Shown here: positions 1 to 64,000 of the stretch, piece by piece | How the letters are laid out: every line of letters begins with the position of its first letter | How positions within the stretch are numbered: the stretch's first letter is position 1 | NCBI RefSeq assembly: GCF_020614375.1 | Contig: NZ_CP085329.1 | Location: 1-64,000, forward strand | Direction: 5' to 3' | DNA length: 64,000 bases | Source of the DNA: Haladaptatus salinisoli | GTDB lineage: Archaea; Halobacteriota; Halobacteria; Halobacteriales; Haladaptataceae | Position numbers and translations under genes: made by a program | Notes under the pieces: model-generated | Database searches by the model: none | The model's input: only the letters and a program-made list of their open reading frames with translations | What the model was told of the DNA's origin: nothing

Positions 1-326
1 GTCACATCCTCCTGTCAAAAACACCGTCCAGTCACACCGAACAGTATGGCTGATGAGGGCCGAGCGGAGCGCTCGGTCAAGTGGCACGCCGGTTCGCTTC
101 AGCCGAGCAGTTGTCGCTGCGATGCCCCCACCGTAACTCGGAGTTGTCGTCCGGTAAGCCCCAACTTTGAGGAACGAGCGATATTGCCGCACCGCCATCT
201 TGGAACCTCGCCTTCACCGCCGTCGAGCCATACCATCTAGTATTACTAGCCAGTATGGTTACACAGTATTACTGGCCAGACCGTCTGACGAGTATTTTTA
301 TACATGCTGTTCCATGTACCCCGTAC
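1..326. other. Gene-free left end and parA upstream region
   Basis: I see no credible gene here. The short open frames have arginine/serine-rich composition and no recognisable motif. The last 100 bases become AT-rich and hold the phased repeats and the TATA-like element of parA, listed separately. Confidence 0.6.
226..303. repeat. 13-bp-phased AGTAT repeats upstream of parA (candidate operator or centromere)
   Basis: AGTAT occurs at 239, 252, 265 and 291, exactly 13 or 26 bp apart. The intermediate register at 278 reads AGACC and the preceding one at 226 reads AGCCA. AGTATTACTAGCCAG (239-253) and AGTATTACTGGCCAG (265-279) differ at one base. CTAGTATTACTAG (237-249) is a palindrome around a central T. 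The last repeat overlaps the AT-rich TATA-like stretch (293-302) about 28 bp before the parA start. Partition operons often carry operator or centromere repeats at this position, so autoregulation or segregation is a reasonable inference; nothing here proves it. Confidence 0.6.
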
Positions 327-1196
327 ATGATTTCGTACACGATCTGGTCGGAGGCTGGGGGCGTCGGAAAGACGACGCTCTCGGTGAACCTCGCGGCGGC
401 GCACGCTCGCCGCGGTCAAAAAGTGCTCGTAATCGATATGGATCCGCAGAACGGTGGACTCACGCACCACTTCGGAGTCGAGGGCCACCGTGACGACCCC
501 GAAATCGATAATCTGGTTCGGCACATGGTCGAACGACCGAAGGGCGACTTCGCCGACCTCATCGTCGAAGTCGAGACGAACCTCGACCTCGTTCCCGGGC
601 ATAACATGCTGGAGTCGCTCGAACGTAATCTAACGCGCGCGGCGCAGATGGAAGAGGACATGCACGACGCGAACTACCGCTGGCCGAAAGAAAAGCAGCT
701 CCGGCGCGTTCTGGCCGACGCGGACATTCCGGCGAGCTACGACGTCCTGATAATCGACCCGCCCGCGACGGTCGGCCAGCACATCTACAACTCGATTTAC
801 GCCACGTCGAATCTCCTGATCCCGGCCGAACTTTCGGCGAAGGGGTCACAGAGCGTCGATGGTCTCCGCGACGTGGTTACGAACATCGAATCCACGCTCG
901 GCGATATCGAAGTCGGCGTTCTCGGCGTCATTCCGAACAAAGTGGCGAACACGAACGTTCAGCGGGACTACCGCGAGAAACTGGACGAACAGGACCTTCC
1001 CATCGCGCCGGTCTCCATCAGGGAACGCGGTTCGATGCTCGGAGACGCGTGGGACAGCCAGGTTAGTATCTTCGAACTCGCCGAGAACGACGCGTATCGC
1101 GACCTCCGTGACTACGAGGAAGAAACGTTGGCGAAACTCGACCAGCTTGCAGCGTTCATCAGCGAGCAGTTCGACCAGCCGGAGGTTACGGCATGA
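327..1196 (+). CDS. parA: ParA-family partition ATPase
   Basis: A 289-residue ParA/MinD-type ATPase expected to form DNA-bound, ATP-dependent dimers that move replicon copies apart. The P-loop is at residues 9-17 (EAGGVGKTT), the Walker A' region follows (VIDMDPQNG, about residues 37-45), and the Walker B strand is VLIIDPP at about 140-146. The signature lysine that normally precedes GGxGKT is alanine here, which I recall as common in haloarchaeal plasmid ParAs. The frame stays open upstream to 255. I chose the ATG at 327 because the family begins with a short strand right before the P-loop and because a TATA-like stretch (293-302) lies about 28 bp upstream. The stop overlaps the next gene by 4 bp (ATGA), so the pair is co-transcribed. 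Confidence 0.9.
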   Translation: MISYTIWSEAGGVGKTTLSVNLAAAHARRGQKVLVIDMDPQNGGLTHHFGVEGHRDDPEIDNLVRHMVERPKGDFADLIVEVETNLDLVPGHNMLESLERNLTRAAQMEEDMHDANYRWPKEKQLRRVLADADIPASYDVLIIDPPATVGQHIYNSIYATSNLLIPAELSAKGSQSVDGLRDVVTNIESTLGDIEVGVLGVIPNKVANTNVQRDYREKLDEQDLPIAPVSIRERGSMLGDAWDSQVSIFELAENDAYRDLRDYEEETLAKLDQLAAFISEQFDQPEVTA

Positions 1197-1657
1197 AATC
1201 CGGCGCTTCGGACCCGTTCGCGGACGACGCGTCCGACCAATCGGGCGCCGACGAATCGGCCGAGTCCTCCGCCAGCGAGACACCTTCCGGTACGCCGACC
1301 GCCGACGAGTCTCACGCCGACGCAGCGAAGCCGACCGAGAAAGACACGCAGGACGGTAGCCTAACCGAGCAGTCTGACGAATCAGTAACACGGGACAGTA
1401 ATACTCATCAGATTAGCCGAGCCGACTTACCGCTCACGCTTCGTCGCGATAACGTCAAGGACGAACGCGAAAACGTCCATCAACTGTTCGTCCAAGACGA
1501 TACGGACAACCGCGCGAAGGACGCGGAACGGGACTTGGAGTCGATGATCGGCGAGGATGTGTACCGCCTCGACGCTCGCGAAGCGATCTACCTCGCGGGG
1601 ATGCGAAATCTGAACGACGCGGCGACCATCCTCCGCGAGTGGGGGTACGACCTGTAA
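1193..1657 (+). CDS. Small acidic ParA partner protein
   Basis: A 154-residue protein translationally coupled to parA. The first 80 residues are low-complexity Ser/Asp/Glu/Thr-rich and probably disordered. The last 70 residues look folded and helical (from about ADLPLTLRRDNVK to the C-terminus). Small disordered-plus-helical proteins after parA are usual for haloarchaeal plasmids and probably act as adaptor or centromere-binding partner, but I recognise no named DNA-binding motif. The coding sequence contains AGTAA words at 1384 and 1397 (13 bp apart), AGTAATACT at 1397-1405 (reverse complement of the AGTATTACT word upstream of parA) and GTCTGACGA at 1372-1380, also present at 283-291. Confidence 0.7.
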   Translation: MKSGASDPFADDASDQSGADESAESSASETPSGTPTADESHADAAKPTEKDTQDGSLTEQSDESVTRDSNTHQISRADLPLTLRRDNVKDERENVHQLFVQDDTDNRAKDAERDLESMIGEDVYRLDAREAIYLAGMRNLNDAATILREWGYDL

Positions 1658-1784
1658 TCGCCTCTCGGTCGTCTCGTACTCTCATCCCCCTGCTACGGTC
1701 GAAAGCGTACTACTGGGCGTCAAAGTGAACGCATGGACGAACGAGGCGGCGCTGTGCACTCGTTGTACACTCCATGTCGCTATA

Positions 1785-1800
1785 CGAAGCTGAAGCTTCG
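1785..1800. repeat. 16-bp palindrome between the parA operon and rdfA
   Basis: CGAAGCT-GA-AGCTTCG, perfect 7-bp arms with a 2-bp centre, in the 256-bp gap between the ParA partner and rdfA. It lies about 115 bp before the rdfA start. It could be an operator, a partition site or part of a terminator; the sequence alone does not decide. The rest of the gap (1658-1913) shows no gene. Confidence 0.4.
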
Positions 1801-1913
1801 CCGGCGACCGTCGCTCGGGAACGGTTCTGACCCGCCTCGCGCATCGACGGAAGGGAAAGCAACTTGTCCCTCCAACCGATAAAAAACGGTAACGGAAGCA
1901 CGGTCGAGATATC

Positions 1914-2543
1914 ATGAGCGACAATCGCAGTTCGAGAAAGACGAGCAAAGTCCAACGAGTGATCGACGAGTACGGCCTCGCGGGTCTCGGTGACCGACTC
2001 GAAGCGCATTGGCTGGGAGACGACGACGAACAGTACAGCCTCCGCCAACTCGCCGATCTCTTCAATCAGGAAGTGTTGCGCGCGGCGTTGACGAACGCGG
2101 GAGTGTCGACGCTCGACGGAGAAATCGAAAACACGCACCGTTTGCTGACGAGCGACGATGTCAGCAGCGGGGTTCGAACCGAGACGGAGAACGCGCTCAA
2201 GCGGGACGGAATCGACATCGAACGACTCAAGCAGGACTTCGTCTCTCATCAGGCCGTTCACACGTATCTCACGAAGTATCGGAGCGTGAGCTACCAATCG
2301 CAGGCCGACGAGCCGGCGGCGCAGCTCGAGAAAGGCGCCAGCACGATTCAGCGACTGCGCAATCGCACGGCGGCGGTAACGGAGACGACGCTCGACAATC
2401 TCCGAAACACCGACCGAATCACGCTCGGCGATTTCGAGTTGTTCGTCGACCTTCGCGTCGTCTGCAATACGTGCGGCCAGTCGTACGCCGTCGACGAACT
2501 CCTTCGAGAGGGCGGCTGTGACTGCGCCGCCGAAACCGATTGA
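1914..2543 (+). CDS. rdfA: Rod-determining factor RdfA family protein
   Basis: A 209-residue protein matching the haloarchaeal RdfA family as I know it: an N-terminal SKVQRVIDEYGL block, a DDVSSGVRT block near residue 80, and an FVSHQAVHTYLTKY block at about 110-123. The C-terminal region has Cys184-x2-Cys187 and Cys202-x-Cys204, consistent with a small zinc-binding ribbon. RdfA is required for the rod shape of Haloferax volcanii; many haloarchaea carry extra copies, often on plasmids and next to an SMC-like gene, as here. A TATA-like ATAAAAAA stretch at about 1878-1886 sits some 30 bp upstream of the ATG, favouring a leaderless start. The link to partition or chromosome organisation is inferred from the neighbours. 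Confidence 0.85.
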   Translation: MSDNRSSRKTSKVQRVIDEYGLAGLGDRLEAHWLGDDDEQYSLRQLADLFNQEVLRAALTNAGVSTLDGEIENTHRLLTSDDVSSGVRTETENALKRDGIDIERLKQDFVSHQAVHTYLTKYRSVSYQSQADEPAAQLEKGASTIQRLRNRTAAVTETTLDNLRNTDRITLGDFELFVDLRVVCNTCGQSYAVDELLREGGCDCAAETD

Positions 2544-2581
2544 GAAAAGTCCGGCCGTCCCTTCGGAGTCCCGCGCTCGGA

Positions 2582-2601
2582 TTACATACCTAATACTGTA
2601 A
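2582..2601. promoter_or_regulatory. TTACA-N10-TGTAA palindrome, site 1 (rdfA-ASRP gap)
   Basis: TTACATACCTAATACTGTAA lies 38 bp after the rdfA stop and about 25 bp before the TATA-like box of the ASRP gene (2624-2632). It shares 16 of 20 positions with site 2 at 12243-12262. Its reverse complement also contains AGTATTA, the word repeated upstream of parA. The position fits an operator controlling the ASRP gene. This is a candidate only. Confidence 0.55.
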
Positions 2602-2655
2602 CTCCTCGACGCCGAATATTGACCTTTTATATCTGTGGAACGGTAAGAAGTCGGT

Positions 2656-4620
2656 ATGGAACTAGCGTCGGAGAAGCTCGCTCAGGCTGAATTGGATGTC
2701 CGCAACATCGGCGGGATCGACGAAACCAACATCACGCTCACTCCGGGCGTGACCGTCCTTACCGGACGGAACGCGACGAATCGAACGTCGTTGCTCCAAG
2801 CCGTCATGGCGGCGCTCGGGAGTAACCAGTCGTCGCTCAAAGGTGACGCGGACGAAGGGAAGGTCGAACTGACCGTCGGCGACGAGACGTACACGCGAAC
2901 GCTGACGCGACAGGACGGGACGGTCGTAACGAGCGGCGATCCGTATCTCGACGACCCCGAGCTCGCGGACCTCTTCGCGTTCCTCCTGGAATCGAACGAG
3001 GCTCGCCGCGCGGTCGCGCGCGGCGACGACCTGCGCGAACTCATCATGCGTCCCGTGGACACGGACGCGATTCAGGCCGAGATCGAACGGGCGAAAGCCG
3101 AAAAGCACCAACTCGACGAGGAGCTCGACGAGCTCGAATCGCTCAAACAGCGTCTTCCCGATCTCGAGGAGGAACGAACGCGCTTAGAGAAGGAGATAGA
3201 GGAGAAACAGTCCGAACTCCGGGCGAAGGAGGCCGAACTGGAAGCCGCCGACGCCGACATCGGCGAGACGCACGCGGAAAAAGCCGAACTCGAGGAGAAA
3301 CTCGAAGAGCTCCGCGACACTCGGTCGCGTCTCGAAGACGTTCGGTTCGACATCGAAACCGAGGAAGACAGCATCGACGCGCTGGAGACCGAAGTTTCGA
3401 CGCTCGAAGAAGAGCAAGCCGAACGCTCCGACACTCCGGAAGGGGAGGCCGAACGGCTCGCGGATCAAATCCAGCAGCTGCGCGACCAGAAACAACGGCT
3501 CGACTCGACGATGACCGAACTCCAGACGGTCATCCAGTTCAACGAAGAGATGCTGGAGGGGACGAGTCCCGAGGTGGTGAGCGCACTCCGGTCGAGCGAC
3601 GAAGCCGCGTCGGACTCGACCGAATCCATCACCGACCAACTCGTGGCCGACGCGGAGACGGTGGTCTGCTGGACGTGCGGAACGGAGGTCGAAAAACAGG
3701 AAATCGAAGCGACGGTCGAACAGCTCCGCGAGTTCCGAAAAGAACAGCTCGCCGAGCGAAACACGATAGATTCGGAGATCTCCGATCTGAAGGACGAGAA
3801 GCAGGAACTCGAGGCGACGCGACGCCAGCGCGAGCAGGCGGAACAGCGACTTCGCCAACTCGAATCGGAACTCGACGAGCGCGAGACCCGCCTCGAAGAA
3901 CTCCGCGAGACGAGAACCGAACTCACCGACGAAATCGAACAGCTCGAAGGGGAGGTCGAGGAACTCGAGCAAGAAGAGTACAGCGACGTGCTGGACATCC
4001 ACAAGGAAGCGAACCAGCTCGAGTTCGAACTCGGACGGCTCGAAGACGACCTCGACGACGTCGAGGCGGAGCTCACCACCATCGAGTCTCGACTCGACGA
4101 AAAGGAGCAGCGCGAAGCGCGACGGGAGGAGATTCAGGAGGAGCTGGCGGACCTCCGCACCCGCATCGAACAGATCGAAGCGCAAGCGGTCGAACAGTTC
4201 AACGAGCACATGGCGACCGTTCTCGACTTGCTCGACTACGAGAATCTCGAACGCATCTGGATCGACCGCACCGAACGAGACGTTCGGGAGGGGCGGCGGA
4301 AAGTCACGAAGAGCGTCTTCAACCTGCACGTCGTCCGAAGCACGGAGTCGGGAACGACATACGAGGACACCATCGACCACCTTAGCGAGAGCGAGCGGGA
4401 GGTCACCGGCCTCGTGTTCGCGCTCGCGGGCTACCTCGTCCACGAAGTCTACGACCGGGTCCCGTTCATCCTGTTGGACTCGCTCGAAGCGATAGACTCC
4501 GACCGCATCGCGCAGATCGTCGAGTACTTCAGCGAATACGCCGGCTACCTCGTCGCCGCGCTCCTCCCGGAGGACGCCGCGGCTCTCGACGACGAGCACG
4601 AGCGAGTGACCGAAATCTGA
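2656..4620 (+). CDS. Archaea-specific SMC-related protein (ASRP)
   Basis: A 654-residue SMC/Rad50-shaped protein: N-terminal ATPase half (1-140), long Glu/Arg/Leu-rich coiled coil (about 145-540) interrupted by a zinc-hook-like Cys338-x2-Cys341, and C-terminal ATPase half with a Walker B-like VPFILLDSLEA (602-612). The P-loop is degenerate: residues 37-45 read GRNATNRTS, with Arg in place of the essential Lys and no glycines at the usual inner positions, so ATP hydrolysis is doubtful. As I recall, ASRPs are usually encoded beside RdfA and presumably organise DNA or act with RdfA in cell shape. TATA-like TTTTATAT (2624-2632) is about 28 bp upstream of the ATG. Its end converges with the phosphatase gene. 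Confidence 0.85.
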   Translation: MELASEKLAQAELDVRNIGGIDETNITLTPGVTVLTGRNATNRTSLLQAVMAALGSNQSSLKGDADEGKVELTVGDETYTRTLTRQDGTVVTSGDPYLDDPELADLFAFLLESNEARRAVARGDDLRELIMRPVDTDAIQAEIERAKAEKHQLDEELDELESLKQRLPDLEEERTRLEKEIEEKQSELRAKEAELEAADADIGETHAEKAELEEKLEELRDTRSRLEDVRFDIETEEDSIDALETEVSTLEEEQAERSDTPEGEAERLADQIQQLRDQKQRLDSTMTELQTVIQFNEEMLEGTSPEVVSALRSSDEAASDSTESITDQLVADAETVVCWTCGTEVEKQEIEATVEQLREFRKEQLAERNTIDSEISDLKDEKQELEATRRQREQAEQRLRQLESELDERETRLEELRETRTELTDEIEQLEGEVEELEQEEYSDVLDIHKEANQLEFELGRLEDDLDDVEAELTTIESRLDEKEQREARREEIQEELADLRTRIEQIEAQAVEQFNEHMATVLDLLDYENLERIWIDRTERDVREGRRKVTKSVFNLHVVRSTESGTTYEDTIDHLSESEREVTGLVFALAGYLVHEVYDRVPFILLDSLEAIDSDRIAQIVEYFSEYAGYLVAALLPEDAAALDDEHERVTEI

Positions 4621-4653
4621 GGCCGTCTCCGAGGTTCGAAGGCGGTGCTCGGA

Positions 4654-4692
4654 ACCGTACTTTTATGTGCCGCCGACGCCGTGATGTACGGT
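4654..4692. terminator. Inverted repeat in convergent intergenic region
   Basis: ACCGTAC (4654-4660) and GTACGGT (4686-4692) form a 7-bp stem; the loop starts with a TTTTA run. It lies between the convergent ASRP and phosphatase genes and could end transcription from either side. Weak evidence. Confidence 0.25.
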
Positions 4693-4770
4693 ACTTAGTG
4701 GCACGACGACCGTCAGAGCGGGGACTCGTCGCAGAGCGAAACCGAACGCGCGGAGCAGAGCCGAACTCGT

Positions 4771-5556
4771 CTACCGGACGGCTCGCGCGACGCGGCCGAC
4801 GACCTCGTCGTGGCGCGTCCCGTTCGACGCGACGATACCCTCGCAGCCGGGTTCCCACGGCGACCCCTCCACGTCCGTTACCGTCCCGCCGGCCCGCTCG
4901 ACCAAGTGGACCCCCGCGATAGTATCCCACGGGTTCGGATTCGGTTGCGTCGAAACCGCGGCGTCGAGCGTGCCGCAGGCGACCATTCCAAGCGTCACCT
5001 GCGCGCAGCCGAAGCGGCGCAGGTCTCCGAACCGCAGTATCAGCTCCCGGAGAAGCTCGCCGAACTCCCGGTCGCGTTCGGAACCGTACCGAAGGACGGG
5101 GGCGACGATGAACTGGTCTAAGTCGGTTCGTCCGCTCACCGATATCCGCTCCCCGTTCAGCGTCGCGTCGTCGGAGTCCGCGGCGTACGTATCGCCGAGC
5201 GCCGGAGCCACGGTCGCCGCCGCGACGGTCTCGTCGTCGCGGACGGCCGCGACGGTCGTCGTCCACAGTTGCGCCCCGCGGACGAAGTTCGTCGTCCCGT
5301 CGATGGGGTCGATGACCCACGCGTTCCCGTCCTCGGGAACCGACTTTAGTTCGTCCTCCTCCTCGCCGACGATCGTCGCGTCGGGATAGTCGTCGCGGAT
5401 GCGTTCGATGACGCGTCGTTGCGTCTCGGTGTCCGCTCTGGTGACGAAGTCCATCTTCGAACTCTTGGTTTCGACGTCCAACTCGGTACGAAAGAGGCGC
5501 TGCGCGACTTCGGCCCCCTCGACCGCGGCTCGAAACGCGGTGTCGTATCGTGTCAT
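4771..5556 (-). CDS. Inositol monophosphatase family phosphatase
   Basis: A 261-residue member of the Mg-dependent, Li-sensitive phosphatase family (inositol monophosphatase, archaeal fructose-1,6-bisphosphatase, PAP phosphatase). Metal-site motifs are intact: GEE at 64-66, DPIDGTTNF at 83-91 and WD with Asp211 near the C-terminus. The substrate cannot be named from sequence; sugar phosphates, inositol phosphate or glycerol phosphate are all possible. It lies 84 bp downstream of the first ABC importer on the same strand with no clear TATA box between, so it may be the last gene of that operon and act on the imported compound after phosphorylation. Confidence 0.85.
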   Translation of the reverse strand: MTRYDTAFRAAVEGAEVAQRLFRTELDVETKSSKMDFVTRADTETQRRVIERIRDDYPDATIVGEEEDELKSVPEDGNAWVIDPIDGTTNFVRGAQLWTTTVAAVRDDETVAAATVAPALGDTYAADSDDATLNGERISVSGRTDLDQFIVAPVLRYGSERDREFGELLRELILRFGDLRRFGCAQVTLGMVACGTLDAAVSTQPNPNPWDTIAGVHLVERAGGTVTDVEGSPWEPGCEGIVASNGTRHDEVVGRVARAVR

Positions 5557-5640
5557 GGCGATCGGTTCGTTTCGAACGATTCGGCCCCGCGCGTGTTAGT
5601 CTTTACCGTCGGGATCGCCGAAAGCGGTCGCGGGCGACGG

Positions 5641-6834
5641 TCAGACGATTCGAGCGCCGCCCTCCTCGAACAGCCACGCCTCCTCGGTTCGAACGTCGAT
5701 GCGAACGCGGTCGATTTCCCTCGATATCTCTCCCTGCGGGGTGACCGCCGACAGCGGAGTTCCGTTCGCCGACAGGTGGACCGCGTCCCTGTCGCCGAGC
5801 GGTTCGATAACGTCGACGTCGGCCGCGAAGTCGCCGCGCTCGCTTCCGAGGTCCAGATACTCCGGTCGGATGCCGTAGATGACGGTGTCCCCGACGCGGT
5901 CTTCGACCCGCGCAGCCTGCTCTTCGGTCGCAGAAATCGTACAGAATTCGGAGACGAACGCGAGACCCGAGGACGTGCGTTCGACCGTGCACTCTATCAG
6001 ATTCGGCGACGGCGAACCGATGAAGTCCGCGACGAAGAGGTTGTCCGGGTCGTTGTAGATGTCGTACGGACTCCCGATCTGCTGGACGTGACCGTCGTTC
6101 ATCACCACGATCTTGTCCCCGAGCGTCATCGCCTCCTCCTGGTCGTGCGTGACGAATATCATCGCCGTGTTCAGCTCCCGTTGAATCTTCTTGACCTCGA
6201 CGCGCATGTGGTCGCGGAGGTTCGCGTCGAGGGCGGAGAACGGTTCGTCGAGCAGGAACGCCGCCGGCTCCATCACCATGGCGCGCCCGAGCGAGACGCG
6301 CTGCTGTTGTCCCCCGGAGAGCGCCGCCGGCTTGCGGTCGAGCATCTCGGCGATGCCGAGCGTCTCGGCCACCTCCTCGACGCGTCGATTCTTCTCCGCT
6401 TTCGAGAGGTCGGTGTTCATGTCGAGGCCGAAGCGGATGTTCTTGCGGACGCTCATGTGCGGAAAGAGCGCGATGCTCTGGAAGACGAACGCGAGGTTCC
6501 GGTCTTTCGATTTCAGGCCCGTTATGTCCTCGCCGTCGACGAGGATGCTCCCTTCGTCGGGGTCCTCCAACCCGGCGATGCACCGTAGCGTCGTCGTCTT
6601 GCCGCACCCCGATGGGCCGACCAGCACGACGAACTCGCCCTCGTCGATTTCGATGTTCACGTCGTCGCAGGCGACGATCGCGCCGTCGTCGAACGTCTTG
6701 CGGAGGTCGTCGATGCGGATGTGCTTTCCCGCTTCGCTCGCACCCGCGCGGTCTCGTTCGGTACTCGATTCTACCGGCCGGGTTCGTCCGGTCGAACTGT
6801 TGCCGTCTGTTTGGTTCATTGTATCTCGGCTCAT
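5641..6834 (-). CDS. Sugar ABC transporter ATP-binding protein (MalK/UgpC type)
   Basis: A 397-residue ATPase that powers import through the two permeases encoded upstream. The N-terminus has a 40-residue polar extension, then the nucleotide-binding domain with GPSGCGKTT P-loop, FQSIALFPHMSV Q-loop region, LSGGQQQRV signature, FLLDEPFSALD Walker B and VTHDQEEA switch. A C-terminal OB-type regulatory domain, typical of carbohydrate importers, follows. The open frame extends far upstream, but the ATG at 6834 overlaps the upstream permease stop (ATGA) and fits operon coupling; the ATG at 6819 is an alternative. Substrate unknown. Confidence 0.9.
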   Translation of the reverse strand: MSRDTMNQTDGNSSTGRTRPVESSTERDRAGASEAGKHIRIDDLRKTFDDGAIVACDDVNIEIDEGEFVVLVGPSGCGKTTTLRCIAGLEDPDEGSILVDGEDITGLKSKDRNLAFVFQSIALFPHMSVRKNIRFGLDMNTDLSKAEKNRRVEEVAETLGIAEMLDRKPAALSGGQQQRVSLGRAMVMEPAAFLLDEPFSALDANLRDHMRVEVKKIQRELNTAMIFVTHDQEEAMTLGDKIVVMNDGHVQQIGSPYDIYNDPDNLFVADFIGSPSPNLIECTVERTSSGLAFVSEFCTISATEEQAARVEDRVGDTVIYGIRPEYLDLGSERGDFAADVDVIEPLGDRDAVHLSANGTPLSAVTPQGEISREIDRVRIDVRTEEAWLFEEGGARIV

Positions 6835-7664
6835 ACGGTGAATGCGTTCTCCAGGTAGTTCCGGGCCACGAGGTAGATGACCGTCGGCGGGGTGCCGATG
6901 AGGAGCGTCTCGGCCATCAGCTTCCCCCAGTAGACGCGCTCGCCGGAGCCGCCGCCGATGGTACCGTACAGCACCGGCACCGCCGGAACCGGCCCCGTGC
7001 CGGTGGTGAGCAGGTTGGCGAACAGGAAGTCGTTCCACCCCGTGAGGAAAGCGAGGAAGCCGACGGCGACGATGCCCGGCGCGGCCAGCGGGAGGATGAC
7101 CCGCAGGAACGCCGAGAACTGCGTGCAGCCGTACACCTGGGCGGCCTCCTCGATGTCCGCCGGGAGCTTCGAGAAGAAGTCCCGAAGGATCCAGATGGCG
7201 AACGGGGTGACGAACACCTGATACGCCAGAATCATCCCGGGGATGGTGTTGTACAGCCCGAGGTCGTTCCACAGGTCCATGATGGGGATGACCAGCAAGA
7301 TATACGGGAACATCATCGCCGAGACGATGGCGTAGAACCCCGCCGTCTTCCCGTAGAACTCCTTGCGGGCGAACGCGTACGCGCCGGGGATGGTGATGGC
7401 CAGCGCCAACAGCGCGGTGCCGGCGCCGATGAGGAAGCTGTTCACGAGATTGTCTTTGAGTTCGGCGAAGCCGCTCGTCCACGCCTCCAGCGTGGGTTCG
7501 TGCGGAACGACGTGCGGTGCGCCGAAGAACTCGGTCGGCGGCATGAACGACACCGACACGATGAACAGCAGGGGGATGAGGTTCAGTAGCACGAGGAACG
7601 CGACGATGCCGTAGGTGGTCGCCTTCAGCGTCACTCCCGCCGCGTCGTACTCCTGTAAACTCAT
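6831..7664 (-). CDS. Carbohydrate ABC transporter permease (MalG-like)
   Basis: A 277-residue inner permease with six predicted membrane spans and the EAA loop (ADIEEAAQVYGCTQFSAF) that docks on the ATPase, followed by ILPLAAPGI. It overlaps the next upstream permease by 4 bp and the ATPase by 4 bp. With its MalF-like partner it forms the channel of a CUT1-type sugar importer. Confidence 0.9.
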   Translation of the reverse strand: MSLQEYDAAGVTLKATTYGIVAFLVLLNLIPLLFIVSVSFMPPTEFFGAPHVVPHEPTLEAWTSGFAELKDNLVNSFLIGAGTALLALAITIPGAYAFARKEFYGKTAGFYAIVSAMMFPYILLVIPIMDLWNDLGLYNTIPGMILAYQVFVTPFAIWILRDFFSKLPADIEEAAQVYGCTQFSAFLRVILPLAAPGIVAVGFLAFLTGWNDFLFANLLTTGTGPVPAVPVLYGTIGGGSGERVYWGKLMAETLLIGTPPTVIYLVARNYLENAFTV

Positions 7665-8587
7665 GCTCCGGCCTCCTCGCTCGCGCGTTCGAACTCGCGG
7701 ATGAACACGAACACGAAGCCGATGGTCAGGAGGAGCAGGATGACGCCGACCGCGTAGGAGACGCCCATCCGACCCTGCCCGTAGGCGAACCGGTAGAGCA
7801 ACACCGCCAGGACGGAGGTTTCGTAGCCCGGGCCGCCGTTCGTGAGCTGTAGCACCTGCGAAATTTTGGTCATGTTCCAGATGAGCCTGATGCTCACCGC
7901 GACCAGGATGGCGCTTTTCAGCTGAGGGAGCGTCACTCGGAGGAAGGTCTGGACGCGGTTCGCGCCGTACATTCTGGCGCTCTCGTACATCTCCTCGGGG
8001 ATGCTCTCAAGATTGGCGGAGATGATGAGGAACATGAACGGCCAGAACGTCCACGTCGTCACGAACACGACGACTCCGAGCGCCGTGTCGCCGTGACTGC
8101 CCCAGTAGATGGTCTCCTCCAGGACGTTCCACTTGGTGAGGTAGCCGAAGATGGGGCCGAGGTCGGGTTCGAGCAAGTACGCCCAGATGGTTCCTGTCAC
8201 CAGCGGCGGCACCGTGTACGAGATGAGGAACATCCCGGTGACGAAACTCTTCCCTCGCCGGAGTTCGCGCACGGCGAGCGCCGCCGCGATGGCGACGACG
8301 AGCTGAAACAGCGTGGTGAGGGTGAACAACAGGGTCGCCTTCAGCGACGTGTAGAACGGTTCCCACCCGAACAGGAACTCGTAGTTCGCCAGCCCGACCC
8401 ACGTCGGTTCGCCGCCGAACGGCCAGTTGTTGAAGCTCATGTAGATTCCCTGCACGAACGGAATCCACATCAACAGGACGAGGAAGACGAGCACCGGGAG
8501 TATCAGGAGATAGGAGAACCAGTTCTCCGAGAGCGTCTCCCGATACCGCGCGGTTCGCTCCCCGCTCAGGATGTTCTGCGTGGACAT
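7661..8587 (-). CDS. Carbohydrate ABC transporter permease (MalF-like)
   Basis: A 308-residue permease with six predicted membrane spans. The EAA-type loop is MYESARMYGANRVQTFLRVTLPQLK, the usual ATPase contact. The C-terminal GGPGYETSVLAVLLYR block is the MalF-type signature. It starts 1 bp after the stop of the binding-protein gene, so it is in the same transcript and its level depends on the upstream promoter at about 10005. Confidence 0.9.
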   Translation of the reverse strand: MSTQNILSGERTARYRETLSENWFSYLLILPVLVFLVLLMWIPFVQGIYMSFNNWPFGGEPTWVGLANYEFLFGWEPFYTSLKATLLFTLTTLFQLVVAIAAALAVRELRRGKSFVTGMFLISYTVPPLVTGTIWAYLLEPDLGPIFGYLTKWNVLEETIYWGSHGDTALGVVVFVTTWTFWPFMFLIISANLESIPEEMYESARMYGANRVQTFLRVTLPQLKSAILVAVSIRLIWNMTKISQVLQLTNGGPGYETSVLAVLLYRFAYGQGRMGVSYAVGVILLLLTIGFVFVFIREFERASEEAGA

Positions 8588-8588
8588 C

Positions 8589-9980
8589 TCAGAGCTGTAT
8601 TTGGTTCCGGAGCTGTTTCGCCGACCGGGTGCAGGCCTCCTCGGCGGTTATCTTCCCGCGAACGGCCTCCTGAAACAGCGGTCCGGCGATGTTGTACTGG
8701 ATGGCGTTCATGCTCGGATGGCTCGCCCACCCGTGCTCCATCCCCTCGACGGTCGTCTCCAGCGTGGAGATGAAGTTGCTGTTCCCGAGCGCCTTGTCGT
8801 TCTTCAAACTGCCCCAGACGTCCTTCCTGACGGGGAGCGTCGCGAGCGACCGCGGCACCTCCTTTTGGAACTCCTTCGAGAGGAGCTTGTTTATCCACTT
8901 GATGGCGGTGTCCTCGTGCTTCTTCCAGACGTTCGCTTTAACGCCGTCGGGTTTCCGCATGAGCGCGATGCATTGGGTGAAGAACTCGCCGCGGTTTCCG
9001 GCCTTGCCCTTCCAGGACGGTCCGAAGACGATGGTTCCGTCCTTGAGCATCTTCTCGGCGCGACTCCGGAACAGGCCGAAGTCCTTCGTGCTCCCCTGGT
9101 ACATGCTCACCGACCCGTCGATGAGCATCTGGGCGACCCCCTCGTTGGACGCCGTCGGAGCCTTGTCCGACGAGAGGCCGTGTTTTCGGTAGATGTCGAC
9201 GTACCGCTTGGTCGCTTTCTTCCACACGTCGTTATCGTACGTGACGTCCGACCAGTCCTTGTCGAGGTACATGCCGTCGTAACCCCCCTCGGAGGCCGTC
9301 CACGTCACGAGCGCCTCGTCGGTCACGTCGCCCTGCGCGCCGTAAATCTGGAAGCCGTGGTCGCCCGGCCCCTTCTCCTGGAGCCGTTTCGCGACTCGAA
9401 GGAGGTCCTGGTAATTCTTCGGCGGGAAGTCGTCCTCGATGGAGAGACCGGCCTTCTCGAAGTGGTCGGCGCGCGCGATGAACGGCGCGCCGACCTCCAT
9501 TCCGACGGGGATCTCGTATAGCTTCGCGTCGAATCCGCGATAGCAGCTCTGGGCCTTGTCGAACGCCCATTTGACGTTCTTCAGCGCGTCGTCGCTGAGC
9601 CGATCCTTGTACTCGTCGACCGGCTTCACCCAGCCCGGTTCGATGAACTGTCCGTTGAGCGAGTTCGTCGAATCGTAGATGACCGGACGGTTTCCGTTCT
9701 GGATGTTGTTCTTCCACTTACCGCCGTTGATGTCGTCCCAACTGGACCAGTTCATCTTCATCTGGACGTCGTGGTTCTTCTCGAACTCCTTGACCGACGA
9801 CTCCATCAACGTCTTGGCGACTTCCGACTGCGAGTGGAAGTACTCCCAGTACTCGAAGCTGTCTCCGCCTCCGCCGGAGCCGTTTCCACCCGTTATGTTG
9901 CTGATGCAGCCGGATAGGCCCGTAACTCCACCGATACCTGCGGCTTTGATAAACTGCCGTCTTCGTGTCTCGCCCGGCAT
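8589..9980 (-). CDS. Sugar ABC transporter solute-binding lipoprotein (family 1)
   Basis: A 463-residue secreted binding protein. The signal has twin arginines (RRRQFIK, residues 6-12) and a lipobox ending in Cys25 (LSGC), so it is exported folded by Tat and lipid-anchored outside the membrane. A Gly/Ser linker follows, then a two-lobed type 1 sugar-binding fold (EYWEYFHSQ at the first strand). The frame begins at 9992, but the ATG at 9980 is preferred because the Tat motif follows at once and a TATA-like ATATACC-type box (minus strand, 10003-10010) lies about 27 bp upstream. First gene of the importer operon; divergent from the 2-hydroxyacid dehydrogenase. Confidence 0.9.
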   Translation of the reverse strand: MPGETRRRQFIKAAGIGGVTGLSGCISNITGGNGSGGGGDSFEYWEYFHSQSEVAKTLMESSVKEFEKNHDVQMKMNWSSWDDINGGKWKNNIQNGNRPVIYDSTNSLNGQFIEPGWVKPVDEYKDRLSDDALKNVKWAFDKAQSCYRGFDAKLYEIPVGMEVGAPFIARADHFEKAGLSIEDDFPPKNYQDLLRVAKRLQEKGPGDHGFQIYGAQGDVTDEALVTWTASEGGYDGMYLDKDWSDVTYDNDVWKKATKRYVDIYRKHGLSSDKAPTASNEGVAQMLIDGSVSMYQGSTKDFGLFRSRAEKMLKDGTIVFGPSWKGKAGNRGEFFTQCIALMRKPDGVKANVWKKHEDTAIKWINKLLSKEFQKEVPRSLATLPVRKDVWGSLKNDKALGNSNFISTLETTVEGMEHGWASHPSMNAIQYNIAGPLFQEAVRGKITAEEACTRSAKQLRNQIQL

Positions 9981-10172
9981 ACTGTGACACACGCGAACAT
10001 AGGTATATAAATCTTTGGCGGGCGGCGTTCAGCTAATCGAACTCGTCGGATAATCACCCGCGAAGAACGGTTGACACGTAGCCCGCTAGGGGAAACACTA
10101 ATAACGCGCCTTCGGAATTTTAAACTGTGCCGCGGGAAGAGCGTTGCTCACGCCCGTCGGCGGACCCAAACC
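9981..10172. promoter_or_regulatory. Divergent promoter region, ABC importer 1 / 2-hydroxyacid dehydrogenase
   Basis: A TATA-like element for the importer lies at 10003-10010 (minus strand) and one for the dehydrogenase at about 10116-10124 (AATTTTAAA). Between them, GTTC-N8-GAAC at 10027-10042 resembles the GTTC-N9-GAAC motif elsewhere but has one base less in the spacer, so I do not count it as a site. Confidence 0.5.
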
Positions 10173-11144
10173 ATGACCGATGAAACACCGGATATCCTCG
10201 TACTGCGAAGCGACACGCACGGACTGCCGGCGGACGCGTACGCCGACCTGCTCGCCGACCGACTGCCGAACCACCGCGTCCGGCTCGCCCGGACGCCCGC
10301 GGAGGAGCGGGAACTCATCCGAGGTGCGCGCGTCGTCTCCGGCGTCGATATCGACGAGAGCCTCCTGGAACGCGCGGAGAACCTCCGGCTGTTCGCGGGC
10401 GTGGCGGCGGGCTACGACCACCTGCCCTTAGAGACGCTGGCGGAGATGGACGTCGCGGTGACCAACGCGTCGGGAATCCACGCGCCGAACATCGCGGAGC
10501 AGGTGCTCGGATACGTGTTGACCTTCTCGCGCCGACTTCGGGAGGGGTGGGAGCGCGAGAAGCGCCGCGAGTGGCGGCACTATCAGGCGGGCGAGTTGAA
10601 GGGCAGCACCGTCACCGTCGTCGGCCTGGGTGCCATCGGCGAGGCCGTCGTCGAGCGGTTGGGCGGGTTCGACGTCCACACGGTCGGCGTCCGATACACG
10701 CCGGAGAAGGGCGGCCCGACCGACGAGGTCATCGGATTCGAACGGGAGGCGTTCCATGAGGCCCTCTCGCGGACGGACTACCTCGTCGTCGCCGCGCCGC
10801 TGACCGACGCGACGCGAAAGCTCGTCTCGGACGAGGAGTTCCGGACGCTGCCGCCGAACGCGACGGTCATCAACGTCGGCCGCGGGAAGATAATCGACTC
10901 CGACGCGCTGCTGTCGGCGATTCAGAAGAACCAGATCGACGGTGCCGCGCTCGACGTGACCGACCCCGAACCGCTCCCGGCCGACCACCCGCTCTGGCGG
11001 TTCGAAAACGTCGCCATCACTCCGCACAACGCCGGCCACAGCCCGAAACACTGGGACAGGCTGGCGGACATCGTCGCGGGCAACGTCGAACTGCTCGCCG
11101 AGACGGGTACCGTCGACGAACTGGAGAACGTCGTTCAGTCCTGA
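10173..11144 (+). CDS. D-2-hydroxyacid dehydrogenase (NAD-binding)
   Basis: A 323-residue member of the D-isomer-specific 2-hydroxyacid dehydrogenase family, which interconverts 2-oxoacids and D-2-hydroxyacids with NAD(P)H. The Rossmann motif is VVGLGAIGEAV. The catalytic Arg-Glu-His set is visible: NVGRGKIID, the Glu of DVTDPEPLP and PHNAGHSP. The frame extends upstream to 10071, but that part is arginine-rich and unlike the family, and the ATG at 10173 starts the conserved domain. It diverges from the sugar importer and precedes an IclR regulator, so it probably belongs to the same catabolic unit. Glyoxylate/hydroxypyruvate or an acid-sugar derivative are plausible substrates; not determinable here. 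Confidence 0.88.
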   Translation: MTDETPDILVLRSDTHGLPADAYADLLADRLPNHRVRLARTPAEERELIRGARVVSGVDIDESLLERAENLRLFAGVAAGYDHLPLETLAEMDVAVTNASGIHAPNIAEQVLGYVLTFSRRLREGWEREKRREWRHYQAGELKGSTVTVVGLGAIGEAVVERLGGFDVHTVGVRYTPEKGGPTDEVIGFEREAFHEALSRTDYLVVAAPLTDATRKLVSDEEFRTLPPNATVINVGRGKIIDSDALLSAIQKNQIDGAALDVTDPEPLPADHPLWRFENVAITPHNAGHSPKHWDRLADIVAGNVELLAETGTVDELENVVQS

Positions 11145-11275
11145 CGCCCCCTTCGGTCTCGTTCGTGGGCGAAGGTTCGGAGTCCCGCGCTCGACGGTTC
11201 GGCGGCGACTCGGTGACGACTTGGACGTCTCGACTTCCCGCGGAGCTTCCGAAACGCTTCGTCTCGCGAAGGGTC

Positions 11276-11292
11276 GGTCAAGATTATTGAAC
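11276..11292. promoter_or_regulatory. Near-match GTTC-N9-GAAC site upstream of IclR-1
   Basis: GGTCAAGATTATTGAAC; on the other strand GTTCAA-N5-TTGACC, one mismatch from perfect symmetry. It lies about 28 bp before the TATA-like TTTAAAA (11320-11327) of the IclR-1 gene, a sensible place for autoregulation. Confidence 0.4.
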
Positions 11293-11350
11293 GACCGGAA
11301 TCGCCGGCGGAAGGCGCACATTTAAAACAACGAGGGCTGTCGGTACGAAC

Positions 11351-12133
11351 ATGAGCGACGATTCGTCCGAAGCAGGCGCAGGAAACACGCTCGGGTCGAT
11401 CGAGAAGGCGTTCACCATTCTCGAACAGCTCAAGACGGTGGAGCGAGCGGGTCTTTCGGAGCTGTCGAACCAGTTGGATATTCCGAAGAGCACGGTTCAC
11501 ATCTACCTCCAGACGCTACGGAAGAGCGGTTTCATCGTGCGCGACGGCGACGAGTACACCCTCAGCTTCCGCTTCCTCGAATACGGCGGGAGCTTCCGCA
11601 ACCAGTCGAAACTCTACCAGGCCGCGCGGTTGGAGGTGGACAAACTCGCGCTGGACACCGGCGAGGTCGCGAACCTCGGCGTGGAGGAGAACGGACTGCG
11701 GGTGTTGATCTACAAGTCGGAAGGTCCGGAAGCCATCCACGACAATGCCCCCATCGGCGAGTACACGAACATGCACTGGACGGCGCTCGGAAAAGCGATG
11801 TTGGCCCACTTTCCGAGGGCGCGCGTGGAGTCCATCGTCGAGACGCACGGGTTGCCGCGAGCGAACGAGTACACGATAACGGACGCCGACGAACTGTTCG
11901 CCGAACTGGAGCGCGTTCGAGAGCGGGGATACTCCGTCGAGGACCAGGACCGAAGGCAGGGCGTCCTCACTATCGGTGCGCCGATCATGAACCGGAGCAC
12001 GGACGAAGTCATCAGCGCGGTTTCGGTTTCGGGGCCGAAGAGCCGCGTGGACGAGTCGAAGCGAATCGACGACCTCGTCGCAGCCGTCAAGAAGGCGGCG
12101 AACGTCATCGAACTTCGCTACTCCCACTACTAG
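11351..12133 (+). CDS. IclR-family transcriptional regulator (IclR-1)
   Basis: A 260-residue regulator. Residues about 13-75 form the N-terminal winged helix-turn-helix (GSIEKAFTILEQL ... LDIPKSTVHIYLQTLRKSGFI). Residues 85-258 are the IclR effector domain (MHWTALGKAMLAHFP, GYSVEDQDRRQGVLTIGAPI). IclR proteins usually sense a small metabolite and act on nearby operons. Candidates are the importer and dehydrogenase to the left or the GH3 gene to the right. A TATA-like element at 11320-11327 is about 27 bp upstream of the ATG. The 917-bp gap after this gene is packed with palindromes. Confidence 0.92.
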   Translation: MSDDSSEAGAGNTLGSIEKAFTILEQLKTVERAGLSELSNQLDIPKSTVHIYLQTLRKSGFIVRDGDEYTLSFRFLEYGGSFRNQSKLYQAARLEVDKLALDTGEVANLGVEENGLRVLIYKSEGPEAIHDNAPIGEYTNMHWTALGKAMLAHFPRARVESIVETHGLPRANEYTITDADELFAELERVRERGYSVEDQDRRQGVLTIGAPIMNRSTDEVISAVSVSGPKSRVDESKRIDDLVAAVKKAANVIELRYSHY

Positions 12134-12182
12134 CTGCGATACGTTCGTTTTCCGACACTTGGATGCAACGGAAGGGAGACGT

Positions 12183-12219
12183 GTTCGACACTCTTGAACA
12201 AAGTTCTATACGCCGGAAC
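12183..12219. promoter_or_regulatory. Tandem GTTC-N9-GAAC sites after IclR-1
   Basis: GTTCGACACTCTTGAAC (12183-12199) and GTTCTATACGCCGGAAC (12203-12219) are both 17 bp with exact GTTC/GAAC ends. Their starts are 20 bp apart, close to two helical turns, so two dimers could bind the same face of the DNA. Confidence 0.55.
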
Positions 12220-12242
12220 GTGTAGCGCTCTCGCGAGAGGCA

Positions 12243-12262
12243 TTACATAACTAACGGTGTAA
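12243..12262. promoter_or_regulatory. TTACA-N10-TGTAA palindrome, site 2
   Basis: TTACATAACTAACGGTGTAA starts 110 bp after the IclR-1 stop codon. It matches site 1 (2582-2601) at 16 of 20 positions. Confidence 0.55.
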
Positions 12263-12420
12263 TCTTAGTTCCGATACGTTCCCCTTCGTATGACCGTATG
12301 AAATCGCCTCCGGCGCCGTATTTCGCTCCCGTAGACGGTGGACGAACGCTGTTGGAGCAGCGTGAACGGACGTCACCGAGGCCGTCGGACGGAGGGTGCG
12401 GGTCGCTCACCGGTCGCTCC

Positions 12421-12437
12421 GTTCAACGTTCTTGAAT
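12421..12437. promoter_or_regulatory. Near-match GTTC-N9-GAAC site
   Basis: GTTCAACGTTCTTGAAT: arms GTTCAA and TTGAAT around CGTTC, one mismatch at the outer base. Confidence 0.35.
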
Positions 12438-12606
12438 ACACCTTCTCGCCCGTCGTCGCTCCGGGTACGAGCCGTTTCCGTCGAACGAAACTGACGGCAC
12501 ATGGGTCAATACGTCCGGTAGTGACGGTCGCACCGGTATTGGACGACCACCGGAACGACCGCGGGACTGTGACGGTTGCCGACTGGGAACGCCGGCCGGC
12601 AGGACC

Positions 12607-12623
12607 GTTCTCAATTTGAAAAC
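12607..12623. promoter_or_regulatory. Near-match GTTC-N9-GAAC site
   Basis: GTTCTCAATTTGAAAAC: one mismatch in the right arm. Its centre resembles the sites at 41298 (TATTTGA) and 41434 (CTATTTC). Confidence 0.35.
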
Positions 12624-12700
12624 GAGAGGCGGTTGTCCGTGGCTCGTAGGACGAACCGTTCCTCTCCGGTAGCTCGGAACGAGCGACGCCGATTCGGCTA

Positions 12701-12730
12701 AACCATTACAACGATACGGTTGTAAAGGTT
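12701..12730. promoter_or_regulatory. TTACA-N10-TGTAA palindrome, site 3, extended arms
   Basis: The core TTACAACGATACGGTTGTAA (12706-12725) sits inside a longer inverted repeat. The arms at 12701-12712 and 12719-12730 are 12 bp each with one mismatch and a 6-bp spacer (GATACG), the strongest dyad in the window. It lies about 320 bp before the GH3 start. Confidence 0.6.
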
Positions 12731-12791
12731 ATCGCTCGGTGGTTCCGAACGACGCTCGCGGATGGTTCGGTCGGGATACCGGTCCCTTGTT

Positions 12792-12808
12792 GTTCCCTAT
12801 CACGGAAC
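12792..12808. promoter_or_regulatory. GTTC-N9-GAAC site upstream of GH3
   Basis: GTTCCCTATCACGGAAC, exact GTTC/GAAC ends, about 240 bp before the GH3 start. Confidence 0.5.
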
Positions 12809-12925
12809 CGGTCGACCGGTCGTTTCGACGACCGTTCTGCCGAACCGTCCTAACTTCGGCTTCCGGTTGCGGCCGATATTTTCGGCGATTCTCGCGGTCA
12901 CCGCTCGACCGAACGCTCGGGAGCG

Positions 12926-12942
12926 GTTCTGAAAAAGGGAAC
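12926..12942. promoter_or_regulatory. GTTC-N9-GAAC site closest to GH3
   Basis: GTTCTGAAAAAGGGAAC, exact GTTC/GAAC ends, about 80 bp upstream of the TATA-like element of the GH3 gene. Confidence 0.5.
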
Positions 12943-13050
12943 GATTTCCACGAAACGCCCGTCCTGGACGAGCGCGCGAAGGAGGTATCGATGTGAGACG
13001 GGTTACCATCGTCCGAATCCTTAAGAGACGGGGTTGCGAGAACTCGAGTG

Positions 13051-15381
13051 ATGCAAGTCGGATCAGACCGCGGAGGCGATCGAACCTCCGCAGAATGGCG
13101 CGTAGAAGCGCTTCTCGATCGGATGACCCTGGATGAGAAGGCCGCGCAGTTGGGGTCGGTGAACGCCGAAAAACTGCTCGACGACGACGGAAACGTGGAT
13201 CGGGAGGCGGCGGAACGGCACCTCGAAAACGGTATCGGGCACTTGACCCGAATCGGCGGCGAGGGGAGTCTCTCCCCGCGCGACGCCGCGGCACGGACGA
13301 ACGAACTCCAGGCGTTCCTTCAGGACGAGACGCGACTCGGCATTCCCGCGATCCCGCACGAGGAATGTCTGAGCGGATACATGGGCCCCGAGGGGACGAC
13401 GTTCCCTCAGACGATGGGACTCGCCTGCACGTGGTCGCCGGGGCTCGTCGAGGAGGTCACGTCCACGATCCGAAGTCAACTGGAAGCGATCGGCACTGCT
13501 CACGCGCTCTCCCCCGTTCTGGACGTCGCCCGCGATCTTCGGTGGGGCCGCGTCGAGGAGACGTTCGGCGAGGATCCGTACCTGGTCGCGACGATGGCCT
13601 GCAGCTACGTGAACGGTTTGCAGGGCGCTGGAGACGGCGTCTCGGCGACGCTCAAACATTTCGCCGGGCACGGTGCTGGCGAGGGCGGGAAGAACCGCAG
13701 TTCGGTCAACGTCGGTCGGCGGGAGCTCCGCGAAACCCACCTGTTCCCCTTTGAGGCCGCCGTCCGGACGGCCCACGCCGAGTCCGTGATGAACGCATAT
13801 CACGACATCGACGGCATCCCGTGCGCGAGCGACGAGTGGCTGTTGACGGACGTGCTCCGCGACGAGTGGGGGTTCGACGGCACGGTGGTCTCCGACTACT
13901 ACAGCGTCGAGTTCCTCCGGAGCGAACACGGCGTCGCAGCGTCGAAGCGTGAAGCCGGCGTAACAGCTGTCGAGGCTGGCATCGACGTCGAACTCCCCTA
14001 CACGGACTGCTACGGCGAACACCTCGTGGACGCAGTCGAGGAGGGCGAACTGGCCGAGAAGACGCTCGATGCGGCGGTTCGCCGCGTCCTCCGCGCTAAA
14101 GTTCGGAAAGGGTTGTTCGACGACGCGACCGTCGACGTCGACGCCGCCGACGGCCCGTTTAACACCGCCGAGGCGGATGAACTCACCGCGCGCGCGGCCC
14201 GTGAATCGATGACCCTCCTGAAGAACGAGGACGACCTCCTACCCTTGAGTGGCGAGGAGACGGCGTCCGTCGCGATCGTCGGGCCGAAGGCCGACGACGC
14301 GCAGGAGCTCATGGGCGACTACGCCTACGCCGCCCACTACCCCGAAGAGGAGGTCGAACTCGACGCGACGACGCCGCTCGACGCCGTCCGAGCGCGCGGC
14401 GAATCGGCCGGATTCGAAGTCGTCCACGAGCCGGGGTGCACGACGACCGGTCCCTCGACCGAAGGTTTCGAGGCGGCCGAATCGGCTGCCGCCGACGCCG
14501 ACGTCGCCGTCGCGTTCGTCGGCGCGCGTTCTGCCGTCGATTTCACCGATTTCGACGAGGAGAAGGTCGACCGCCCGAGCGTGCCCACCAGTGGTGAGGG
14601 CTGCGACGTGGTCGACCTGGATCTCCCCGGCGTCCAACAGGAGCTCGTCGAGCGCGTCCGCGCGACGGGGACGCCGCTGATCGTCGTCGTCGTGAGCGGG
14701 AAGCCACATTCCATCGAGTGGATCGCGGAGAAAGTGCCAGCGGTTCTCCACGCGTGGCTTCCCGGAGAACGTGGCGGCGAGGGTATCGCGGCCGTGTTGT
14801 TCGGCGAACACAACCCCGGCGGTCGCCTCGCCGTCTCTATCCCGCGGTCGGTCGGCCAACTGCCGGTTCACTACGACCGGAAACCGAACACCGCGAACGA
14901 GGAGTACGTCTACGCGGGGAGCGAGCCGCTCTACCCGTTCGGTCACGGGTTGAGCTACACCGATTTCGAGTACGGCGACCTCTCACTGTCGACCGATGCG
15001 CTCGCTCCGGCCGGGAGCATCACCGCCGAAATCACGGTTCGGAACGCGGGCGACCGCGGCGGACACGAGGTCGCCCAACTGTACGTCAGCGCGGAGAATC
15101 CGAGCCAAGCCCGGCCGGTGCAGGAACTGGTCGGGTTCGAACGCGTGTACCTTGACGCCGGCGAATCGAAGCGCGTCTGTTTCACCGTCGACGCCTCGCA
15201 GTTGGCGTTCCACGACCGCGACATGAACCTCGCCGTCGAGGCGGGTCCCTACGAGTTCCGCATCGGCCGGTCGGCGAGCGATATCGTTGCGGCGGCGGCG
15301 TTCGAGGTGACCGCGACAAAGGACGTGCCGGCGACCGGCCGAACGTACTTCACGGAGACGCGAGTCGAGGACGGCGAATAG
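13051..15381 (+). CDS. Glycoside hydrolase family 3 (beta-glucosidase/beta-xylosidase)
   Basis: A 776-residue GH3 enzyme that releases terminal beta-linked sugars from oligosaccharides with retention. Domains: (beta/alpha)8 barrel (about 10-330) with LKHFAGHG and the nucleophile Asp282 in VVSDYYSV; alpha/beta sandwich (about 375-600) with MTLLKNEDDLLPL; C-terminal fibronectin-III-like domain (about 655-745, GHEVAQLYVS and VQELVGFERVYL). I see no signal peptide, so it acts inside the cell on imported oligosaccharides. A GTG at 13048 precedes the chosen ATG at 13051, and a TATA-like element lies about 28 bp upstream. Given the GH67 and Xac genes, beta-xylosidase activity is a reasonable guess. 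Confidence 0.92.
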   Translation: MQVGSDRGGDRTSAEWRVEALLDRMTLDEKAAQLGSVNAEKLLDDDGNVDREAAERHLENGIGHLTRIGGEGSLSPRDAAARTNELQAFLQDETRLGIPAIPHEECLSGYMGPEGTTFPQTMGLACTWSPGLVEEVTSTIRSQLEAIGTAHALSPVLDVARDLRWGRVEETFGEDPYLVATMACSYVNGLQGAGDGVSATLKHFAGHGAGEGGKNRSSVNVGRRELRETHLFPFEAAVRTAHAESVMNAYHDIDGIPCASDEWLLTDVLRDEWGFDGTVVSDYYSVEFLRSEHGVAASKREAGVTAVEAGIDVELPYTDCYGEHLVDAVEEGELAEKTLDAAVRRVLRAKVRKGLFDDATVDVDAADGPFNTAEADELTARAARESMTLLKNEDDLLPLSGEETASVAIVGPKADDAQELMGDYAYAAHYPEEEVELDATTPLDAVRARGESAGFEVVHEPGCTTTGPSTEGFEAAESAAADADVAVAFVGARSAVDFTDFDEEKVDRPSVPTSGEGCDVVDLDLPGVQQELVERVRATGTPLIVVVVSGKPHSIEWIAEKVPAVLHAWLPGERGGEGIAAVLFGEHNPGGRLAVSIPRSVGQLPVHYDRKPNTANEEYVYAGSEPLYPFGHGLSYTDFEYGDLSLSTDALAPAGSITAEITVRNAGDRGGHEVAQLYVSAENPSQARPVQELVGFERVYLDAGESKRVCFTVDASQLAFHDRDMNLAVEAGPYEFRIGRSASDIVAAAAFEVTATKDVPATGRTYFTETRVEDGE

Positions 15382-15455
15382 CCACCCTTCGGAGACGGTT
15401 CTCGTTTCGCGTGGATCGCCGTCGAAAGAACTGACCTGCTCGCGGAATCGGGGAT

Positions 15456-16337
15456 TCAGACGGTCACCGTCTTGTTCACCAGGCGTCCGATGTGGTCGAT
15501 GTCGATGGTGACCTTGTCGCCTTCGAGGAGGGTGAACGTCTCCGGAGGGACGAGCGCGGTACCGGTGAGCAGAATCAGCGTCTCGGGCAGGTTGTTGTGG
15601 CGGCGGAGGTAGGAGACGAGTTCCTCGCAGGAAGTCGCCATCTCGCCCGTCGAGGTCGACCCCTCGTAAACCATCTCGCCGTCGCGCTCTATCGACAGCG
15701 ACATCTGAAGGTCGTGGGGATCGCGGATGGTCTCCGGAGTGGCGATGCAAGGACCGATGGAGCAGCAGCGGTCGTACACCTTGGCCTGCGGGAGGTAGAG
15801 CGGATTCTCTCCCTCGATATCCCGGCTGGAAACGTCGTTGCCGATGGTGTAACCGACGACGTCGCCGCGGTGGAGGACGACGCCCAGTTCCGGTTCAGGA
15901 ACGTTCCAACTGGAATCGCCGCGTACGCCGATTTCCTCCAGCGGACCGACCGTCCGCGACGGCGTCGCCTTCAGGAACAGTTCCGGACGTTCCCGCTCGT
16001 AGACGTCGATGTACACCTCCGGCTTTCCGCTTTCGGCCTCGCGGGCCTCCTCGCTGATGCGGTAGGTGACGCCGGCCGCCCATACCTCGTCCGCGATGAC
16101 CGGCTGGAGGACGTTCTCGTCGAGGACGCTCCGATCGATGCGGTCGGAGTCGTCGAGACGTTTGCGGGCGATAGCGTCGATGGACTCGTCGTTCGCGTTC
16201 GCGGCGCGTGCCAGCGCCCGGAACGAGCCGAGGTCGGGCGAGGCGGAGGTCAAATCATACGCGGTTTCGTCGTCAGCTACCGCGATGAGCGAATCCGTGG
16301 CTGCACGCTCTCCGCCGTGGAGTCGGTAATAGCGCAT
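15456..16337 (-). CDS. xacE: FAH-family 2-keto-3-deoxy-pentonate dehydratase (XacE-like)
   Basis: A 293-residue fumarylacetoacetate-hydrolase-fold protein. The metal-site elements are EPELGVVLHR and IGNDVSSRDIEGENP. In the Haloferax pentose pathway the dehydratase that makes alpha-ketoglutarate semialdehyde from 2-keto-3-deoxyxylonate belongs to this family and has this length. The other pathway members (XacD, XacA, XacF-like) are 11-16 kb away in this window, which supports the role. A TATA-like element on the minus strand (16357-16366) lies about 25 bp before the ATG. Other FAH enzymes (acylpyruvases, ureidoglycolate lyases) are the alternative. Confidence 0.75.
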   Translation of the reverse strand: MRYYRLHGGERAATDSLIAVADDETAYDLTSASPDLGSFRALARAANANDESIDAIARKRLDDSDRIDRSVLDENVLQPVIADEVWAAGVTYRISEEAREAESGKPEVYIDVYERERPELFLKATPSRTVGPLEEIGVRGDSSWNVPEPELGVVLHRGDVVGYTIGNDVSSRDIEGENPLYLPQAKVYDRCCSIGPCIATPETIRDPHDLQMSLSIERDGEMVYEGSTSTGEMATSCEELVSYLRRHNNLPETLILLTGTALVPPETFTLLEGDKVTIDIDHIGRLVNKTVTV

Positions 16338-16382
16338 ACATGGTGATGAGCGGACGGTGTTAAAAGAGTATCGCCACGGTAG

Positions 16383-19779
<3,397 letters not shown>

Positions 19780-21360
19780 ATGTCGTCGAGAGATGACGGT
19801 ATCGAGGATTCCGAGACGGAATCCGTCGAGGGTACGACCGATCGGACGGAAGAATATTCGCGCCGGGAGTTCGTGGAAACGGCCGCCACCATGTGCGGAG
19901 TCGCCGCATCGGCGAGTCTGGCAGGGTGTCAGGGTCTCGGCGGTGACGGCGGCACCGACGGTAACGGCGAAGGGGACTTCCTGTGGTGGACGATGCGAGG
20001 CTACATCCCCGCGGAGACGAAGGCCATCAAAAAGGCGGCCAAAGGCTACGAAGACGCCGCCGACCGGAAGGTCAACGTGACCACCAACGTCGTCGTCTGG
20101 GATCAGGTGTTCCAGGAGTGGAGCGCCTCCATCGAGGGACGTTCGATGCCGAACGTCTCCGAGATGGCGTGCGAGCACGCGGTCGATTTCGGCAACCGAG
20201 GCGCGGCCCGCCCCAACTCCGAACTGTTCAACAAGTACGACGACTGGTACGACACGATTGCGTCGTGGGGCAAATTCGACGGCGAGTTCTGGGGGCTCCC
20301 GTGGTTCATGGAGCTTCGCACCAGTCACGTCAACATGAATCTCCTCGAGAAAGCCGGCGTGTCGAAACCGCCGGAGACGTGGGCGGAGCTCATCGAGACC
20401 GGAAAGGTCGTCTCCAGAAACACCGACGCTTCCGGGTTCACCACGGCCGGCGCACAGGACTTCGTGACCGGCCAGAACGTGACCGCGTTCGCCCACCAGT
20501 CCAACGCGTCGATGTACGACTACTCCGACGGGAAGTTCACGGTCGAAATCGACAGTCCGGGATCGCTGTTCGCCCACCTCTGGACGCTGAGCCTGCGCGA
20601 AAAGTGGAACGTCGCCCCCGGCGGTTGGGGCGGCATCGACACGACCGCCGCCGAGGAGCTGTACCGAAAGGAGCGGACGGCGATCGCACACAACCCGACG
20701 GATCTGGCCCGGAGCCTCATCGATCCGCAGGACGGCGTCTCCGACGGTAACAAGAAGCTGGCCGAGGCCACGGAGCTGACCCCGATGCCGGCCGGCCCGA
20801 ACGGAAAGCGACAGTCCTTCATGGGCGGAAGCTGCTTGACGACGTTCAAAAAGAACGTCACCCGCCACAACGTCGAAGATAAGCTATCGCTCGGCTTCAT
20901 GGACTACATGACGCAGCCGGACACGCTGAACAAGTACTTCCCGGTCTCCGCGCCGAACTTTCTGCCGGTTCGGCGCGGGCAAGAGGAGATGGAGCTGTTC
21001 ACCGACAACCCGACCAAGATTCCCGACTCCTGGCTCAAGGCCCGCCTGAAACAGGCCCCGAACGCCGTTCGGTACGGCATTACCGGTGCCGGACGCGCCG
21101 CCCCGTTCATGGGCTCGTTGGAGGGAAGCACGTCGGGCTACTCGACCGCCATATCGGGGATGATCGGATCTAACAAGGATCCTAAAACGGCGCTCCGCAG
21201 CATGGCCAACAAGGCCCGCTCGACGATCAACGACGCCGACTACATCGACTACGAGTTGAAAAAGAAAACCGAGGGGCCCTCGCTGGACGACGCCCCGGAC
21301 GCCGTCCAGCCGTGGATTCGGGGCGACGGCGTGCCGAAGATACACAACCCGTACGCGTAA
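19780..21360 (+). CDS. Sugar ABC transporter solute-binding lipoprotein (importer 2)
   Basis: A 526-residue binding protein with Tat motif RREF (residues 28-31) and lipobox cysteine Cys50 (LAGC), then a Gly/Asp-rich linker and the family 1 binding fold (WWTMRGYIPAETKAIKKAAKGYE). The frame opens at 19756, but the ATG at 19780 is chosen because the TATA box is 27 bp upstream of it. It heads the importer genes that continue to 24692 and faces lacZ, suggesting a galactoside or related oligosaccharide as ligand (inference). Confidence 0.9.
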   Translation: MSSRDDGIEDSETESVEGTTDRTEEYSRREFVETAATMCGVAASASLAGCQGLGGDGGTDGNGEGDFLWWTMRGYIPAETKAIKKAAKGYEDAADRKVNVTTNVVVWDQVFQEWSASIEGRSMPNVSEMACEHAVDFGNRGAARPNSELFNKYDDWYDTIASWGKFDGEFWGLPWFMELRTSHVNMNLLEKAGVSKPPETWAELIETGKVVSRNTDASGFTTAGAQDFVTGQNVTAFAHQSNASMYDYSDGKFTVEIDSPGSLFAHLWTLSLREKWNVAPGGWGGIDTTAAEELYRKERTAIAHNPTDLARSLIDPQDGVSDGNKKLAEATELTPMPAGPNGKRQSFMGGSCLTTFKKNVTRHNVEDKLSLGFMDYMTQPDTLNKYFPVSAPNFLPVRRGQEEMELFTDNPTKIPDSWLKARLKQAPNAVRYGITGAGRAAPFMGSLEGSTSGYSTAISGMIGSNKDPKTALRSMANKARSTINDADYIDYELKKKTEGPSLDDAPDAVQPWIRGDGVPKIHNPYA

Positions 21361-21388
21361 CGACAGGGTCCGCCGCGCTCGCCGGAAC

Positions 21389-21413
21389 GCCGCCTTCGGT
21401 AGCGGCGGCTTTT
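21389..21413 (+). terminator. Hairpin plus T-run between binding-protein and permease genes
   Basis: GCCGCC (21389-21394) pairs with GGCGGC (21404-21409) across a 9-base loop and is followed directly by TTTT (21410-21413). It lies 29 bp after the binding-protein stop. It may partly end transcription, keeping binding protein above permease, as in other sugar importers. Confidence 0.45.
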
Positions 21414-21478
21414 CGGCGATAGGTGCGGCCGAGATGCACATAAATTAAAGTACCTGTGCCCCACTCTCACGATAGAGC

Positions 21479-22408
21479 ATGTCAAAGGCTACCTCGTCGA
21501 TCGGTGGCATTACCGTTCCGAATGAGTACCAGTACTGGCTCTCGAAGGAGAGCCTCTGGGGATGGCTGTTCCTGTTGCCGTCGCTCGCTGCACTCGCGCT
21601 CATCAGCGTCGTCCCGATTCTGCGGGGAATCGCGTTGAGCTTCTACGAGTACGGCGGCCTACGAGAGGACGTCTTCGTCGGATTCGACAACTACGTCGAG
21701 GTCTTCGGACTGCCCGACTTCTGGGTGGTCATGAAGAACACGCTCGTTTGGTCGTTCGCCGCCGTGGTTCTGATGGCGGCGGTCGGACTGGCGTTCGCCG
21801 TCCTCCTCAATCGCGAGTTCAGGGGCCGCTCCGTCGCCACCACGCTCCTGTTGCTCCCGTGGACGATTCCGTTTATCGCGGTCTCGCTGAACTGGAAGCT
21901 GCTGTTCAATTACGAACTGGGGATGTTCAACGGTCTCCTCGAAGTTCTCGGGTTCGGAAACGGAATCGAGTGGCTGGGTCGGTCGCGGTACGCGCTGTTT
22001 TCCGTGACGCTGGCGTACGTCTGGCGCAACTTCCCCTTTTTCATGATCACCTTTCTCGCGGCGATGAAGGGTGTTCCGCAGGACCTCTACGAGGCGGCTC
22101 GGGTCGACGGTTCGACCCGACTGGATCTGTTCCGACACATCACGCTACCGTTCCTCCAGCCCATCGGCGTCGTGACGACGCTGCTGATGAGCCTGTGGAC
22201 GCTGAACCACTTCACGCTCGTCTTCGTGATGACGAGCGGCGGCCCCGGAAACTCGTCGATGGTGTTGCCGGTGTACGTCTACCGGCAGGCGTTCATCCAG
22301 AACGATTTCGGTATCGCTGCCGCGATAGCGGTCGTGATGTTGGTCATCATGCTGGCGTACGGAATGGTGTACCTGCGGTTCTACCAAGAGGAAGTCGGAG
22401 GGAAGTAA
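21479..22408 (+). CDS. Carbohydrate ABC transporter permease (MalF-like, importer 2)
   Basis: A 309-residue permease with six predicted membrane spans (first at about 28-50). The EAA-type loop is LYEAARVDGSTRLDLFRHITLPFL, and a GGPGNSSMVLPVYVYR block follows, as in MalF-type subunits. A TATA-like AT-rich stretch at 21439-21449 upstream suggests its own promoter in addition to read-through from the binding-protein gene. Confidence 0.9.
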   Translation: MSKATSSIGGITVPNEYQYWLSKESLWGWLFLLPSLAALALISVVPILRGIALSFYEYGGLREDVFVGFDNYVEVFGLPDFWVVMKNTLVWSFAAVVLMAAVGLAFAVLLNREFRGRSVATTLLLLPWTIPFIAVSLNWKLLFNYELGMFNGLLEVLGFGNGIEWLGRSRYALFSVTLAYVWRNFPFFMITFLAAMKGVPQDLYEAARVDGSTRLDLFRHITLPFLQPIGVVTTLLMSLWTLNHFTLVFVMTSGGPGNSSMVLPVYVYRQAFIQNDFGIAAAIAVVMLVIMLAYGMVYLRFYQEEVGGK

Positions 22409-22409
22409 T

Positions 22410-23297
22410 ATGGCGAGTAAAACGCGAGACACGATCGAACCGTTCGGCGTCGAAGTATCCCCGAAAACCGCAGAGTGGGCCAAGAAAGTCGGCTTCCACG
22501 CGCTTTTGTGGTCGTCGATCTTCGTGGTGCTGTTGCCGGTCTTCTGGATGGTCGTCGTATCGCTGAACCAGGTCGCGTTCGACACGTTCATCCGCAATCC
22601 TGGCGCTTGGCTGGAGGGCGTCAGTTTCGACGCTTACCGCCGGATGCTGTACCAGACGAACTTCCTCATCTGGTTCCGCAACAGTGTCATCGTCACGGTC
22701 GCGTCGACCGCACTGAGTATCCTCATCTGTACGTTCGGAGCCTACAGCATCGGCCGACTCGATTTCAAGGGTCGCAAGGCGGTGGCGACCTTCCTCCTCC
22801 TCACGCAGATGTTCCCCCTCATCCTGGTGGCGGTGCCGCTGTTTCTCATCTTCCGAAGCATCGGCCTGTTCAACAGCCTCCTCGGGCTCACCATCGCGTA
22901 CGTCGCGTTCGTGCTGCCGTTCTCGATCTGGATGCTGCGGGGTTTCTACGAGAACCTCCCCGAGTCCCTGGAGGAGGCGGCGATGATCGACGGCAGTACC
23001 CGCATCGGCGCGGTCGTGCGGGTCATCGTCCCGCTGTCGGCCCCTGCCATCGCGACGACCGCCATCTTCGCGTGGATCTTCGCGTGGAACGAGTTCGTGA
23101 TGGCGCTCATTCTCATCAACGACGACGGGAAGATGACGCTTCCCCCCGGACTTGGAACGTGGGTCGGCCAGTACACCCTCCAGTGGGATCTGTTGATGGC
23201 CGGCGCACTGGGCGCGACGCTCCCGCTGTTCGTCATCCTCTTTTTCCTCCAGAAGTACATCATCAACGGTCTGGCGGAGGGCGCGGTCAAGACCTGA
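22410..23297 (+). CDS. Carbohydrate ABC transporter permease (MalG-like, importer 2)
   Basis: A 295-residue permease starting 1 bp after the MalF-like gene, so translation is probably coupled. Six predicted spans. The EAA loop is LEEAAMIDGSTRIGAVVRVIVPLSAPA. It pairs with the preceding permease to form the channel. Confidence 0.9.
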   Translation: MASKTRDTIEPFGVEVSPKTAEWAKKVGFHALLWSSIFVVLLPVFWMVVVSLNQVAFDTFIRNPGAWLEGVSFDAYRRMLYQTNFLIWFRNSVIVTVASTALSILICTFGAYSIGRLDFKGRKAVATFLLLTQMFPLILVAVPLFLIFRSIGLFNSLLGLTIAYVAFVLPFSIWMLRGFYENLPESLEEAAMIDGSTRIGAVVRVIVPLSAPAIATTAIFAWIFAWNEFVMALILINDDGKMTLPPGLGTWVGQYTLQWDLLMAGALGATLPLFVILFFLQKYIINGLAEGAVKT

Positions 23298-23462
23298 CCC
23301 TGACTCGCTGCCCGTCGCCGCCACGCGTCGTCGCCCTCGACGACGTTCGCGGGACGCACCACCCCACGTTACGGTTCGGCGGCGTTCGAACGCGAGCACG
23401 GTGATCTTTCCCGTGCGACCAACCAAAGTAATAAATAGGTACGATAGGAATCTCCCCCCAGC

Positions 23463-24692
23463 ATGAGTCGAATCCTGTTCGACAGCGTAACGAAGGTTTA
23501 CGACGAGAACATCCTCGCCGTCGAGGAGTTCGACCTTCGAATCGACGACGGAGAGTTCCTGACGCTCGTCGGCCCGAGCGGTTCCGGGAAGTCGACGTTG
23601 CTCCGGATGGTCGCCGGTCTGGAGGAGATAACCGGTGGCGAAATTCGGATCGGCGACACCACCGTCAACCGACTGCCGCCGCGTAATCGGGATATCGCGA
23701 TGGTGTTCCAGAACTACGCACTGTATCCGCACCTGACGGTGCGCGAGAACATGGCGTTCGGCCTCAAGCGTTCGACGGAGCTTCCCCCCGGGGAGATCGA
23801 CGAACGGGTCGAGGAGGCCGCCGAGTTGATGGGTATCGGGAACCTGCTCGATCAGAAGCCGAAACACCTCTCCGGCGGGCAGCGCCAGCGCGTCGCCACC
23901 GGCCGTGCCATCGTCCGCGATCCGGCGGTGTTTCTGTTCGACGAGCCGCTGTCGAACCTCGACGCGAAGCTCCGAAAACACATGCGGACGCAGCTACAGC
24001 GCCTCCACCAGACGCTCGAAACCACGACGATCTACGTCACACACGACCAGGAGGAGGCGATGACCATGAGCGACCGCATCGCCATTTTGAACGAGGGGAT
24101 GCTCCAGCAAGTCGGTACCCCCCGTCAGGTGTACAACCAACCGGAGAATACGTTCGTCGCGCAGTTCATCGGCAGCCCGTCCATGAACATGTTCGTCGCG
24201 GAACTGGACAGAACCGGCGACCGACCTCGGTTCACCGGGGACGTGGAGGTCGACGTTTCCGAGCAGCGAGCCGAGTCGATCGATAACCGGAGCGACGCCG
24301 ACCGGTTCTTGCTCGGCATCCGCCCAGAGCACATCGCGGTTCACGAATCGCCAACTCCGGAGTCGGTGCCGGCGTACGTCGACATCATCGAACCCCTTGG
24401 GAGCAACGACCTGTTGTACTTCGAACTCGAGGACGGCGTCGGTGTCGACCGCGTCGTGGCCGAGGACGTCGATATCGGCGCGGACGAGGAGGGCGACGAG
24501 GAGGAGTACAAGGCGTTCATAGAACCCGAATCGATCCCGAATCGATACGAGAGCGGTGACACGCCCGTCCACTTGACGTTCGATACGAACCACGTACACG
24601 TGTTCGATCCGCGAACCGGCGAGAACCTCGACGATGGACGACCCGCTACTACCGAATCTCGGCCTGAATCCGCCAGAGGGGCCGGCGACTAA
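23463..24692 (+). CDS. Sugar ABC transporter ATP-binding protein (importer 2)
   Basis: A 409-residue ATPase: P-loop [10 protein letters not shown]-loop [12 protein letters not shown], signature LSGGQRQRV, Walker [12 protein letters not shown], switch [12 protein letters not shown]-terminal regulatory OB domain follows ([12 protein letters not shown] ... [15 protein letters not shown]), with an acidic insertion at about 340-350. A TATA-like TAATAAATA (about 23429-23437) lies some 30 bp before the ATG, so the ATPase can be transcribed apart from the permeases. Such ATPases sometimes serve several sugar importers. Confidence 0.92.
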
Positions 24693-24783
24693 CGGACGTG
24701 ATGAACTCCATGCGAACACAGAACGTCGACATCCGGTGGCGACGGAGGCAGTTCGACCGGTCGGCGACCGTCCTCGTGCGCGT

Positions 24784-25512
24784 ATGAGCGCGGACGACAC
24801 CCCCCAGTACGGGTACGACACGGACGTCGATTCCAACTCCGACCCTCGCGCGACGGGAGGCGGCGACGCCACCCGGCGGCCGTGGCGTCGGCTAGCGGCC
24901 GAGTTAACGAGTGCCCGAAGCGTTTCGGATTTGGTCGGAACGGTCGAGCGGTACGGCTGGATACCGCCGCTCTTCGGACTGCTCCTGTCCGGCGTCGCGA
25001 GGGGCGTCTTCGAGCACCTCGCGGAACCGTTTGCCATGTCCCACGGGTACGTCTTTTCGGGATGGCAACTGGCCCTGGGGATAAACCTCTGCTACGGGTT
25101 CTTCTTCGTCGCATTCTCGTGGTTCCTGTACTTCGGCGTTATCGGTAGCTTCGCTGGCTACTTTTCCGAGGTGACGAAGATGGAGACGACGATATTCAGC
25201 GTCGGCGGATACCTGATGGTGCTTTTCGTCCCCGCGGTGGCCGTCGGCTCGGCTCTCGTCCTGACGATTCCGGCACCGGAGCCGGTCGTCGCGGGTGCGG
25301 CTCCGGCTCCCGCCGTCGCACGAACGCACGAGGCGGTGGCGAACACCCTTCAGATGCGGATCGTCGGCGCGATGATGGCAGGGGGATGGGTCCTCGTCGG
25401 GTTTCTGATGCTCCCCGTCGTGAGCGAACTCTACGACGTCGACGGCAGGGCGAGCGTCCTCTCCGTGCTCCCGGCGACCCTGGTCGCGGTGACCGCGACG
25501 CAGCTCCTCTGA
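24784..25512 (+). CDS. YIP1-family integral membrane protein
   Basis: A 242-residue protein: a charged cytoplasmic N-terminus of about 55 residues, then about five hydrophobic segments spaced like the YIP1 domain, which in haloarchaea is of unknown function. The open frame reaches back to 24634 inside the ATPase gene, but that extension is not membrane-like and the ATG at 24784 is a better start. It follows the ATPase by 91 bp on the same strand; no direct link to sugar uptake is visible. It ends 23 bp from the convergent chaperonin gene. Confidence 0.65.
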   Translation: MSADDTPQYGYDTDVDSNSDPRATGGGDATRRPWRRLAAELTSARSVSDLVGTVERYGWIPPLFGLLLSGVARGVFEHLAEPFAMSHGYVFSGWQLALGINLCYGFFFVAFSWFLYFGVIGSFAGYFSEVTKMETTIFSVGGYLMVLFVPAVAVGSALVLTIPAPEPVVAGAAPAPAVARTHEAVANTLQMRIVGAMMAGGWVLVGFLMLPVVSELYDVDGRASVLSVLPATLVAVTATQLL

Positions 25513-25535
25513 TTCCCGTCCGGCGTCCCACCGGG

Positions 25536-27173
25536 CTAGTACGTCGGCTCTTCGAGCGCGCGATCGACCGTCGGTTCACGCTCGTCGAGGAGGACACCGT
25601 CGATGCGGGTGAGGGCGTTGACGAACTCGATGGCCCGAACGAGCCCCGAGACCCGAATCTGGAACGGGTCGAGTCCGCCCCCGTCGGCGGTCACGTCGTC
25701 GACGACGGTTCCGTCGCTCGAGACGGCGGCTCGACGGTGGCCCGCGTCGTGGCGCACTCGCAGTTCGAGCAGCGCGTCTAGCGGGTTCAGACCGGCGTTG
25801 GCGGCCAGCGTCTTCGGGATCGATTCGAGCGCGTCCGCGAACCCCTCCGCGGCGAGTTGCTCGCGCCCGTCGAAGCGCATCGCCAGCGATCTAACCGCCC
25901 GGGCCGCCGCCACGTCGGCGGCGCCACCGGCCGGGAGCGCCGCGGGGGTTTTGATGCAGGCGCGCAGCGCGTTCTTACCGTCCCTGACGCGCCGTTCGGC
26001 CTCCTCGGAGGCAGTCTGCGTTCCGCCTCGGACGACGAGAGTGACCGCCGGTGCCTCCACGTCTTCGGAGGGCTGGAACGCCACCCAGTCGTCGTCACGA
26101 CCCGTATCGCGGAGCTGTACGGTGGCGTTTCCGAGCGCGTCGGCGTCGATTCGGCCGCTCGGTCGAACCGGGCCGCGAGGGGTCGCACCGGTCGCTCGAG
26201 CGATGTACTCGAAATCGGTTCGCTTGACGTTCCGGAGGAGAACCGCCCCGTGTCGGGCCAGCTCCTTGGCGATGGCCATGTCGACGTCGCCGGTCGCGAC
26301 GACGGCGACGGCACCCGTCAGTCCGATGTTCGCGGCGATCTTCTCGCTCTCGTCGAGTCCGCCAACCGTTCGCTCGGCGTCGGTCGCGCCCTCGACTGTG
26401 ACGCTCACGTCGGCCGCGGGACTCCGGCACCGGAGATCTCCCTCGATGAGCAGCACCGCCCCCGTCGCCGGGAGGAGGCGTTCGGCGGTCACGACGTTCT
26501 CGGGAAGCACGACGCCCTCGACGAGCGTCGAGTCAGCGACGCTTCCGCCCGGCACGGCGACGGTCTTTGCGTGGTCGAGTCGGACGCTCCCCGTCTCCGG
26601 ATCGGAGACGCGAAGGACGGCGTCGACGACGGTGTCCGCAAACTCGTCGAGGGGCCACGACCCGCTCCGTCCGTTCGTCATCCCGGTCATCGCGACGGCG
26701 CGCAACCGAGCGCGGTCGAGTTCTCCGGCCGAGTTCGCCAGCGGAATCGACGTTTCGTCCCACAGCTCAAGCGTCCGTTGTCCGCCGATCGAAAACCCCT
26801 CGATCACGTCGGTCGGGTGGACGCCCCGGTCGACAAGATCCATCGCCGTCGACAACAGCTCCGACGCCAACAGCACCATAGTCGTCGAACCGTCGCCGTA
26901 GTCGGTCTCGTGATCCTCCGTCGCTCGGATGAAGCGTCGTGCGATCGGGTGGCTCGTCTCCCCCTCGAACTCCTCCATGATGGCGCTGCCGTCGTTGCTG
27001 ACGAATCCGCGGAGTTCGCCGTCGGCCATTCGCCGCACGATCATTTTATCGATCCCCCACGGTCCGAGCGTGCTCCGAACGAGATCGCCCATTTGTACTG
27101 CCGCGTCGCGGATCATCCGGCGCGTCTCGGAGGACGGTACTCTCTTCCAACCGGTGTACAGTTCGTTCGTCAT
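25536..27173 (-). CDS. Divergent TCP-1/cpn60 (group II) chaperonin paralogue
   Basis: A 545-residue member of the thermosome/CCT family. The equatorial domain begins with a recognisable block (RRMIRDAAVQMGDLVRSTLGPWGIDKMI). The nucleotide motif is GDGST rather than the usual GDGTT, and the second equatorial motif is LPAGGAADVAAARAVR. The apical region is much diverged and Val/Ala-rich. The C-terminus lacks the Gly-rich tail of main thermosome subunits. Main thermosome genes are normally stress-regulated housekeeping genes; this one lies among sugar catabolic genes and is probably an accessory, specialised or degenerating copy. Whether it makes rings alone or joins the main complex cannot be seen. 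Confidence 0.85.
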   Translation of the reverse strand: MTNELYTGWKRVPSSETRRMIRDAAVQMGDLVRSTLGPWGIDKMIVRRMADGELRGFVSNDGSAIMEEFEGETSHPIARRFIRATEDHETDYGDGSTTMVLLASELLSTAMDLVDRGVHPTDVIEGFSIGGQRTLELWDETSIPLANSAGELDRARLRAVAMTGMTNGRSGSWPLDEFADTVVDAVLRVSDPETGSVRLDHAKTVAVPGGSVADSTLVEGVVLPENVVTAERLLPATGAVLLIEGDLRCRSPAADVSVTVEGATDAERTVGGLDESEKIAANIGLTGAVAVVATGDVDMAIAKELARHGAVLLRNVKRTDFEYIARATGATPRGPVRPSGRIDADALGNATVQLRDTGRDDDWVAFQPSEDVEAPAVTLVVRGGTQTASEEAERRVRDGKNALRACIKTPAALPAGGAADVAAARAVRSLAMRFDGREQLAAEGFADALESIPKTLAANAGLNPLDALLELRVRHDAGHRRAAVSSDGTVVDDVTADGGGLDPFQIRVSGLVRAIEFVNALTRIDGVLLDEREPTVDRALEEPTY

Positions 27174-27251
27174 GGCGTCTTCTGGAACTGAATATCGTTT
27201 CGATGCGAGTAGTGCGTGGTAATCGCCTCGGGACTGCTGCCGATCATCAAA

Positions 27252-27443
27252 CTACCGAACCAGCAGTTTATCGTAGGCGACCAGCGCGACGATAAGTATC
27301 GACGCCGCGTACGCCACTTCCACGATGAGCGGTTCCTGCTGTCCGCGGAGCCACGCGATGCCGGCGGCCGTAACGACGACGGTCGCGACGATCAGCGCCA
27401 GCAGAATCCCGGCGTTGCGCCGCTCGTTGAGATTGACAGACAT
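27252..27443 (-). CDS. Small two-span membrane protein
   Basis: A 63-residue protein with two hydrophobic helices (about 11-31 and 40-60) and a charged start (NLNERRN). Not a recognised family. A good TATA box (minus strand, about 27465-27474) lies 27 bp before the ATG at 27443, supporting a real leaderless gene; an in-frame ATG at 27449 is too close to the box. It sits between xacD-like and chaperonin genes. Role unknown. Confidence 0.65.
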   Translation of the reverse strand: MSVNLNERRNAGILLALIVATVVVTAAGIAWLRGQQEPLIVEVAYAASILIVALVAYDKLLVR

Positions 27444-27520
27444 TGGCATGAATTCCGCACTCTTTCTATAAATAAGCGGTGGTTCAGAGGGCGCGGAAAC
27501 TAGTTCCGACCGTTCGTCGG

Positions 27521-28753
27521 TCAGTCGAAGAGCGTCTCGCCCGCGACCATGTGCTCGGCGACGGCGTCTAAGTCGAGCGTGAGACCGAGACCGGGTTTCT
27601 CGGGGATTTCCATCCGGCCCTCCCGGATGAGACCGTCTTCCTCGACGAGATCCTCCCACCAGCCGAGCTGGTAGGAGTGGTACTCCACCGCCAGCGAGTT
27701 CGGGATGGCCGCCGCGACCTGCGCGGACGCCATCGTACCGATGGGTGAGGAGACGTTGTGCATCGCGACCGGAATGTAGTAGGTGTCGGCGAGGTCGGCG
27801 ATCTTCCGCGTCTCGCGCATTCCGCCCACGCGGGGCAGGTCGGGCGCGATAATATCCACCGCCTGCTGTTCGATGAGGGTGCGCTGGCCGTGCTTGCGGT
27901 AGACGTTTTCCCCCACGGCGATTGGCGTCGTGGTGGATCTCGTGATTTCTTTTTGGACGTCGTGATTCTCCGGCGGCACGGGATCTTCGAGCCACCACAC
28001 GTCGTACTCCTCGAGTGCGGCGGCGAGACGCCGAGCGCTGCCGCCCGCGAACGACCAGTGGCAGTCGAACGCCACGTCGGCGCGGTCGCCAACCGTCTCG
28101 CAGACCTGCTTTACGATCTCGACCTTGTGGTCTATCTCGGGACCGCGGAGGTGGCGGTTCGCGCGGTCCTTCTCGTGGCCCGAGGGAACGTCGAGGTCGA
28201 ACTTCAGGGCGTCGTAGCCGAGTTCCGAGACGACGCGCTCGGCCTCCTTCGCGTTGGAGGCGGGTTCCGACTCGTCGCCGGCGTGGCAGTCGCAGTAGAT
28301 GCGCACCTCGTCGCGGTACTTTCCGCCGACGAGCTGATAGGCCGGCACTTCGAGGAGCTTCCCCGCCACGTCGTGGAGTGCGATTTCGATTCCGGAGATG
28401 CCGGAGATAGTCTTCCCGGAGATCGAGCCCTCGCCGGACATCTTCTGGACGAGGTGTTCGTAGAGGCGGTCGATGTCGAGAGGATTCTCGCCGACGAGGA
28501 AGGGTTTCATCCGTTCGATGATAGCCGTGTCGCCGCCGCCCCAGTAGGCTTCGCCCGTGCCGACCACGCCGGCGTCGGTGTAGACGCGGACGAGAATCCA
28601 CGGATAGTTGCCGTCCACCATCGTCGTCTGTACGTCGGTTATCTCCGCGTCGCGGACGCCGCCGCGGCGGTTGGTGAGACACATCGTCTCGCCGGAGAGG
28701 TCGCGCATCGTATACTCCGCGTTCGGGTCGCGGAGCTTCGAGTGGTCAACCAT
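27521..28753 (-). CDS. xacD: Enolase-superfamily sugar-acid dehydratase (XacD-like, xylonate dehydratase)
   Basis: A 410-residue mandelate-racemase-group enzyme that removes water from an aldonic acid to give its 2-keto-3-deoxy form. Visible active-site pieces: KFDLD, metal ligands in AFDCHWSF, WWLEDPV and GENVYRK, and the C-terminal His in AMHNVSSPIG. In Haloferax the D-xylonate dehydratase belongs to this group. The XacA-like and XacF-like genes follow within 1-3 kb, supporting the pentose pathway. Gluconate or galactonate dehydration is the alternative. Confidence 0.82.
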   Translation of the reverse strand: MVDHSKLRDPNAEYTMRDLSGETMCLTNRRGGVRDAEITDVQTTMVDGNYPWILVRVYTDAGVVGTGEAYWGGGDTAIIERMKPFLVGENPLDIDRLYEHLVQKMSGEGSISGKTISGISGIEIALHDVAGKLLEVPAYQLVGGKYRDEVRIYCDCHAGDESEPASNAKEAERVVSELGYDALKFDLDVPSGHEKDRANRHLRGPEIDHKVEIVKQVCETVGDRADVAFDCHWSFAGGSARRLAAALEEYDVWWLEDPVPPENHDVQKEITRSTTTPIAVGENVYRKHGQRTLIEQQAVDIIAPDLPRVGGMRETRKIADLADTYYIPVAMHNVSSPIGTMASAQVAAAIPNSLAVEYHSYQLGWWEDLVEEDGLIREGRMEIPEKPGLGLTLDLDAVAEHMVAGETLFD

Positions 28754-28820
28754 TGCGTGCGAGGTATTCCCAGGACCGGTAGTAAAGCTTGTGCATCGGC
28801 GGGTGAGCGTCGAATCGAAC

Positions 28821-29912
28821 TTACTCGACCGTGACGCGTTCGCCGGCGTCGGCGGCCTCGTAGATGGCCGCGAGCGTCCGCATGTCGACGAGAGCGTGCT
28901 CGCCGTCGGGGGAGGGCGCGACGCCGCGGAGGACGCGGTCGGCGAAGTAATCGAACTCCTCGATCATCTCGTCGCCCGTGACGTCGCGGCGACCGTCGTC
29001 GATCTCGACTTCGCGCTCGTCGAGTCGTCTGAGCCTGAGCGTCTGCGGCGTCTGCCCGAGGAAGGCTGGTTCGAGCACCAGTTCGCCCTCCGTCCCGACG
29101 ACCCGGAGGTAACCCGACCGATAGGAGTGCTGGCTGGCCGTACAGGATGCGTACGTTCCGTCGTCGAACCGGAGCGAGAAGGTCGCGTGCTGGTCGGGAA
29201 CCTTGCGGAACGCTTCGTTCTCGGAGTGCATCTGCGCAGTTACGCTCACGGGGTCGGCGTCGAGGACGAATCGAGACGTGTTCAGGGGGTAGATACCCAG
29301 ATCCATCACCGTCGCGCCGTAGCCCGTGAGTTCGGGGTCGAGTCGCCACTGGTTGGGGTCGGTCGAGACGGCGTCGAGCAGCTGCTGGCCCATGTGACCG
29401 TGGACGGCGACCGGGTCGCCGACCGCCCCGTCGCGAACGAGTTCGCGCATCCGGCGAACCTGCGGGTCGGTCTGCATCCGGTACGCGACCATCAGCGGCA
29501 CGTCCTCGGCGGCCGCGACGAGTTCCTCGGCCCGGTCCAGCGTCGCCTCCATCGGCTTCTCGCAGAGAACCGCCTTGCCGTGGTCGGCCGCGGCCTCGAC
29601 GTACGGGAGGTGGTGGGCGTTGGGCGTGCAGACGTACACCGCGTCGTACTCGTCGGTCGCCGCGCCGTCGACGAACTCGTCGTAGGTGATGGCCGCAGTG
29701 ACGGTCGAGGTTTCGTCGGCGACCTCCTCGGCCTTCTCGCGGCGACCGCTGACTGCGACGGTCGTCTCGCAGAACTTCGACCGACCGACGGCCGGAATCG
29801 CCTGCTCGCGCGTCCACCAGCCGAGCCCCACCGTGGCGAGGCGGAGGGTTCCCGACTCCAATTCCTCCCAGTCCCGCTGTCTGACGTCGTCCAGGTAGTC
29901 AGCGACTGTCAT
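28821..29912 (-). CDS. xacA: Gfo/Idh/MocA-family sugar dehydrogenase (XacA-like)
   Basis: A 363-residue NAD(P)-dependent oxidoreductase. N-terminal Rossmann fold ([17 protein letters not shown]), the catalytic-site motif CEKPMEAT, then the alpha/beta C-terminal domain. In Haloferax, xylose 1-dehydrogenase is in this family. The frame opens at 29990, but the ATG at 29912 has a TATA-like element (minus strand, 29936-29945) about 28 bp upstream. It diverges from the XacF-like dehydrogenase across a region with a perfect palindrome, so the two are probably co-regulated. Other sugars (glucose, arabinose) may also be oxidised. Confidence 0.82.
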
Positions 29913-29970
29913 GGATTGGTGGTTCGAGCCGACCGGCAAAAGTGTAGTGGACTTCACGCCGCGAGGATTG

Positions 29971-29988
29971 GCGACGAATCTTCGTCGC
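29971..29988. promoter_or_regulatory. 18-bp perfect palindrome between xacA-like and xacF-like genes
   Basis: GCGACGAA-TC-TTCGTCGC has perfect 8-bp arms. It lies between the two divergent promoters, just upstream of the TATA-like TAAGAATC of the aldehyde dehydrogenase and about 30 bp beyond the TATA-like box of xacA. A single bound regulator could act on both genes. Confidence 0.55.
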
Positions 29989-30028
29989 ACCGTAAGAATC
30001 GTATGGGGTTAGTGAGAAGCGTGGTACG

Positions 30029-31477
30029 ATGACGGAGAGCAAGCGAAATTACGTGAACGGAGAGTGGATCGTATCTGAAACCGGCGAGACCGTCGCCGTC
30101 GAGAATCCCGCGAACCCGAACGAGGTCGTCGCGCGCTACCAGCAATCCGGCGCGGTCGACGCGACCGCCGCCGTCGAAGCCGCCGACGCCGCGGCCGACG
30201 ACTGGGCCTCGACGCCGGGCCCCGAACGCGGCCGAATCCTTCGCGAAGCCGGAGTCCGACTCGCGGAGCGCAAGGACGAACTGACGAGCCTGCTCGTCGC
30301 AGAGGAGGGGAAGGCCCGCGCCGAAGCCGACGGGGAGGTACAGCGCGCCATCGACATCTTCCACTACTTCGCCGGGAAGGCGGCCGACCTCGGCGGGACG
30401 GTCAAGAGTCCGAGCGCACCGAACCAGAACCTCTACACCGTCGAGGAACCGGTCGGCGTCGCCGCCCTTATCACACCGTGGAACTACCCCATCGCCATCC
30501 CCGCGTGGAAGCTCGCGCCGGCGCTCGCCGCGGGCAACGCGGTGGTTCTGAAGCCGGCGTCGATAGCCCCCGGGGTAGCCCTCGAACTCGCGGCGGCGCT
30601 CGACGACGCTGAGCTTCCCGACGGCGTGCTGAACGTCGTCACGGGGCCGGGGAGCGCGGTCGGCACCGAGTTCATCGAACACGATGCGGTGGACGCCGTC
30701 TCGTTCACGGGCAGCAGCGAGGTCGGCAGGCTGGTGTACGAGCAAGCGACCAACGCGGGGAAGCGCGTCCAGACGGAACTCGGAGGGAAGAATCCGACCG
30801 TCGTCTCGGAGTCGGCCAATCCCGCGAAGGCCGCGGACATCGTCGCAGCCGGCGCGTTCGGGACGACCGGTCAGTCGTGTACCGCGTGTTCCCGCGCCAT
30901 CGTCCACGAGAGCGTCTACGACGAGTTCGTCGACGAACTCGTCGACCGTGCGAAGTCGGTCGATATCGGTCCCGGCGCGGAGCACGAGATGGGGCCGCAG
31001 GTCAGCGCCGCCGAACGCGACTCGACGCTCGAATACATCGGAATCGCCGAGGACGAGGGTGCGACGCTTGCGGCCGGCGGCGGCGTCCCCGCGGGAGCGA
31101 AGGTCGAGTCGGGCTACTTCGTCGAACCGACCGTGTTCGTCGACGTGTCCCCGGACATGCGCATCGCCCAAGAGGAGGTCTTTGGACCGGTCGTCGCCGT
31201 CATCGAGGTGAGCGACTTTGACGGGGGCCTGGCGGTGGCGAACGACGTTTCCTACGGCCTCTCGGCGAGCATCGTCACCGACGACCACGCAGAAGCGAAC
31301 CGGTTCGTCGACGAGGCGGAAGCCGGCGTGGTGAAGGTAAACGAGAAAACGACAGGCCTCGAACTCCACGTCCCCTTCGGCGGCTTCAAGCGGTCCTCCA
31401 GCGAGACGTGGCGCGAACAGGGCGACGCGGGACTGGACTTCTACACGATAGAGAAAACGGTGTACGACAGCTACTGA
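30029..31477 (+). CDS. xacF: Aldehyde dehydrogenase (XacF-like, 2-oxoglutarate semialdehyde dehydrogenase)
   Basis: A 482-residue NAD(P)-dependent aldehyde dehydrogenase. The catalytic nucleophile is Cys284 (GQSCTACSR) and the general base Glu250 (TELGGKNP); the cofactor motif is FTGSSEVG and the N-terminal TPWNYP is present. In the oxidative pentose pathway this family converts alpha-ketoglutarate semialdehyde to 2-oxoglutarate. The neighbouring XacA- and XacD-like genes make this assignment likely. It ends 6 bp from the convergent GH67 gene. Confidence 0.82.
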   Translation: MTESKRNYVNGEWIVSETGETVAVENPANPNEVVARYQQSGAVDATAAVEAADAAADDWASTPGPERGRILREAGVRLAERKDELTSLLVAEEGKARAEADGEVQRAIDIFHYFAGKAADLGGTVKSPSAPNQNLYTVEEPVGVAALITPWNYPIAIPAWKLAPALAAGNAVVLKPASIAPGVALELAAALDDAELPDGVLNVVTGPGSAVGTEFIEHDAVDAVSFTGSSEVGRLVYEQATNAGKRVQTELGGKNPTVVSESANPAKAADIVAAGAFGTTGQSCTACSRAIVHESVYDEFVDELVDRAKSVDIGPGAEHEMGPQVSAAERDSTLEYIGIAEDEGATLAAGGGVPAGAKVESGYFVEPTVFVDVSPDMRIAQEEVFGPVVAVIEVSDFDGGLAVANDVSYGLSASIVTDDHAEANRFVDEAEAGVVKVNEKTTGLELHVPFGGFKRSSSETWREQGDAGLDFYTIEKTVYDSY

Positions 31478-31483
31478 CCGAGA

Positions 31484-33568
31484 TTACTCGGCGTCGTCCG
31501 ACTGAACGCGGCCGCGCTCGTCCGGAATCCCGGCGTAGTCGTGGAAGAACGATACCAACGTGTCGCGCCACAGTTTCGCGTGGTCGAGCTGCTCGTCGAA
31601 GCGTTCGGCGACGTGGCGGTGACGCCTCTCGTCGATAGCGTCCTCCAATTCTTTCCACCGGTCGCGCATGGTGCGAACCGCCTCGACGCCCTCGAAGCAG
31701 TTATCGTAGAGGTGTTGGAGGACCGTCGTTCCGTCGAGGTCGTACTCCCACGGAAGGTGGTGGAAGAACAACAGGAGTTCGCGCGGACAAGTCTCCGGCG
31801 ACTCGTAGCGCTCCGCGACCGGGTCGGGGAACTGACCCGCGTAGCCGCTCCCGCTAGCGGTGCGGTCGACGCCGATGCCGTCCTCGCCAGCGCCGTGGTA
31901 TCCGGGCCACTCCGCTGGCGACGGGTTGTAGTGGTTCTCCAGCACGTCGCCCTGATTGTACATCATGTGCATCAATCCGAGGTGACCGGTCGTGTAGTCG
32001 AGGACGGCCGGCCACGAGTCGTGGAGGATGCCGGCGATCGTTTCGACGACGAAGGGGTCGTTATCGAAGGTCTGGCGCACCCACTCGTCGGTGACGGTCT
32101 CGGCGTCGAGGTCGGGGTTCCAGACGAGGCGACCGTAACCGTAGAGATTCGCCTGCGCAAGGTAGTGACCCGTCCAGTTGGGGTCGTCACCAACGCTGCA
32201 GACGCCCGCGACGCCCTCGCCCTCGCTGCGCGTGAAGAGGCCCTTGACTGGCGTCCCTTCGCCGTCCGCGTAGGTGTCGAACTCGAACACCTCCTTCCAC
32301 TGCGGGACGTGGTAACAGGCGTGAACGCCTTGTCCCGTATACTCCTGCGTGATCTGGAGTTCACAGGCGAGGTTCGTCCCGGGCAGTGCGCCGAACAGCG
32401 TCGAGACGGGTTCGCGGGGCTGGAAGTCGATGGGACCGTTCTTCACTTGGACGGTGACGTTGTCCCGGAACTCGCCGTCGAGCGGTTTGAACGTGTCGTA
32501 GGCCTGTACGGCGCGGTCTTCGTGCGAGCCGTAGACGAACGCGCGCCAGTACAGTCGACCGCCGTGCGGTTCGAGCGCACGCGCGAGGACGTTCGCCCCT
32601 TCGGCGTGGTCCCGGTCGTAGTCGTAGGGGCCGGGCTGTCCCTCCGAGTCGGCCTTGACGAGGAAGCCGCCGAAGTCGGGGACGCGGTCGTACACCTCGT
32701 CGACCGCGCCGGCCCACCACGCTTCGACGGCGTCGTCGAGCGGGTCGGCGGTGTCCAGGTCGCCGGCGAGTATCGGAGCGGCGTAGTTGACCGAGAGGTA
32801 GGTTCGGACGCCGTGACGCCGGAAGACGCTCGCCAATGCCTCGACCTTCTCCAGGTTCTCCGACCGGAGCAATTGCCACCCCTCCATCCCTGCGACGGCC
32901 TCATTCGCGCCCGGCCGGTCGGGCTTCTGCGTGTTGACGTTGTTGAGGACGATACCGTTGACGCCGACGGAAGCGAGGAGGCGGGCGTAGTCGCGGTACC
33001 GCGGTCGGAGGTCGGGGAGCCGTTCCCAGTCGAAGATGGATGCACCCGCGTACCCCCGTTCGACGGAGGCGCGGAAAGGGTTGTCCCAATGGTTGACGAT
33101 GCGCTCCTCGGTTCGCGGTTCCTCGATGAGATCCAGATCGTCGACGGGTCGGTGCGTCGCGAGGAGGCGGAGTAGGTGGTACGTACCGTAGAGCATCCCC
33201 TTGTCGGTCGAGCCGGTGACGACCAAACAGTCCTTGTCCTCCCACTCGACCGACCGCAGGATGTACCCCTCGTCGTGGAGGTTCTCAACTTCGGTTTCGT
33301 CGACGGCGGCGCGAACGACCGCCATCCGCTCGCGTCGGCCGACGGCGAGGAATCCATCGACCGTCCGCGGCGGGTGCATCCACAGATGCGGTTCGCGACC
33401 GAGCAGTCCTTCGAGTCCGATGCGAAGTTCCTCGCGAGCCACGTCCAGTTCTGGCCCCTCGGTGGAGGCGAAGACGTGCGCACAGCGCTTGCGGTAGGAC
33501 GACCGAAGTTCGGCGTCACTCACGCGGTCATACCGGAGCCAACAGTCGTCGTACTCGTCCGTGAGCAT
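31484..33568 (-). CDS. Glycoside hydrolase family 67 alpha-glucuronidase
   Basis: A 694-residue GH67 enzyme, the normal length for the family. It removes (4-O-methyl-)D-glucuronate from the non-reducing end of glucuronoxylo-oligosaccharides. Family blocks are clear: GFLVKADSEGQPGP, VQVKNGPIDFQPREP, LQITQEYTGQGVHACYHVPQW, and LMHMMYNQGDVLENHYNPSPAEWPGYH. No signal peptide, so it acts in the cytoplasm after oligosaccharide import. The ATG at 33568 is preferred over the longer frame because a TATA-like TTTTAAT (minus strand, about 33590-33597) lies some 26 bp upstream. Its products feed the GH3, Xac and UxaC/UxuA genes nearby. Confidence 0.93.
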   Translation of the reverse strand: MLTDEYDDCWLRYDRVSDAELRSSYRKRCAHVFASTEGPELDVAREELRIGLEGLLGREPHLWMHPPRTVDGFLAVGRRERMAVVRAAVDETEVENLHDEGYILRSVEWEDKDCLVVTGSTDKGMLYGTYHLLRLLATHRPVDDLDLIEEPRTEERIVNHWDNPFRASVERGYAGASIFDWERLPDLRPRYRDYARLLASVGVNGIVLNNVNTQKPDRPGANEAVAGMEGWQLLRSENLEKVEALASVFRRHGVRTYLSVNYAAPILAGDLDTADPLDDAVEAWWAGAVDEVYDRVPDFGGFLVKADSEGQPGPYDYDRDHAEGANVLARALEPHGGRLYWRAFVYGSHEDRAVQAYDTFKPLDGEFRDNVTVQVKNGPIDFQPREPVSTLFGALPGTNLACELQITQEYTGQGVHACYHVPQWKEVFEFDTYADGEGTPVKGLFTRSEGEGVAGVCSVGDDPNWTGHYLAQANLYGYGRLVWNPDLDAETVTDEWVRQTFDNDPFVVETIAGILHDSWPAVLDYTTGHLGLMHMMYNQGDVLENHYNPSPAEWPGYHGAGEDGIGVDRTASGSGYAGQFPDPVAERYESPETCPRELLLFFHHLPWEYDLDGTTVLQHLYDNCFEGVEAVRTMRDRWKELEDAIDERRHRHVAERFDEQLDHAKLWRDTLVSFFHDYAGIPDERGRVQSDDAE

Positions 33569-33687
33569 GTGACGAGGGGTTTCTCGGGCGCGATTAAAAC
33601 AGTGCCGGTCGTTAACATGCGGTCGACGGGCCGCCGGACGGAGTCGGTATCGTAACAATCTAAAGGGCGCTTTCGGTACGGTGCAGT

Positions 33688-33915
33688 ATGAGCGCGCGAC
33701 GAGATCGGTTCTGGGATTTCATCTGCGTCTTCTCATCGCAGGCGTACGTGTTCCTCGCGGTGTCGGTCGCGCTGTTTTTCTTCTCCGTCTACGCGTGGTT
33801 CAACTCGCCCTCGCCGGGCACCAGAGCCCTCATTCCGCTCACCGTGGCGATACTGTCGGTCAACATCGTCGTGTTGTACGCGATCATTCGTCGCTGTCAG
33901 TCTCGCGATCTGTGA
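33688..33915 (+). CDS. Small two-span membrane protein
   Basis: A 75-residue protein with a basic start (MSARRDRF), two hydrophobic helices (about 15-38 and 47-68) and a basic end (RRCQSR). Not a family I recognise. A TATA-like CTAAAG (about 33659-33664) is 27 bp before the ATG, supporting expression. It lies between the oppositely oriented alpha-glucuronidase and the oligosaccharide importer. Role unknown. Confidence 0.6.
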   Translation: MSARRDRFWDFICVFSSQAYVFLAVSVALFFFSVYAWFNSPSPGTRALIPLTVAILSVNIVVLYAIIRRCQSRDL

Positions 33916-33978
33916 ACGAGGCCTCGTCCGAGAACCTTCAGCGAGAAACGAATCCCGACTGCGGAGTCGGGCGACCGA

Positions 33979-34935
33979 TCAGTCCTGGTGGCGAGCGCGC
34001 ACTCGCGGGTTGAACAGCTTGTCGGTCGACTGGGAGAGCAGGATGAGGCCGAGGGAGAGTACCGCGACCATTACGATTGGCCAGATTATCCAGTGAACCA
34101 TCGCAGCGCTAGTCAGCGCGCCGTTGGAGTAGGCCATATCCATCATGATACCCCAGTTTTCCACCGACCACGGCAGAACTGAGAGGTAGGACAGGCCGAC
34201 GTAAGTGAACAGCACGCCCCGCATCGAACTCATGAAGTTGTAGAGGACGTACGGCATCACGTTCGGGAGGACGTCCTTGAGCAGGATCTCTCCGGTGGAG
34301 ACGCCCATCGCGGTGGACGCCTCGACGTAGTCCTCTTCGCGGATGCCGAGCACCTGCGACCGGAGGTTGCGCGCCAGTCCTCCCCATCCGTTAATTCCGA
34401 GGAGAACGCCGATGAGTACCGGGTTCTCCGGCTTGAGCGTCACCGTGAGGACGATAATCAGGGGGAGGCCGGGGATCGTCAACGCCACGTCGGTCATCGT
34501 CGAAAGCGCCTCGTCGAGTCGCCCGCCGGAGAACCCGGCGACGGTTCCGACGAGCGTGCCGACGGTGACGACGAAGAGGCCGCCGCTGAGCATCAGCAGC
34601 AGCATCGGAGGGGTGCCGAACACGAGCAGTTTCATCAGATCGCGGCCCTGTGTGTCGGTGCCGAGCGGGTGCTCCATCGACTGGAAGGGCTGTTCTAGCC
34701 TGTCGCCCGCCCACATTTGCGTCGGCTCGAGGAGCCACACGCCGACGGTTCCTATCAGAACGTACGTCAGGACGATTCCGAACCCGAGTATCGCGCGCTT
34801 ATCATCGAGCAGTATCTTCCCTGGGACGACGACGTACGCGTTCAGGAGGTCGCTCGCTGTGCCTTGCCACGTCTGTTCCACGTCCGATACCACTTCGAGG
34901 GGGATGTCCTCGGCTTCGATCGATGCGTCGCTCAT
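33979..34935 (-). CDS. Opp/Dpp-type ABC transporter permease (DppC-like)
   Basis: A 318-residue permease: one N-terminal span after a 40-residue cytoplasmic tail, then the five-span core. The HPLGTDTQGRDLMKLLVFG block and the EAA loop (EDYVEASTAMGVSTGEILLKDVLPNVMPY) are characteristic of OppC/DppC. It overlaps the upstream permease by 4 bp. Peptide-type importers with this gene set carry oligosaccharides in several thermophiles, and the neighbours argue for that here. Confidence 0.9.
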   Translation of the reverse strand: MSDASIEAEDIPLEVVSDVEQTWQGTASDLLNAYVVVPGKILLDDKRAILGFGIVLTYVLIGTVGVWLLEPTQMWAGDRLEQPFQSMEHPLGTDTQGRDLMKLLVFGTPPMLLLMLSGGLFVVTVGTLVGTVAGFSGGRLDEALSTMTDVALTIPGLPLIIVLTVTLKPENPVLIGVLLGINGWGGLARNLRSQVLGIREEDYVEASTAMGVSTGEILLKDVLPNVMPYVLYNFMSSMRGVLFTYVGLSYLSVLPWSVENWGIMMDMAYSNGALTSAAMVHWIIWPIVMVAVLSLGLILLSQSTDKLFNPRVRARHQD

Positions 34936-35939
34936 CGGTTCTCACCCGCCGTTTTGATCCGCGGGTCGAGTCGACTGTAGGTCAGGTCGGCCACGAACAC
35001 GCCGACGACGACCGCGACCGTGATTATCATGAACGCGCCCATCATGACCGGATAGTCGCGGCGCAGCGTCGCGTCCAACATGAGGTAGCCGACGCCCCGG
35101 TAGGAGAAGATCTGTTCTAAGATGACGGAGCCACCGAACATGAAGCCGATTTGGATCAATAGCCCGGTGTACAGAGGGAGGATAGCGTTCCGGGCCACGT
35201 ACCGGTAGGAGATGCGGAAGTCGGACAGCCCGCGCAGTCGCGCACCGCGGATGTAATCCGATCCGAGCGTCTGGATGCTGTTCGCGCGCATGCTCAACGC
35301 GATACCGCCGAAGGAGGTCAACACGACAGACAGTATCGGCAGGGTCGCGTAGTACAGGACGCTCCTGTAGTAGGCCAGCGATCCGGGTTCGAGACCGGGC
35401 GCGTACTTCCCGCCCTGCGGAAATACGTCCCACTGGAACACGAACAGGAAGATGAAGAGGAAGGCGAGCGCGTAGAAGGGAATCGAGACGGCGAGCGTGC
35501 TGACGGTCGACGAGAATAGATCGAAGCGACTCCCCTCGGTGTAAGCCATCATCGCACCCAGTAGTATGCCGATGACGTACTGGAGCGTGATCGCGACCGA
35601 GAGGAGAAACACGGTCCACGGAAGAACGTCTGCCATCAGCGTGCTCACCTCGGCACCTTGGAGGTACGAGTATCCGAGGTCGCCTTGGAGCGCCGTGATG
35701 AGGTAATCGACGTACTGCTGCCACAGCGGTTCGTCGGGCTTGACGTTCAGATACAGGCGCACCTGACGGTCTATTGCCGCGTCCGACATCGTGGCGCCGT
35801 ACTTCCGGTACAGCTCCGCGCGCAGCCTATCGATGGGACTGCCCGGCATTAGCCGGATCATCCCGAAGGTGATGGTGATCGTGGTCCAGAGCACCAACAG
35901 TCCCATTCCGATTCGCCGTAGCACCCAGCGCCAGTTCAT
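34932..35939 (-). CDS. Opp/Dpp-type ABC transporter permease (DppB-like)
   Basis: A 335-residue six-span permease with an N-terminal LVLWTTITITFGMIRLMPGSP block typical of DppB, a periplasmic loop, and the EAA-type motif SDYIRGARLRGLSDFRISYRYVARNAILP. It overlaps the neighbouring genes by 4 bp on both sides, so the operon is tightly coupled. Confidence 0.9.
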   Translation of the reverse strand: MNWRWVLRRIGMGLLVLWTTITITFGMIRLMPGSPIDRLRAELYRKYGATMSDAAIDRQVRLYLNVKPDEPLWQQYVDYLITALQGDLGYSYLQGAEVSTLMADVLPWTVFLLSVAITLQYVIGILLGAMMAYTEGSRFDLFSSTVSTLAVSIPFYALAFLFIFLFVFQWDVFPQGGKYAPGLEPGSLAYYRSVLYYATLPILSVVLTSFGGIALSMRANSIQTLGSDYIRGARLRGLSDFRISYRYVARNAILPLYTGLLIQIGFMFGGSVILEQIFSYRGVGYLMLDATLRRDYPVMMGAFMIITVAVVVGVFVADLTYSRLDPRIKTAGENR

Positions 35940-38080
35940 CGGGAGACGCCCTCCGAACGTACGGTTTCGTCGTCGAGCGGTTCGCTCTCCCAGTAGGGAT
36001 GTTCCGCCGGGCGTTCGCGGAAGCAGGCCGTGCGGTGTGTCGCGTCCTCGTCAAGCGTCGGCTTTTGCGACGCGCAGATTTCGCGGGCTTCCGGACACCG
36101 GGGGTGGAATCGGCACCCCGAGGGCGGGTTGATCGGATCCGGCACGTCGATGGTTCGGATGGGTGCCTCGTCGAGTTCGTCGTCCTCGTCTTGAATGTCG
36201 GTCGTCGCCCAGTGGAGCGCCTGCGTGTACGGGTGGCGCGGGTTCTGGACGATTTCCTCGGTTGGACCGATCTCGATGATCTCGCCGAGATACATGACGG
36301 CGATTCGTCCCCCCGCGCGCCCGGTCAGGTACCGGGCGTTCGTGAGGTTGTGCGAGATGAACAGGTACGACGTGTCGAACAGCTCCTGGAGCGTGATCAT
36401 CAGGTCCATCATGTCGACGCGCATCGACACGTCCAGCGCGCTGACCGCTTCGTCGGCGAGGATGAGCTCGGGGTTCATCAATAAGGCTCGGATGAGCGTC
36501 ACGCGTTGTTTCTCGCCGCCGGAGAGCTGGTGGGGGTAGCGCCCGGCGTAGTCCTCGGGCGGTGTCATCCCAGCGGCCTCCAGCATCGCCAGAACGCGCG
36601 CCCTTCGGTCGTTCGCGTCGAGATCCGACTGCCACCGTTTCATGGGTGTCTGGATGATCTTCTCCACCTTCCGGTTGGGATTTAGCGAGCTACCGGGATC
36701 TTGGTGAATGATCTGCAGCGACCGCCTAATCTCGCCGAATTCGATCGTGTTATCCGTGCCGTCCTTCACCTCCCAGATGTCGTAGTCTCGATACTTCACG
36801 CTACCGCCGGTCGGCTTTTGTAGTCCGACGGCCGTTTTGCCGAGCGTCGTCTTGCCGCAGCCGCTCTCGCCCACGACTGCGACGACGTCGTTGTCGTAGA
36901 TTTCGAGGTCGACCCCGTCGACGGCTCGGACGACGTCCGGATCATCGAAGAGATTTAAGAGTCCCCCGTTGGACTGCTCGAAGTGGACTTCGACGTCGTC
37001 CATGACCACCACGGGTTCGTTCGACTGGTTCCCCTGTCGGTCTCGAACCTCGGCGGTCCCTTTCTCCAGAATTAACGGCAGTTCCTCGTCGACGCTCTCG
37101 TGGTGGAAACAGGCCACCTCCTGGCTGTCGGCGACCCGCTCCAATTCAGGGTCGCGGCGTCGACATTCGTCGGTGGCCAGCGGACACCGTGGGTGGTACG
37201 AACACCCCGGCGGAACGTCGACCGGGTCGGGGCTCGACCCCTCGATGGACTGGAGGTCGTCCAGCGACGTCGTGAGGTTCGGCACGGTGTTGAGCAGCGA
37301 CCGCGTATAGGGGTGTTTCGACTTCCCGAGGTCGTCCGCCGGGAACACTTCCATCACCCCGAATGCGTACATCACGGCGATTCGGTCGCAGAGATTCTTG
37401 ATGAGCGGTAGGTCGTGCGTGATGAAGACTATCGTCAGGTTATACTTCTTCTGTATGTCGTCTAGCAGCGTCAGGATGGACCGCTGCATGAGGAGGTCGA
37501 GCGCCGCCGTCGGCTCGTCCATCACCAGCACCTCCGGATCGAGGACCAAACTCAGCGCGATTAACACCCTCTGTTTCATCCCGCCGCTGAGTTCGTGCGG
37601 GTACGTATCGAGGACGCGGTCTGGTTCGAGGTGGAGATCGGTCAGTAAATCGCGAGCGTGCTCCATCCCGCGCTCGACGTTCCGACCGTGCGCCTTCAAC
37701 GTTTCGAGGAAGTGACCGCGTATCTTGAGCGTCGGGTTGAAGAAGCTCATCGCCCCTTGGAAGACCATGGCGATCTCCTCCCAGCGGAGCGATTTGAGTT
37801 CGTCGTCGTCGAGGGCGAGGATGTTGACCGTCTCGCCCTCCTCGTTACGGTACGTGATCTCGCCGTCGACGACGCCGGGGTTAACGACGGCGTCGAGCAG
37901 TGCGGAAGCGAGCATCGATTTTCCGGATCCGCTCTCGCCGACGACGCCGAGCACCTCTCCGCGTCGGATATCCAACGAGATGTCGTCAAGTACCCTCGAA
38001 GTGCCGCGATCCATGTCGAACGTGACGTCGACTCCGCGGACTTCGAGGACGTTGTCTTGCTTGATTACTTGCTGAGACAT
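35936..38080 (-). CDS. Fused Opp/Dpp-type ABC ATPase (DppD-DppF fusion)
   Basis: A 714-residue protein with two complete ATPase domains that are separate proteins (OppD and OppF) in most organisms. First half: P-loop GESGSGKSM, signature LSGGMKQRV, Walker B VLVMDEPTAALD and the Cys-containing C-terminal tail GCSYHPRCPLATDEC. Second half: P-loop GESGCGKTT, signature LSGGEKQRV, Walker B LILADEAVSALD and tail GCRFHPRCPEAREIC. The fusion fixes 1:1 stoichiometry of the two ATPases. It follows the binding-protein gene by 149 bp. Confidence 0.9.
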   Translation of the reverse strand: MSQQVIKQDNVLEVRGVDVTFDMDRGTSRVLDDISLDIRRGEVLGVVGESGSGKSMLASALLDAVVNPGVVDGEITYRNEEGETVNILALDDDELKSLRWEEIAMVFQGAMSFFNPTLKIRGHFLETLKAHGRNVERGMEHARDLLTDLHLEPDRVLDTYPHELSGGMKQRVLIALSLVLDPEVLVMDEPTAALDLLMQRSILTLLDDIQKKYNLTIVFITHDLPLIKNLCDRIAVMYAFGVMEVFPADDLGKSKHPYTRSLLNTVPNLTTSLDDLQSIEGSSPDPVDVPPGCSYHPRCPLATDECRRRDPELERVADSQEVACFHHESVDEELPLILEKGTAEVRDRQGNQSNEPVVVMDDVEVHFEQSNGGLLNLFDDPDVVRAVDGVDLEIYDNDVVAVVGESGCGKTTLGKTAVGLQKPTGGSVKYRDYDIWEVKDGTDNTIEFGEIRRSLQIIHQDPGSSLNPNRKVEKIIQTPMKRWQSDLDANDRRARVLAMLEAAGMTPPEDYAGRYPHQLSGGEKQRVTLIRALLMNPELILADEAVSALDVSMRVDMMDLMITLQELFDTSYLFISHNLTNARYLTGRAGGRIAVMYLGEIIEIGPTEEIVQNPRHPYTQALHWATTDIQDEDDELDEAPIRTIDVPDPINPPSGCRFHPRCPEAREICASQKPTLDEDATHRTACFRERPAEHPYWESEPLDDETVRSEGVSR

Positions 38081-38229
38081 GTGTTGTTCATGCTGAAACG
38101 GTAGTTATCATAGTTGACTCATACCTCATATTTCTATTGTCACCGGTTCGTCGTTTCCGTCCCCAGAAATCGGCATCAGTTCACGTCCGCGAGTACGTCG
38201 AAACCGTTCTCGCTCGGTGACCATGACAC

Positions 38230-40086
38230 CTACTTTGAACTCATTGCGGGAACCGACATGAACGACCTATTGGTGAAGTCAAGACCCCACAACGGGTCGT
38301 CTTTGGCCGGCCACTTCCACTCGTCGGTGTAGTACATCATACCCCAATTTTCGACGTTTGTCGGGATGGACGGTAAGGTGTAATTGTGCACCCACGCGAG
38401 TTCTTCGAGCTTCTTCGTGTATTGCCGGCCGGAGAGTGTCGCAAGCCCGTCGATGGCCTTTCGGACGTTTACTTCCTCCAGGGAGCCGTTCTGGTCGCCG
38501 ACCGGCATGGGAACTTCGATGGTCTTCGGGAAGTAAACCATGCTTTCCTCGCCGAACATCTCCGTCATGTAGGAAACCGGCGAGAGGGCGCTGGAGTGGG
38601 TTCGAAGCGAGTTCCACGTATCGTCGGAGCGACCCCAGAGAATGCTGCCGAACTGCTCGTTGACCCGGAACTCGGTTTTGAAGCCAAATTGGTTAAGTTG
38701 GCTCATGGTGGCCTGCCCGGTCGTCGGCCAGTGGTGGTAATTCGGAGAGATGTGCTTGATGACGAGGGGGCTCCCGTCGTAGTGCCACGTTCCGCCCTTC
38801 TTCGTCAGTCCCACCTCCTTCAACAACCGTTCGGCTTTCTTGTGGTTGGTCTCGTACGACTGCAGACGGTCGTGAACGTTCGGCAGAACCTTCTTTACAT
38901 CGAAGAAGACGCCGTCGGCGCGGGTGACCTTGGTCGTCCGGGTCGGATGCGCGCGGGATATCTTCTCGTTGTCGAGGATGTAGGCGATAGCTTGCCGGAA
39001 CTTCGGTTCGGTGTACACGTCCGGAACCCCTTTGGCGTCGGTGTTCCAGTTAAGCGCGAGCCCTTGGACCGAGGTTCCCTTCCGGATGACGACCTCCATG
39101 TTGTTCTTCTTCTCGATCTGCGCGAGGTGCTCCGGTTGCGGAAGCGGACCGGCCTCGATCTTCCCGGATAGGGCCGCCGATATCGGCTGGGAGCGACCGC
39201 CGGCGGCGTCGAAGTTCTCGACTCTTCCGGAGAACTCGATCGGCGAGTGGAACCCCTCGTTCGGAACCAGGGTTACGACGGTTCCGGTGGAGTCGGCGAT
39301 CTTCCACGGACCGCACGTCACCGTTTCGGCTATGGGCCAGTCTTCGTCGTTGCTCAACTCTTGGTCGATCTTCTGGATCTCCTTGTCGCTTGACGCCTTC
39401 TCCAGGCGGTTTAGATACTCCACGAAGACCGTTTTCTTCCCGTCGATGGTGGACGGTGGGTTGAGGTGGAAATCCTGCGTGAACAGCTGTTTCGTCGCGT
39501 AATCAACGTTCACCTTACCGAGTTCGATGACGACCGTCTTATCGTCCTTTTTGGTCAGCTTCGATATGTTGTCCCAGAGCACCGAACCACCGAGCGCGAC
39601 GTACTTGTTTATCTTGAGGTTCAAGAGTAGGTCGTCGGCGGTTACCTCGTCGCCCGACGTCCACTGCCAATCGTCGTACAGCCCGATGGTGATCGTTCCG
39701 TTCTTTTCGTTGATGTCGAGACTCTCGACGCCCGTGGTGACGAATCGGTTGTACTGATGTCGTTCTCCCTGATTGAACTCGACGCTGGTCGACCAGCGAG
39801 CGATGTGGGGGTGTATCATCCACGCGAACTCGTGATAGTTCGACGAGTTTCCCCACGGGTTCTGAATCTGGGACTGCGATTCTATCGCTCCAGGAATGAA
39901 CGTGTGGAACTCCTGATTCTTTCCTCCGCCGACCGGCGTCGTATCACCGTCAGCCTCGCTGCCGTTGGAACAGCCTGCGACGAAGACGGCGGCGGCCGCT
40001 CCGGCCCCCTGAAGCATCTTACGCCGGCTAAGCCGGCCACTACCGTGTCGGTTCCCTGGGGAACCAGGATAGTTATCTCGATCCAT
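38230..40086 (-). CDS. Opp/Dpp-type solute-binding lipoprotein (family 5)
   Basis: A 618-residue extracellular binding protein with Tat signal SRRKMLQ (residues 20-26) and lipobox Cys39 (VAGC), then a family 5 fold (WQWTSGDEVTADDLLLNLK is the usual early block). The frame opens at 40155; the ATG at 40086 is chosen because the Tat motif follows and an inverted repeat plus AT-rich DNA lie just upstream. Family 5 proteins bind peptides, nickel or oligosaccharides. With alpha-glucuronidase and xylan-sugar genes alongside, aldouronic or xylo-oligosaccharides are the favoured ligands (inference). Confidence 0.87.
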   Translation of the reverse strand: MDRDNYPGSPGNRHGSGRLSRRKMLQGAGAAAAVFVAGCSNGSEADGDTTPVGGGKNQEFHTFIPGAIESQSQIQNPWGNSSNYHEFAWMIHPHIARWSTSVEFNQGERHQYNRFVTTGVESLDINEKNGTITIGLYDDWQWTSGDEVTADDLLLNLKINKYVALGGSVLWDNISKLTKKDDKTVVIELGKVNVDYATKQLFTQDFHLNPPSTIDGKKTVFVEYLNRLEKASSDKEIQKIDQELSNDEDWPIAETVTCGPWKIADSTGTVVTLVPNEGFHSPIEFSGRVENFDAAGGRSQPISAALSGKIEAGPLPQPEHLAQIEKKNNMEVVIRKGTSVQGLALNWNTDAKGVPDVYTEPKFRQAIAYILDNEKISRAHPTRTTKVTRADGVFFDVKKVLPNVHDRLQSYETNHKKAERLLKEVGLTKKGGTWHYDGSPLVIKHISPNYHHWPTTGQATMSQLNQFGFKTEFRVNEQFGSILWGRSDDTWNSLRTHSSALSPVSYMTEMFGEESMVYFPKTIEVPMPVGDQNGSLEEVNVRKAIDGLATLSGRQYTKKLEELAWVHNYTLPSIPTNVENWGMMYYTDEWKWPAKDDPLWGLDFTNRSFMSVPAMSSK

Positions 40087-40094
40087 GTGATATG

Positions 40095-40118
40095 GTATCC
40101 ATACTACCGTGTGGATAC
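40095..40118. promoter_or_regulatory. 24-bp inverted repeat in the binding-protein promoter
   Basis: GTATCCATAC (40095-40104) and GTGTGGATAC (40109-40118) are 10-bp arms with one mismatch around TACC. The dyad starts 9 bp before the ATG of the binding-protein gene and spans its presumed core promoter. A repressor bound here would block the importer operon; IclR-2, encoded 450 bp away, is the obvious candidate. Confidence 0.5.
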
Positions 40119-40483
40119 ATAACGTATATATTTTTTGGTTGTGTATCACTGTCACGGTGATTTAACGATCGCCGAACGGGGAGGAACGGGATACGCCGAT
40201 CTCGATCACGGCTGTTCGTCTGGAGACGTGACCAGTAACCAACTTAGCGTTCGCACGAACCCGGGCCGAGTCGTCCGTCGGAACGCGTTGGACTTCCCGA
40301 ACACGTCCGCGTCAGCGACGTTTCAATCCTGGAGGGGCTCCGCAACGGCCGCCACTTCGGCGAACGGTCGTTCTTCACTCCTCGGTGGAGGTTTTCGGTC
40401 TGGAGTCGGCTGAATCTCGCGCCACTGTTCCACCGATCGAACGGGTAGCGTTCGGTTTCGCGTTACCGCCTCGATGAATGAGC

Positions 40484-40500
40484 GTTCTGGGCAGCAGAAC
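40484..40500. promoter_or_regulatory. GTTC-N9-GAAC palindrome at the IclR-2 promoter
   Basis: GTTCTG-GGCAG-CAGAAC, perfect 6-bp arms. It abuts the TATA-like ATTTATCA (40501-40508), covering the TFB recognition region, so binding should repress. Typical position for autoregulation. Confidence 0.6.
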
Positions 40501-40532
40501 ATTTATCATCACCGCCTTCAAGGAACTCAATC

Positions 40533-41288
40533 ATGGACGCAAAACACCCGGTACAAACCACCGAAAAGACGCTCATGCTGGTCGAGGAGTTGAAGATACG
40601 GGGTTCCTGCGGGGTGACGGAACTCGCGGATAGTCTCGGAATGGGAAAGAGCATGGTTCACAATCACCTGACCACGCTCCAGAAGCACGGGTACGCACTG
40701 AAGGTCGGCGATGAGTATCAACTCGGCTTAAAGTTCCTCGATATCGGCGGGCACATCCGGAAGTCCATGGAACTCTACGAGGTGGCGGAACCCGAGGTAA
40801 AGTCACTCGCCGACGAAACCGGAGAGCTCGCGAATCTACTCGTGGAAGAACAAGGCAAAGGAGTCTATCTGATGCGAGCCAAGGGAGCGAAGGCCGTCGA
40901 CCTCGACACGTACGCGGGTCTCCGGACGTACCTCCACACGACGGCGCTTGGAAAGGCTGTACTAGCGCATCTTCCCGAGGAGCGGGTCGAGGAGATAATC
41001 GACCGACACGGACTCAAGCGGAAGACGCCCCAGAGCATCGGAACGCGAGAGGAACTGTTCGACACGCTAGCGGACGTCCGAGAGCGCGGGTACGCCATCG
41101 ACGACGGGGAACGTCTCGAGGGTCTCCGCTGCATCGCGGCCCCGGTGAAGACGTCCTCGAACGACGTCCTCGGAGCGATCAGCGTCTCGGCCCCAGCGAG
41201 CCGGGTCAGCGACGAAGACCTCCACGGAGGACTACCGAAGCGGGTGCTCAACGCGGCGAACGTCATCGAACTCAACATCAACTACTGA
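40533..41288 (+). CDS. IclR-family transcriptional regulator (IclR-2)
   Basis: A 251-residue regulator: winged helix (about 5-70, [18 protein letters not shown] ... [21 protein letters not shown]) and C-terminal effector domain (about 80-248, [37 protein letters not shown]). It lies between the oligosaccharide importer and the glucuronate genes, so a xylo-oligosaccharide, glucuronate or pathway intermediate is a likely signal. TATA box 40501-40508, 28 bp before the ATG. Confidence 0.92.
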
Positions 41289-41297
41289 GCGCGGGTT

Positions 41298-41314
41298 GTT
41301 CTGTATTTGAGAAC
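41298..41314. promoter_or_regulatory. GTTC-N9-GAAC site after IclR-2
   Basis: GTTCTGTATTTGAGAAC starts 10 bp after the IclR-2 stop. Exact outer GTTC/GAAC, one mismatch in the inner arms. Confidence 0.5.
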
Positions 41315-41378
41315 GGCATCCGCTGTCGACGTAATCGGAACGAGGTTGGTATTGGTTATCAGTACCTCTTTCTCTGCT

Positions 41379-41398
41379 TTACAGGTATAAGACTGTAA
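41379..41398. promoter_or_regulatory. TTACA-N10-TGTAA palindrome, site 4
   Basis: TTACAGGTATAAGACTGTAA, with 6-bp arms TTACAG/CTGTAA, starts 91 bp after the IclR-2 stop. The centre GTATAAGA is AT-rich. Confidence 0.55.
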
Positions 41399-41433
41399 TG
41401 GGTAAGGGGGTTGCCACCAATTCTCCCCCTCCG

Positions 41434-41450
41434 GTTCTCTATTTCGGAAC
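41434..41450. promoter_or_regulatory. GTTC-N9-GAAC site
   Basis: GTTCTCTATTTCGGAAC, exact outer ends. Same TATTT centre as the site at 41298. Confidence 0.5.
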
Positions 41451-41686
41451 AAGTTGGTGACGTCGTGACCTAAACGACTGATCCGTCGGTCGGCGACCGT
41501 CCTCGCGACCTCCGACCCCCGTTCGTCTCCCGGACTCGGTCGACTCTATCGGACGGATTTCACTCGGTACCGACGGTGGTCGAAATCGGCGTTCCACCGA
41601 ACGCCGCAACACGGCGCAGTGGAGGTATCGTCTCCTGGCGTCTGTCGGAGCGTCAGTACGCGAACCGATACCCGAGCCCCGTGAGA

Positions 41687-42466
41687 CTACTGATCGCCGC
41701 AACCCCACCCGTAGGCCTGCCATCCGCCGTCGGCGTACAGGACTTCGCCGGTGACGAAGTTGTCCCGCCCAACCAAAAAGAGCGCGCACTCCGCCATTTC
41801 TTCGACCGTCCCGAACCGGTTCAGGGGAGTCCGGTCGCGGATATCGTCGTCGGTGTAGCTCGCTGCACTCTGCGTTTGATCCGTGATTTCGGTCCAGATG
41901 AACCCCGGCGCGAGCGCGTTGACGTGTATATCGTGTTCCGCCCACTCGACCGCGAGCGTCCGCGTGAGGTTATTCACTCCGGCCTTCGACGCGCAGTAGG
42001 GCGAGCGCATCTGGAGGCCTCGACCACCCATCAGCGAGGACATGTTGAGAATCGCGCCGCCGCCCCCCTCTTTTATCATCTGTCGGCCCGCCACCTGACA
42101 CCCGATGAACGTGCCGGTCAGGTCGACGTCGACGACGGTTCGCCACTCCTCGAGATCGAACTCCTCCGCTCGGTCGAGCGTCGTGACGCCGGCGTTGTTC
42201 ACCAGAACGTCGAGTCCACCGAACGTCTCGACCGTGGTTCGGACGAGCGCCTCCATCGAGTTCGGATCGGTCACGTCGGCTTCGACGCCGACGGCGGTGC
42301 CGCCGGCGGATTCGATGGCTTTCGCGACCTCCTCGGCGCGCTCCTGCGACCGCGAGTTGACGACGACGTTCGCCCCCTCCTCGGCGAACCGCTCGGCGAT
42401 TCCGTTCCCGATTCCTCGGCTAGAGCCCGTGACGATCGCGGTCTGGCCGCTGAGTTTCTCTGCCAT
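41687..42466 (-). CDS. Short-chain dehydrogenase, probable fructuronate reductase
   Basis: A 259-residue classical SDR. NAD(P) motif TGSSRGIGNG, structural NNAG, and catalytic YCASK with the preceding Ser in NMSSLMGG; C-terminal GEVLYADGGW. SDRs are not specific by sequence alone. It lies with uxaC and uxuA, whose pathway needs a fructuronate-to-mannonate reductase, and in Bacillus that step is done by an SDR, so this is the best assignment. It follows uxaC by 65 bp on the same strand, so the two are probably one operon. Confidence 0.78.
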   Translation of the reverse strand: MAEKLSGQTAIVTGSSRGIGNGIAERFAEEGANVVVNSRSQERAEEVAKAIESAGGTAVGVEADVTDPNSMEALVRTTVETFGGLDVLVNNAGVTTLDRAEEFDLEEWRTVVDVDLTGTFIGCQVAGRQMIKEGGGGAILNMSSLMGGRGLQMRSPYCASKAGVNNLTRTLAVEWAEHDIHVNALAPGFIWTEITDQTQSAASYTDDDIRDRTPLNRFGTVEEMAECALFLVGRDNFVTGEVLYADGGWQAYGWGCGDQ

Positions 42467-42531
42467 GCGTGTCGAATACCACCGACGATCGGCACTTCAT
42501 TCTGTCGGTGTCGGGGGTGGGTTTTGGCCCG

Positions 42532-43899
42532 TCAGAGACCGTACAGCTCTTTCGGCCGGTCGTAGGCGACGCGTTCGACGAGGCGTCGGGCGTTCTCGAA
42601 CGGAATCTGCCCGCGTTCGACCATCTTGCCGACGACGGCGGCGAGCGTCCGCCGGAACATCTCGAAGCGCGACCCGTAGGAGACTATCTTCCGCGAATCG
42701 CTGACCATCCCGGCGAAGTTCGCGAGTAGATCCACGGCGGCGACGCGTTCGAGTTGATTCGCCATCCCGAACGGGCTGTCGTTGAACCACCACGCGGGGC
42801 CGATGCTCACGTTGGGATACGCGCGGGACACGACCGTCGCGCTCGGATAGTGCGTCGGATCGAGCACGTAGAGCACGACGTCCGTCTGGCCGTCGAAGGC
42901 GTCGAGGAAGTGGTCGAGTCCCCCGACCAAGTCTACGTTCTGCGTCGAAACGTCGCCGCCGGCGTCCGGCCCGACCTCCTCGAACACCGACTCCCGATAG
43001 TCGCGGACGGCCCCGATGTGCAGTTGGGTCACCCACCCCGCCTCGGCGTTCAGTTCGCCGATGAAATCGAGCACGTACGCCTTGAAGTCCCGCACCTCCG
43101 CCGAAGACGGACTCCGTCCACGTCGAGCCTTCTCGTACACCTCCCCCGCCCGCTCGCGGCGCACCGGTTTCGAGACGGGGTCGGTTCCCGTGCCGATATC
43201 GCATGCGACGCAGCCGTGATCGGCGAAGTAGTCGTGCGTCTCTTCGAGCGCGCCGAGGAATCCGGCGAAATCGTCGACGGGGCTCTCGGTCGCGTCGTCC
43301 AGTTCCGAGACGAACGTCGACCACTCCTCGCGGTCGATCTTCATCGCGCGATCCGGTCGCCACGTGGGCCTGACGTCGACGCCCTCGACCTCGTCCTTCG
43401 CGCGCTCGTGGTACCTCAGTCGGGAGGTCGGATCGTCGCTGCTGCACAGCACCTCGACGTTCATGTCTCGGAGCACCCGTTGGGGGCGCATCCGCGGTTC
43501 TGAAAGTTGCCGCGCCGTCTCCTCCCAAATCTCATCGGCCGTGTCGGCGCTAATGGGCGTCTCGATGCCGAAGCGACGCTTCAGGTCGAGGTGAACCCAC
43601 TCGTAGGTGGGATTACCCGCGAAATCCGGAAACACCGAGGCGAGGGCGTTCCACTTCTCTCTGTTCCCGGCGTCGCCGGTTATCTTCGCCTCCGAAACGC
43701 CCCGCTTGCGCATGAGTTGCCAGACGTAGTGATCCGTCGCGCCCTCGACCTCCCAGACGTCGTTCCACGGTTCGTTCTCGACGACTTCGGCGAGATCGAT
43801 GTGGTTGTGCGGGTCGACGACAGGGAGGTCGGCGATACTTCGGTAGAGCCGGTACGCCGTGTCGGTGTCCAACAGGTACCGCTCGTCGAGGAATCCCAT
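42532..43899 (-). CDS. uxaC: Glucuronate isomerase (UxaC)
   Basis: A 455-residue amidohydrolase-fold uronate isomerase that converts D-glucuronate to D-fructuronate (and galacturonate to tagaturonate). Family hallmarks: VVDPHNHID near residue 27-35, FGIETPIS, CSSDDP, WRPDRAM, and the C-terminal SDSRKIVSYGSRFEMFRR block. It takes the glucuronate released by the GH67 enzyme. First gene of an apparent operon with the SDR gene. The 96-bp gap to uxuA contains a TATA-like AATAAAA (43932-43938). Confidence 0.93.
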   Translation of the reverse strand: MGFLDERYLLDTDTAYRLYRSIADLPVVDPHNHIDLAEVVENEPWNDVWEVEGATDHYVWQLMRKRGVSEAKITGDAGNREKWNALASVFPDFAGNPTYEWVHLDLKRRFGIETPISADTADEIWEETARQLSEPRMRPQRVLRDMNVEVLCSSDDPTSRLRYHERAKDEVEGVDVRPTWRPDRAMKIDREEWSTFVSELDDATESPVDDFAGFLGALEETHDYFADHGCVACDIGTGTDPVSKPVRRERAGEVYEKARRGRSPSSAEVRDFKAYVLDFIGELNAEAGWVTQLHIGAVRDYRESVFEEVGPDAGGDVSTQNVDLVGGLDHFLDAFDGQTDVVLYVLDPTHYPSATVVSRAYPNVSIGPAWWFNDSPFGMANQLERVAAVDLLANFAGMVSDSRKIVSYGSRFEMFRRTLAAVVGKMVERGQIPFENARRLVERVAYDRPKELYGL

Positions 43900-43995
43900 G
43901 GCTCCTTCTGCTCGGACGCCGCCAATAAAACTTCGGTACGGGGCAGCGCGACGGTCGGATCGTCGGTGACTCGTCGCGCCGTCGTTCCGCGGCGG

Positions 43996-44958
43996 TTACT
44001 GCACCGCGTCCGTTCTCTCCAGCAGCCCTCGCATGTAGCCGACGGCGTACAGCCGCCCCATGTCGGTGTACCCGGCCATCGCCTCCTCTCGGTCTTCCTC
44101 GCCGACCATCTTCGGAACGTGGTCGGGTCGAATCGGCCCGTCGAACCCGACGTCGCGGTAGGCCTCCATCGCGGCGAGCATATCCGTTTGTCCCGCCTCG
44201 TGCCACGTCTCGACGAAGGAGTCCGCCGTCCCCTCCACGTCGCGGAAGTGGACGAAGTGGATGCGGTCGCCGAATCGACGGATCGTCTGGGGCACGTCGG
44301 CACCCATGGCCGAGAAGTTTCCCTGACAGAAGGTCAGCCCGTGGTTCGGGCTGTCGTGGAGGTTGAGGATGCGTTCGACGTTCTCCGCGGACGTGACGAG
44401 TCGCGGGACGCCGCGAACCGGCGAAATCGGCGGATCGTCGGGGTGGAGCGCGAGCTTGACCCCCGCCTCCTCCGCGACTGGAACGACCTCGTCGAGGAAG
44501 TACTCGAGGTTTTCCCAGAGTTCCTCCTCGGTGATACCGGCGGCCTCGTGCTCGGGCGCTCGCTCGGATTGGTCGTGGTCGTACGCCGTCGTGAGCGACT
44601 CCCCTCTGAGCGGAACCGAGTCGGACGTCCGGAGGACGCCTACCGGGTTCTCCGTCCACACCCAGCAGTAGACGCCGACGCCGACCCGACCCATGTTCCG
44701 GAGCAGTCGCTTGACGGTCGCTATCTCCTCGTCGCGCCCTTCCTCGCCGAGAACCGTCCGCTCCATCGGCGGGCGGTCTTCCACCACGTCGAGCGAGAGT
44801 CCGTGGTCTTCGAAGCGGTTTCGCGTTTCGCGGAGCGAGTCGAGTGTCCACCACTCCTCCTCGCCCCAGAACCGGACGACCGCGCTGGAGAGGCCGAGCT
44901 GTCGAGCTATCCGCCACCGCCGATCCGGACGCGGCGGCAGCATCACCGTCAAATCCAT
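43996..44958 (-). CDS. uxuA: Mannonate dehydratase (UxuA)
   Basis: A 320-residue xylose-isomerase-like TIM barrel enzyme that turns D-mannonate into 2-keto-3-deoxy-D-gluconate. Blocks typical of UxuA: GVGVYCWVW, LALHPDDPP, GLTFCQGNFSAMG, RIHFVHFRDVEG and PIRPDHVPKM. It is shorter than the roughly 360-395 residues of bacterial UxuA, mainly at the N-terminus, which still begins with the expected MDLTVMLPP strand. It completes the isomerase route from glucuronate; a KDG kinase is not in this window. Confidence 0.88.
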   Translation of the reverse strand: MDLTVMLPPRPDRRWRIARQLGLSSAVVRFWGEEEWWTLDSLRETRNRFEDHGLSLDVVEDRPPMERTVLGEEGRDEEIATVKRLLRNMGRVGVGVYCWVWTENPVGVLRTSDSVPLRGESLTTAYDHDQSERAPEHEAAGITEEELWENLEYFLDEVVPVAEEAGVKLALHPDDPPISPVRGVPRLVTSAENVERILNLHDSPNHGLTFCQGNFSAMGADVPQTIRRFGDRIHFVHFRDVEGTADSFVETWHEAGQTDMLAAMEAYRDVGFDGPIRPDHVPKMVGEEDREEAMAGYTDMGRLYAVGYMRGLLERTDAVQ

Positions 44959-45110
44959 GCCCCACAGTTTGCAAAGGCGTGTAATATAGATTGTGTCGAC
45001 GTGCGGTGATCGCGTTCTCCGAGCGGTATCGCCCGGACGGGACCGCTCGGACGAATCGGGGCGACCGCGCCGAACGTTTTATCCCCTCGCAGTCACACGT
45101 CTCCTGCACG

Positions 45111-45476
45111 ATGCGTTCCAGGGCGAGGTACGAGGCGAAACTCGAAGAGGACGTCCTCCACGTCGAATGCGACGGCGGATGGCTGAAGATTGCACCGATG
45201 GACGACGTGGTCGAGTTGATCGGCGGGGAAACCTACACGCTGGAGTACGACGATCGAGCGGCGGCGGCGTCCTGGCTTAACACCGACGAGGACGACGCCA
45301 TCTCCTTCAACGTTCGCGAAACCGTCGTGGAATTCGCGTACTCGGCGGATTTCGTCGAGAACCTGATGCGCTGTCCGGTCGACGAGTCCGGCGAATCCGG
45401 TCACCCCAAACGGGCCGAGCTCTTCGCCGACCTCGTGACGGCCATCTGGGACGCGAAGGGAAATCTCGACGGCTGA
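45111..45476 (+). CDS. Hypothetical small haloarchaeal protein
   Basis: A 121-residue acidic protein with an N-terminal mostly beta pattern (YEAKLEEDVLHVECDGGWLKIAP) and a helical end. I do not recognise a functional family. The ATG at 45111 is chosen over the longer frame from 44991; a TATA-like TTTTAT (45077-45082) lies about 30 bp upstream. It is divergent from uxuA but nothing ties it to uronate metabolism. Confidence 0.7.
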   Translation: MRSRARYEAKLEEDVLHVECDGGWLKIAPMDDVVELIGGETYTLEYDDRAAAASWLNTDEDDAISFNVRETVVEFAYSADFVENLMRCPVDESGESGHPKRAELFADLVTAIWDAKGNLDG

Positions 45477-46009
45477 CCGCCGCCGGCGGTAAAGCACCGG
45501 CTTCTCGCGCCCGTGGTCTCCGGGACCGACGGTAGGAGAGAATTGTAGCAGATACGAACGATAAAATGGCAATGATTTTACCGAAATGGCGGAAGCCATC
45601 TACGGCCGTCTCGTGTTTCGATACGTGAATCGGTTCGCCGAGAGGACGAGACGAGCGGAGGAGACGGCCGAGAACCGACGAGACGGACCCGCACTCCCCC
45701 TCGAATTTCCTCGACACCGCGCTCCTCGTCGCGGCGAATGCCGACCCCGAAACCTCATCGGAAGACCCGACGCTACCCGGGGGTGTACGCGGCGGTGCGG
45801 GGCGCTACGGCCGAGGGAACCGTGCCGGCGTTCCGTCGGCGTCGACCACCGGCCGAAGTGGACGATTCTTCGCGATGGCATTAAGGGTAATCGACACCAT
45901 TCGCATAAATTTCACATCACTTAGGAAATACTGTCTGAATTCGTGGGGTGGATTCAATCCCTTTCGAGCGGAGCGGTCGTCGCTCTTCCGGGACGAGTCC
46001 AAGCGGGCG
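45477..46009. other. 533-bp gene-free gap before the copper ATPase gene end
   Basis: No supported gene. TAAAAT (45562-45567) and ATTTTA (45575-45580) form an inverted repeat with a 7-bp spacer. An AT-rich patch at 45900-45945 also stands out. The flanking genes converge, so terminator function is the simplest idea. Confidence 0.45.
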
Positions 46010-48298
46010 TTAGTCCGCCGGTCGGGGGGTCGCGCGCGCGGGGACGCCCGGGAGCGAGGGCAGGTCGAGGTCGACCCGCCGGAGGAACTGGGCGTTGATG
46101 GCGACGATGACCGTGCTAAGCGACATCAGGAGCGCGCCGACCGCCGGCGAGAGGAGGACGCCGATCGGCGCGAGCACGCCCGCCGCCAGCGGGATGGCGA
46201 CCACGTTGTAGCCCGCGGCCCACACCAGATTCTGTTGCATCTTCCGATAGCTCGCCCGACTCAGTTTGACGAGTCGCACCACGTCGAGCGGGTCGTTCTG
46301 CACGAGGACGATATCCGCCGACTGCACGGCCACGTCCGTTCCGCTTCCGATGGCGATACCGATGTCCGCCCGGGTGAGCGCGGGGGCGTCGTTGACCCCG
46401 TCGCCGACCATCGCCACGAGCGCTCCCCGCGACTGGAGTTCCGCGACCTTCTTGTCCTTGTCTTCCGGCAGTACCTCGGCGAAGACGGTGTCGATGCCGA
46501 GTTCGTCCGCGACCGCGGTCGCGACGTCCTCGCTGTCGCCGGTCAGCATCGCAACCTCGATGTCCAGTTCGTGGAGCGCGTCGACGACCCGATAGCTCGA
46601 CTCGCGAACGACGTCGGCGAGCGCGAACGCTGCGAGCACCTCGTCGCCGCGCACGAGGTACACGACGGTCTGCGCGTTCTCCCCGGCGCGCTCCGCGAAG
46701 TCCTCGAGTCGGGGCGGTACGTCGCCCTCGAACTGCGAGAGGAGGTTCGGCCCGCCGACGTACACCGTCTCGTCGTTCACGGTCGCTCGGACGCCGCGTC
46801 CCTTGAGCGCCTCGAATCCCGTCGCCGTCGGGGTCGCGACGCCGCGTTCGTCGGCCGCGTCGCGGATCGCCTCCGCGATCATGTGCTCGGAGTCGCCCTC
46901 GACGGCGGCGGCGAGCGCGACCGCCTCCTCCTCGGTGACGCCGTCGACGGTGTCGACGTCCACGACGCCCTGCTCGCCCTCCGTGAGGGTTCCCGTCTTG
47001 TCGAACATCACCGTATCGACGTTGCGAGCCTGCTCCATGGCGATTCGGTCCCGCACGAGCATCCCGTTGCGCGCGGCGAGCGACGTGTTGATGGCGACGA
47101 CGAGCGGGATGGCGAGTCCGAGCGCGTGCGGACACGAGATGACGAGCACGGTCACGGCGCGTTCGATGACCGCCGCGTCGAACGACGTCGCGACCGTCCA
47201 CGCGACGGCGGTCACCGCCGCCGACGCCACGGCGACGTAGAACAGCCACCCCGCCGCGCGGTCGGCCAGCATCTGGGTTCGGGAGCGACTTCCCTGCGCC
47301 TCTTCGACGAGTCGCATGATTCCGGCGAGCGCCGTCTCGTCGCCCGTGGCGGTGACGCGGACGCGGAGGCTTCCGTCGCCGTTGACGGTGCCGCCGACGA
47401 CCTCGTCCCCCGGCTCCTTGGGAACGGCCCGGGATTCGCCCGTAATCATCGCCTCGTTCACGTCGGAGTCGCCCGCCTCGACCACGCCGTCGGCGGGCAC
47501 GTTCGCTCCGGGGCGCACGAGCACGAGGTCGCCCTCTCGGAGTTCGCCGACGGGTACTTCTTCGGTCTCGCCGTCGGACGCGAGGCGCTCGGCGGTGTCC
47601 GGAATCAGCCGCGCGAGTTCGTCGAGCGCCCCGGACGCGCGCCGGACGCTCCGCATCTCGATCCAGTGCCCGAGGAGCATGATGTCGATGAGCGTCACGA
47701 GTTCCCAGAAGAACGCCGCCGTCGTCGGGACGACGACGCTCGCCAGACTGTAGACGAACGCGACGCTGATCGCCATCGAGATGAGCGTCATCATCCCCGG
47801 CGCGCGCTCCCGGAGTTCCGGAACCGCCATCCGGAGGAACGGCACGCCGCCGTATCCGAAGACGATCACCGCGAACACCGGATTGATCCACTCGCTGCCG
47901 GGGAACGACGGGACCGAGAATCCGAGCCACTCTTGGAGCGCCTCGCTGTAGAGGAGAACCGGTACCGAGAGGAGCGTCGAGACGAAAAATCGCCGCCGGA
48001 ACAGTTGTTCGTGGCCGGCGTGCATCCCGCCGCCGTCGCCGTGGTCGTGACCGCCGCGGCCGCCATCCCCGTGGTCGCCACCCCCGTGGCCCGCGTCGCG
48101 CGCGTACCGCTCGTGGACGTCGCGTTCGGCCTCGTCCGCGTCCTCCGCTTCCGCCTCGAGCATCGACCGTTCCACCCGCGGCTCCTCGCGCTCACCGTCG
48201 GACGCGTCCCCACTCTCTCCGTGCTCGTGGCGTCCGTCGCGGCCGGCGCGACGGTCGGACGATTCCTCCCTATCGCTCGAATCTCCGTGCTCGTCCAT
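46010..48298 (-). CDS. copB: Copper-transporting P-type ATPase, CopB type
   Basis: A 762-residue P1B-type ATPase. A His/Asp/Gly-rich cytoplasmic N-terminus (about 1-100, with repeats such as [11 protein letters not shown]) replaces the usual Cys-x2-Cys domain. The intramembrane motif is CPH rather than CPC, which marks the CopB subgroup. TGES actuator loop, DKTGT phosphorylation site and [12 protein letters not shown] hinge are intact. It exports copper (Cu+ or Cu2+) from the cytoplasm. Promoter-side DNA has the palindrome ACCGTACGGT at 48317-48326, about 20-28 bp before the ATG. It diverges from a Cys-rich small protein. Confidence 0.92.
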
Positions 48299-48598
48299 GG
48301 ATTATCCCCGTGCGCTACCGTACGGTCTCACCAACGAAGGATGTGTGGGTCGGTATCACTTTGAGGCCCGCTTCCATTTATCGACCGAGGAGCTACGCCC
48401 ATCGCTAACGGACGAGTCCGCCCGCGCCCGAATCCGCTCCCTGACGCCGGTTCTCCGGTGATAAGGGTGGGATCTCCTCTCCGGTCGAGACCGTTTCCGA
48501 TATGCACCGTCGGCCGCGCGGTCCCTGCCCACCCCGTCACCCGAACGTCAGGTGGCGGGGATAACGCACAAGCGGCACGATTCCGTAAGGGAATCACG
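48299..48598. promoter_or_regulatory. Divergent region copB / Cys-rich protein
   Basis: 300 bp without a gene. Two dyads: ACCGTACGGT (48317-48326) in front of copB and GATTCC-GTAAG-GGAATC (48579-48595) in front of the small protein gene. Confidence 0.5.
48579..48595. promoter_or_regulatory. 17-bp palindrome over the start region of the Cys-rich gene
   Basis: GATTCC and GGAATC are perfect 6-bp arms around GTAAG, ending 3 bp before the ATG at 48599. A TATA-like GATAACG at about 48560 would place the transcription start inside the dyad, a repressor-type location. A metal-sensing repressor is a guess from the copB neighbour. Confidence 0.5.
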
Positions 48599-48910
48599 AT
48601 GGGAGAGCACACCGAAACGGTCGAGGGATACGTCATGGACGGTGGTTGCATACGGAAGAACGCGCGCGACGAACTCCTCGAAAACGCCCGGACGCACACC
48701 CGAGACTGCGCGCTGATGGGACACTGCATCGAGAGCGGGTACGGTATCGTCACCGACGACGACCGACTCGTGATGCTCGACCCGGAAGCCACGCGGCAAG
48801 TCGTCGATTCCGTGGAGGCGACCGAGAAGGAGGAGGGCATCCGACTGCGCGTGACCCGCGAAGCCGAGGACGACCGAATGGAGACGACCGCCGTCGAGGA
48901 GATCCGCTAG
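48599..48910 (+). CDS. Small Cys-containing protein next to copper ATPase
   Basis: A 103-residue protein with the pattern GYVMDGGC (Cys17), then CALMGHC (two Cys four residues apart, about 39 and 43), then SGYGIVTDDDRLVMLDP. Three cysteines and a nearby His could bind a soft metal. The second half looks like a small beta barrel. Similar Cys-plus-SGYG proteins exist in bacteria without clear function, as far as I recall. Start at 48599 because the dyad and promoter lie right upstream and the longer frame is not protein-like. The role in copper handling is inferred from context. Confidence 0.6.
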   Translation: MGEHTETVEGYVMDGGCIRKNARDELLENARTHTRDCALMGHCIESGYGIVTDDDRLVMLDPEATRQVVDSVEATEKEEGIRLRVTREAEDDRMETTAVEEIR

Positions 48911-49015
48911 CGCCCGCATCTTCGATTCGAGTCGCGCGATTCCGCGATTACGTACACGAAAATTTAGCCAATACGTGAATTTTTATCACGCTCTGGGTTG
49001 ACGGTTCACACGCAT

Positions 49016-50317
49016 ATGGCAACGGAGAAGCGCAAACGAGCGTTCGTGCGATCTTTTTTCACGTCACCGACCGCCGTCGAACAGGACGACACCGCGAAGA
49101 TGTTGCGCAAGGCCTCGCAGCTTCGAGGGATGCAGGCCCCCGACGTTTGGGTGCCGGACAACGAAGACGCGACGGCACCGAGCATGCGCGACGAGGGCGT
49201 CGAGAACATCCTTGACGTGATTTCGGAGCACGGCGAAGATTTCCCCGGCGAAATCCATCCCCGCGTCGTCTGGCACAGGGACGACCCCGAGACCAGACGA
49301 CGCGGATTCGAGCACATGATGCGCCTCGCCGACCCCGACGAGGGGGCGGTTCAGCACATCGACGGGTTCGTGATTCCCGAAGTCGGCGCTATCGACGACT
49401 GGAAGAAGGCCGACGAGTTCATCACCATCGTGGAGGCCGAACACGGTCTCGAAGAGGGCTCGCTCTCCATGTCGCCGATCATCGAGAGCGGGGAAGCCGA
49501 ACTGGCAATGTCCCGAATCGACGAGGAGATCGGGAAGCGATCGAACAACCTGGAACGGCTCTTCCTCCTCGTCGACGGCGAGGTCGACTACACCAAGGAC
49601 ATGCGCGCCATGACCCCGACGGGCGACCTCCCTCCGTGGCCGGAGCTGCGGCACAACACCTCCCGCGCCGCGAGCGCGAACGGGCTGATCGCCGTCGACG
49701 GGCCCTACGACGACATCAGGGACGTGGAGGGCTACCACGAGCGGATGACCGACAACCGGGCGAAGGGGATGCTCGGAATCTGGTCGCTGACGCCCGGACA
49801 GGTGGTGGAGGCGAACACGGCCCCCTTACCGCCCGAAGCGGGTAGCTACCTGCTGGAAATCGACGGGGAGACCGTCGAACTCGACCGAACCGAGGACGGA
49901 GGTCACGCGTACGACGGTGACGACGTCGAACTCGAAGCCCTGGGGGACGGGCGATACCGACTGAAAGCGGGCGGCGAGGAGCGCGAACTCGACGAAGACG
50001 AACTGCAGAAGGAACTCCGCGACCGAACGCAGTACGTCATGGCCATGGACGACTACGTCGACTCGATGGAGGAGTTCGAGGAGGCCAAGGCCGCGGGGAA
50101 GGGTGCCATCTCGATGACGCGAACGGCGAGACTGATTCTCGACGGTACCGAGGTCGAAGTGACGCGGGACCGGATGTGGGACGAAGCCACGTATCAGGCG
50201 GCACAGACCCCGATAACGCTGTTCCAGGAGGTGTACGAGGCCCGGCCCGATCAGCGGGACGAACTCGAAGACACGTACGGCGAGGAGGTCGTGGACCGCG
50301 CCATGGAGGTCGGATAA
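49016..50317 (+). CDS. aceB: Malate synthase, haloarchaeal (HpcH/HpaI-like) type
   Basis: A 433-residue enzyme of the CitE/HpcH-like fold that condenses glyoxylate and acetyl-CoA to malate, the small archaeal form rather than bacterial AceB/GlcB. Recognisable blocks: RSFFTSPTAVEQDDTAKMLRKA near the N-terminus, VWVPDNEDATAPSMRDEG and DGFVIPEVG. A central acidic insertion (about 270-330) follows the catalytic core. TATA-like TTTTTATC (48979-48986) is about 33 bp before the ATG at 49016. No isocitrate lyase gene is adjacent; glyoxylate may come from elsewhere in the genome. Confidence 0.88.
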   Translation: MATEKRKRAFVRSFFTSPTAVEQDDTAKMLRKASQLRGMQAPDVWVPDNEDATAPSMRDEGVENILDVISEHGEDFPGEIHPRVVWHRDDPETRRRGFEHMMRLADPDEGAVQHIDGFVIPEVGAIDDWKKADEFITIVEAEHGLEEGSLSMSPIIESGEAELAMSRIDEEIGKRSNNLERLFLLVDGEVDYTKDMRAMTPTGDLPPWPELRHNTSRAASANGLIAVDGPYDDIRDVEGYHERMTDNRAKGMLGIWSLTPGQVVEANTAPLPPEAGSYLLEIDGETVELDRTEDGGHAYDGDDVELEALGDGRYRLKAGGEERELDEDELQKELRDRTQYVMAMDDYVDSMEEFEEAKAAGKGAISMTRTARLILDGTEVEVTRDRMWDEATYQAAQTPITLFQEVYEARPDQRDELEDTYGEEVVDRAMEVG

Positions 50318-50419
50318 CGGTCGCGGACGGCGGTCTCGAGTAGCGGTCGACTTTTTTGCTCGGCTCCGAGAGCGTCGTGACGGCTACCTTCATGGCGGAG
50401 CCACTCCAACCGACGGACG

Positions 50420-51622
50420 ATGTTCCGGATGGTCGATGCGTTCGAGTACGAGTACCGCGACTGCGACCTGATATACGGCCGCGGATGCGTGGGTCGATTG
50501 GGGGACTACCTCGCGGAGCGCGGCCTCGACCGCGCCCTCGTCGTCTGCGGGTCGAACGTCGGAGCCAACGACGACCTGATGAACCCGGTCGAAGGAGGAC
50601 TCGGCGAACGTCTGACGGGCGTCTTCGACCGGACGACGTCGGAGAAACGGGCCGAAACCGCGTTCGAGGTCGTCGACGCGTTGCGCGAGACGGACGCGGA
50701 CGTCCTCGTCGGTGTCGGAGGCGGCAGCAGTCTCGACGTCGCCCGACAGGCGAGCGTCCTCGCTGCGGACGACCGCTCGCTCGCGGAACTCCGCGACGAG
50801 GCGCGCGACGGGGAAATCGGTTCGTTCGACTCGAACGGCGAGAAACCGCCGGTGATCGTCGTTCCGACGACGTTCGCGGGGGCGGACGTGTCGAGCGGCG
50901 GGTCGGTCGAGATACTCTCCGCGGCGGAGTCCCCGACGGCGCAGCCGGTGAGCGTCGGCGGGTCCGCGATGCCGATATCGGACTTCGCCGACCCGTCCCT
51001 GTTCGAGACGACCCCCGTCGGCGCGCTGGCCGGGTCGGCGATGAACGGATTCGATAAGGGGATCGAGACGCCGTACGCCCGCGATGCGGACCCCGTCAGC
51101 GACGCGACGGCGGTTCACGGCCTCCGCCTGCTGAGCGAGGCGCTTCCGCGGGTCGCCGGCGACGAGGAACCCGCCGACGCCGCGGCGACGGAGCGGGCGG
51201 TGGTCGGTTTGCTGCTCGTCCAACTCGACCGCAAAATCTCCGTCGTCCACGCGTTCGGCCACGGGTTCGCCCGTCGATACGCCGTTCAACAGGGGGCGGC
51301 GCACGCGGTCGTCGTCCCGCACGTGCTCCGGTATCTCTTCGAAGGAGTCGACGCGAACCGGGCCGCGCTGGCGGAGGGGTTCGGAATCGACCCGGCCAAC
51401 CACTCCGACGCCGAGTTGGCCGACGCGGTAGTCGACGCGGTCGCCGAGGTGCGCGACGCGCTCGACGCGCCGACGCGTCTCCGGGAGCTTCCCGAAACGC
51501 GGAGGGCGGATCTGCTGGCTATCGCCGAGTTCATCGTCGACGACCACCCGATGGCTCGCGCGCCGGCGGGACTGAACCCGACCGCCGAGGAAGTCGAGGC
51601 GGTGCTCCGGGAAGCGTGGTGA
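50420..51622 (+). CDS. Iron-containing alcohol dehydrogenase family protein
   Basis: A 400-residue group III alcohol dehydrogenase: N-terminal nucleotide fold (RGCVGRLGDYLAERGLDRALVVCGSNVG, VGVGGGSSLDVARQ) and helical metal domain with ligands in NGFDKGIE and HAFGHGFARRY. It could be an alcohol, glycerol-type or maleylacetate-reductase-like enzyme. ATGs at 50420 and 50429 are both possible; a TATA-like TTTTTT at 50351-50356 would leave a short leader. It follows malate synthase by 102 bp, with no proven link. Confidence 0.82.
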   Translation: MFRMVDAFEYEYRDCDLIYGRGCVGRLGDYLAERGLDRALVVCGSNVGANDDLMNPVEGGLGERLTGVFDRTTSEKRAETAFEVVDALRETDADVLVGVGGGSSLDVARQASVLAADDRSLAELRDEARDGEIGSFDSNGEKPPVIVVPTTFAGADVSSGGSVEILSAAESPTAQPVSVGGSAMPISDFADPSLFETTPVGALAGSAMNGFDKGIETPYARDADPVSDATAVHGLRLLSEALPRVAGDEEPADAAATERAVVGLLLVQLDRKISVVHAFGHGFARRYAVQQGAAHAVVVPHVLRYLFEGVDANRAALAEGFGIDPANHSDAELADAVVDAVAEVRDALDAPTRLRELPETRRADLLAIAEFIVDDHPMARAPAGLNPTAEEVEAVLREAW

Positions 51623-51755
51623 GAGGCGACCGATCGAAGCGTCCTCTCGGCGACTCGTCGCGGTTTTCCTCGCGAACCTTCCGGCGGACGTGACGCGAGA
51701 ACGGTCGCGCTATCGAGTCGGCTTTCTCACCCTCGAAGCTCCAACCGGTTACGAA

Positions 51756-51773
51756 ACTGATTACCCGATCAGT
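51756..51773. repeat. 18-bp palindrome ACTGAT-N6-ATCAGT
   Basis: Perfect 6-bp arms around TACCCG, about 135 bp after the alcohol dehydrogenase stop. No promoter is obvious next to it. Confidence 0.35.
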
Positions 51774-52338
51774 CGTGGAAATGGTCGCGGACGAGCGATC
51801 GACGTCGACCTATCCTCATCGCAAGCGTCGAACGAGCGGGAAACGCCGGCGCGCAGCATCGTCTCCGGCGCTTTCGGGCGACGCTCGCGACCGACTACCG
51901 TCCGTTCCCCCGAAAGAGTATCGGAGGTCGACCGGAATGCGACGTATCGCCGACTCTCTTTCGAACGCCGTTCGCCCCGAAGCGCCGGAACCGGTCGTGG
52001 AGGGCTTACGAAGAAGCCCGCACCGGTGGCTACGTCCGCGCGATGCCCTCCTCCGGACGCGACGGCAACGGCGAGCCGCCTCGTCGCTTCGGGCTCAGCG
52101 ACCTCCTCGAGCAGTCCCGCGGTTTGGTCGGGAGACGCTCTCCACGACGGGCCATCGACGGAAACGGTGGAAATATCGAGTAAATAATTTTGAACGAATG
52201 GAGGGGGATTTTCGAATCCCGCTTTCCGCGTCCGCGACCGCGAGGTATCGTGTAGAATCGGCGCGTTACGCCCGGAAGCCCGCTTCGCGCGCAGTTCGGC
52301 GGGTAGCGCGAGGGTCCGAACGCGGAACCGGCTATGCT

Positions 52339-52358
52339 TTACACGACTACACCTGTAA
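52339..52358. promoter_or_regulatory. TTACA-N10-TGTAA palindrome, site 5
   Basis: TTACACGACTACACCTGTAA, 115 bp beyond the stop codon of IclR-3, the same relation as sites 2 and 4 to IclR-1 and IclR-2. Confidence 0.55.
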
Positions 52359-52473
52359 CGAGAATCGTCGGCCGGTAATTTTGACGTCGACGGAAACTAT
52401 CGCCGACGTTTCGCTCCTCGCCCGCGGATACGGGTCCGATTCGGCGGCGTCGTCGAAGGAAAGCCGACGCGGT

Positions 52474-53244
52474 TCAGGAGTACTTCAGGTTCAACTCGAG
52501 TTCGTTCGCCGTTCCGAGAAGCAGGTTCGGGATTTCTCGCTCGAACCACTCGCCTTTCATCCGATGAGTCGGGCCGGAGACGCTCAGCGCTCCGACCATC
52601 CTGCCGGAACTGTCCGTGATGGGGACGCCGACCGCTCGAAGGCCCACCGTACTCTCCTCTTTGTTGACCGCGAACCCTTGCTTGCGGATGGCGTCTAGTT
52701 CTTCGAAAAGTACCGCTCTGTCCGTAATCGTGTTCTCCGTTAGCGCGGGCAGACCCCACTGGTCGAGGATTCGTTCGACGCGTTCCTCGGGGAGGCTAGC
52801 GAGCACCGATTTTCCGGCGGCCGTCGCGTGCAGGTAAATCCGCTTTCCGAGGCCGGAGTCCGTCCAGACCGCTCGACTACCGGTCTCTCTGTGGAGGTAG
52901 ACGCCGCGCCCGTGTTCGATGACGATGAACTGACATCGCTCCTCCGTCTCCTCGGCTAGCTCCTCGACCTTCGGTTCGATCAGGTCGAACGCCTCTTTGC
53001 GCTCCTTCGCGGCCTCGCCCAACTTGAGAAAGCGCGACCCTATCTGATACTTATCGCCCTCCCGTACCACGTATCGCATCTCGTACAGCGTCGAGAGGTG
53101 GCTGTGTACCGTACTGGCGGCCAGCCCCAAGTGCTCGGCCAGTTCCGTCACTCGCGCCCCGTCTAACTCTTCGAGCCCTTCGATGATTGCGAACGTCGTT
53201 TCAGTCGCCTTGACCGTTCGTCCCCCTTTGCCATGCTGTGACAT
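52474..53244 (-). CDS. IclR-family transcriptional regulator (IclR-3)
   Basis: A 256-residue regulator: winged helix (about 10-72, TVKATETTFAIIEGL ... LGLAASTVHSHLSTLYEMRYV) and effector domain (LHATAAGKSVLASLPEE, GFAVNKEESTVGLRAVGVPI). TATA-like TTATAAGT (minus strand, 53273-53280) is about 30 bp before the ATG. It lies next to the acyl-CoA cluster and probably controls it, perhaps sensing an organic acid or CoA ester. Confidence 0.92.
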   Translation of the reverse strand: MSQHGKGGRTVKATETTFAIIEGLEELDGARVTELAEHLGLAASTVHSHLSTLYEMRYVVREGDKYQIGSRFLKLGEAAKERKEAFDLIEPKVEELAEETEERCQFIVIEHGRGVYLHRETGSRAVWTDSGLGKRIYLHATAAGKSVLASLPEERVERILDQWGLPALTENTITDRAVLFEELDAIRKQGFAVNKEESTVGLRAVGVPITDSSGRMVGALSVSGPTHRMKGEWFEREIPNLLLGTANELELNLKYS

Positions 53245-53544
53245 GCCTATATCACGCTTCTGGCCCCACCCACTTATAATTCACTTCTCGTGAATCGACA
53301 GGAACGCGGAAACGGGTGATTCCCCGATCGTTTCTGTATGGGTGGTGTGAAAAATAGGTCGAAAGGGCGTTTCAACTGCTCTCTCCGCCGATTCGTTCAT
53401 GATAAATCGTATTCGACCCATCGCCGACGTTTCGACGCGACGTCGTTCCGGAAAATCGGGAGAAGGAGCCGTACGGGGCGATTTCTCGCCGACTGTGCCG
53501 AATCGCACGGTGTGACCGCGATTCGGCATCGGCGAATGGAGCTC
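53245..53544. other. 300-bp gap between MaoC gene and IclR-3
   Basis: No supported gene. Holds the IclR-3 promoter and palindrome at its left end; the rest shows no clear structure. Confidence 0.5.
53279..53295. promoter_or_regulatory. ATTC-N9-GAAT palindrome at the IclR-3 promoter
   Basis: ATTCAC-TTCTC-GTGAAT, perfect 6-bp arms, 17 bp total. It overlaps the upstream edge of the TATA-like box, the same layout as the IclR-2 site at 40484, with outer bases A/T instead of G/C. Confidence 0.55.
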
Positions 53545-54141
53545 TCAGTCGAGGTCCTCTGGTTGCGTCCCGACCCCTTCGACCCACCCGGGCGGCGTCG
53601 CGGCGCTCGGTCGGGCGTGCTCGCGTTTCAGCACCATCGGGGTTCGTTCGAGCGACAGCACCAGTTCGTCGCGCTGATTGTACGCCCGTAGTTCGGTCGT
53701 CACGATGCCGACGTGTTCTCTGGACTCGCTCTCGCGTTTGTCCACGACCTCGCTCTCCGCGAAGATGGTGTCGCCGTGAAACACCGGCGCGTGGTGTCGA
53801 ACGTCGTCGTACCCGAGGTTCGCCGTCGCGTTCTGGGAGACGTCGATGACGCTCATGCCGACGGCGAGCGCGATGACGTACGTCCCGTCGACGAGTCGCT
53901 CGCCGAACTCGGTCTCGGCGGCGTACGCCTCGTTGAAGTGCATCGGATTGAGGTTCATGCTGACGTTCGTGAACCAGACGTTGTCGGTTTCGGTCACGGT
54001 TCGCCCGTAGGGGTGTTTGTAGATATCCCCGACTTCGAAGTCCTCGTAGTAGCGGCCTTGCCATCCCCGGACGAGCCGTCGGGAGTTTCCGTCGTTCCGG
54101 GTCGATTCGTCCCCGTCGTCGATGTCGTCGGTGTCGACCAT
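53545..54141 (-). CDS. MaoC-family (R)-hydratase, mesaconyl-CoA-hydratase-like
   Basis: A 198-residue hot-dog-fold protein with the hydratase motif NPMHFNEAYA (the Asn/Asp and His of the active site) after GRTVTETDNVWFTNVSMNL, then APVFHGDTIFAESEV. It hydrates or dehydrates an enoyl-CoA. The wording of the motif is close to mesaconyl-CoA hydratases. The long upstream frame is rejected; the ATG at 54141 has a TATA-like TTTAGTATC (minus strand, about 54169-54177) about 30 bp upstream. It begins the acyl-CoA cluster beside IclR-3. Confidence 0.82.
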   Translation of the reverse strand: MVDTDDIDDGDESTRNDGNSRRLVRGWQGRYYEDFEVGDIYKHPYGRTVTETDNVWFTNVSMNLNPMHFNEAYAAETEFGERLVDGTYVIALAVGMSVIDVSQNATANLGYDDVRHHAPVFHGDTIFAESEVVDKRESESREHVGIVTTELRAYNQRDELVLSLERTPMVLKREHARPSAATPPGWVEGVGTQPEDLD

Positions 54142-54191
54142 CGTATCGGGTGCAAAACTGACCGAGACGATACTAAACCTTTCGCGGAAAA

Positions 54192-55394
54192 TCAGTAAGA
54201 GCGCGGCAGTCCGAGTACCTTCTCCCCGATGTAGTTCAGGGCGAGCTGTTGGGTTATCGGAACTAACCGCGTGAGTCGCGCCTCCCGGAAGTATCGCTCG
54301 ACGTCGTACTCCGTCGCGACGCCGAACCCGCCGTGCGTCTGGACCGCGGCGTCGGCGGCCTCGAAACACGCCTCCGCGGCGAGGTACTTGGACATGTTGG
54401 CGCGGGCCCCGAGTTCGGCGCTCGACTCGCCGGTCGCAGCGGCGGCGTCGTACGTCATCTGTTTGGCGGCCTGCACGCGGGCGTGGGCGTCCGCTATCGG
54501 GTGTTGTACGGCCTGATTCTCCCCGATGGGTCGGTCGAACACCTCGCGCTCGGTGGCGTACTCGACGGCGCGCTCGACGGCCAGTTCGCCGAGTCCGACG
54601 CACTCGGCGGCGATGACGAGTCGTTCCTCGTTCAGCCCGTCCAGAACCTGGTAGAAACCCGACCCCTCCTCGCCGATGAGGTGGTCGTCCGTAACGCGGA
54701 GGTTCTCGAACCACAGTTCGTAGGAGTGGACGAACTCGCTGACCGACTTGGGAATCTGCTCCATGTCCAGCGCGCCCTGCGATAGCGCGTCGTCGAGGTC
54801 GACCAGGAACATCGAGATACCGCGCGTGTCCTTCTCGACGTCGGATTTGGGACTGGTGCGGGCGACGAGGACGAGATAATCGCTCTGGTCGACCCGCGAG
54901 GTCCATATCTTCTGCCCGTTGATGACGTACTCGTCGCCGTCCTTCTCGGCGCGGGTACGAATCGACGTGGAGTCCGAACCCGCGTTCGGTTCCGTCAGCC
55001 CGAACGCCTGTATCGAGGCCCGTCCGTCGGCCACCCGGGGCAACAGCTCAGATTTCAGCGATTCGCTGCCGTACTCCACGAGCGGAACCGTGTTGTAGAT
55101 GCCGCCGTGGATCGCCTGCGCGGCGCTGAACCCGCCGCCGTTGGCCGCTATCTCCTCCATCATGACCACGACCTCGCTCGTCTCCATGCCCGCGCCGCCG
55201 TACTCCTCCGGGATGAGCGCCCCCATCCAACCGTTGTCGGCCAGTTCGTCCACGAACTCGCGGGGGTACTCCCCCTCCCGCGCCCGGTCGCGCCAGTACG
55301 CGCGGTCGAAGTTCTCGCAGATGTCCCTGATACTTCGACGCACCAGCCGCTGCTGTTCGGATAGCGGGACGGTGTCCCTGAAACGGTGAACCAT
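54192..55394 (-). CDS. Acyl-CoA dehydrogenase
   Basis: A 400-residue FAD-dependent acyl-CoA dehydrogenase that makes a trans-2-enoyl-CoA. Typical blocks: EEYGGAGMETSE, AFGLTEPNAGSDSTSIRT, YVINGQKIWTSRVDQSDYLVLVART, QAVQHPIADAHARVQAAKQM, and QTHGGFGVATEYDVERYFREAR. The usual end motif around IYEGT is replaced by LVPITQQL, so chain length or substrate class may be unusual. TATA-like element (minus strand, 55418-55427) about 28 bp upstream. Electrons would go to ETF. Confidence 0.9.
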   Translation of the reverse strand: MVHRFRDTVPLSEQQRLVRRSIRDICENFDRAYWRDRAREGEYPREFVDELADNGWMGALIPEEYGGAGMETSEVVVMMEEIAANGGGFSAAQAIHGGIYNTVPLVEYGSESLKSELLPRVADGRASIQAFGLTEPNAGSDSTSIRTRAEKDGDEYVINGQKIWTSRVDQSDYLVLVARTSPKSDVEKDTRGISMFLVDLDDALSQGALDMEQIPKSVSEFVHSYELWFENLRVTDDHLIGEEGSGFYQVLDGLNEERLVIAAECVGLGELAVERAVEYATEREVFDRPIGENQAVQHPIADAHARVQAAKQMTYDAAAATGESSAELGARANMSKYLAAEACFEAADAAVQTHGGFGVATEYDVERYFREARLTRLVPITQQLALNYIGEKVLGLPRSY

Positions 55395-55434
55395 CGGTTC
55401 CGCGTACGCGGCGCGCCGAAGTATAGTTGCCGGG

Positions 55435-57546
55435 TCACCGGGTGCGAACCAAGGCGTCGACGACCGCGACCCCCTCGTCGCGAACGAGAACGGGGTTGAG
55501 GTCGAGTTCGGCGAGCGACCGGACCCCGACCGCGAGGTCGCCGACGCTGACGAGGAGGTCGGCCAGCGCCGCCGCGTCGCCGCCCGACTCTCCGAGGAGC
55601 GCGCCGAGACGGGTGTCGGCTATCGCGTCCGCCGCTTCCACGGTCGTGAGCGGCGGAATCCGCACCGCGCGCTCGTCGAACTCCTCGACCAGCGTTCCGC
55701 CGGTTCCCGCGGCCACGACCGGGCCGAACTCGGGGTCCGTGGAAACGCCCGCGAACGCCTCGACGCCGCCCTCGACCTGCGGTTGCACCAGCACGCCCTC
55801 GATTTCGGCGTCCGGGGCCTCGTTCCGAACGTTCGAGAGAATCTCCTCGTGGGCCTCGCGGGCGTCCGCCGCCGTGCGGATGTCGGTCTTCACCCCGCCG
55901 ACCCGAGTGCGGTGCGGGACGTCGACCGAGTCGACCTTGAGGACGGTCGGGAATCCGAACTCCGCCGCGACCGCTGCCGCCTCGTCCGGGCCGTCGACCA
56001 GCCGCGTCGGGACGGTTTCGATGCCGAACTCCGAGAGGAGATCGGCCGCTTCCCGCCACGACAACGCCCGCCCCGACGGCGCGTCGACCGGTCGGACGCC
56101 CGCCGTCCGTCGGTCGCTCCGCGGCCGCCGGTTCGCGAGTCGCTCCCGGGTCGCGCCGAACTCCACCAGCGAAGCGAGGGCGTCCACGCACCGACCGGGG
56201 TCGTAGAACAGCGGTACCTCCTCCCGAACCCGTTCGTAGGGCTGCGGGTCGTCGAGTTCGCCGGGCTCTTTGCGGCCGGTCCAGAGGAACAACACCGGTT
56301 CGGTCGCGGCGTCGGCGACCGCGAGCAGGTCGTCGGCGATGTCGGCGGCGCGTTCGTCGACGGCCGAGAGACCGATCGCGAACACGTAGGCGTCGTACTC
56401 GTCGTCCCGGAACAGGACGTCAGCGATTTCGGGGAGGTGGTCCGCGCCGTACCCCCTGATGTCGACGGGGTTGTGGAGTTCGCCGAAGGTCAACAGCCCC
56501 TCCATGTCCACCAGCGCGCGCTCCGTCTCGCCCTCTAACGGCGGAACCGCGAGGCCGCGTTCGCTCGCCATGTCCGCGAGGAGGCTCGCCAACCCACCGC
56601 TGGTGGACGCGATGCACACTCGATTCGAGGCCGGCGGGTCGAACGCCGCGTGGGCGCTCGCCCGCGCGAGCAAATCGGGGATGTCCGGAACCCGTTGGAC
56701 GCCGGCCTGCTCGAACGCCGCGGCCGCGGCGTGATCGTTGCCGACCAGCGACCCCGTGTGCGACATGGCCGCGCTCTCGGCCGCCGTCGAGCCGCCTATC
56801 TTGACCGCGAGCACCGGCGTCCCCTCCCGGACGGCGGCCTCGGCCACCTCCACGAATCGGCGGGGGTCGGCGAGTCCCTCCACGTACGCACAGATGACCT
56901 CGACCGCCGGATCGGCCGCCATGTACTCGACGTAGTCGGTCAGCGTCTGGTCGGCCTCGTTGCCGGTCGAGACGACGTGCGAGAACGAGAGGTTCTCGTC
57001 GGCGGCGCGCTCGAAGAAGGTGGTGAACGCCAGCGCTCCGGAGTGGCTGACCAGTCCGACGGCTCCCGGTTCGGGGTGCCGCGAACACGTGCTTGTCAGC
57101 ACGGTCCCCTCGCGGGCGTTCGCCAGTCCGATACAGTTGGGGCCGCAGACCCGCACGCCGTGTTCCGCGGCCGCGGTCGCCAGTTCGTCCTGCAGTCGCG
57201 CACCCTCGTCGTCGGCCTCCGCGAACCCCGCCGTGATGACGAGCGCGGCCGGAGTCCCCCGCTCGCCCGCCGCGGCGACCACGTCGACCGCGTGGTCGCG
57301 CGGCACGCTGACGACCGCCAGGTCGACGACCTCGGGAACGTCGGCGATGGTGTCGTAATAGGTGCGCCCCCACGCCGTCTCGCGGCTCGGGTTGACGGGG
57401 TACACCGTCCCGTCGTAGCCGTAGTCGAGCAGGTTGTCCATCAACTGCGAGGAGTACCACGAGTCGGGGCTGGCCCCGACCACGGCCACCGATTCGGGGG
57501 CGAACAGCGGGTCGAGGTCGGGGCGTTCCGGGTTCCCGTCACTCAT
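55435..57546 (-). CDS. NDP-forming acyl-CoA synthetase (fused alpha-beta)
   Basis: A 703-residue fusion: CoA-binding Rossmann domain (about 10-140, ESVAVVGASPDSWYSSQLMDNLL), succinyl-CoA-synthetase-like ligase domain (150-460) with SHTGSLVG in the phospho-His region, and a C-terminal ATP-grasp domain (490-700; FGFPTVLKVDSVDVPHRTRVGG). Archaea use this enzyme type to make ATP from acyl-CoA or to activate acids. It overlaps the upstream CoA-transferase gene by 8 bp, so the two are coupled. The acid is not identifiable. Confidence 0.87.
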   Translation of the reverse strand: MSDGNPERPDLDPLFAPESVAVVGASPDSWYSSQLMDNLLDYGYDGTVYPVNPSRETAWGRTYYDTIADVPEVVDLAVVSVPRDHAVDVVAAAGERGTPAALVITAGFAEADDEGARLQDELATAAAEHGVRVCGPNCIGLANAREGTVLTSTCSRHPEPGAVGLVSHSGALAFTTFFERAADENLSFSHVVSTGNEADQTLTDYVEYMAADPAVEVICAYVEGLADPRRFVEVAEAAVREGTPVLAVKIGGSTAAESAAMSHTGSLVGNDHAAAAAFEQAGVQRVPDIPDLLARASAHAAFDPPASNRVCIASTSGGLASLLADMASERGLAVPPLEGETERALVDMEGLLTFGELHNPVDIRGYGADHLPEIADVLFRDDEYDAYVFAIGLSAVDERAADIADDLLAVADAATEPVLFLWTGRKEPGELDDPQPYERVREEVPLFYDPGRCVDALASLVEFGATRERLANRRPRSDRRTAGVRPVDAPSGRALSWREAADLLSEFGIETVPTRLVDGPDEAAAVAAEFGFPTVLKVDSVDVPHRTRVGGVKTDIRTAADAREAHEEILSNVRNEAPDAEIEGVLVQPQVEGGVEAFAGVSTDPEFGPVVAAGTGGTLVEEFDERAVRIPPLTTVEAADAIADTRLGALLGESGGDAAALADLLVSVGDLAVGVRSLAELDLNPVLVRDEGVAVVDALVRTR

Positions 57547-58756
57547 CGCCGGAACTCCCTCCGAACGCGCCGCCCGCCCGCCACTCGTCCAGCGTCGTCT
57601 GCTCGTCGGCGATCTCCGCGAAGACCTCGTCCGTGTGTTCGCCCAGTCGCGGCGCCGGGCGACGAATCTCGGCGTCGAAATCGGGAAAGTTGACGGGGTG
57701 GCCGGGCAACGCGATTTCTCCGCCGTCCGGGTCGTCGTGTACCCGAACGAGTCCCCGCGCTCGGGCCTGGTCGTGGTCGACGACGTCCGCGACGTCGTTC
57801 AACGGCCCGCACGGGAAGCCGCGTTCGGTCAACGCGGACAACCAGTGGTCGGTCGGGCGCTTCGAGAACTCCGCCTGGATCGCCGAAACGACCGTCTCCG
57901 CGTTTTCGACGCGCTCGTCGTTGGTCCGGTACTCGCGGAGTTCCTCGCGGCCGACGACGTCCACGAAGTCGTCCCACCGGTCGTCGCTCGGAACGCCCGT
58001 GACGACGTGCCCGTCCGCCGTCTCGAACAGTTGGTACGGCACGAGCGACTGGTGGGAGGTCCCCTGCGGGCCGGGGACTTCCCCCGTCATCGAGTGGAAC
58101 GTGAGGTACTCGTTCATGAGGCTGACGACGGTGTCGAACAGCCCCACGTCGAACTTGCCGACGAACTCCTCGTCGGTTCCGTCCCGCCGCTCGCGCTCGT
58201 GGAGCCGAGCCAGTACCGCCATCGTCGCGAACATCCCCGCGCCGAGGTCGCCGATGGCCTGTCCGACCTTGACCGGTTGGCCGCCCTCGGGACCGGTCAC
58301 GCTCATGATGCCGCCCTCCGCCTGCAGGATGAGGTCCAACCCCTTCTTCTCCTTCGCCGGGCCGGTCTCGCCGTACCCCTTGATGCTGGCGTATATCACG
58401 TCCTCGTTCACTTCGCGGACGTCCTCGTAGCCGACGCCGAGCTTTTCGGTGACGCCGTAGCCGAAGTTCTCGACGAAGACGTCCGCCCCGGCGAGCAGTT
58501 CGAGCGCGGCCTCTCGGCCGGCGTCCGCCTTCAAATCGAGCGTGACCGACCTCTTGTTCCGGTTGTTGGCCGCGAAGTAGCCCGACTTGCCCGCCGGCCC
58601 CGGCCCCTGGTCGCGCGCCGGGTCGCCGACGCCGGGTCGCTCGATTTTGACCACCTCAGCGCCGAGGTCGGCGAGGAGCGCCCCGCAGAAGGGCCCGGCC
58701 CGGTGGGCGGTCATCTCTACGACGGTCAGGTCCGACAGCGGCCCCTGTCTCGTCAT
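57539..58756 (-). CDS. CaiB/BaiF family CoA-transferase (first copy)
   Basis: A 405-residue class III CoA-transferase that moves CoA between carboxylic acids. FCGALLADLGAEVVKIERPGVGD near the start, NKRSVTLDLK, and the catalytic Asp in GLDLILQAEGG. The ATG at 58756 is chosen since a TATA-like element (minus strand, about 58780-58788) is some 28 bp upstream. It heads a two-gene unit with the acyl-CoA synthetase. Confidence 0.88.
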   Translation of the reverse strand: MTRQGPLSDLTVVEMTAHRAGPFCGALLADLGAEVVKIERPGVGDPARDQGPGPAGKSGYFAANNRNKRSVTLDLKADAGREAALELLAGADVFVENFGYGVTEKLGVGYEDVREVNEDVIYASIKGYGETGPAKEKKGLDLILQAEGGIMSVTGPEGGQPVKVGQAIGDLGAGMFATMAVLARLHERERRDGTDEEFVGKFDVGLFDTVVSLMNEYLTFHSMTGEVPGPQGTSHQSLVPYQLFETADGHVVTGVPSDDRWDDFVDVVGREELREYRTNDERVENAETVVSAIQAEFSKRPTDHWLSALTERGFPCGPLNDVADVVDHDQARARGLVRVHDDPDGGEIALPGHPVNFPDFDAEIRRPAPRLGEHTDEVFAEIADEQTTLDEWRAGGAFGGSSGDE

Positions 58757-58799
58757 AGCGTACCAACGAGCCTCCGAGCACAAAAAGATTCACCGGCGG

Positions 58800-59582
58800 C
58801 TACCGCTCGTTGAACTCGTCCACCAACTCGCGGCGCTCGTCGGTGGCGAACTGCTCCCACCAGAGGTCGGCCTCGTACTCCCTCGCGGTCTCGATATCGG
58901 GAGCGGCGGCGGCGTAGTTGATGGCCTTCTTGGAGTTCTTGACCGCCGTGCGGCCGGTGCCCTGGATGCCGGCGACGATCTCCGCGACCGTTTCGTCCAG
59001 GTCCTCGGGCGGCACCGCGTGGTTCACCAGTCCGATTCGGTGGGCCTCCTCGGCGTCGACGAATCCGGCCGTGAGGACGAGTTCCTTCGCCTTGGCCTCG
59101 CCGACGAGTTGAACCGCGCGGTACGTCGATCCGCCGGTCGGAATCTGTCCGATGTTGCAGGTCGGGACGCCGAACTGCGACCCCTCCGCGGCGACCCGCA
59201 TATCGCAGTACATCGCGAGTATCAGCCCGCCGCCCGCGCAGTAGCCGTCTATCTTGGCGATGACGGGGGCGTGAAGGTCGAGCGGGGCGCGGTAGATGTC
59301 GTAGAACAGTTCCTGTCGGTTCTTCTGGCGCGGGTCGTGCTCCTCGGCCGTCCCGGCGTACTGCTCGATGTCCGCGCCGGCCGAGAAGGCGTCGTCGCCC
59401 TCTCCGGTGATGACGACGGCGTCAACGTCGCGGTCGAGTTGAAGTTCGTCGAACGCTCGTCGGAGGTCGAACATCACCGCGGTGTTGAGAGCGTTGTACT
59501 TCTCGGGTCGGTGGAACTCGATGGTGGCGACGCCGTCCGCGACGTCGACCGTGATGCTCTCGTAGGCGCTGTAGGAGGCCAT
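58800..59582 (-). CDS. Enoyl-CoA hydratase/isomerase family protein
   Basis: A 260-residue crotonase-fold protein. Oxyanion-hole blocks are present (AFSAGADIEQYAG; CAGGGLILAMYCDMRVAAE). The segment where hydratases have a catalytic Glu reads FGVPTCNIGQIPTGGSTYR, with Thr at the first Glu position, so true hydratase activity is doubtful; isomerase, hydrolase or lyase activity is possible. The ATG at 59582 is chosen; a TATA-like A/T stretch (minus strand, about 59607-59615) lies upstream. Confidence 0.85.
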   Translation of the reverse strand: MASYSAYESITVDVADGVATIEFHRPEKYNALNTAVMFDLRRAFDELQLDRDVDAVVITGEGDDAFSAGADIEQYAGTAEEHDPRQKNRQELFYDIYRAPLDLHAPVIAKIDGYCAGGGLILAMYCDMRVAAEGSQFGVPTCNIGQIPTGGSTYRAVQLVGEAKAKELVLTAGFVDAEEAHRIGLVNHAVPPEDLDETVAEIVAGIQGTGRTAVKNSKKAINYAAAAPDIETAREYEADLWWEQFATDERRELVDEFNER

Positions 59583-59832
59583 ACACGAATCGGATACACA
59601 ACCGGCCAAGAAAGAACTTTGGGTCACGTTCACGGTTACCATCCCCCCGACCGCGACGAGTCGGTGCCGATGCGTCCGCATCCCCGCCGCCGTCCGGCGT
59701 CCGACGCCTCCGGAGCCGCGGTTTTTATTTTCACGCCGGGAGATACCGTAGTCGTATGCGCCGACACACGCGAACCGAGGCACGGTCGCCGAACGGGGCG
59801 GAATCGACGTCGATCGACCGGCGGGATCGGAG

Positions 59833-61026
59833 ATGACCGAGGCCGACACCGCCCGGCGACCGCTGGACGGCGTCCGCGTGCTCGACTGTACCCAGATGCT
59901 CGCGGGACCGTTCGCCACCCAGTTGCTCGCCGACCTCGGGGCCGAGGTGGTCAAGATAGAACGGCCGGAGGTCGGCGACATCACGCGGGCGGTCGGCCCG
60001 GCGGTGGGCGACTCGGGCGTATCGAGTTACTTCGCGTCGCTCAACCGCGGCAAGCGGAGCGTCGAACTCGACCTCTCGACGGCGTCCGGCGCCGCGGCGT
60101 TCGAGCGCCTCGCCGCGGCCGCCGACGTGGTGGTCGAGAACTACCGGCCGGGCACGATGGAGGAATGGGGGTTGGAGTACGACGACCTGCGGACTGTCAA
60201 CGAGGAGCTGATATACTGCTCGATATCCGGCTTTTTGGAGGGGACTAACCGCGACCTCGCGGCGTTCGACATGGTCGTGCAGGCGCTGAGCGGGAGCATG
60301 AGCGTGACGGGGGAGGCCGACGGCCCCCCGGCGCGTCCCGGAATTCCCATCGGCGATATCAGCGCCGGGATGTACGCCGGGCTCTGCGTCGTGACCGCGC
60401 TGTACGTCCGCGACCGACACGGCGGCCAGCGCATCGAGGTGCCGATGTTCGAGGGACTCGTCTCGTGGCTGACCGAACGGGCCGGTCGGACGCTCGCCAC
60501 CGGCGACCCCTATCCGAGGATGGGAACCGCCCACCCCTCGCTCGCGCCGTACCGGGCCTTCGAGACCGCCGACGGCTGGTTCGCCGTCGCGGTCGGGAGC
60601 GAGGGGACGTGGGAGGCGTTCTGCGAGGCCGTCGACCGGCCGGACCTGGCCGCCGACCCGCGCTTCGCGACCAACGCCGACCGCGTCGAGCACCGCGAAG
60701 AGCTGACCGCGACGTTGGAACCGCTGCTCGCCGAACGCTCCGCCGACGAGTGGTTCGACCTGTTCCGCGACGCCGACGTTCCGGGCGCGCCGATTCGGGA
60801 CACCGCCGAGGTGTTCGCGGATCCGCAACTCCGCGATAGCGCGGTGACCTCCGACCTGTCGCTCGGGGGCGTCGACATGCCGCTGGTTCAGTTCCCGGCG
60901 CTCTTCTCCGAGGTCGACACCGGAACAGACCGCAAGCCGCCGCGGCTGGGCGAACACACCGACGCCGTCCTCGACCGGGCGCTCGACGAAGATGCGCGAC
61001 GGTCGGTACGCGACGGGGAGCCGTGA
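59833..61026 (+). CDS. CaiB/BaiF family CoA-transferase (second copy)
   Basis: A 397-residue class III CoA-transferase. PFATQLLADLGAEVVKIERPEVGD, GKRSVELDLS and catalytic-site AFDMVVQALSGSMSVTG are present. It is not a close duplicate of the first copy (for example ISGFLEGTNRDLAAFD versus IKGYGETGPAKEKKGLD), so it probably has a different acid partner. TATA-like TTTTTATTTT at about 59719-59728 leaves a leader of about 80 nt. The downstream enolase-superfamily gene starts near its stop. Confidence 0.87.
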   Translation: MTEADTARRPLDGVRVLDCTQMLAGPFATQLLADLGAEVVKIERPEVGDITRAVGPAVGDSGVSSYFASLNRGKRSVELDLSTASGAAAFERLAAAADVVVENYRPGTMEEWGLEYDDLRTVNEELIYCSISGFLEGTNRDLAAFDMVVQALSGSMSVTGEADGPPARPGIPIGDISAGMYAGLCVVTALYVRDRHGGQRIEVPMFEGLVSWLTERAGRTLATGDPYPRMGTAHPSLAPYRAFETADGWFAVAVGSEGTWEAFCEAVDRPDLAADPRFATNADRVEHREELTATLEPLLAERSADEWFDLFRDADVPGAPIRDTAEVFADPQLRDSAVTSDLSLGGVDMPLVQFPALFSEVDTGTDRKPPRLGEHTDAVLDRALDEDARRSVRDGEP

Positions 61027-61166
61027 TTCGCGGCCGCGACCCGAACGCGTCCGCCCCGCCGACCGACGCCGACGAGCGCGGTTCCGGTCGCCCGCGGCCG
61101 GCGTTTCCCCGTGCGGTACGCTACCGCGGGGAAAGTTTCAGTACGGTCGACTCCGACGTGACGCGC

Positions 61167-62306
61167 ATGGAGGTCGCCAGCGTCGAAGCGATACCGCTCC
61201 GCAGAGACCTCGGAGAACGGTTCGCCAACGCCCAGAAGTGGATCGACAGCCGCGAGTACTGCCTCGTTCGAATCGAAGCCGACGACGGTCGGGTCGGGTG
61301 GGGCGAGTGTTGGGGGCCGACGGCGGGCAACCGCGAACTCGTCGAGGAGTACGTCGCTCCGTTCCTCCGCGGCCGCGACCCCCGCGACGTCGAGCGGATT
61401 CACGACGACCTCGTGTACGAACTGCGGTCGTCGTACCACTCCTACGTCCCCGCCAGCGTCGTCAGCGGCGTGGACATCGCGCTGTGGGACCTATACGGGA
61501 AGGCGGTCGGCGTTCCGGTGTCGACGCTGCTGGGCGGTCGGCGACGCGACCGGGTGCGGGCGTACGCGACGGGCCACTTCTGGGGCGAGGTCGAGGACTT
61601 CGAGGAACTCCGCACCGACGTGGTCGAGGAGGCGGAGGGCCACGTCGCGGCGGGGTTCGACGCGCTGAAGAACAAGATCGGACTCGCGCGCCACTTCGGC
61701 TGGGACGCCGAGAAGGACGTGGAACTCGTCCGAGCCATCCGGGAGGCGGTCGGCGACGACGTGCGGTTGATGACCGACGCCAACCACGCGTACGACCTCG
61801 CCGACGCCCGGCGGGTGGCCGAGGAACTCGCGGCGCTCGACGTCTACTTCTTCGAGGAACCGGTGCCGCCCCGGAACGTCGAGCACTACGCCGCGCTCAA
61901 CGACGCGGTCGAGGTTCCGCTGGCGGGCGGGGAGTGCTGGGCGTTCCAGCACGAGTTCGACCGCGTCCTCGACGCCGGGGCGGTCGGGTACGTCCAACCC
62001 GACGTCACGAGCGCCGGCGGTATCACCTCGACGAGGCGGGTGGCGACGATGGCCGACGCGGCGAACGTCCAGTGTCTCCCCCACGTGTTCGGGAGCGCGG
62101 TCGCGCTCGCGGCCAGCCTCCAGGTGCTCGCGACGATTCCCGGCGGGCCGATGCTGGAGTTCGACCGCACGCCGAACCCCATCCGCGAGAGCCTCGCGGT
62201 CGACCCCGTCACGAACGACGGCAACGAGGTACCGATTCCCGACGCCCCCGGTCTCGGCGTCGAAATCGACCGTGACGTGCTGGCCGAGTTCAGAGTCGAC
62301 GTTTAG
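61167..62306 (+). CDS. Mandelate racemase/muconate lactonizing enzyme family protein
   Basis: A 379-residue enolase-superfamily enzyme. Active-site pieces: LKNKIG on strand 2, metal ligands in MTDANHAYD, FFEEPVPP and GGECWAF, and the His of LPHVFGS. It is likely an acid-sugar or hydroxyacid dehydratase or racemase; substrate unknown. A GTG at 61023 overlaps the transferase stop and would add 48 residues, but that extension is Pro/Arg-rich and unlike the family, so the ATG at 61167 is preferred. It and the next gene could make a tartrate-like two-step route. Confidence 0.85.
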   Translation: MEVASVEAIPLRRDLGERFANAQKWIDSREYCLVRIEADDGRVGWGECWGPTAGNRELVEEYVAPFLRGRDPRDVERIHDDLVYELRSSYHSYVPASVVSGVDIALWDLYGKAVGVPVSTLLGGRRRDRVRAYATGHFWGEVEDFEELRTDVVEEAEGHVAAGFDALKNKIGLARHFGWDAEKDVELVRAIREAVGDDVRLMTDANHAYDLADARRVAEELAALDVYFFEEPVPPRNVEHYAALNDAVEVPLAGGECWAFQHEFDRVLDAGAVGYVQPDVTSAGGITSTRRVATMADAANVQCLPHVFGSAVALAASLQVLATIPGGPMLEFDRTPNPIRESLAVDPVTNDGNEVPIPDAPGLGVEIDRDVLAEFRVDV

Positions 62307-62376
62307 CGGCGTCGGCCGTCCGCCTCCCCTCGCTTTCGACCGAGGTTTTTTACGGCGTTTCTCCGATTGGTAACGC

Positions 62377-63438
62377 ATGGCGTACGAGATAGCCACGATT
62401 CCCGGGGACGGCATCGGTCCGGAAGTCGTCGACGCGGCGCTCCCCCTGTTCGAGGAGGCGGCCGACGCGGCGGGCTTCGGGTTCGAAACCACCCGGTACG
62501 ATTGGGGTACGGAACGGTATCTGGACGACGGCGCGATGATGCCCGACGACGGCCTCGACAGATTGGCGGAGTCGGACGCGATACTGTTGGGGGCGGTCGG
62601 CCACCCCGAGGTGCCCGACCACGTCACGCTCCACGGACTGCTGTTACCAATCCGGAAGGGGTTCGACCAGGGCGTCTGCAAGCGGCCCTCGGTGCTGTTC
62701 GACGGCATCGAGAGCCCGCTGCGGGGGTACGAGGGCGGCGACATCGACTTCGTCGTCTACCGGGAGAACACGGAGGGGGAGTACGCCGACGTCGGCGGGC
62801 GCGAGCACCGCGGATTCGGCAACGACGTGGCGATTCAGAGCGGGGTGTTCACGCGCGAGGGAACCGAGCGAATCGTCCGCGCGGCGTTCGAGGCCGCGGC
62901 CGAACGCGAGGGGAGGCTGACCAGCATCACGAAGTCGAACGCGCAGGCCCACAGCATGGTGTTCTGGGACGACATCGTCGCGGAGGTCGGCGAGGAGTAC
63001 GCCGGCGTCGAGGTCGAACGCCTGTTGGTCGACGCCGCGAGCATGGACTTCATCCGCCGCCCCGAGGAGTTCGACGTGGTGGTGGCGTCGAACCTGTTCG
63101 GCGACATCCTGACCGACATCGGGGCCATCGTCACCGGGAGCATGGGCCTCGCGCCGTCGGCGAACGTCGATCCCGACGGGGACTACCCCTCGATGTTCGA
63201 ACCGGTGCACGGGAGCGCGCCCGACATCGCGGGGCAGGGGGTCGCCAACCCCCTCGCCACCGTCCTCTCGGGGTCGATGTTCTTCGAACACCTCGGCGAA
63301 CGGTCGGCGGCCGACGACCTCTGGGACGCGGTCGAAGCGCAGGTGGCCGACCCGGACGCGCCTCGAACGCCCGACCTCGGCGGGGACGCAACGACCGAGG
63401 ACGTCGTCTCCGACCTCCGGAAGAGGCTGCGCGGCTGA
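62377..63438 (+). CDS. Isopropylmalate/tartrate-dehydrogenase-like oxidoreductase
   Basis: A 353-residue beta-decarboxylating dehydrogenase of the IMDH/ICDH/tartrate dehydrogenase family. IPGDGIGPEVV, LLPIRKGFDQGVCKRPSVLFDGIESPLR (substrate loop), VVYRENTEGEYADVGG, ITKSNAQAHSM and NLFGDILTDIGAIVTGSMGLAPSANV, then EPVHGSAPDIAG. The substrate loop resembles tartrate/D-malate dehydrogenases more than leucine-pathway enzymes. The genomic context (enolase-superfamily enzyme and an MFS transporter) also argues for catabolism of a hydroxy-dicarboxylate. Confidence 0.85.
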   Translation: MAYEIATIPGDGIGPEVVDAALPLFEEAADAAGFGFETTRYDWGTERYLDDGAMMPDDGLDRLAESDAILLGAVGHPEVPDHVTLHGLLLPIRKGFDQGVCKRPSVLFDGIESPLRGYEGGDIDFVVYRENTEGEYADVGGREHRGFGNDVAIQSGVFTREGTERIVRAAFEAAAEREGRLTSITKSNAQAHSMVFWDDIVAEVGEEYAGVEVERLLVDAASMDFIRRPEEFDVVVASNLFGDILTDIGAIVTGSMGLAPSANVDPDGDYPSMFEPVHGSAPDIAGQGVANPLATVLSGSMFFEHLGERSAADDLWDAVEAQVADPDAPRTPDLGGDATTEDVVSDLRKRLRG

Positions 63439-63447
63439 GCCGAAAGC

Positions 63448-64000
63448 TCAGTCCGTGGTTCGGTCGCTCTCGCCGTCCGCGTCGCTCCCGGGTTCGGCGG
63501 CGCTGGAGAGTCCGCCGTCGGTCCCCCCGTCGGCGTCCGCGGCCGCCCCGACGGCCACCGAGGCGGGCGCGGGCGGCAGGAACAGGTAGAGCACGGAGGA
63601 CACCGCGGTGACACCCGCGAGCACGAGAAACGCCTCGTCGAACCAGCCGGCTTCGGCGAGGACGCCGACGAACAGCGACCCCGCCGCGCCGACCGCGAGG
63701 TAGAACGTCCGGAACAGCCCGTACCCCGCCCCCTGAATCTCGTCGGGCAGCAGCGCCGCGACGTACCCGTTGCCGACGGGGCCGATACCGAGTCGGGTGC
63801 CGAGCAGCGCGAGCAGCGCGGCGAGGGCCGCGGTTCCGCCGACGAACGGCAGCAGTCCGACCGTGACCACTCCGACGCCGGCGAGCGCGGCGAGGACGGT
63901 GCGCTCGCCGTACCGGTCGGCGGCGTTGCCGGCGAACCACTGCGAGACGGCCCCGCTCGCGTAGAACAGCCCGTAGAGCACGGAGGCGGTTCCCTGCGTC
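63448..64000 (-). CDS. MFS transporter, C-terminal part (cut by window edge)
   Basis: The last about 184 residues of a major facilitator protein; the start lies beyond 64000. Visible are roughly five hydrophobic spans (VLYGLFYASGAVSQWFAG, AALAGVGVVTVGLLPFV, ALLALLGTRLGIGPVGNGYVAALLP, AGYGLFRTFYLAVGAAGSLFVGVL, FLVLAGVTAVSSVLYLFLPP) and an acidic Gly/Ser-rich cytoplasmic tail. It ends 9 bp from the convergent dehydrogenase gene. It may import the acid used by the neighbouring enzymes. Confidence 0.8.
   Translation of the reverse strand, partial: TQGTASVLYGLFYASGAVSQWFAGNAADRYGERTVLAALAGVGVVTVGLLPFVGGTAALAALLALLGTRLGIGPVGNGYVAALLPDEIQGAGYGLFRTFYLAVGAAGSLFVGVLAEAGWFDEAFLVLAGVTAVSSVLYLFLPPAPASVAVGAAADADGGTDGGLSSAAEPGSDADGESDRTTD

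Follow-up and report, generated by a model that had tools for sequence, protein, structure and literature searches.

The window, the whole stretch of DNA analysed here, is 64 kb long and comes from Haladaptatus salinisoli. It holds a gene for RdfA, a gene for an archaea-specific SMC-related protein, three genes for IclR-type regulators and five copies of the palindrome TTACA-N10-TGTAA, arranged as follows.

1914..2543, + strand: RdfA, the proposed palindrome reader (PF21811, 267.6 bits, cut-off 27)
2247..2261, + strand: codons of RdfA residues 112-116 (H-Q-A-V-H), the first and last of which co-vary with the palindrome arm
2582..2601, no strand: palindrome 1 (TTACATACCTAATACTGTAA), in the gap between rdfA and the SMC-related gene
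2625-2632: TATA-like sequence TTTTATAT, downstream of palindrome 1
2656..4620, + strand: archaea-specific SMC-related protein (ASRP/Sph type; NF045487, 732.5 bits)
11351..12133, + strand: IclR-type regulator 1 (PF01614 and PF09339)
12243..12262, no strand: palindrome 2, starting 110 bp past the stop of the IclR gene 11351-12133
12706..12725, no strand: palindrome 3, upstream of a glycoside hydrolase family 3 gene
40533..41288, + strand: IclR-type regulator 2 (Pfam), adjoining the glucuronate genes uxaC and uxuA (Pfam)
41379..41398, no strand: palindrome 4, in the gap where an IclR gene and the gene run SDR-uxaC-uxuA converge
52339..52358, no strand: palindrome 5, in the gap where an iron-type alcohol dehydrogenase gene and an IclR gene converge
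52474..53244, - strand: IclR-type regulator 3 (Pfam)

A scan of the window found exact copies of the palindrome at these five places, where an earlier note on this DNA had put them, and gene calling located all five between genes, as the note had also claimed. No copy occurred in 100 dinucleotide shuffles of the window, and allowing one mismatch added no site (0.14 expected). A PWM built with these five palindromes included scored them at 24-30 bits, with the next-best place in the window at -5 and a maximum of 18 in 20 shuffles, and it found no weak secondary palindromes within the window. The dinucleotide TA stands at the centre of 5/5 copies, a feature absent from the earlier description. 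Three sites had been said to lie 90-120 bp past the stop codons of IclR genes, and the measured distances are 110 bp for palindrome 2, 91 bp for palindrome 4 (gene ending at 41288) and 116 bp for palindrome 5 (stop at 52474). Matches to PF21811 and NF045487 flank palindrome 1, which agrees with its placement between rdfA and an SMC-like gene, and palindromes 1 and 2 are indeed alike at 16 of 20 positions. Palindrome 3 lies 322 bp before the GTG at 13048 of the glycoside hydrolase gene. The dyad with 12-bp arms reported around it is present at 12701-12730, with one arm mismatch by eye.

The earlier note had proposed a genome scan against chance, and the H. salinisoli genome (5.04 Mb, 8 contigs) contains 21 sites against 0 of the reversed pattern. 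The central TA is found in 21/21, so that the full element is TTACA-N4-TA-N4-TGTAA. The main contig, C1 (2,866,551 bp), carries none of the 21 exact sites and none of the 16 IclR genes; one variant site, TTACA...CGTAA, is present on it. The element was found in 9/9 genomes of the genus that were searched (178 sites, 1 reversed) and in 165/243 sampled genomes of the order, genus counted in. A second arm type, TAACA...TGTTA, predominates in other lineages, and it was seen at the same places in loci of genomes that are rich in IclR genes and poor in TTACA sites. It has 79 copies in 22/59 genomes, every pre-named outlier included, against 1 of the reversed control, and 0 copies in the H. salinisoli genome. 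The spacing is strict in both types. In the window and the loci retrieved on account of an IclR or RdfA gene, 1.31 Mb in all, TTACA-Nk-TGTAA has 56 copies at k=10, of which 55 have the central TA, and no other k between 4 and 20 gives more than two; for TAACA-Nk-TGTTA there are 37 copies at k=10, 35 of them with TA in the centre, and a single one at all other k together. In low-GC genomes a looser pattern is barely above control (3 against 2 in G251, 4 against 2 in G252). The genome sample contains duplicates (G198 is the same as G243, and G248 and G249 repeat G128 and G164), and several of the named loci coincide in part with unnamed ones.

The window and H. halobius share three gaps in which 48/48 core positions and 17/32 spacer positions are identical, and the remainder of the same gaps is identical at 199/378, 426/874 and 68/92 positions. 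Palindromes 2 and 3 have orthologues in H. halobius at positions 14347 and 14705 of locus L056, and palindrome 4 at position 4650 of locus L058. Palindrome 1 is kept there together with the TATA region before the SMC-related gene. The conservation in a relative that the earlier note had predicted was thus found.

The prediction that sites avoid coding DNA also held: of 74 sites in 53 loci, most of which had been retrieved because they contain a site, 0 are located in a called gene. The unselected collections used here are the sets of 54 IclR genes, 79 RdfA genes and 95 RdfA genes and the 1.31-Mb set. The 74 sites occupy 34 tandem, 29 convergent and 11 divergent gaps, compared with 194, 71 and 97 of 362 background gaps; convergent gaps are enriched (p 0.0004) and the p value for divergent gaps is 0.02, with orthologous sites counted separately. 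A convergent gap contains the start of neither neighbour, and those sites are therefore unlikely to be ordinary promoter operators. The earlier note had suggested that the palindromes control unannotated transcripts beside the IclR genes, and the 29 of 74 sites in convergent gaps would suit small or antisense RNAs driven from them. However, on the far side of IclR-downstream sites a TATA-like stretch was present in 13/66 near the site against 9-15/66 in further bins, and a search for promoters with strict TATA words and AT runs found no far-side excess. RdfA-side sites do show such enrichment: read in gene direction, a TATA-like AT-rich stretch follows in 15/48 (p 0.0005), with 4-6/48 in further bins. 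In addition, the gap flanks around 12243, 12706 and 41379 are poorly conserved, and no Rfam family matched in the window. Such RNAs are therefore highly improbable, and this part of the earlier proposal finds no support here. The IclR side of IclR-downstream sites has a weak TATA-like excess (p 0.009), which is confounded because the further bins lie in coding DNA.

The palindrome is closely associated with IclR genes. Among 54 unselected IclR genes, 33 have a site of either arm type within 700 bp, 21 downstream and 12 upstream (13/21 and 20/33 in the two parts of the set; reversed control 0). In H. salinisoli a site lies within 700 bp of 12/16 IclR genes, 9 downstream and 3 upstream, when three one-letter variant sites are counted. 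The downstream flank of IclR genes, which the earlier note had regarded as marked by the palindrome, is thus a tendency and not a rule, as 4/16 IclR genes of the genome have no site within that distance. In a set of 58 genomes (one in four of the order sample, without the genus), the number of IclR genes correlates with the number of TTACA sites (rho 0.65) and with that of both arm types together (rho 0.88). Sites were found in 46/48 IclR-bearing genomes and in 0/10 IclR-less genomes. Two further genomes, one with 52 IclR genes and one with 48, gave 65 and 81 sites, respectively, under a looser pattern (controls 1 and 1). Within IclR-bearing genomes, site number tracks IclR number (rho 0.80) and not RdfA number (rho 0.17, not significant).

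RdfA and IclR also occur together. Both were found in 47 of the 58 genomes and neither in 9, with 1 genome having IclR only and 1 RdfA only (56/58 coincide), and 12/12 further genomes picked for RdfA, at least 2 of which repeat the sample, contain IclR. The association is visible at the gene level as well. From 80 named loci found by RdfA alone, 79 RdfA genes were recovered; a site is present no more than 700 bp from 35 of these (0 for the reversed control), and 32 have an IclR gene within 3 kb, for which the chance estimated from IclR density is 1-2%. In a smaller set of RdfA loci, 10/20 RdfA genes have a site. In annotated relatives, further rdfA genes have a site beside them, and some of these genes adjoin an IclR gene.

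The two arm types made it possible to compare candidate readers by co-variation. For the residue counts, RdfAs that share an identical C-terminal part were taken as one, and likewise IclRs. The comparison took 75 distinct RdfAs that have a site no more than 350 bp away, 54 of them TTACA and 21 TAACA. Alignment column 113 carries H in 54/54 of the TTACA group and Y in 19/21 of the TAACA group; in column 117 the former group has H or Y throughout (54/54) and the latter R throughout (21/21). These columns, chosen from 206 after the fact, correspond to residues 112 and 116 of the window RdfA. They stand out with z values of 43 and 37, and the next column has 23. The window RdfA belongs to the H-x3-H class, as expected for TTACA sites. 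RdfA residue 55 (V against L or I) had been considered as an arm determinant; it was perfect in the first 16 sequences and failed in the 75, where V goes with TTACA in 35 and TAACA in 5, L in 12 and 15, and I in 7 and 1, and it changes 13 times on the RdfA tree.

A blind dyad search, in which arm letters were not given, agreed with the two residues. At 82 RdfAs of the H[HY] class it returned 35 TTACA dyads (33 genes), 0 TAACA and nine other single dyads, and at 65 of the YR class 14 TAACA, 0 TTACA and one other dyad. Five HR RdfAs gave 2 TAACA and 0 TTACA, and at the 22 remaining RdfAs neither arm type was found. The WR class (11 RdfA genes) has 0 adjacent sites. Among 95 RdfA genes of 48 sample genomes, with two fragments (G160:C10 and G036:C5:12435) left out, no H[HY] or YR gene adjoins a site with the arms of the other class; the 69 genes of these classes have 28 and 10 right-type sites and 31 are without an adjacent site, and of the 26 genes of other classes 1 has TAACA and 25 have no site. 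Five genomes hold both RdfA and arm types side by side, each matched, and in Halorubellus salinus locus L298 a YR and an HY RdfA have TAACA and TTACA sites beside them.

The same correspondence is found for whole genomes. TTACA sites are present in 38/38 genomes with an H[HY] RdfA and 1/20 without, and TAACA sites in 20/21 with a YR RdfA and 2/37 without, when strict classes set after the result of a looser rule had been seen are used; within RdfA-bearing genomes the figures are 38/38 against 1/10 and 20/21 against 2/27. The looser one-residue rule, which was fixed first, fits less well (38/42 against 1/16; 21/28 against 1/30). The exceptions are G224 with one TTACA site, G220 with a YR RdfA and no TAACA, and G092 and G164 with TAACA and no YR RdfA. 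Two or more RdfAs are found in 14/15 arm-mixed genomes and 14/26 pure ones (p 0.014). On an RdfA tree built without the helix in question, there are three changes of arm, of which at least two are forced, and column 117 changes with the arm in 2/2 supported pairs; 2-3 switches are too few for a sign test.

An obvious alternative is that each IclR protein binds the palindrome at its own gene and that paralogues share the operator core through their shared recognition helix, K-S-T-V-H-N-H-L, which is nearly common to them. The sites next to 33 of the 54 unselected IclR genes and the correlation of 0.88 would both follow, and this helix contains the two IclR columns with the strongest co-variation with the arm, 49 (z 10.5) and 45 (z 5.5). 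Yet the arm type goes with the RdfA class: single-RdfA genomes with at least two sites are pure in arm type in 12/13 cases, despite having 2-21 IclR genes. The IclR tree shows 19 changes of arm type, mostly with the IclR helix unchanged, and in 12 supported pairs residue 49 is the same across the switch in 10.9. IclR is thus an unlikely reader of the arms. Because columns 49 and 45 both lie in the recognition helix, IclR may also touch the palindrome DNA. Since the arm type follows the RdfA class and the IclR helix mostly does not change over the switches, we conclude that RdfA rather than IclR reads the palindrome arms, with a probability of about 0.75. The operators of one regulator proposed in the earlier note are thereby supported by arm and residue co-variation, and the regulator is narrowed to a probable one, RdfA.

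A third protein that evolves with RdfA might read the arms instead, in which case residues 112 and 116 would hitchhike. The SMC-related neighbour is an example, as its gene lies within 1.5 kb of 65/79 RdfA genes, and the few arm switches on the RdfA tree would suit such a partner. We consider this very unlikely. The remaining 14/79 RdfA loci have no SMC-related gene within 1.5 kb, and the z values of the two residues are far from that of the next column. Moreover, in an AlphaFold2 model of RdfA (mean pLDDT 87) residues 112 and 116 are together in one short helix, 112-122, which comes after a turn from helix 102-108. A Foldseek search of this model against the PDB gave no match with E <= 0.001, and no Pfam family besides PF21811 matched RdfA above cut-off.

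RdfA as the reader suggests the following mechanism. In H. salinisoli an RdfA pair would read the two 5-bp arms with the helix SHQAVHTYL, and almost any letters would be tolerated in the two N4 spacers around the fixed central TA. RdfAs with H-x3-H/Y would read TTACA, and those with R last, mostly Y-x3-R, would read TAACA. RdfA would sit at promoter-like positions beside its own gene and that of its SMC-related neighbour, and because of these positions it probably controls itself. The TATA-like stretches at rdfA sites and the conserved TATA before the SMC-related gene would fit RdfA control of these genes. Further binding would occur near the majority of IclR genes and near sugar genes linked to IclR, in many cases away from promoters. 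There RdfA and the SMC-related protein might bridge or loop DNA and in this way determine the state of loci whose switching by IclR proteins depends on ligands. DNA bridging is a natural guess from the SMC-related neighbour, and we propose the looping step tentatively. Binding, the dimer, the SMC step and the direction of regulation are what we infer from these sequences.

In bacteria, ParB-parS loads SMC. The arrangement described here resembles that system in that the gene of the putative reader has parA and an SMC-type gene close by (327-4620 in the window) and the sites are scattered between genes. Unlike parS, the sites here follow IclR genes and catabolic loci, and no further Pfam family scored above cut-off for RdfA. 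It is possible, though doubtful at present, that RdfA is a sequence-specific loader that places the archaea-specific SMC-related protein on palindromes beside IclR genes. If so, a machine like ParB-parS would have been turned to gene control, sugar loci of haloarchaea would be regulated both through loops and through promoter occupancy, and nutrient regulation would be linked to cell shape.

In Haloferax volcanii, RdfA ("rod-determining factor A") is a shape factor and Sph3 is SMC-like, and RdfA-Sph3 acts in rod shape and motility, according to the accessible part of the report (PMC10869688). The families are the same as those in the window, and the frequency of RdfA beside an SMC-related gene, 42/54 there (PMC10869688), is comparable with the 65/79 loci found here within 1.5 kb. 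In contrast to our data, that part of the report describes no DNA site and no IclR link (PMC10869688). If RdfA reads the palindrome, a family known until now for cell shape would gain a molecular function, a named DNA site and a pair of specificity-determining residues, and cell shape would be connected with gene control across the haloarchaea. A role of this kind would also suggest why rdfA lies beside SMC-related genes and supply a missing partner for haloarchaeal IclR regulation. The haloarchaeal sugar regulators XacR, GacR, RhcR and MscR belong to the same IclR family and act on the same kind of genes, but the accessible text names no operator for them (PMC11519228, PMC10448506), and the palindrome here is assigned to RdfA. 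In the haloarchaeal IclR, XacR and RdfA literature, covered as titles, abstracts and selected passages with few subscription papers, neither the palindrome nor an RdfA DNA site was found. The operator of CsmR in H. volcanii, TATCA-N4-TGATA, is also a haloarchaeal palindromic regulator site, and rdfA and sph3 are in the CsmR regulon; it differs in arms and spacing and is promoter-proximal, as far as the available part of that paper describes it (PMC13286277).

There is a precedent for action from a distance. In the portion of the study available to us, xylose control of xacEA in H. volcanii requires DNA 250-750 bp upstream of the start (PMC10448506), and in H. halobius a racemase-family gene, followed by gfo6 (annotated xylose dehydrogenase), has a palindrome 586 bp upstream. 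A primer-derived 21-mer from H. volcanii xacEA had 0 exact matches in the genome contigs; two matches with 3 mismatches in 14 genomes were judged spurious, as no open frame follows them. In seven cases a site falls within the longest open frame assigned to an RdfA, always ahead of the first conserved block, and these frames are taken as over-long.

The rdfA gene of the window stands in the following row:

327-4620, a ParA-type gene, a small gene, the gene for RdfA and an SMC-related gene

The arrangement resembles a block of replicon maintenance genes. The same four-gene row of H. halobius has an Orc1/Cdc6 gene ahead of it. For 11 RdfAs that carry W-x3-R in the helix (the WR class, with examples in the sampled Halobacteriales genomes G020, G172, G204, G212 and G240), neither the TTACA nor the TAACA type of palindrome was found within 400 bp, and perhaps these proteins recognize another site or do not read DNA. 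The RdfA helix S-H-Q-A-V-H-T-Y-L and the IclR helix K-S-T-V-H-N-H-L are similar by eye.

In H. salinisoli, all 16 IclR genes and all 21 exact sites of the genome lie outside the 2.87-Mb contig C1. Two single genomes have 52 and 48 IclR matches: G245 (locus L235, from Halobacteriales archaeon YIM A00010) and G246 (locus L236, from Halocatena marina), respectively.

One IclR gene of the window faces a run of genes:

40533-44958, an IclR gene facing SDR, uxaC (glucuronate isomerase) and uxuA (mannonate dehydratase)

This is likely a glucuronate locus, and both of its transcripts have their 3' ends at the sole palindrome of the locus. A distal palindrome was found in H. halobius:

L183 (H. halobius locus) 41263-41282, palindrome upstream of a gene of the mandelate racemase family, at a distance of 586 bp

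In H. volcanii, xacEA has a distal control region whose position resembles that of this palindrome. The mandelate racemase-family gene is followed by gfo6, which is annotated as xylose dehydrogenase.
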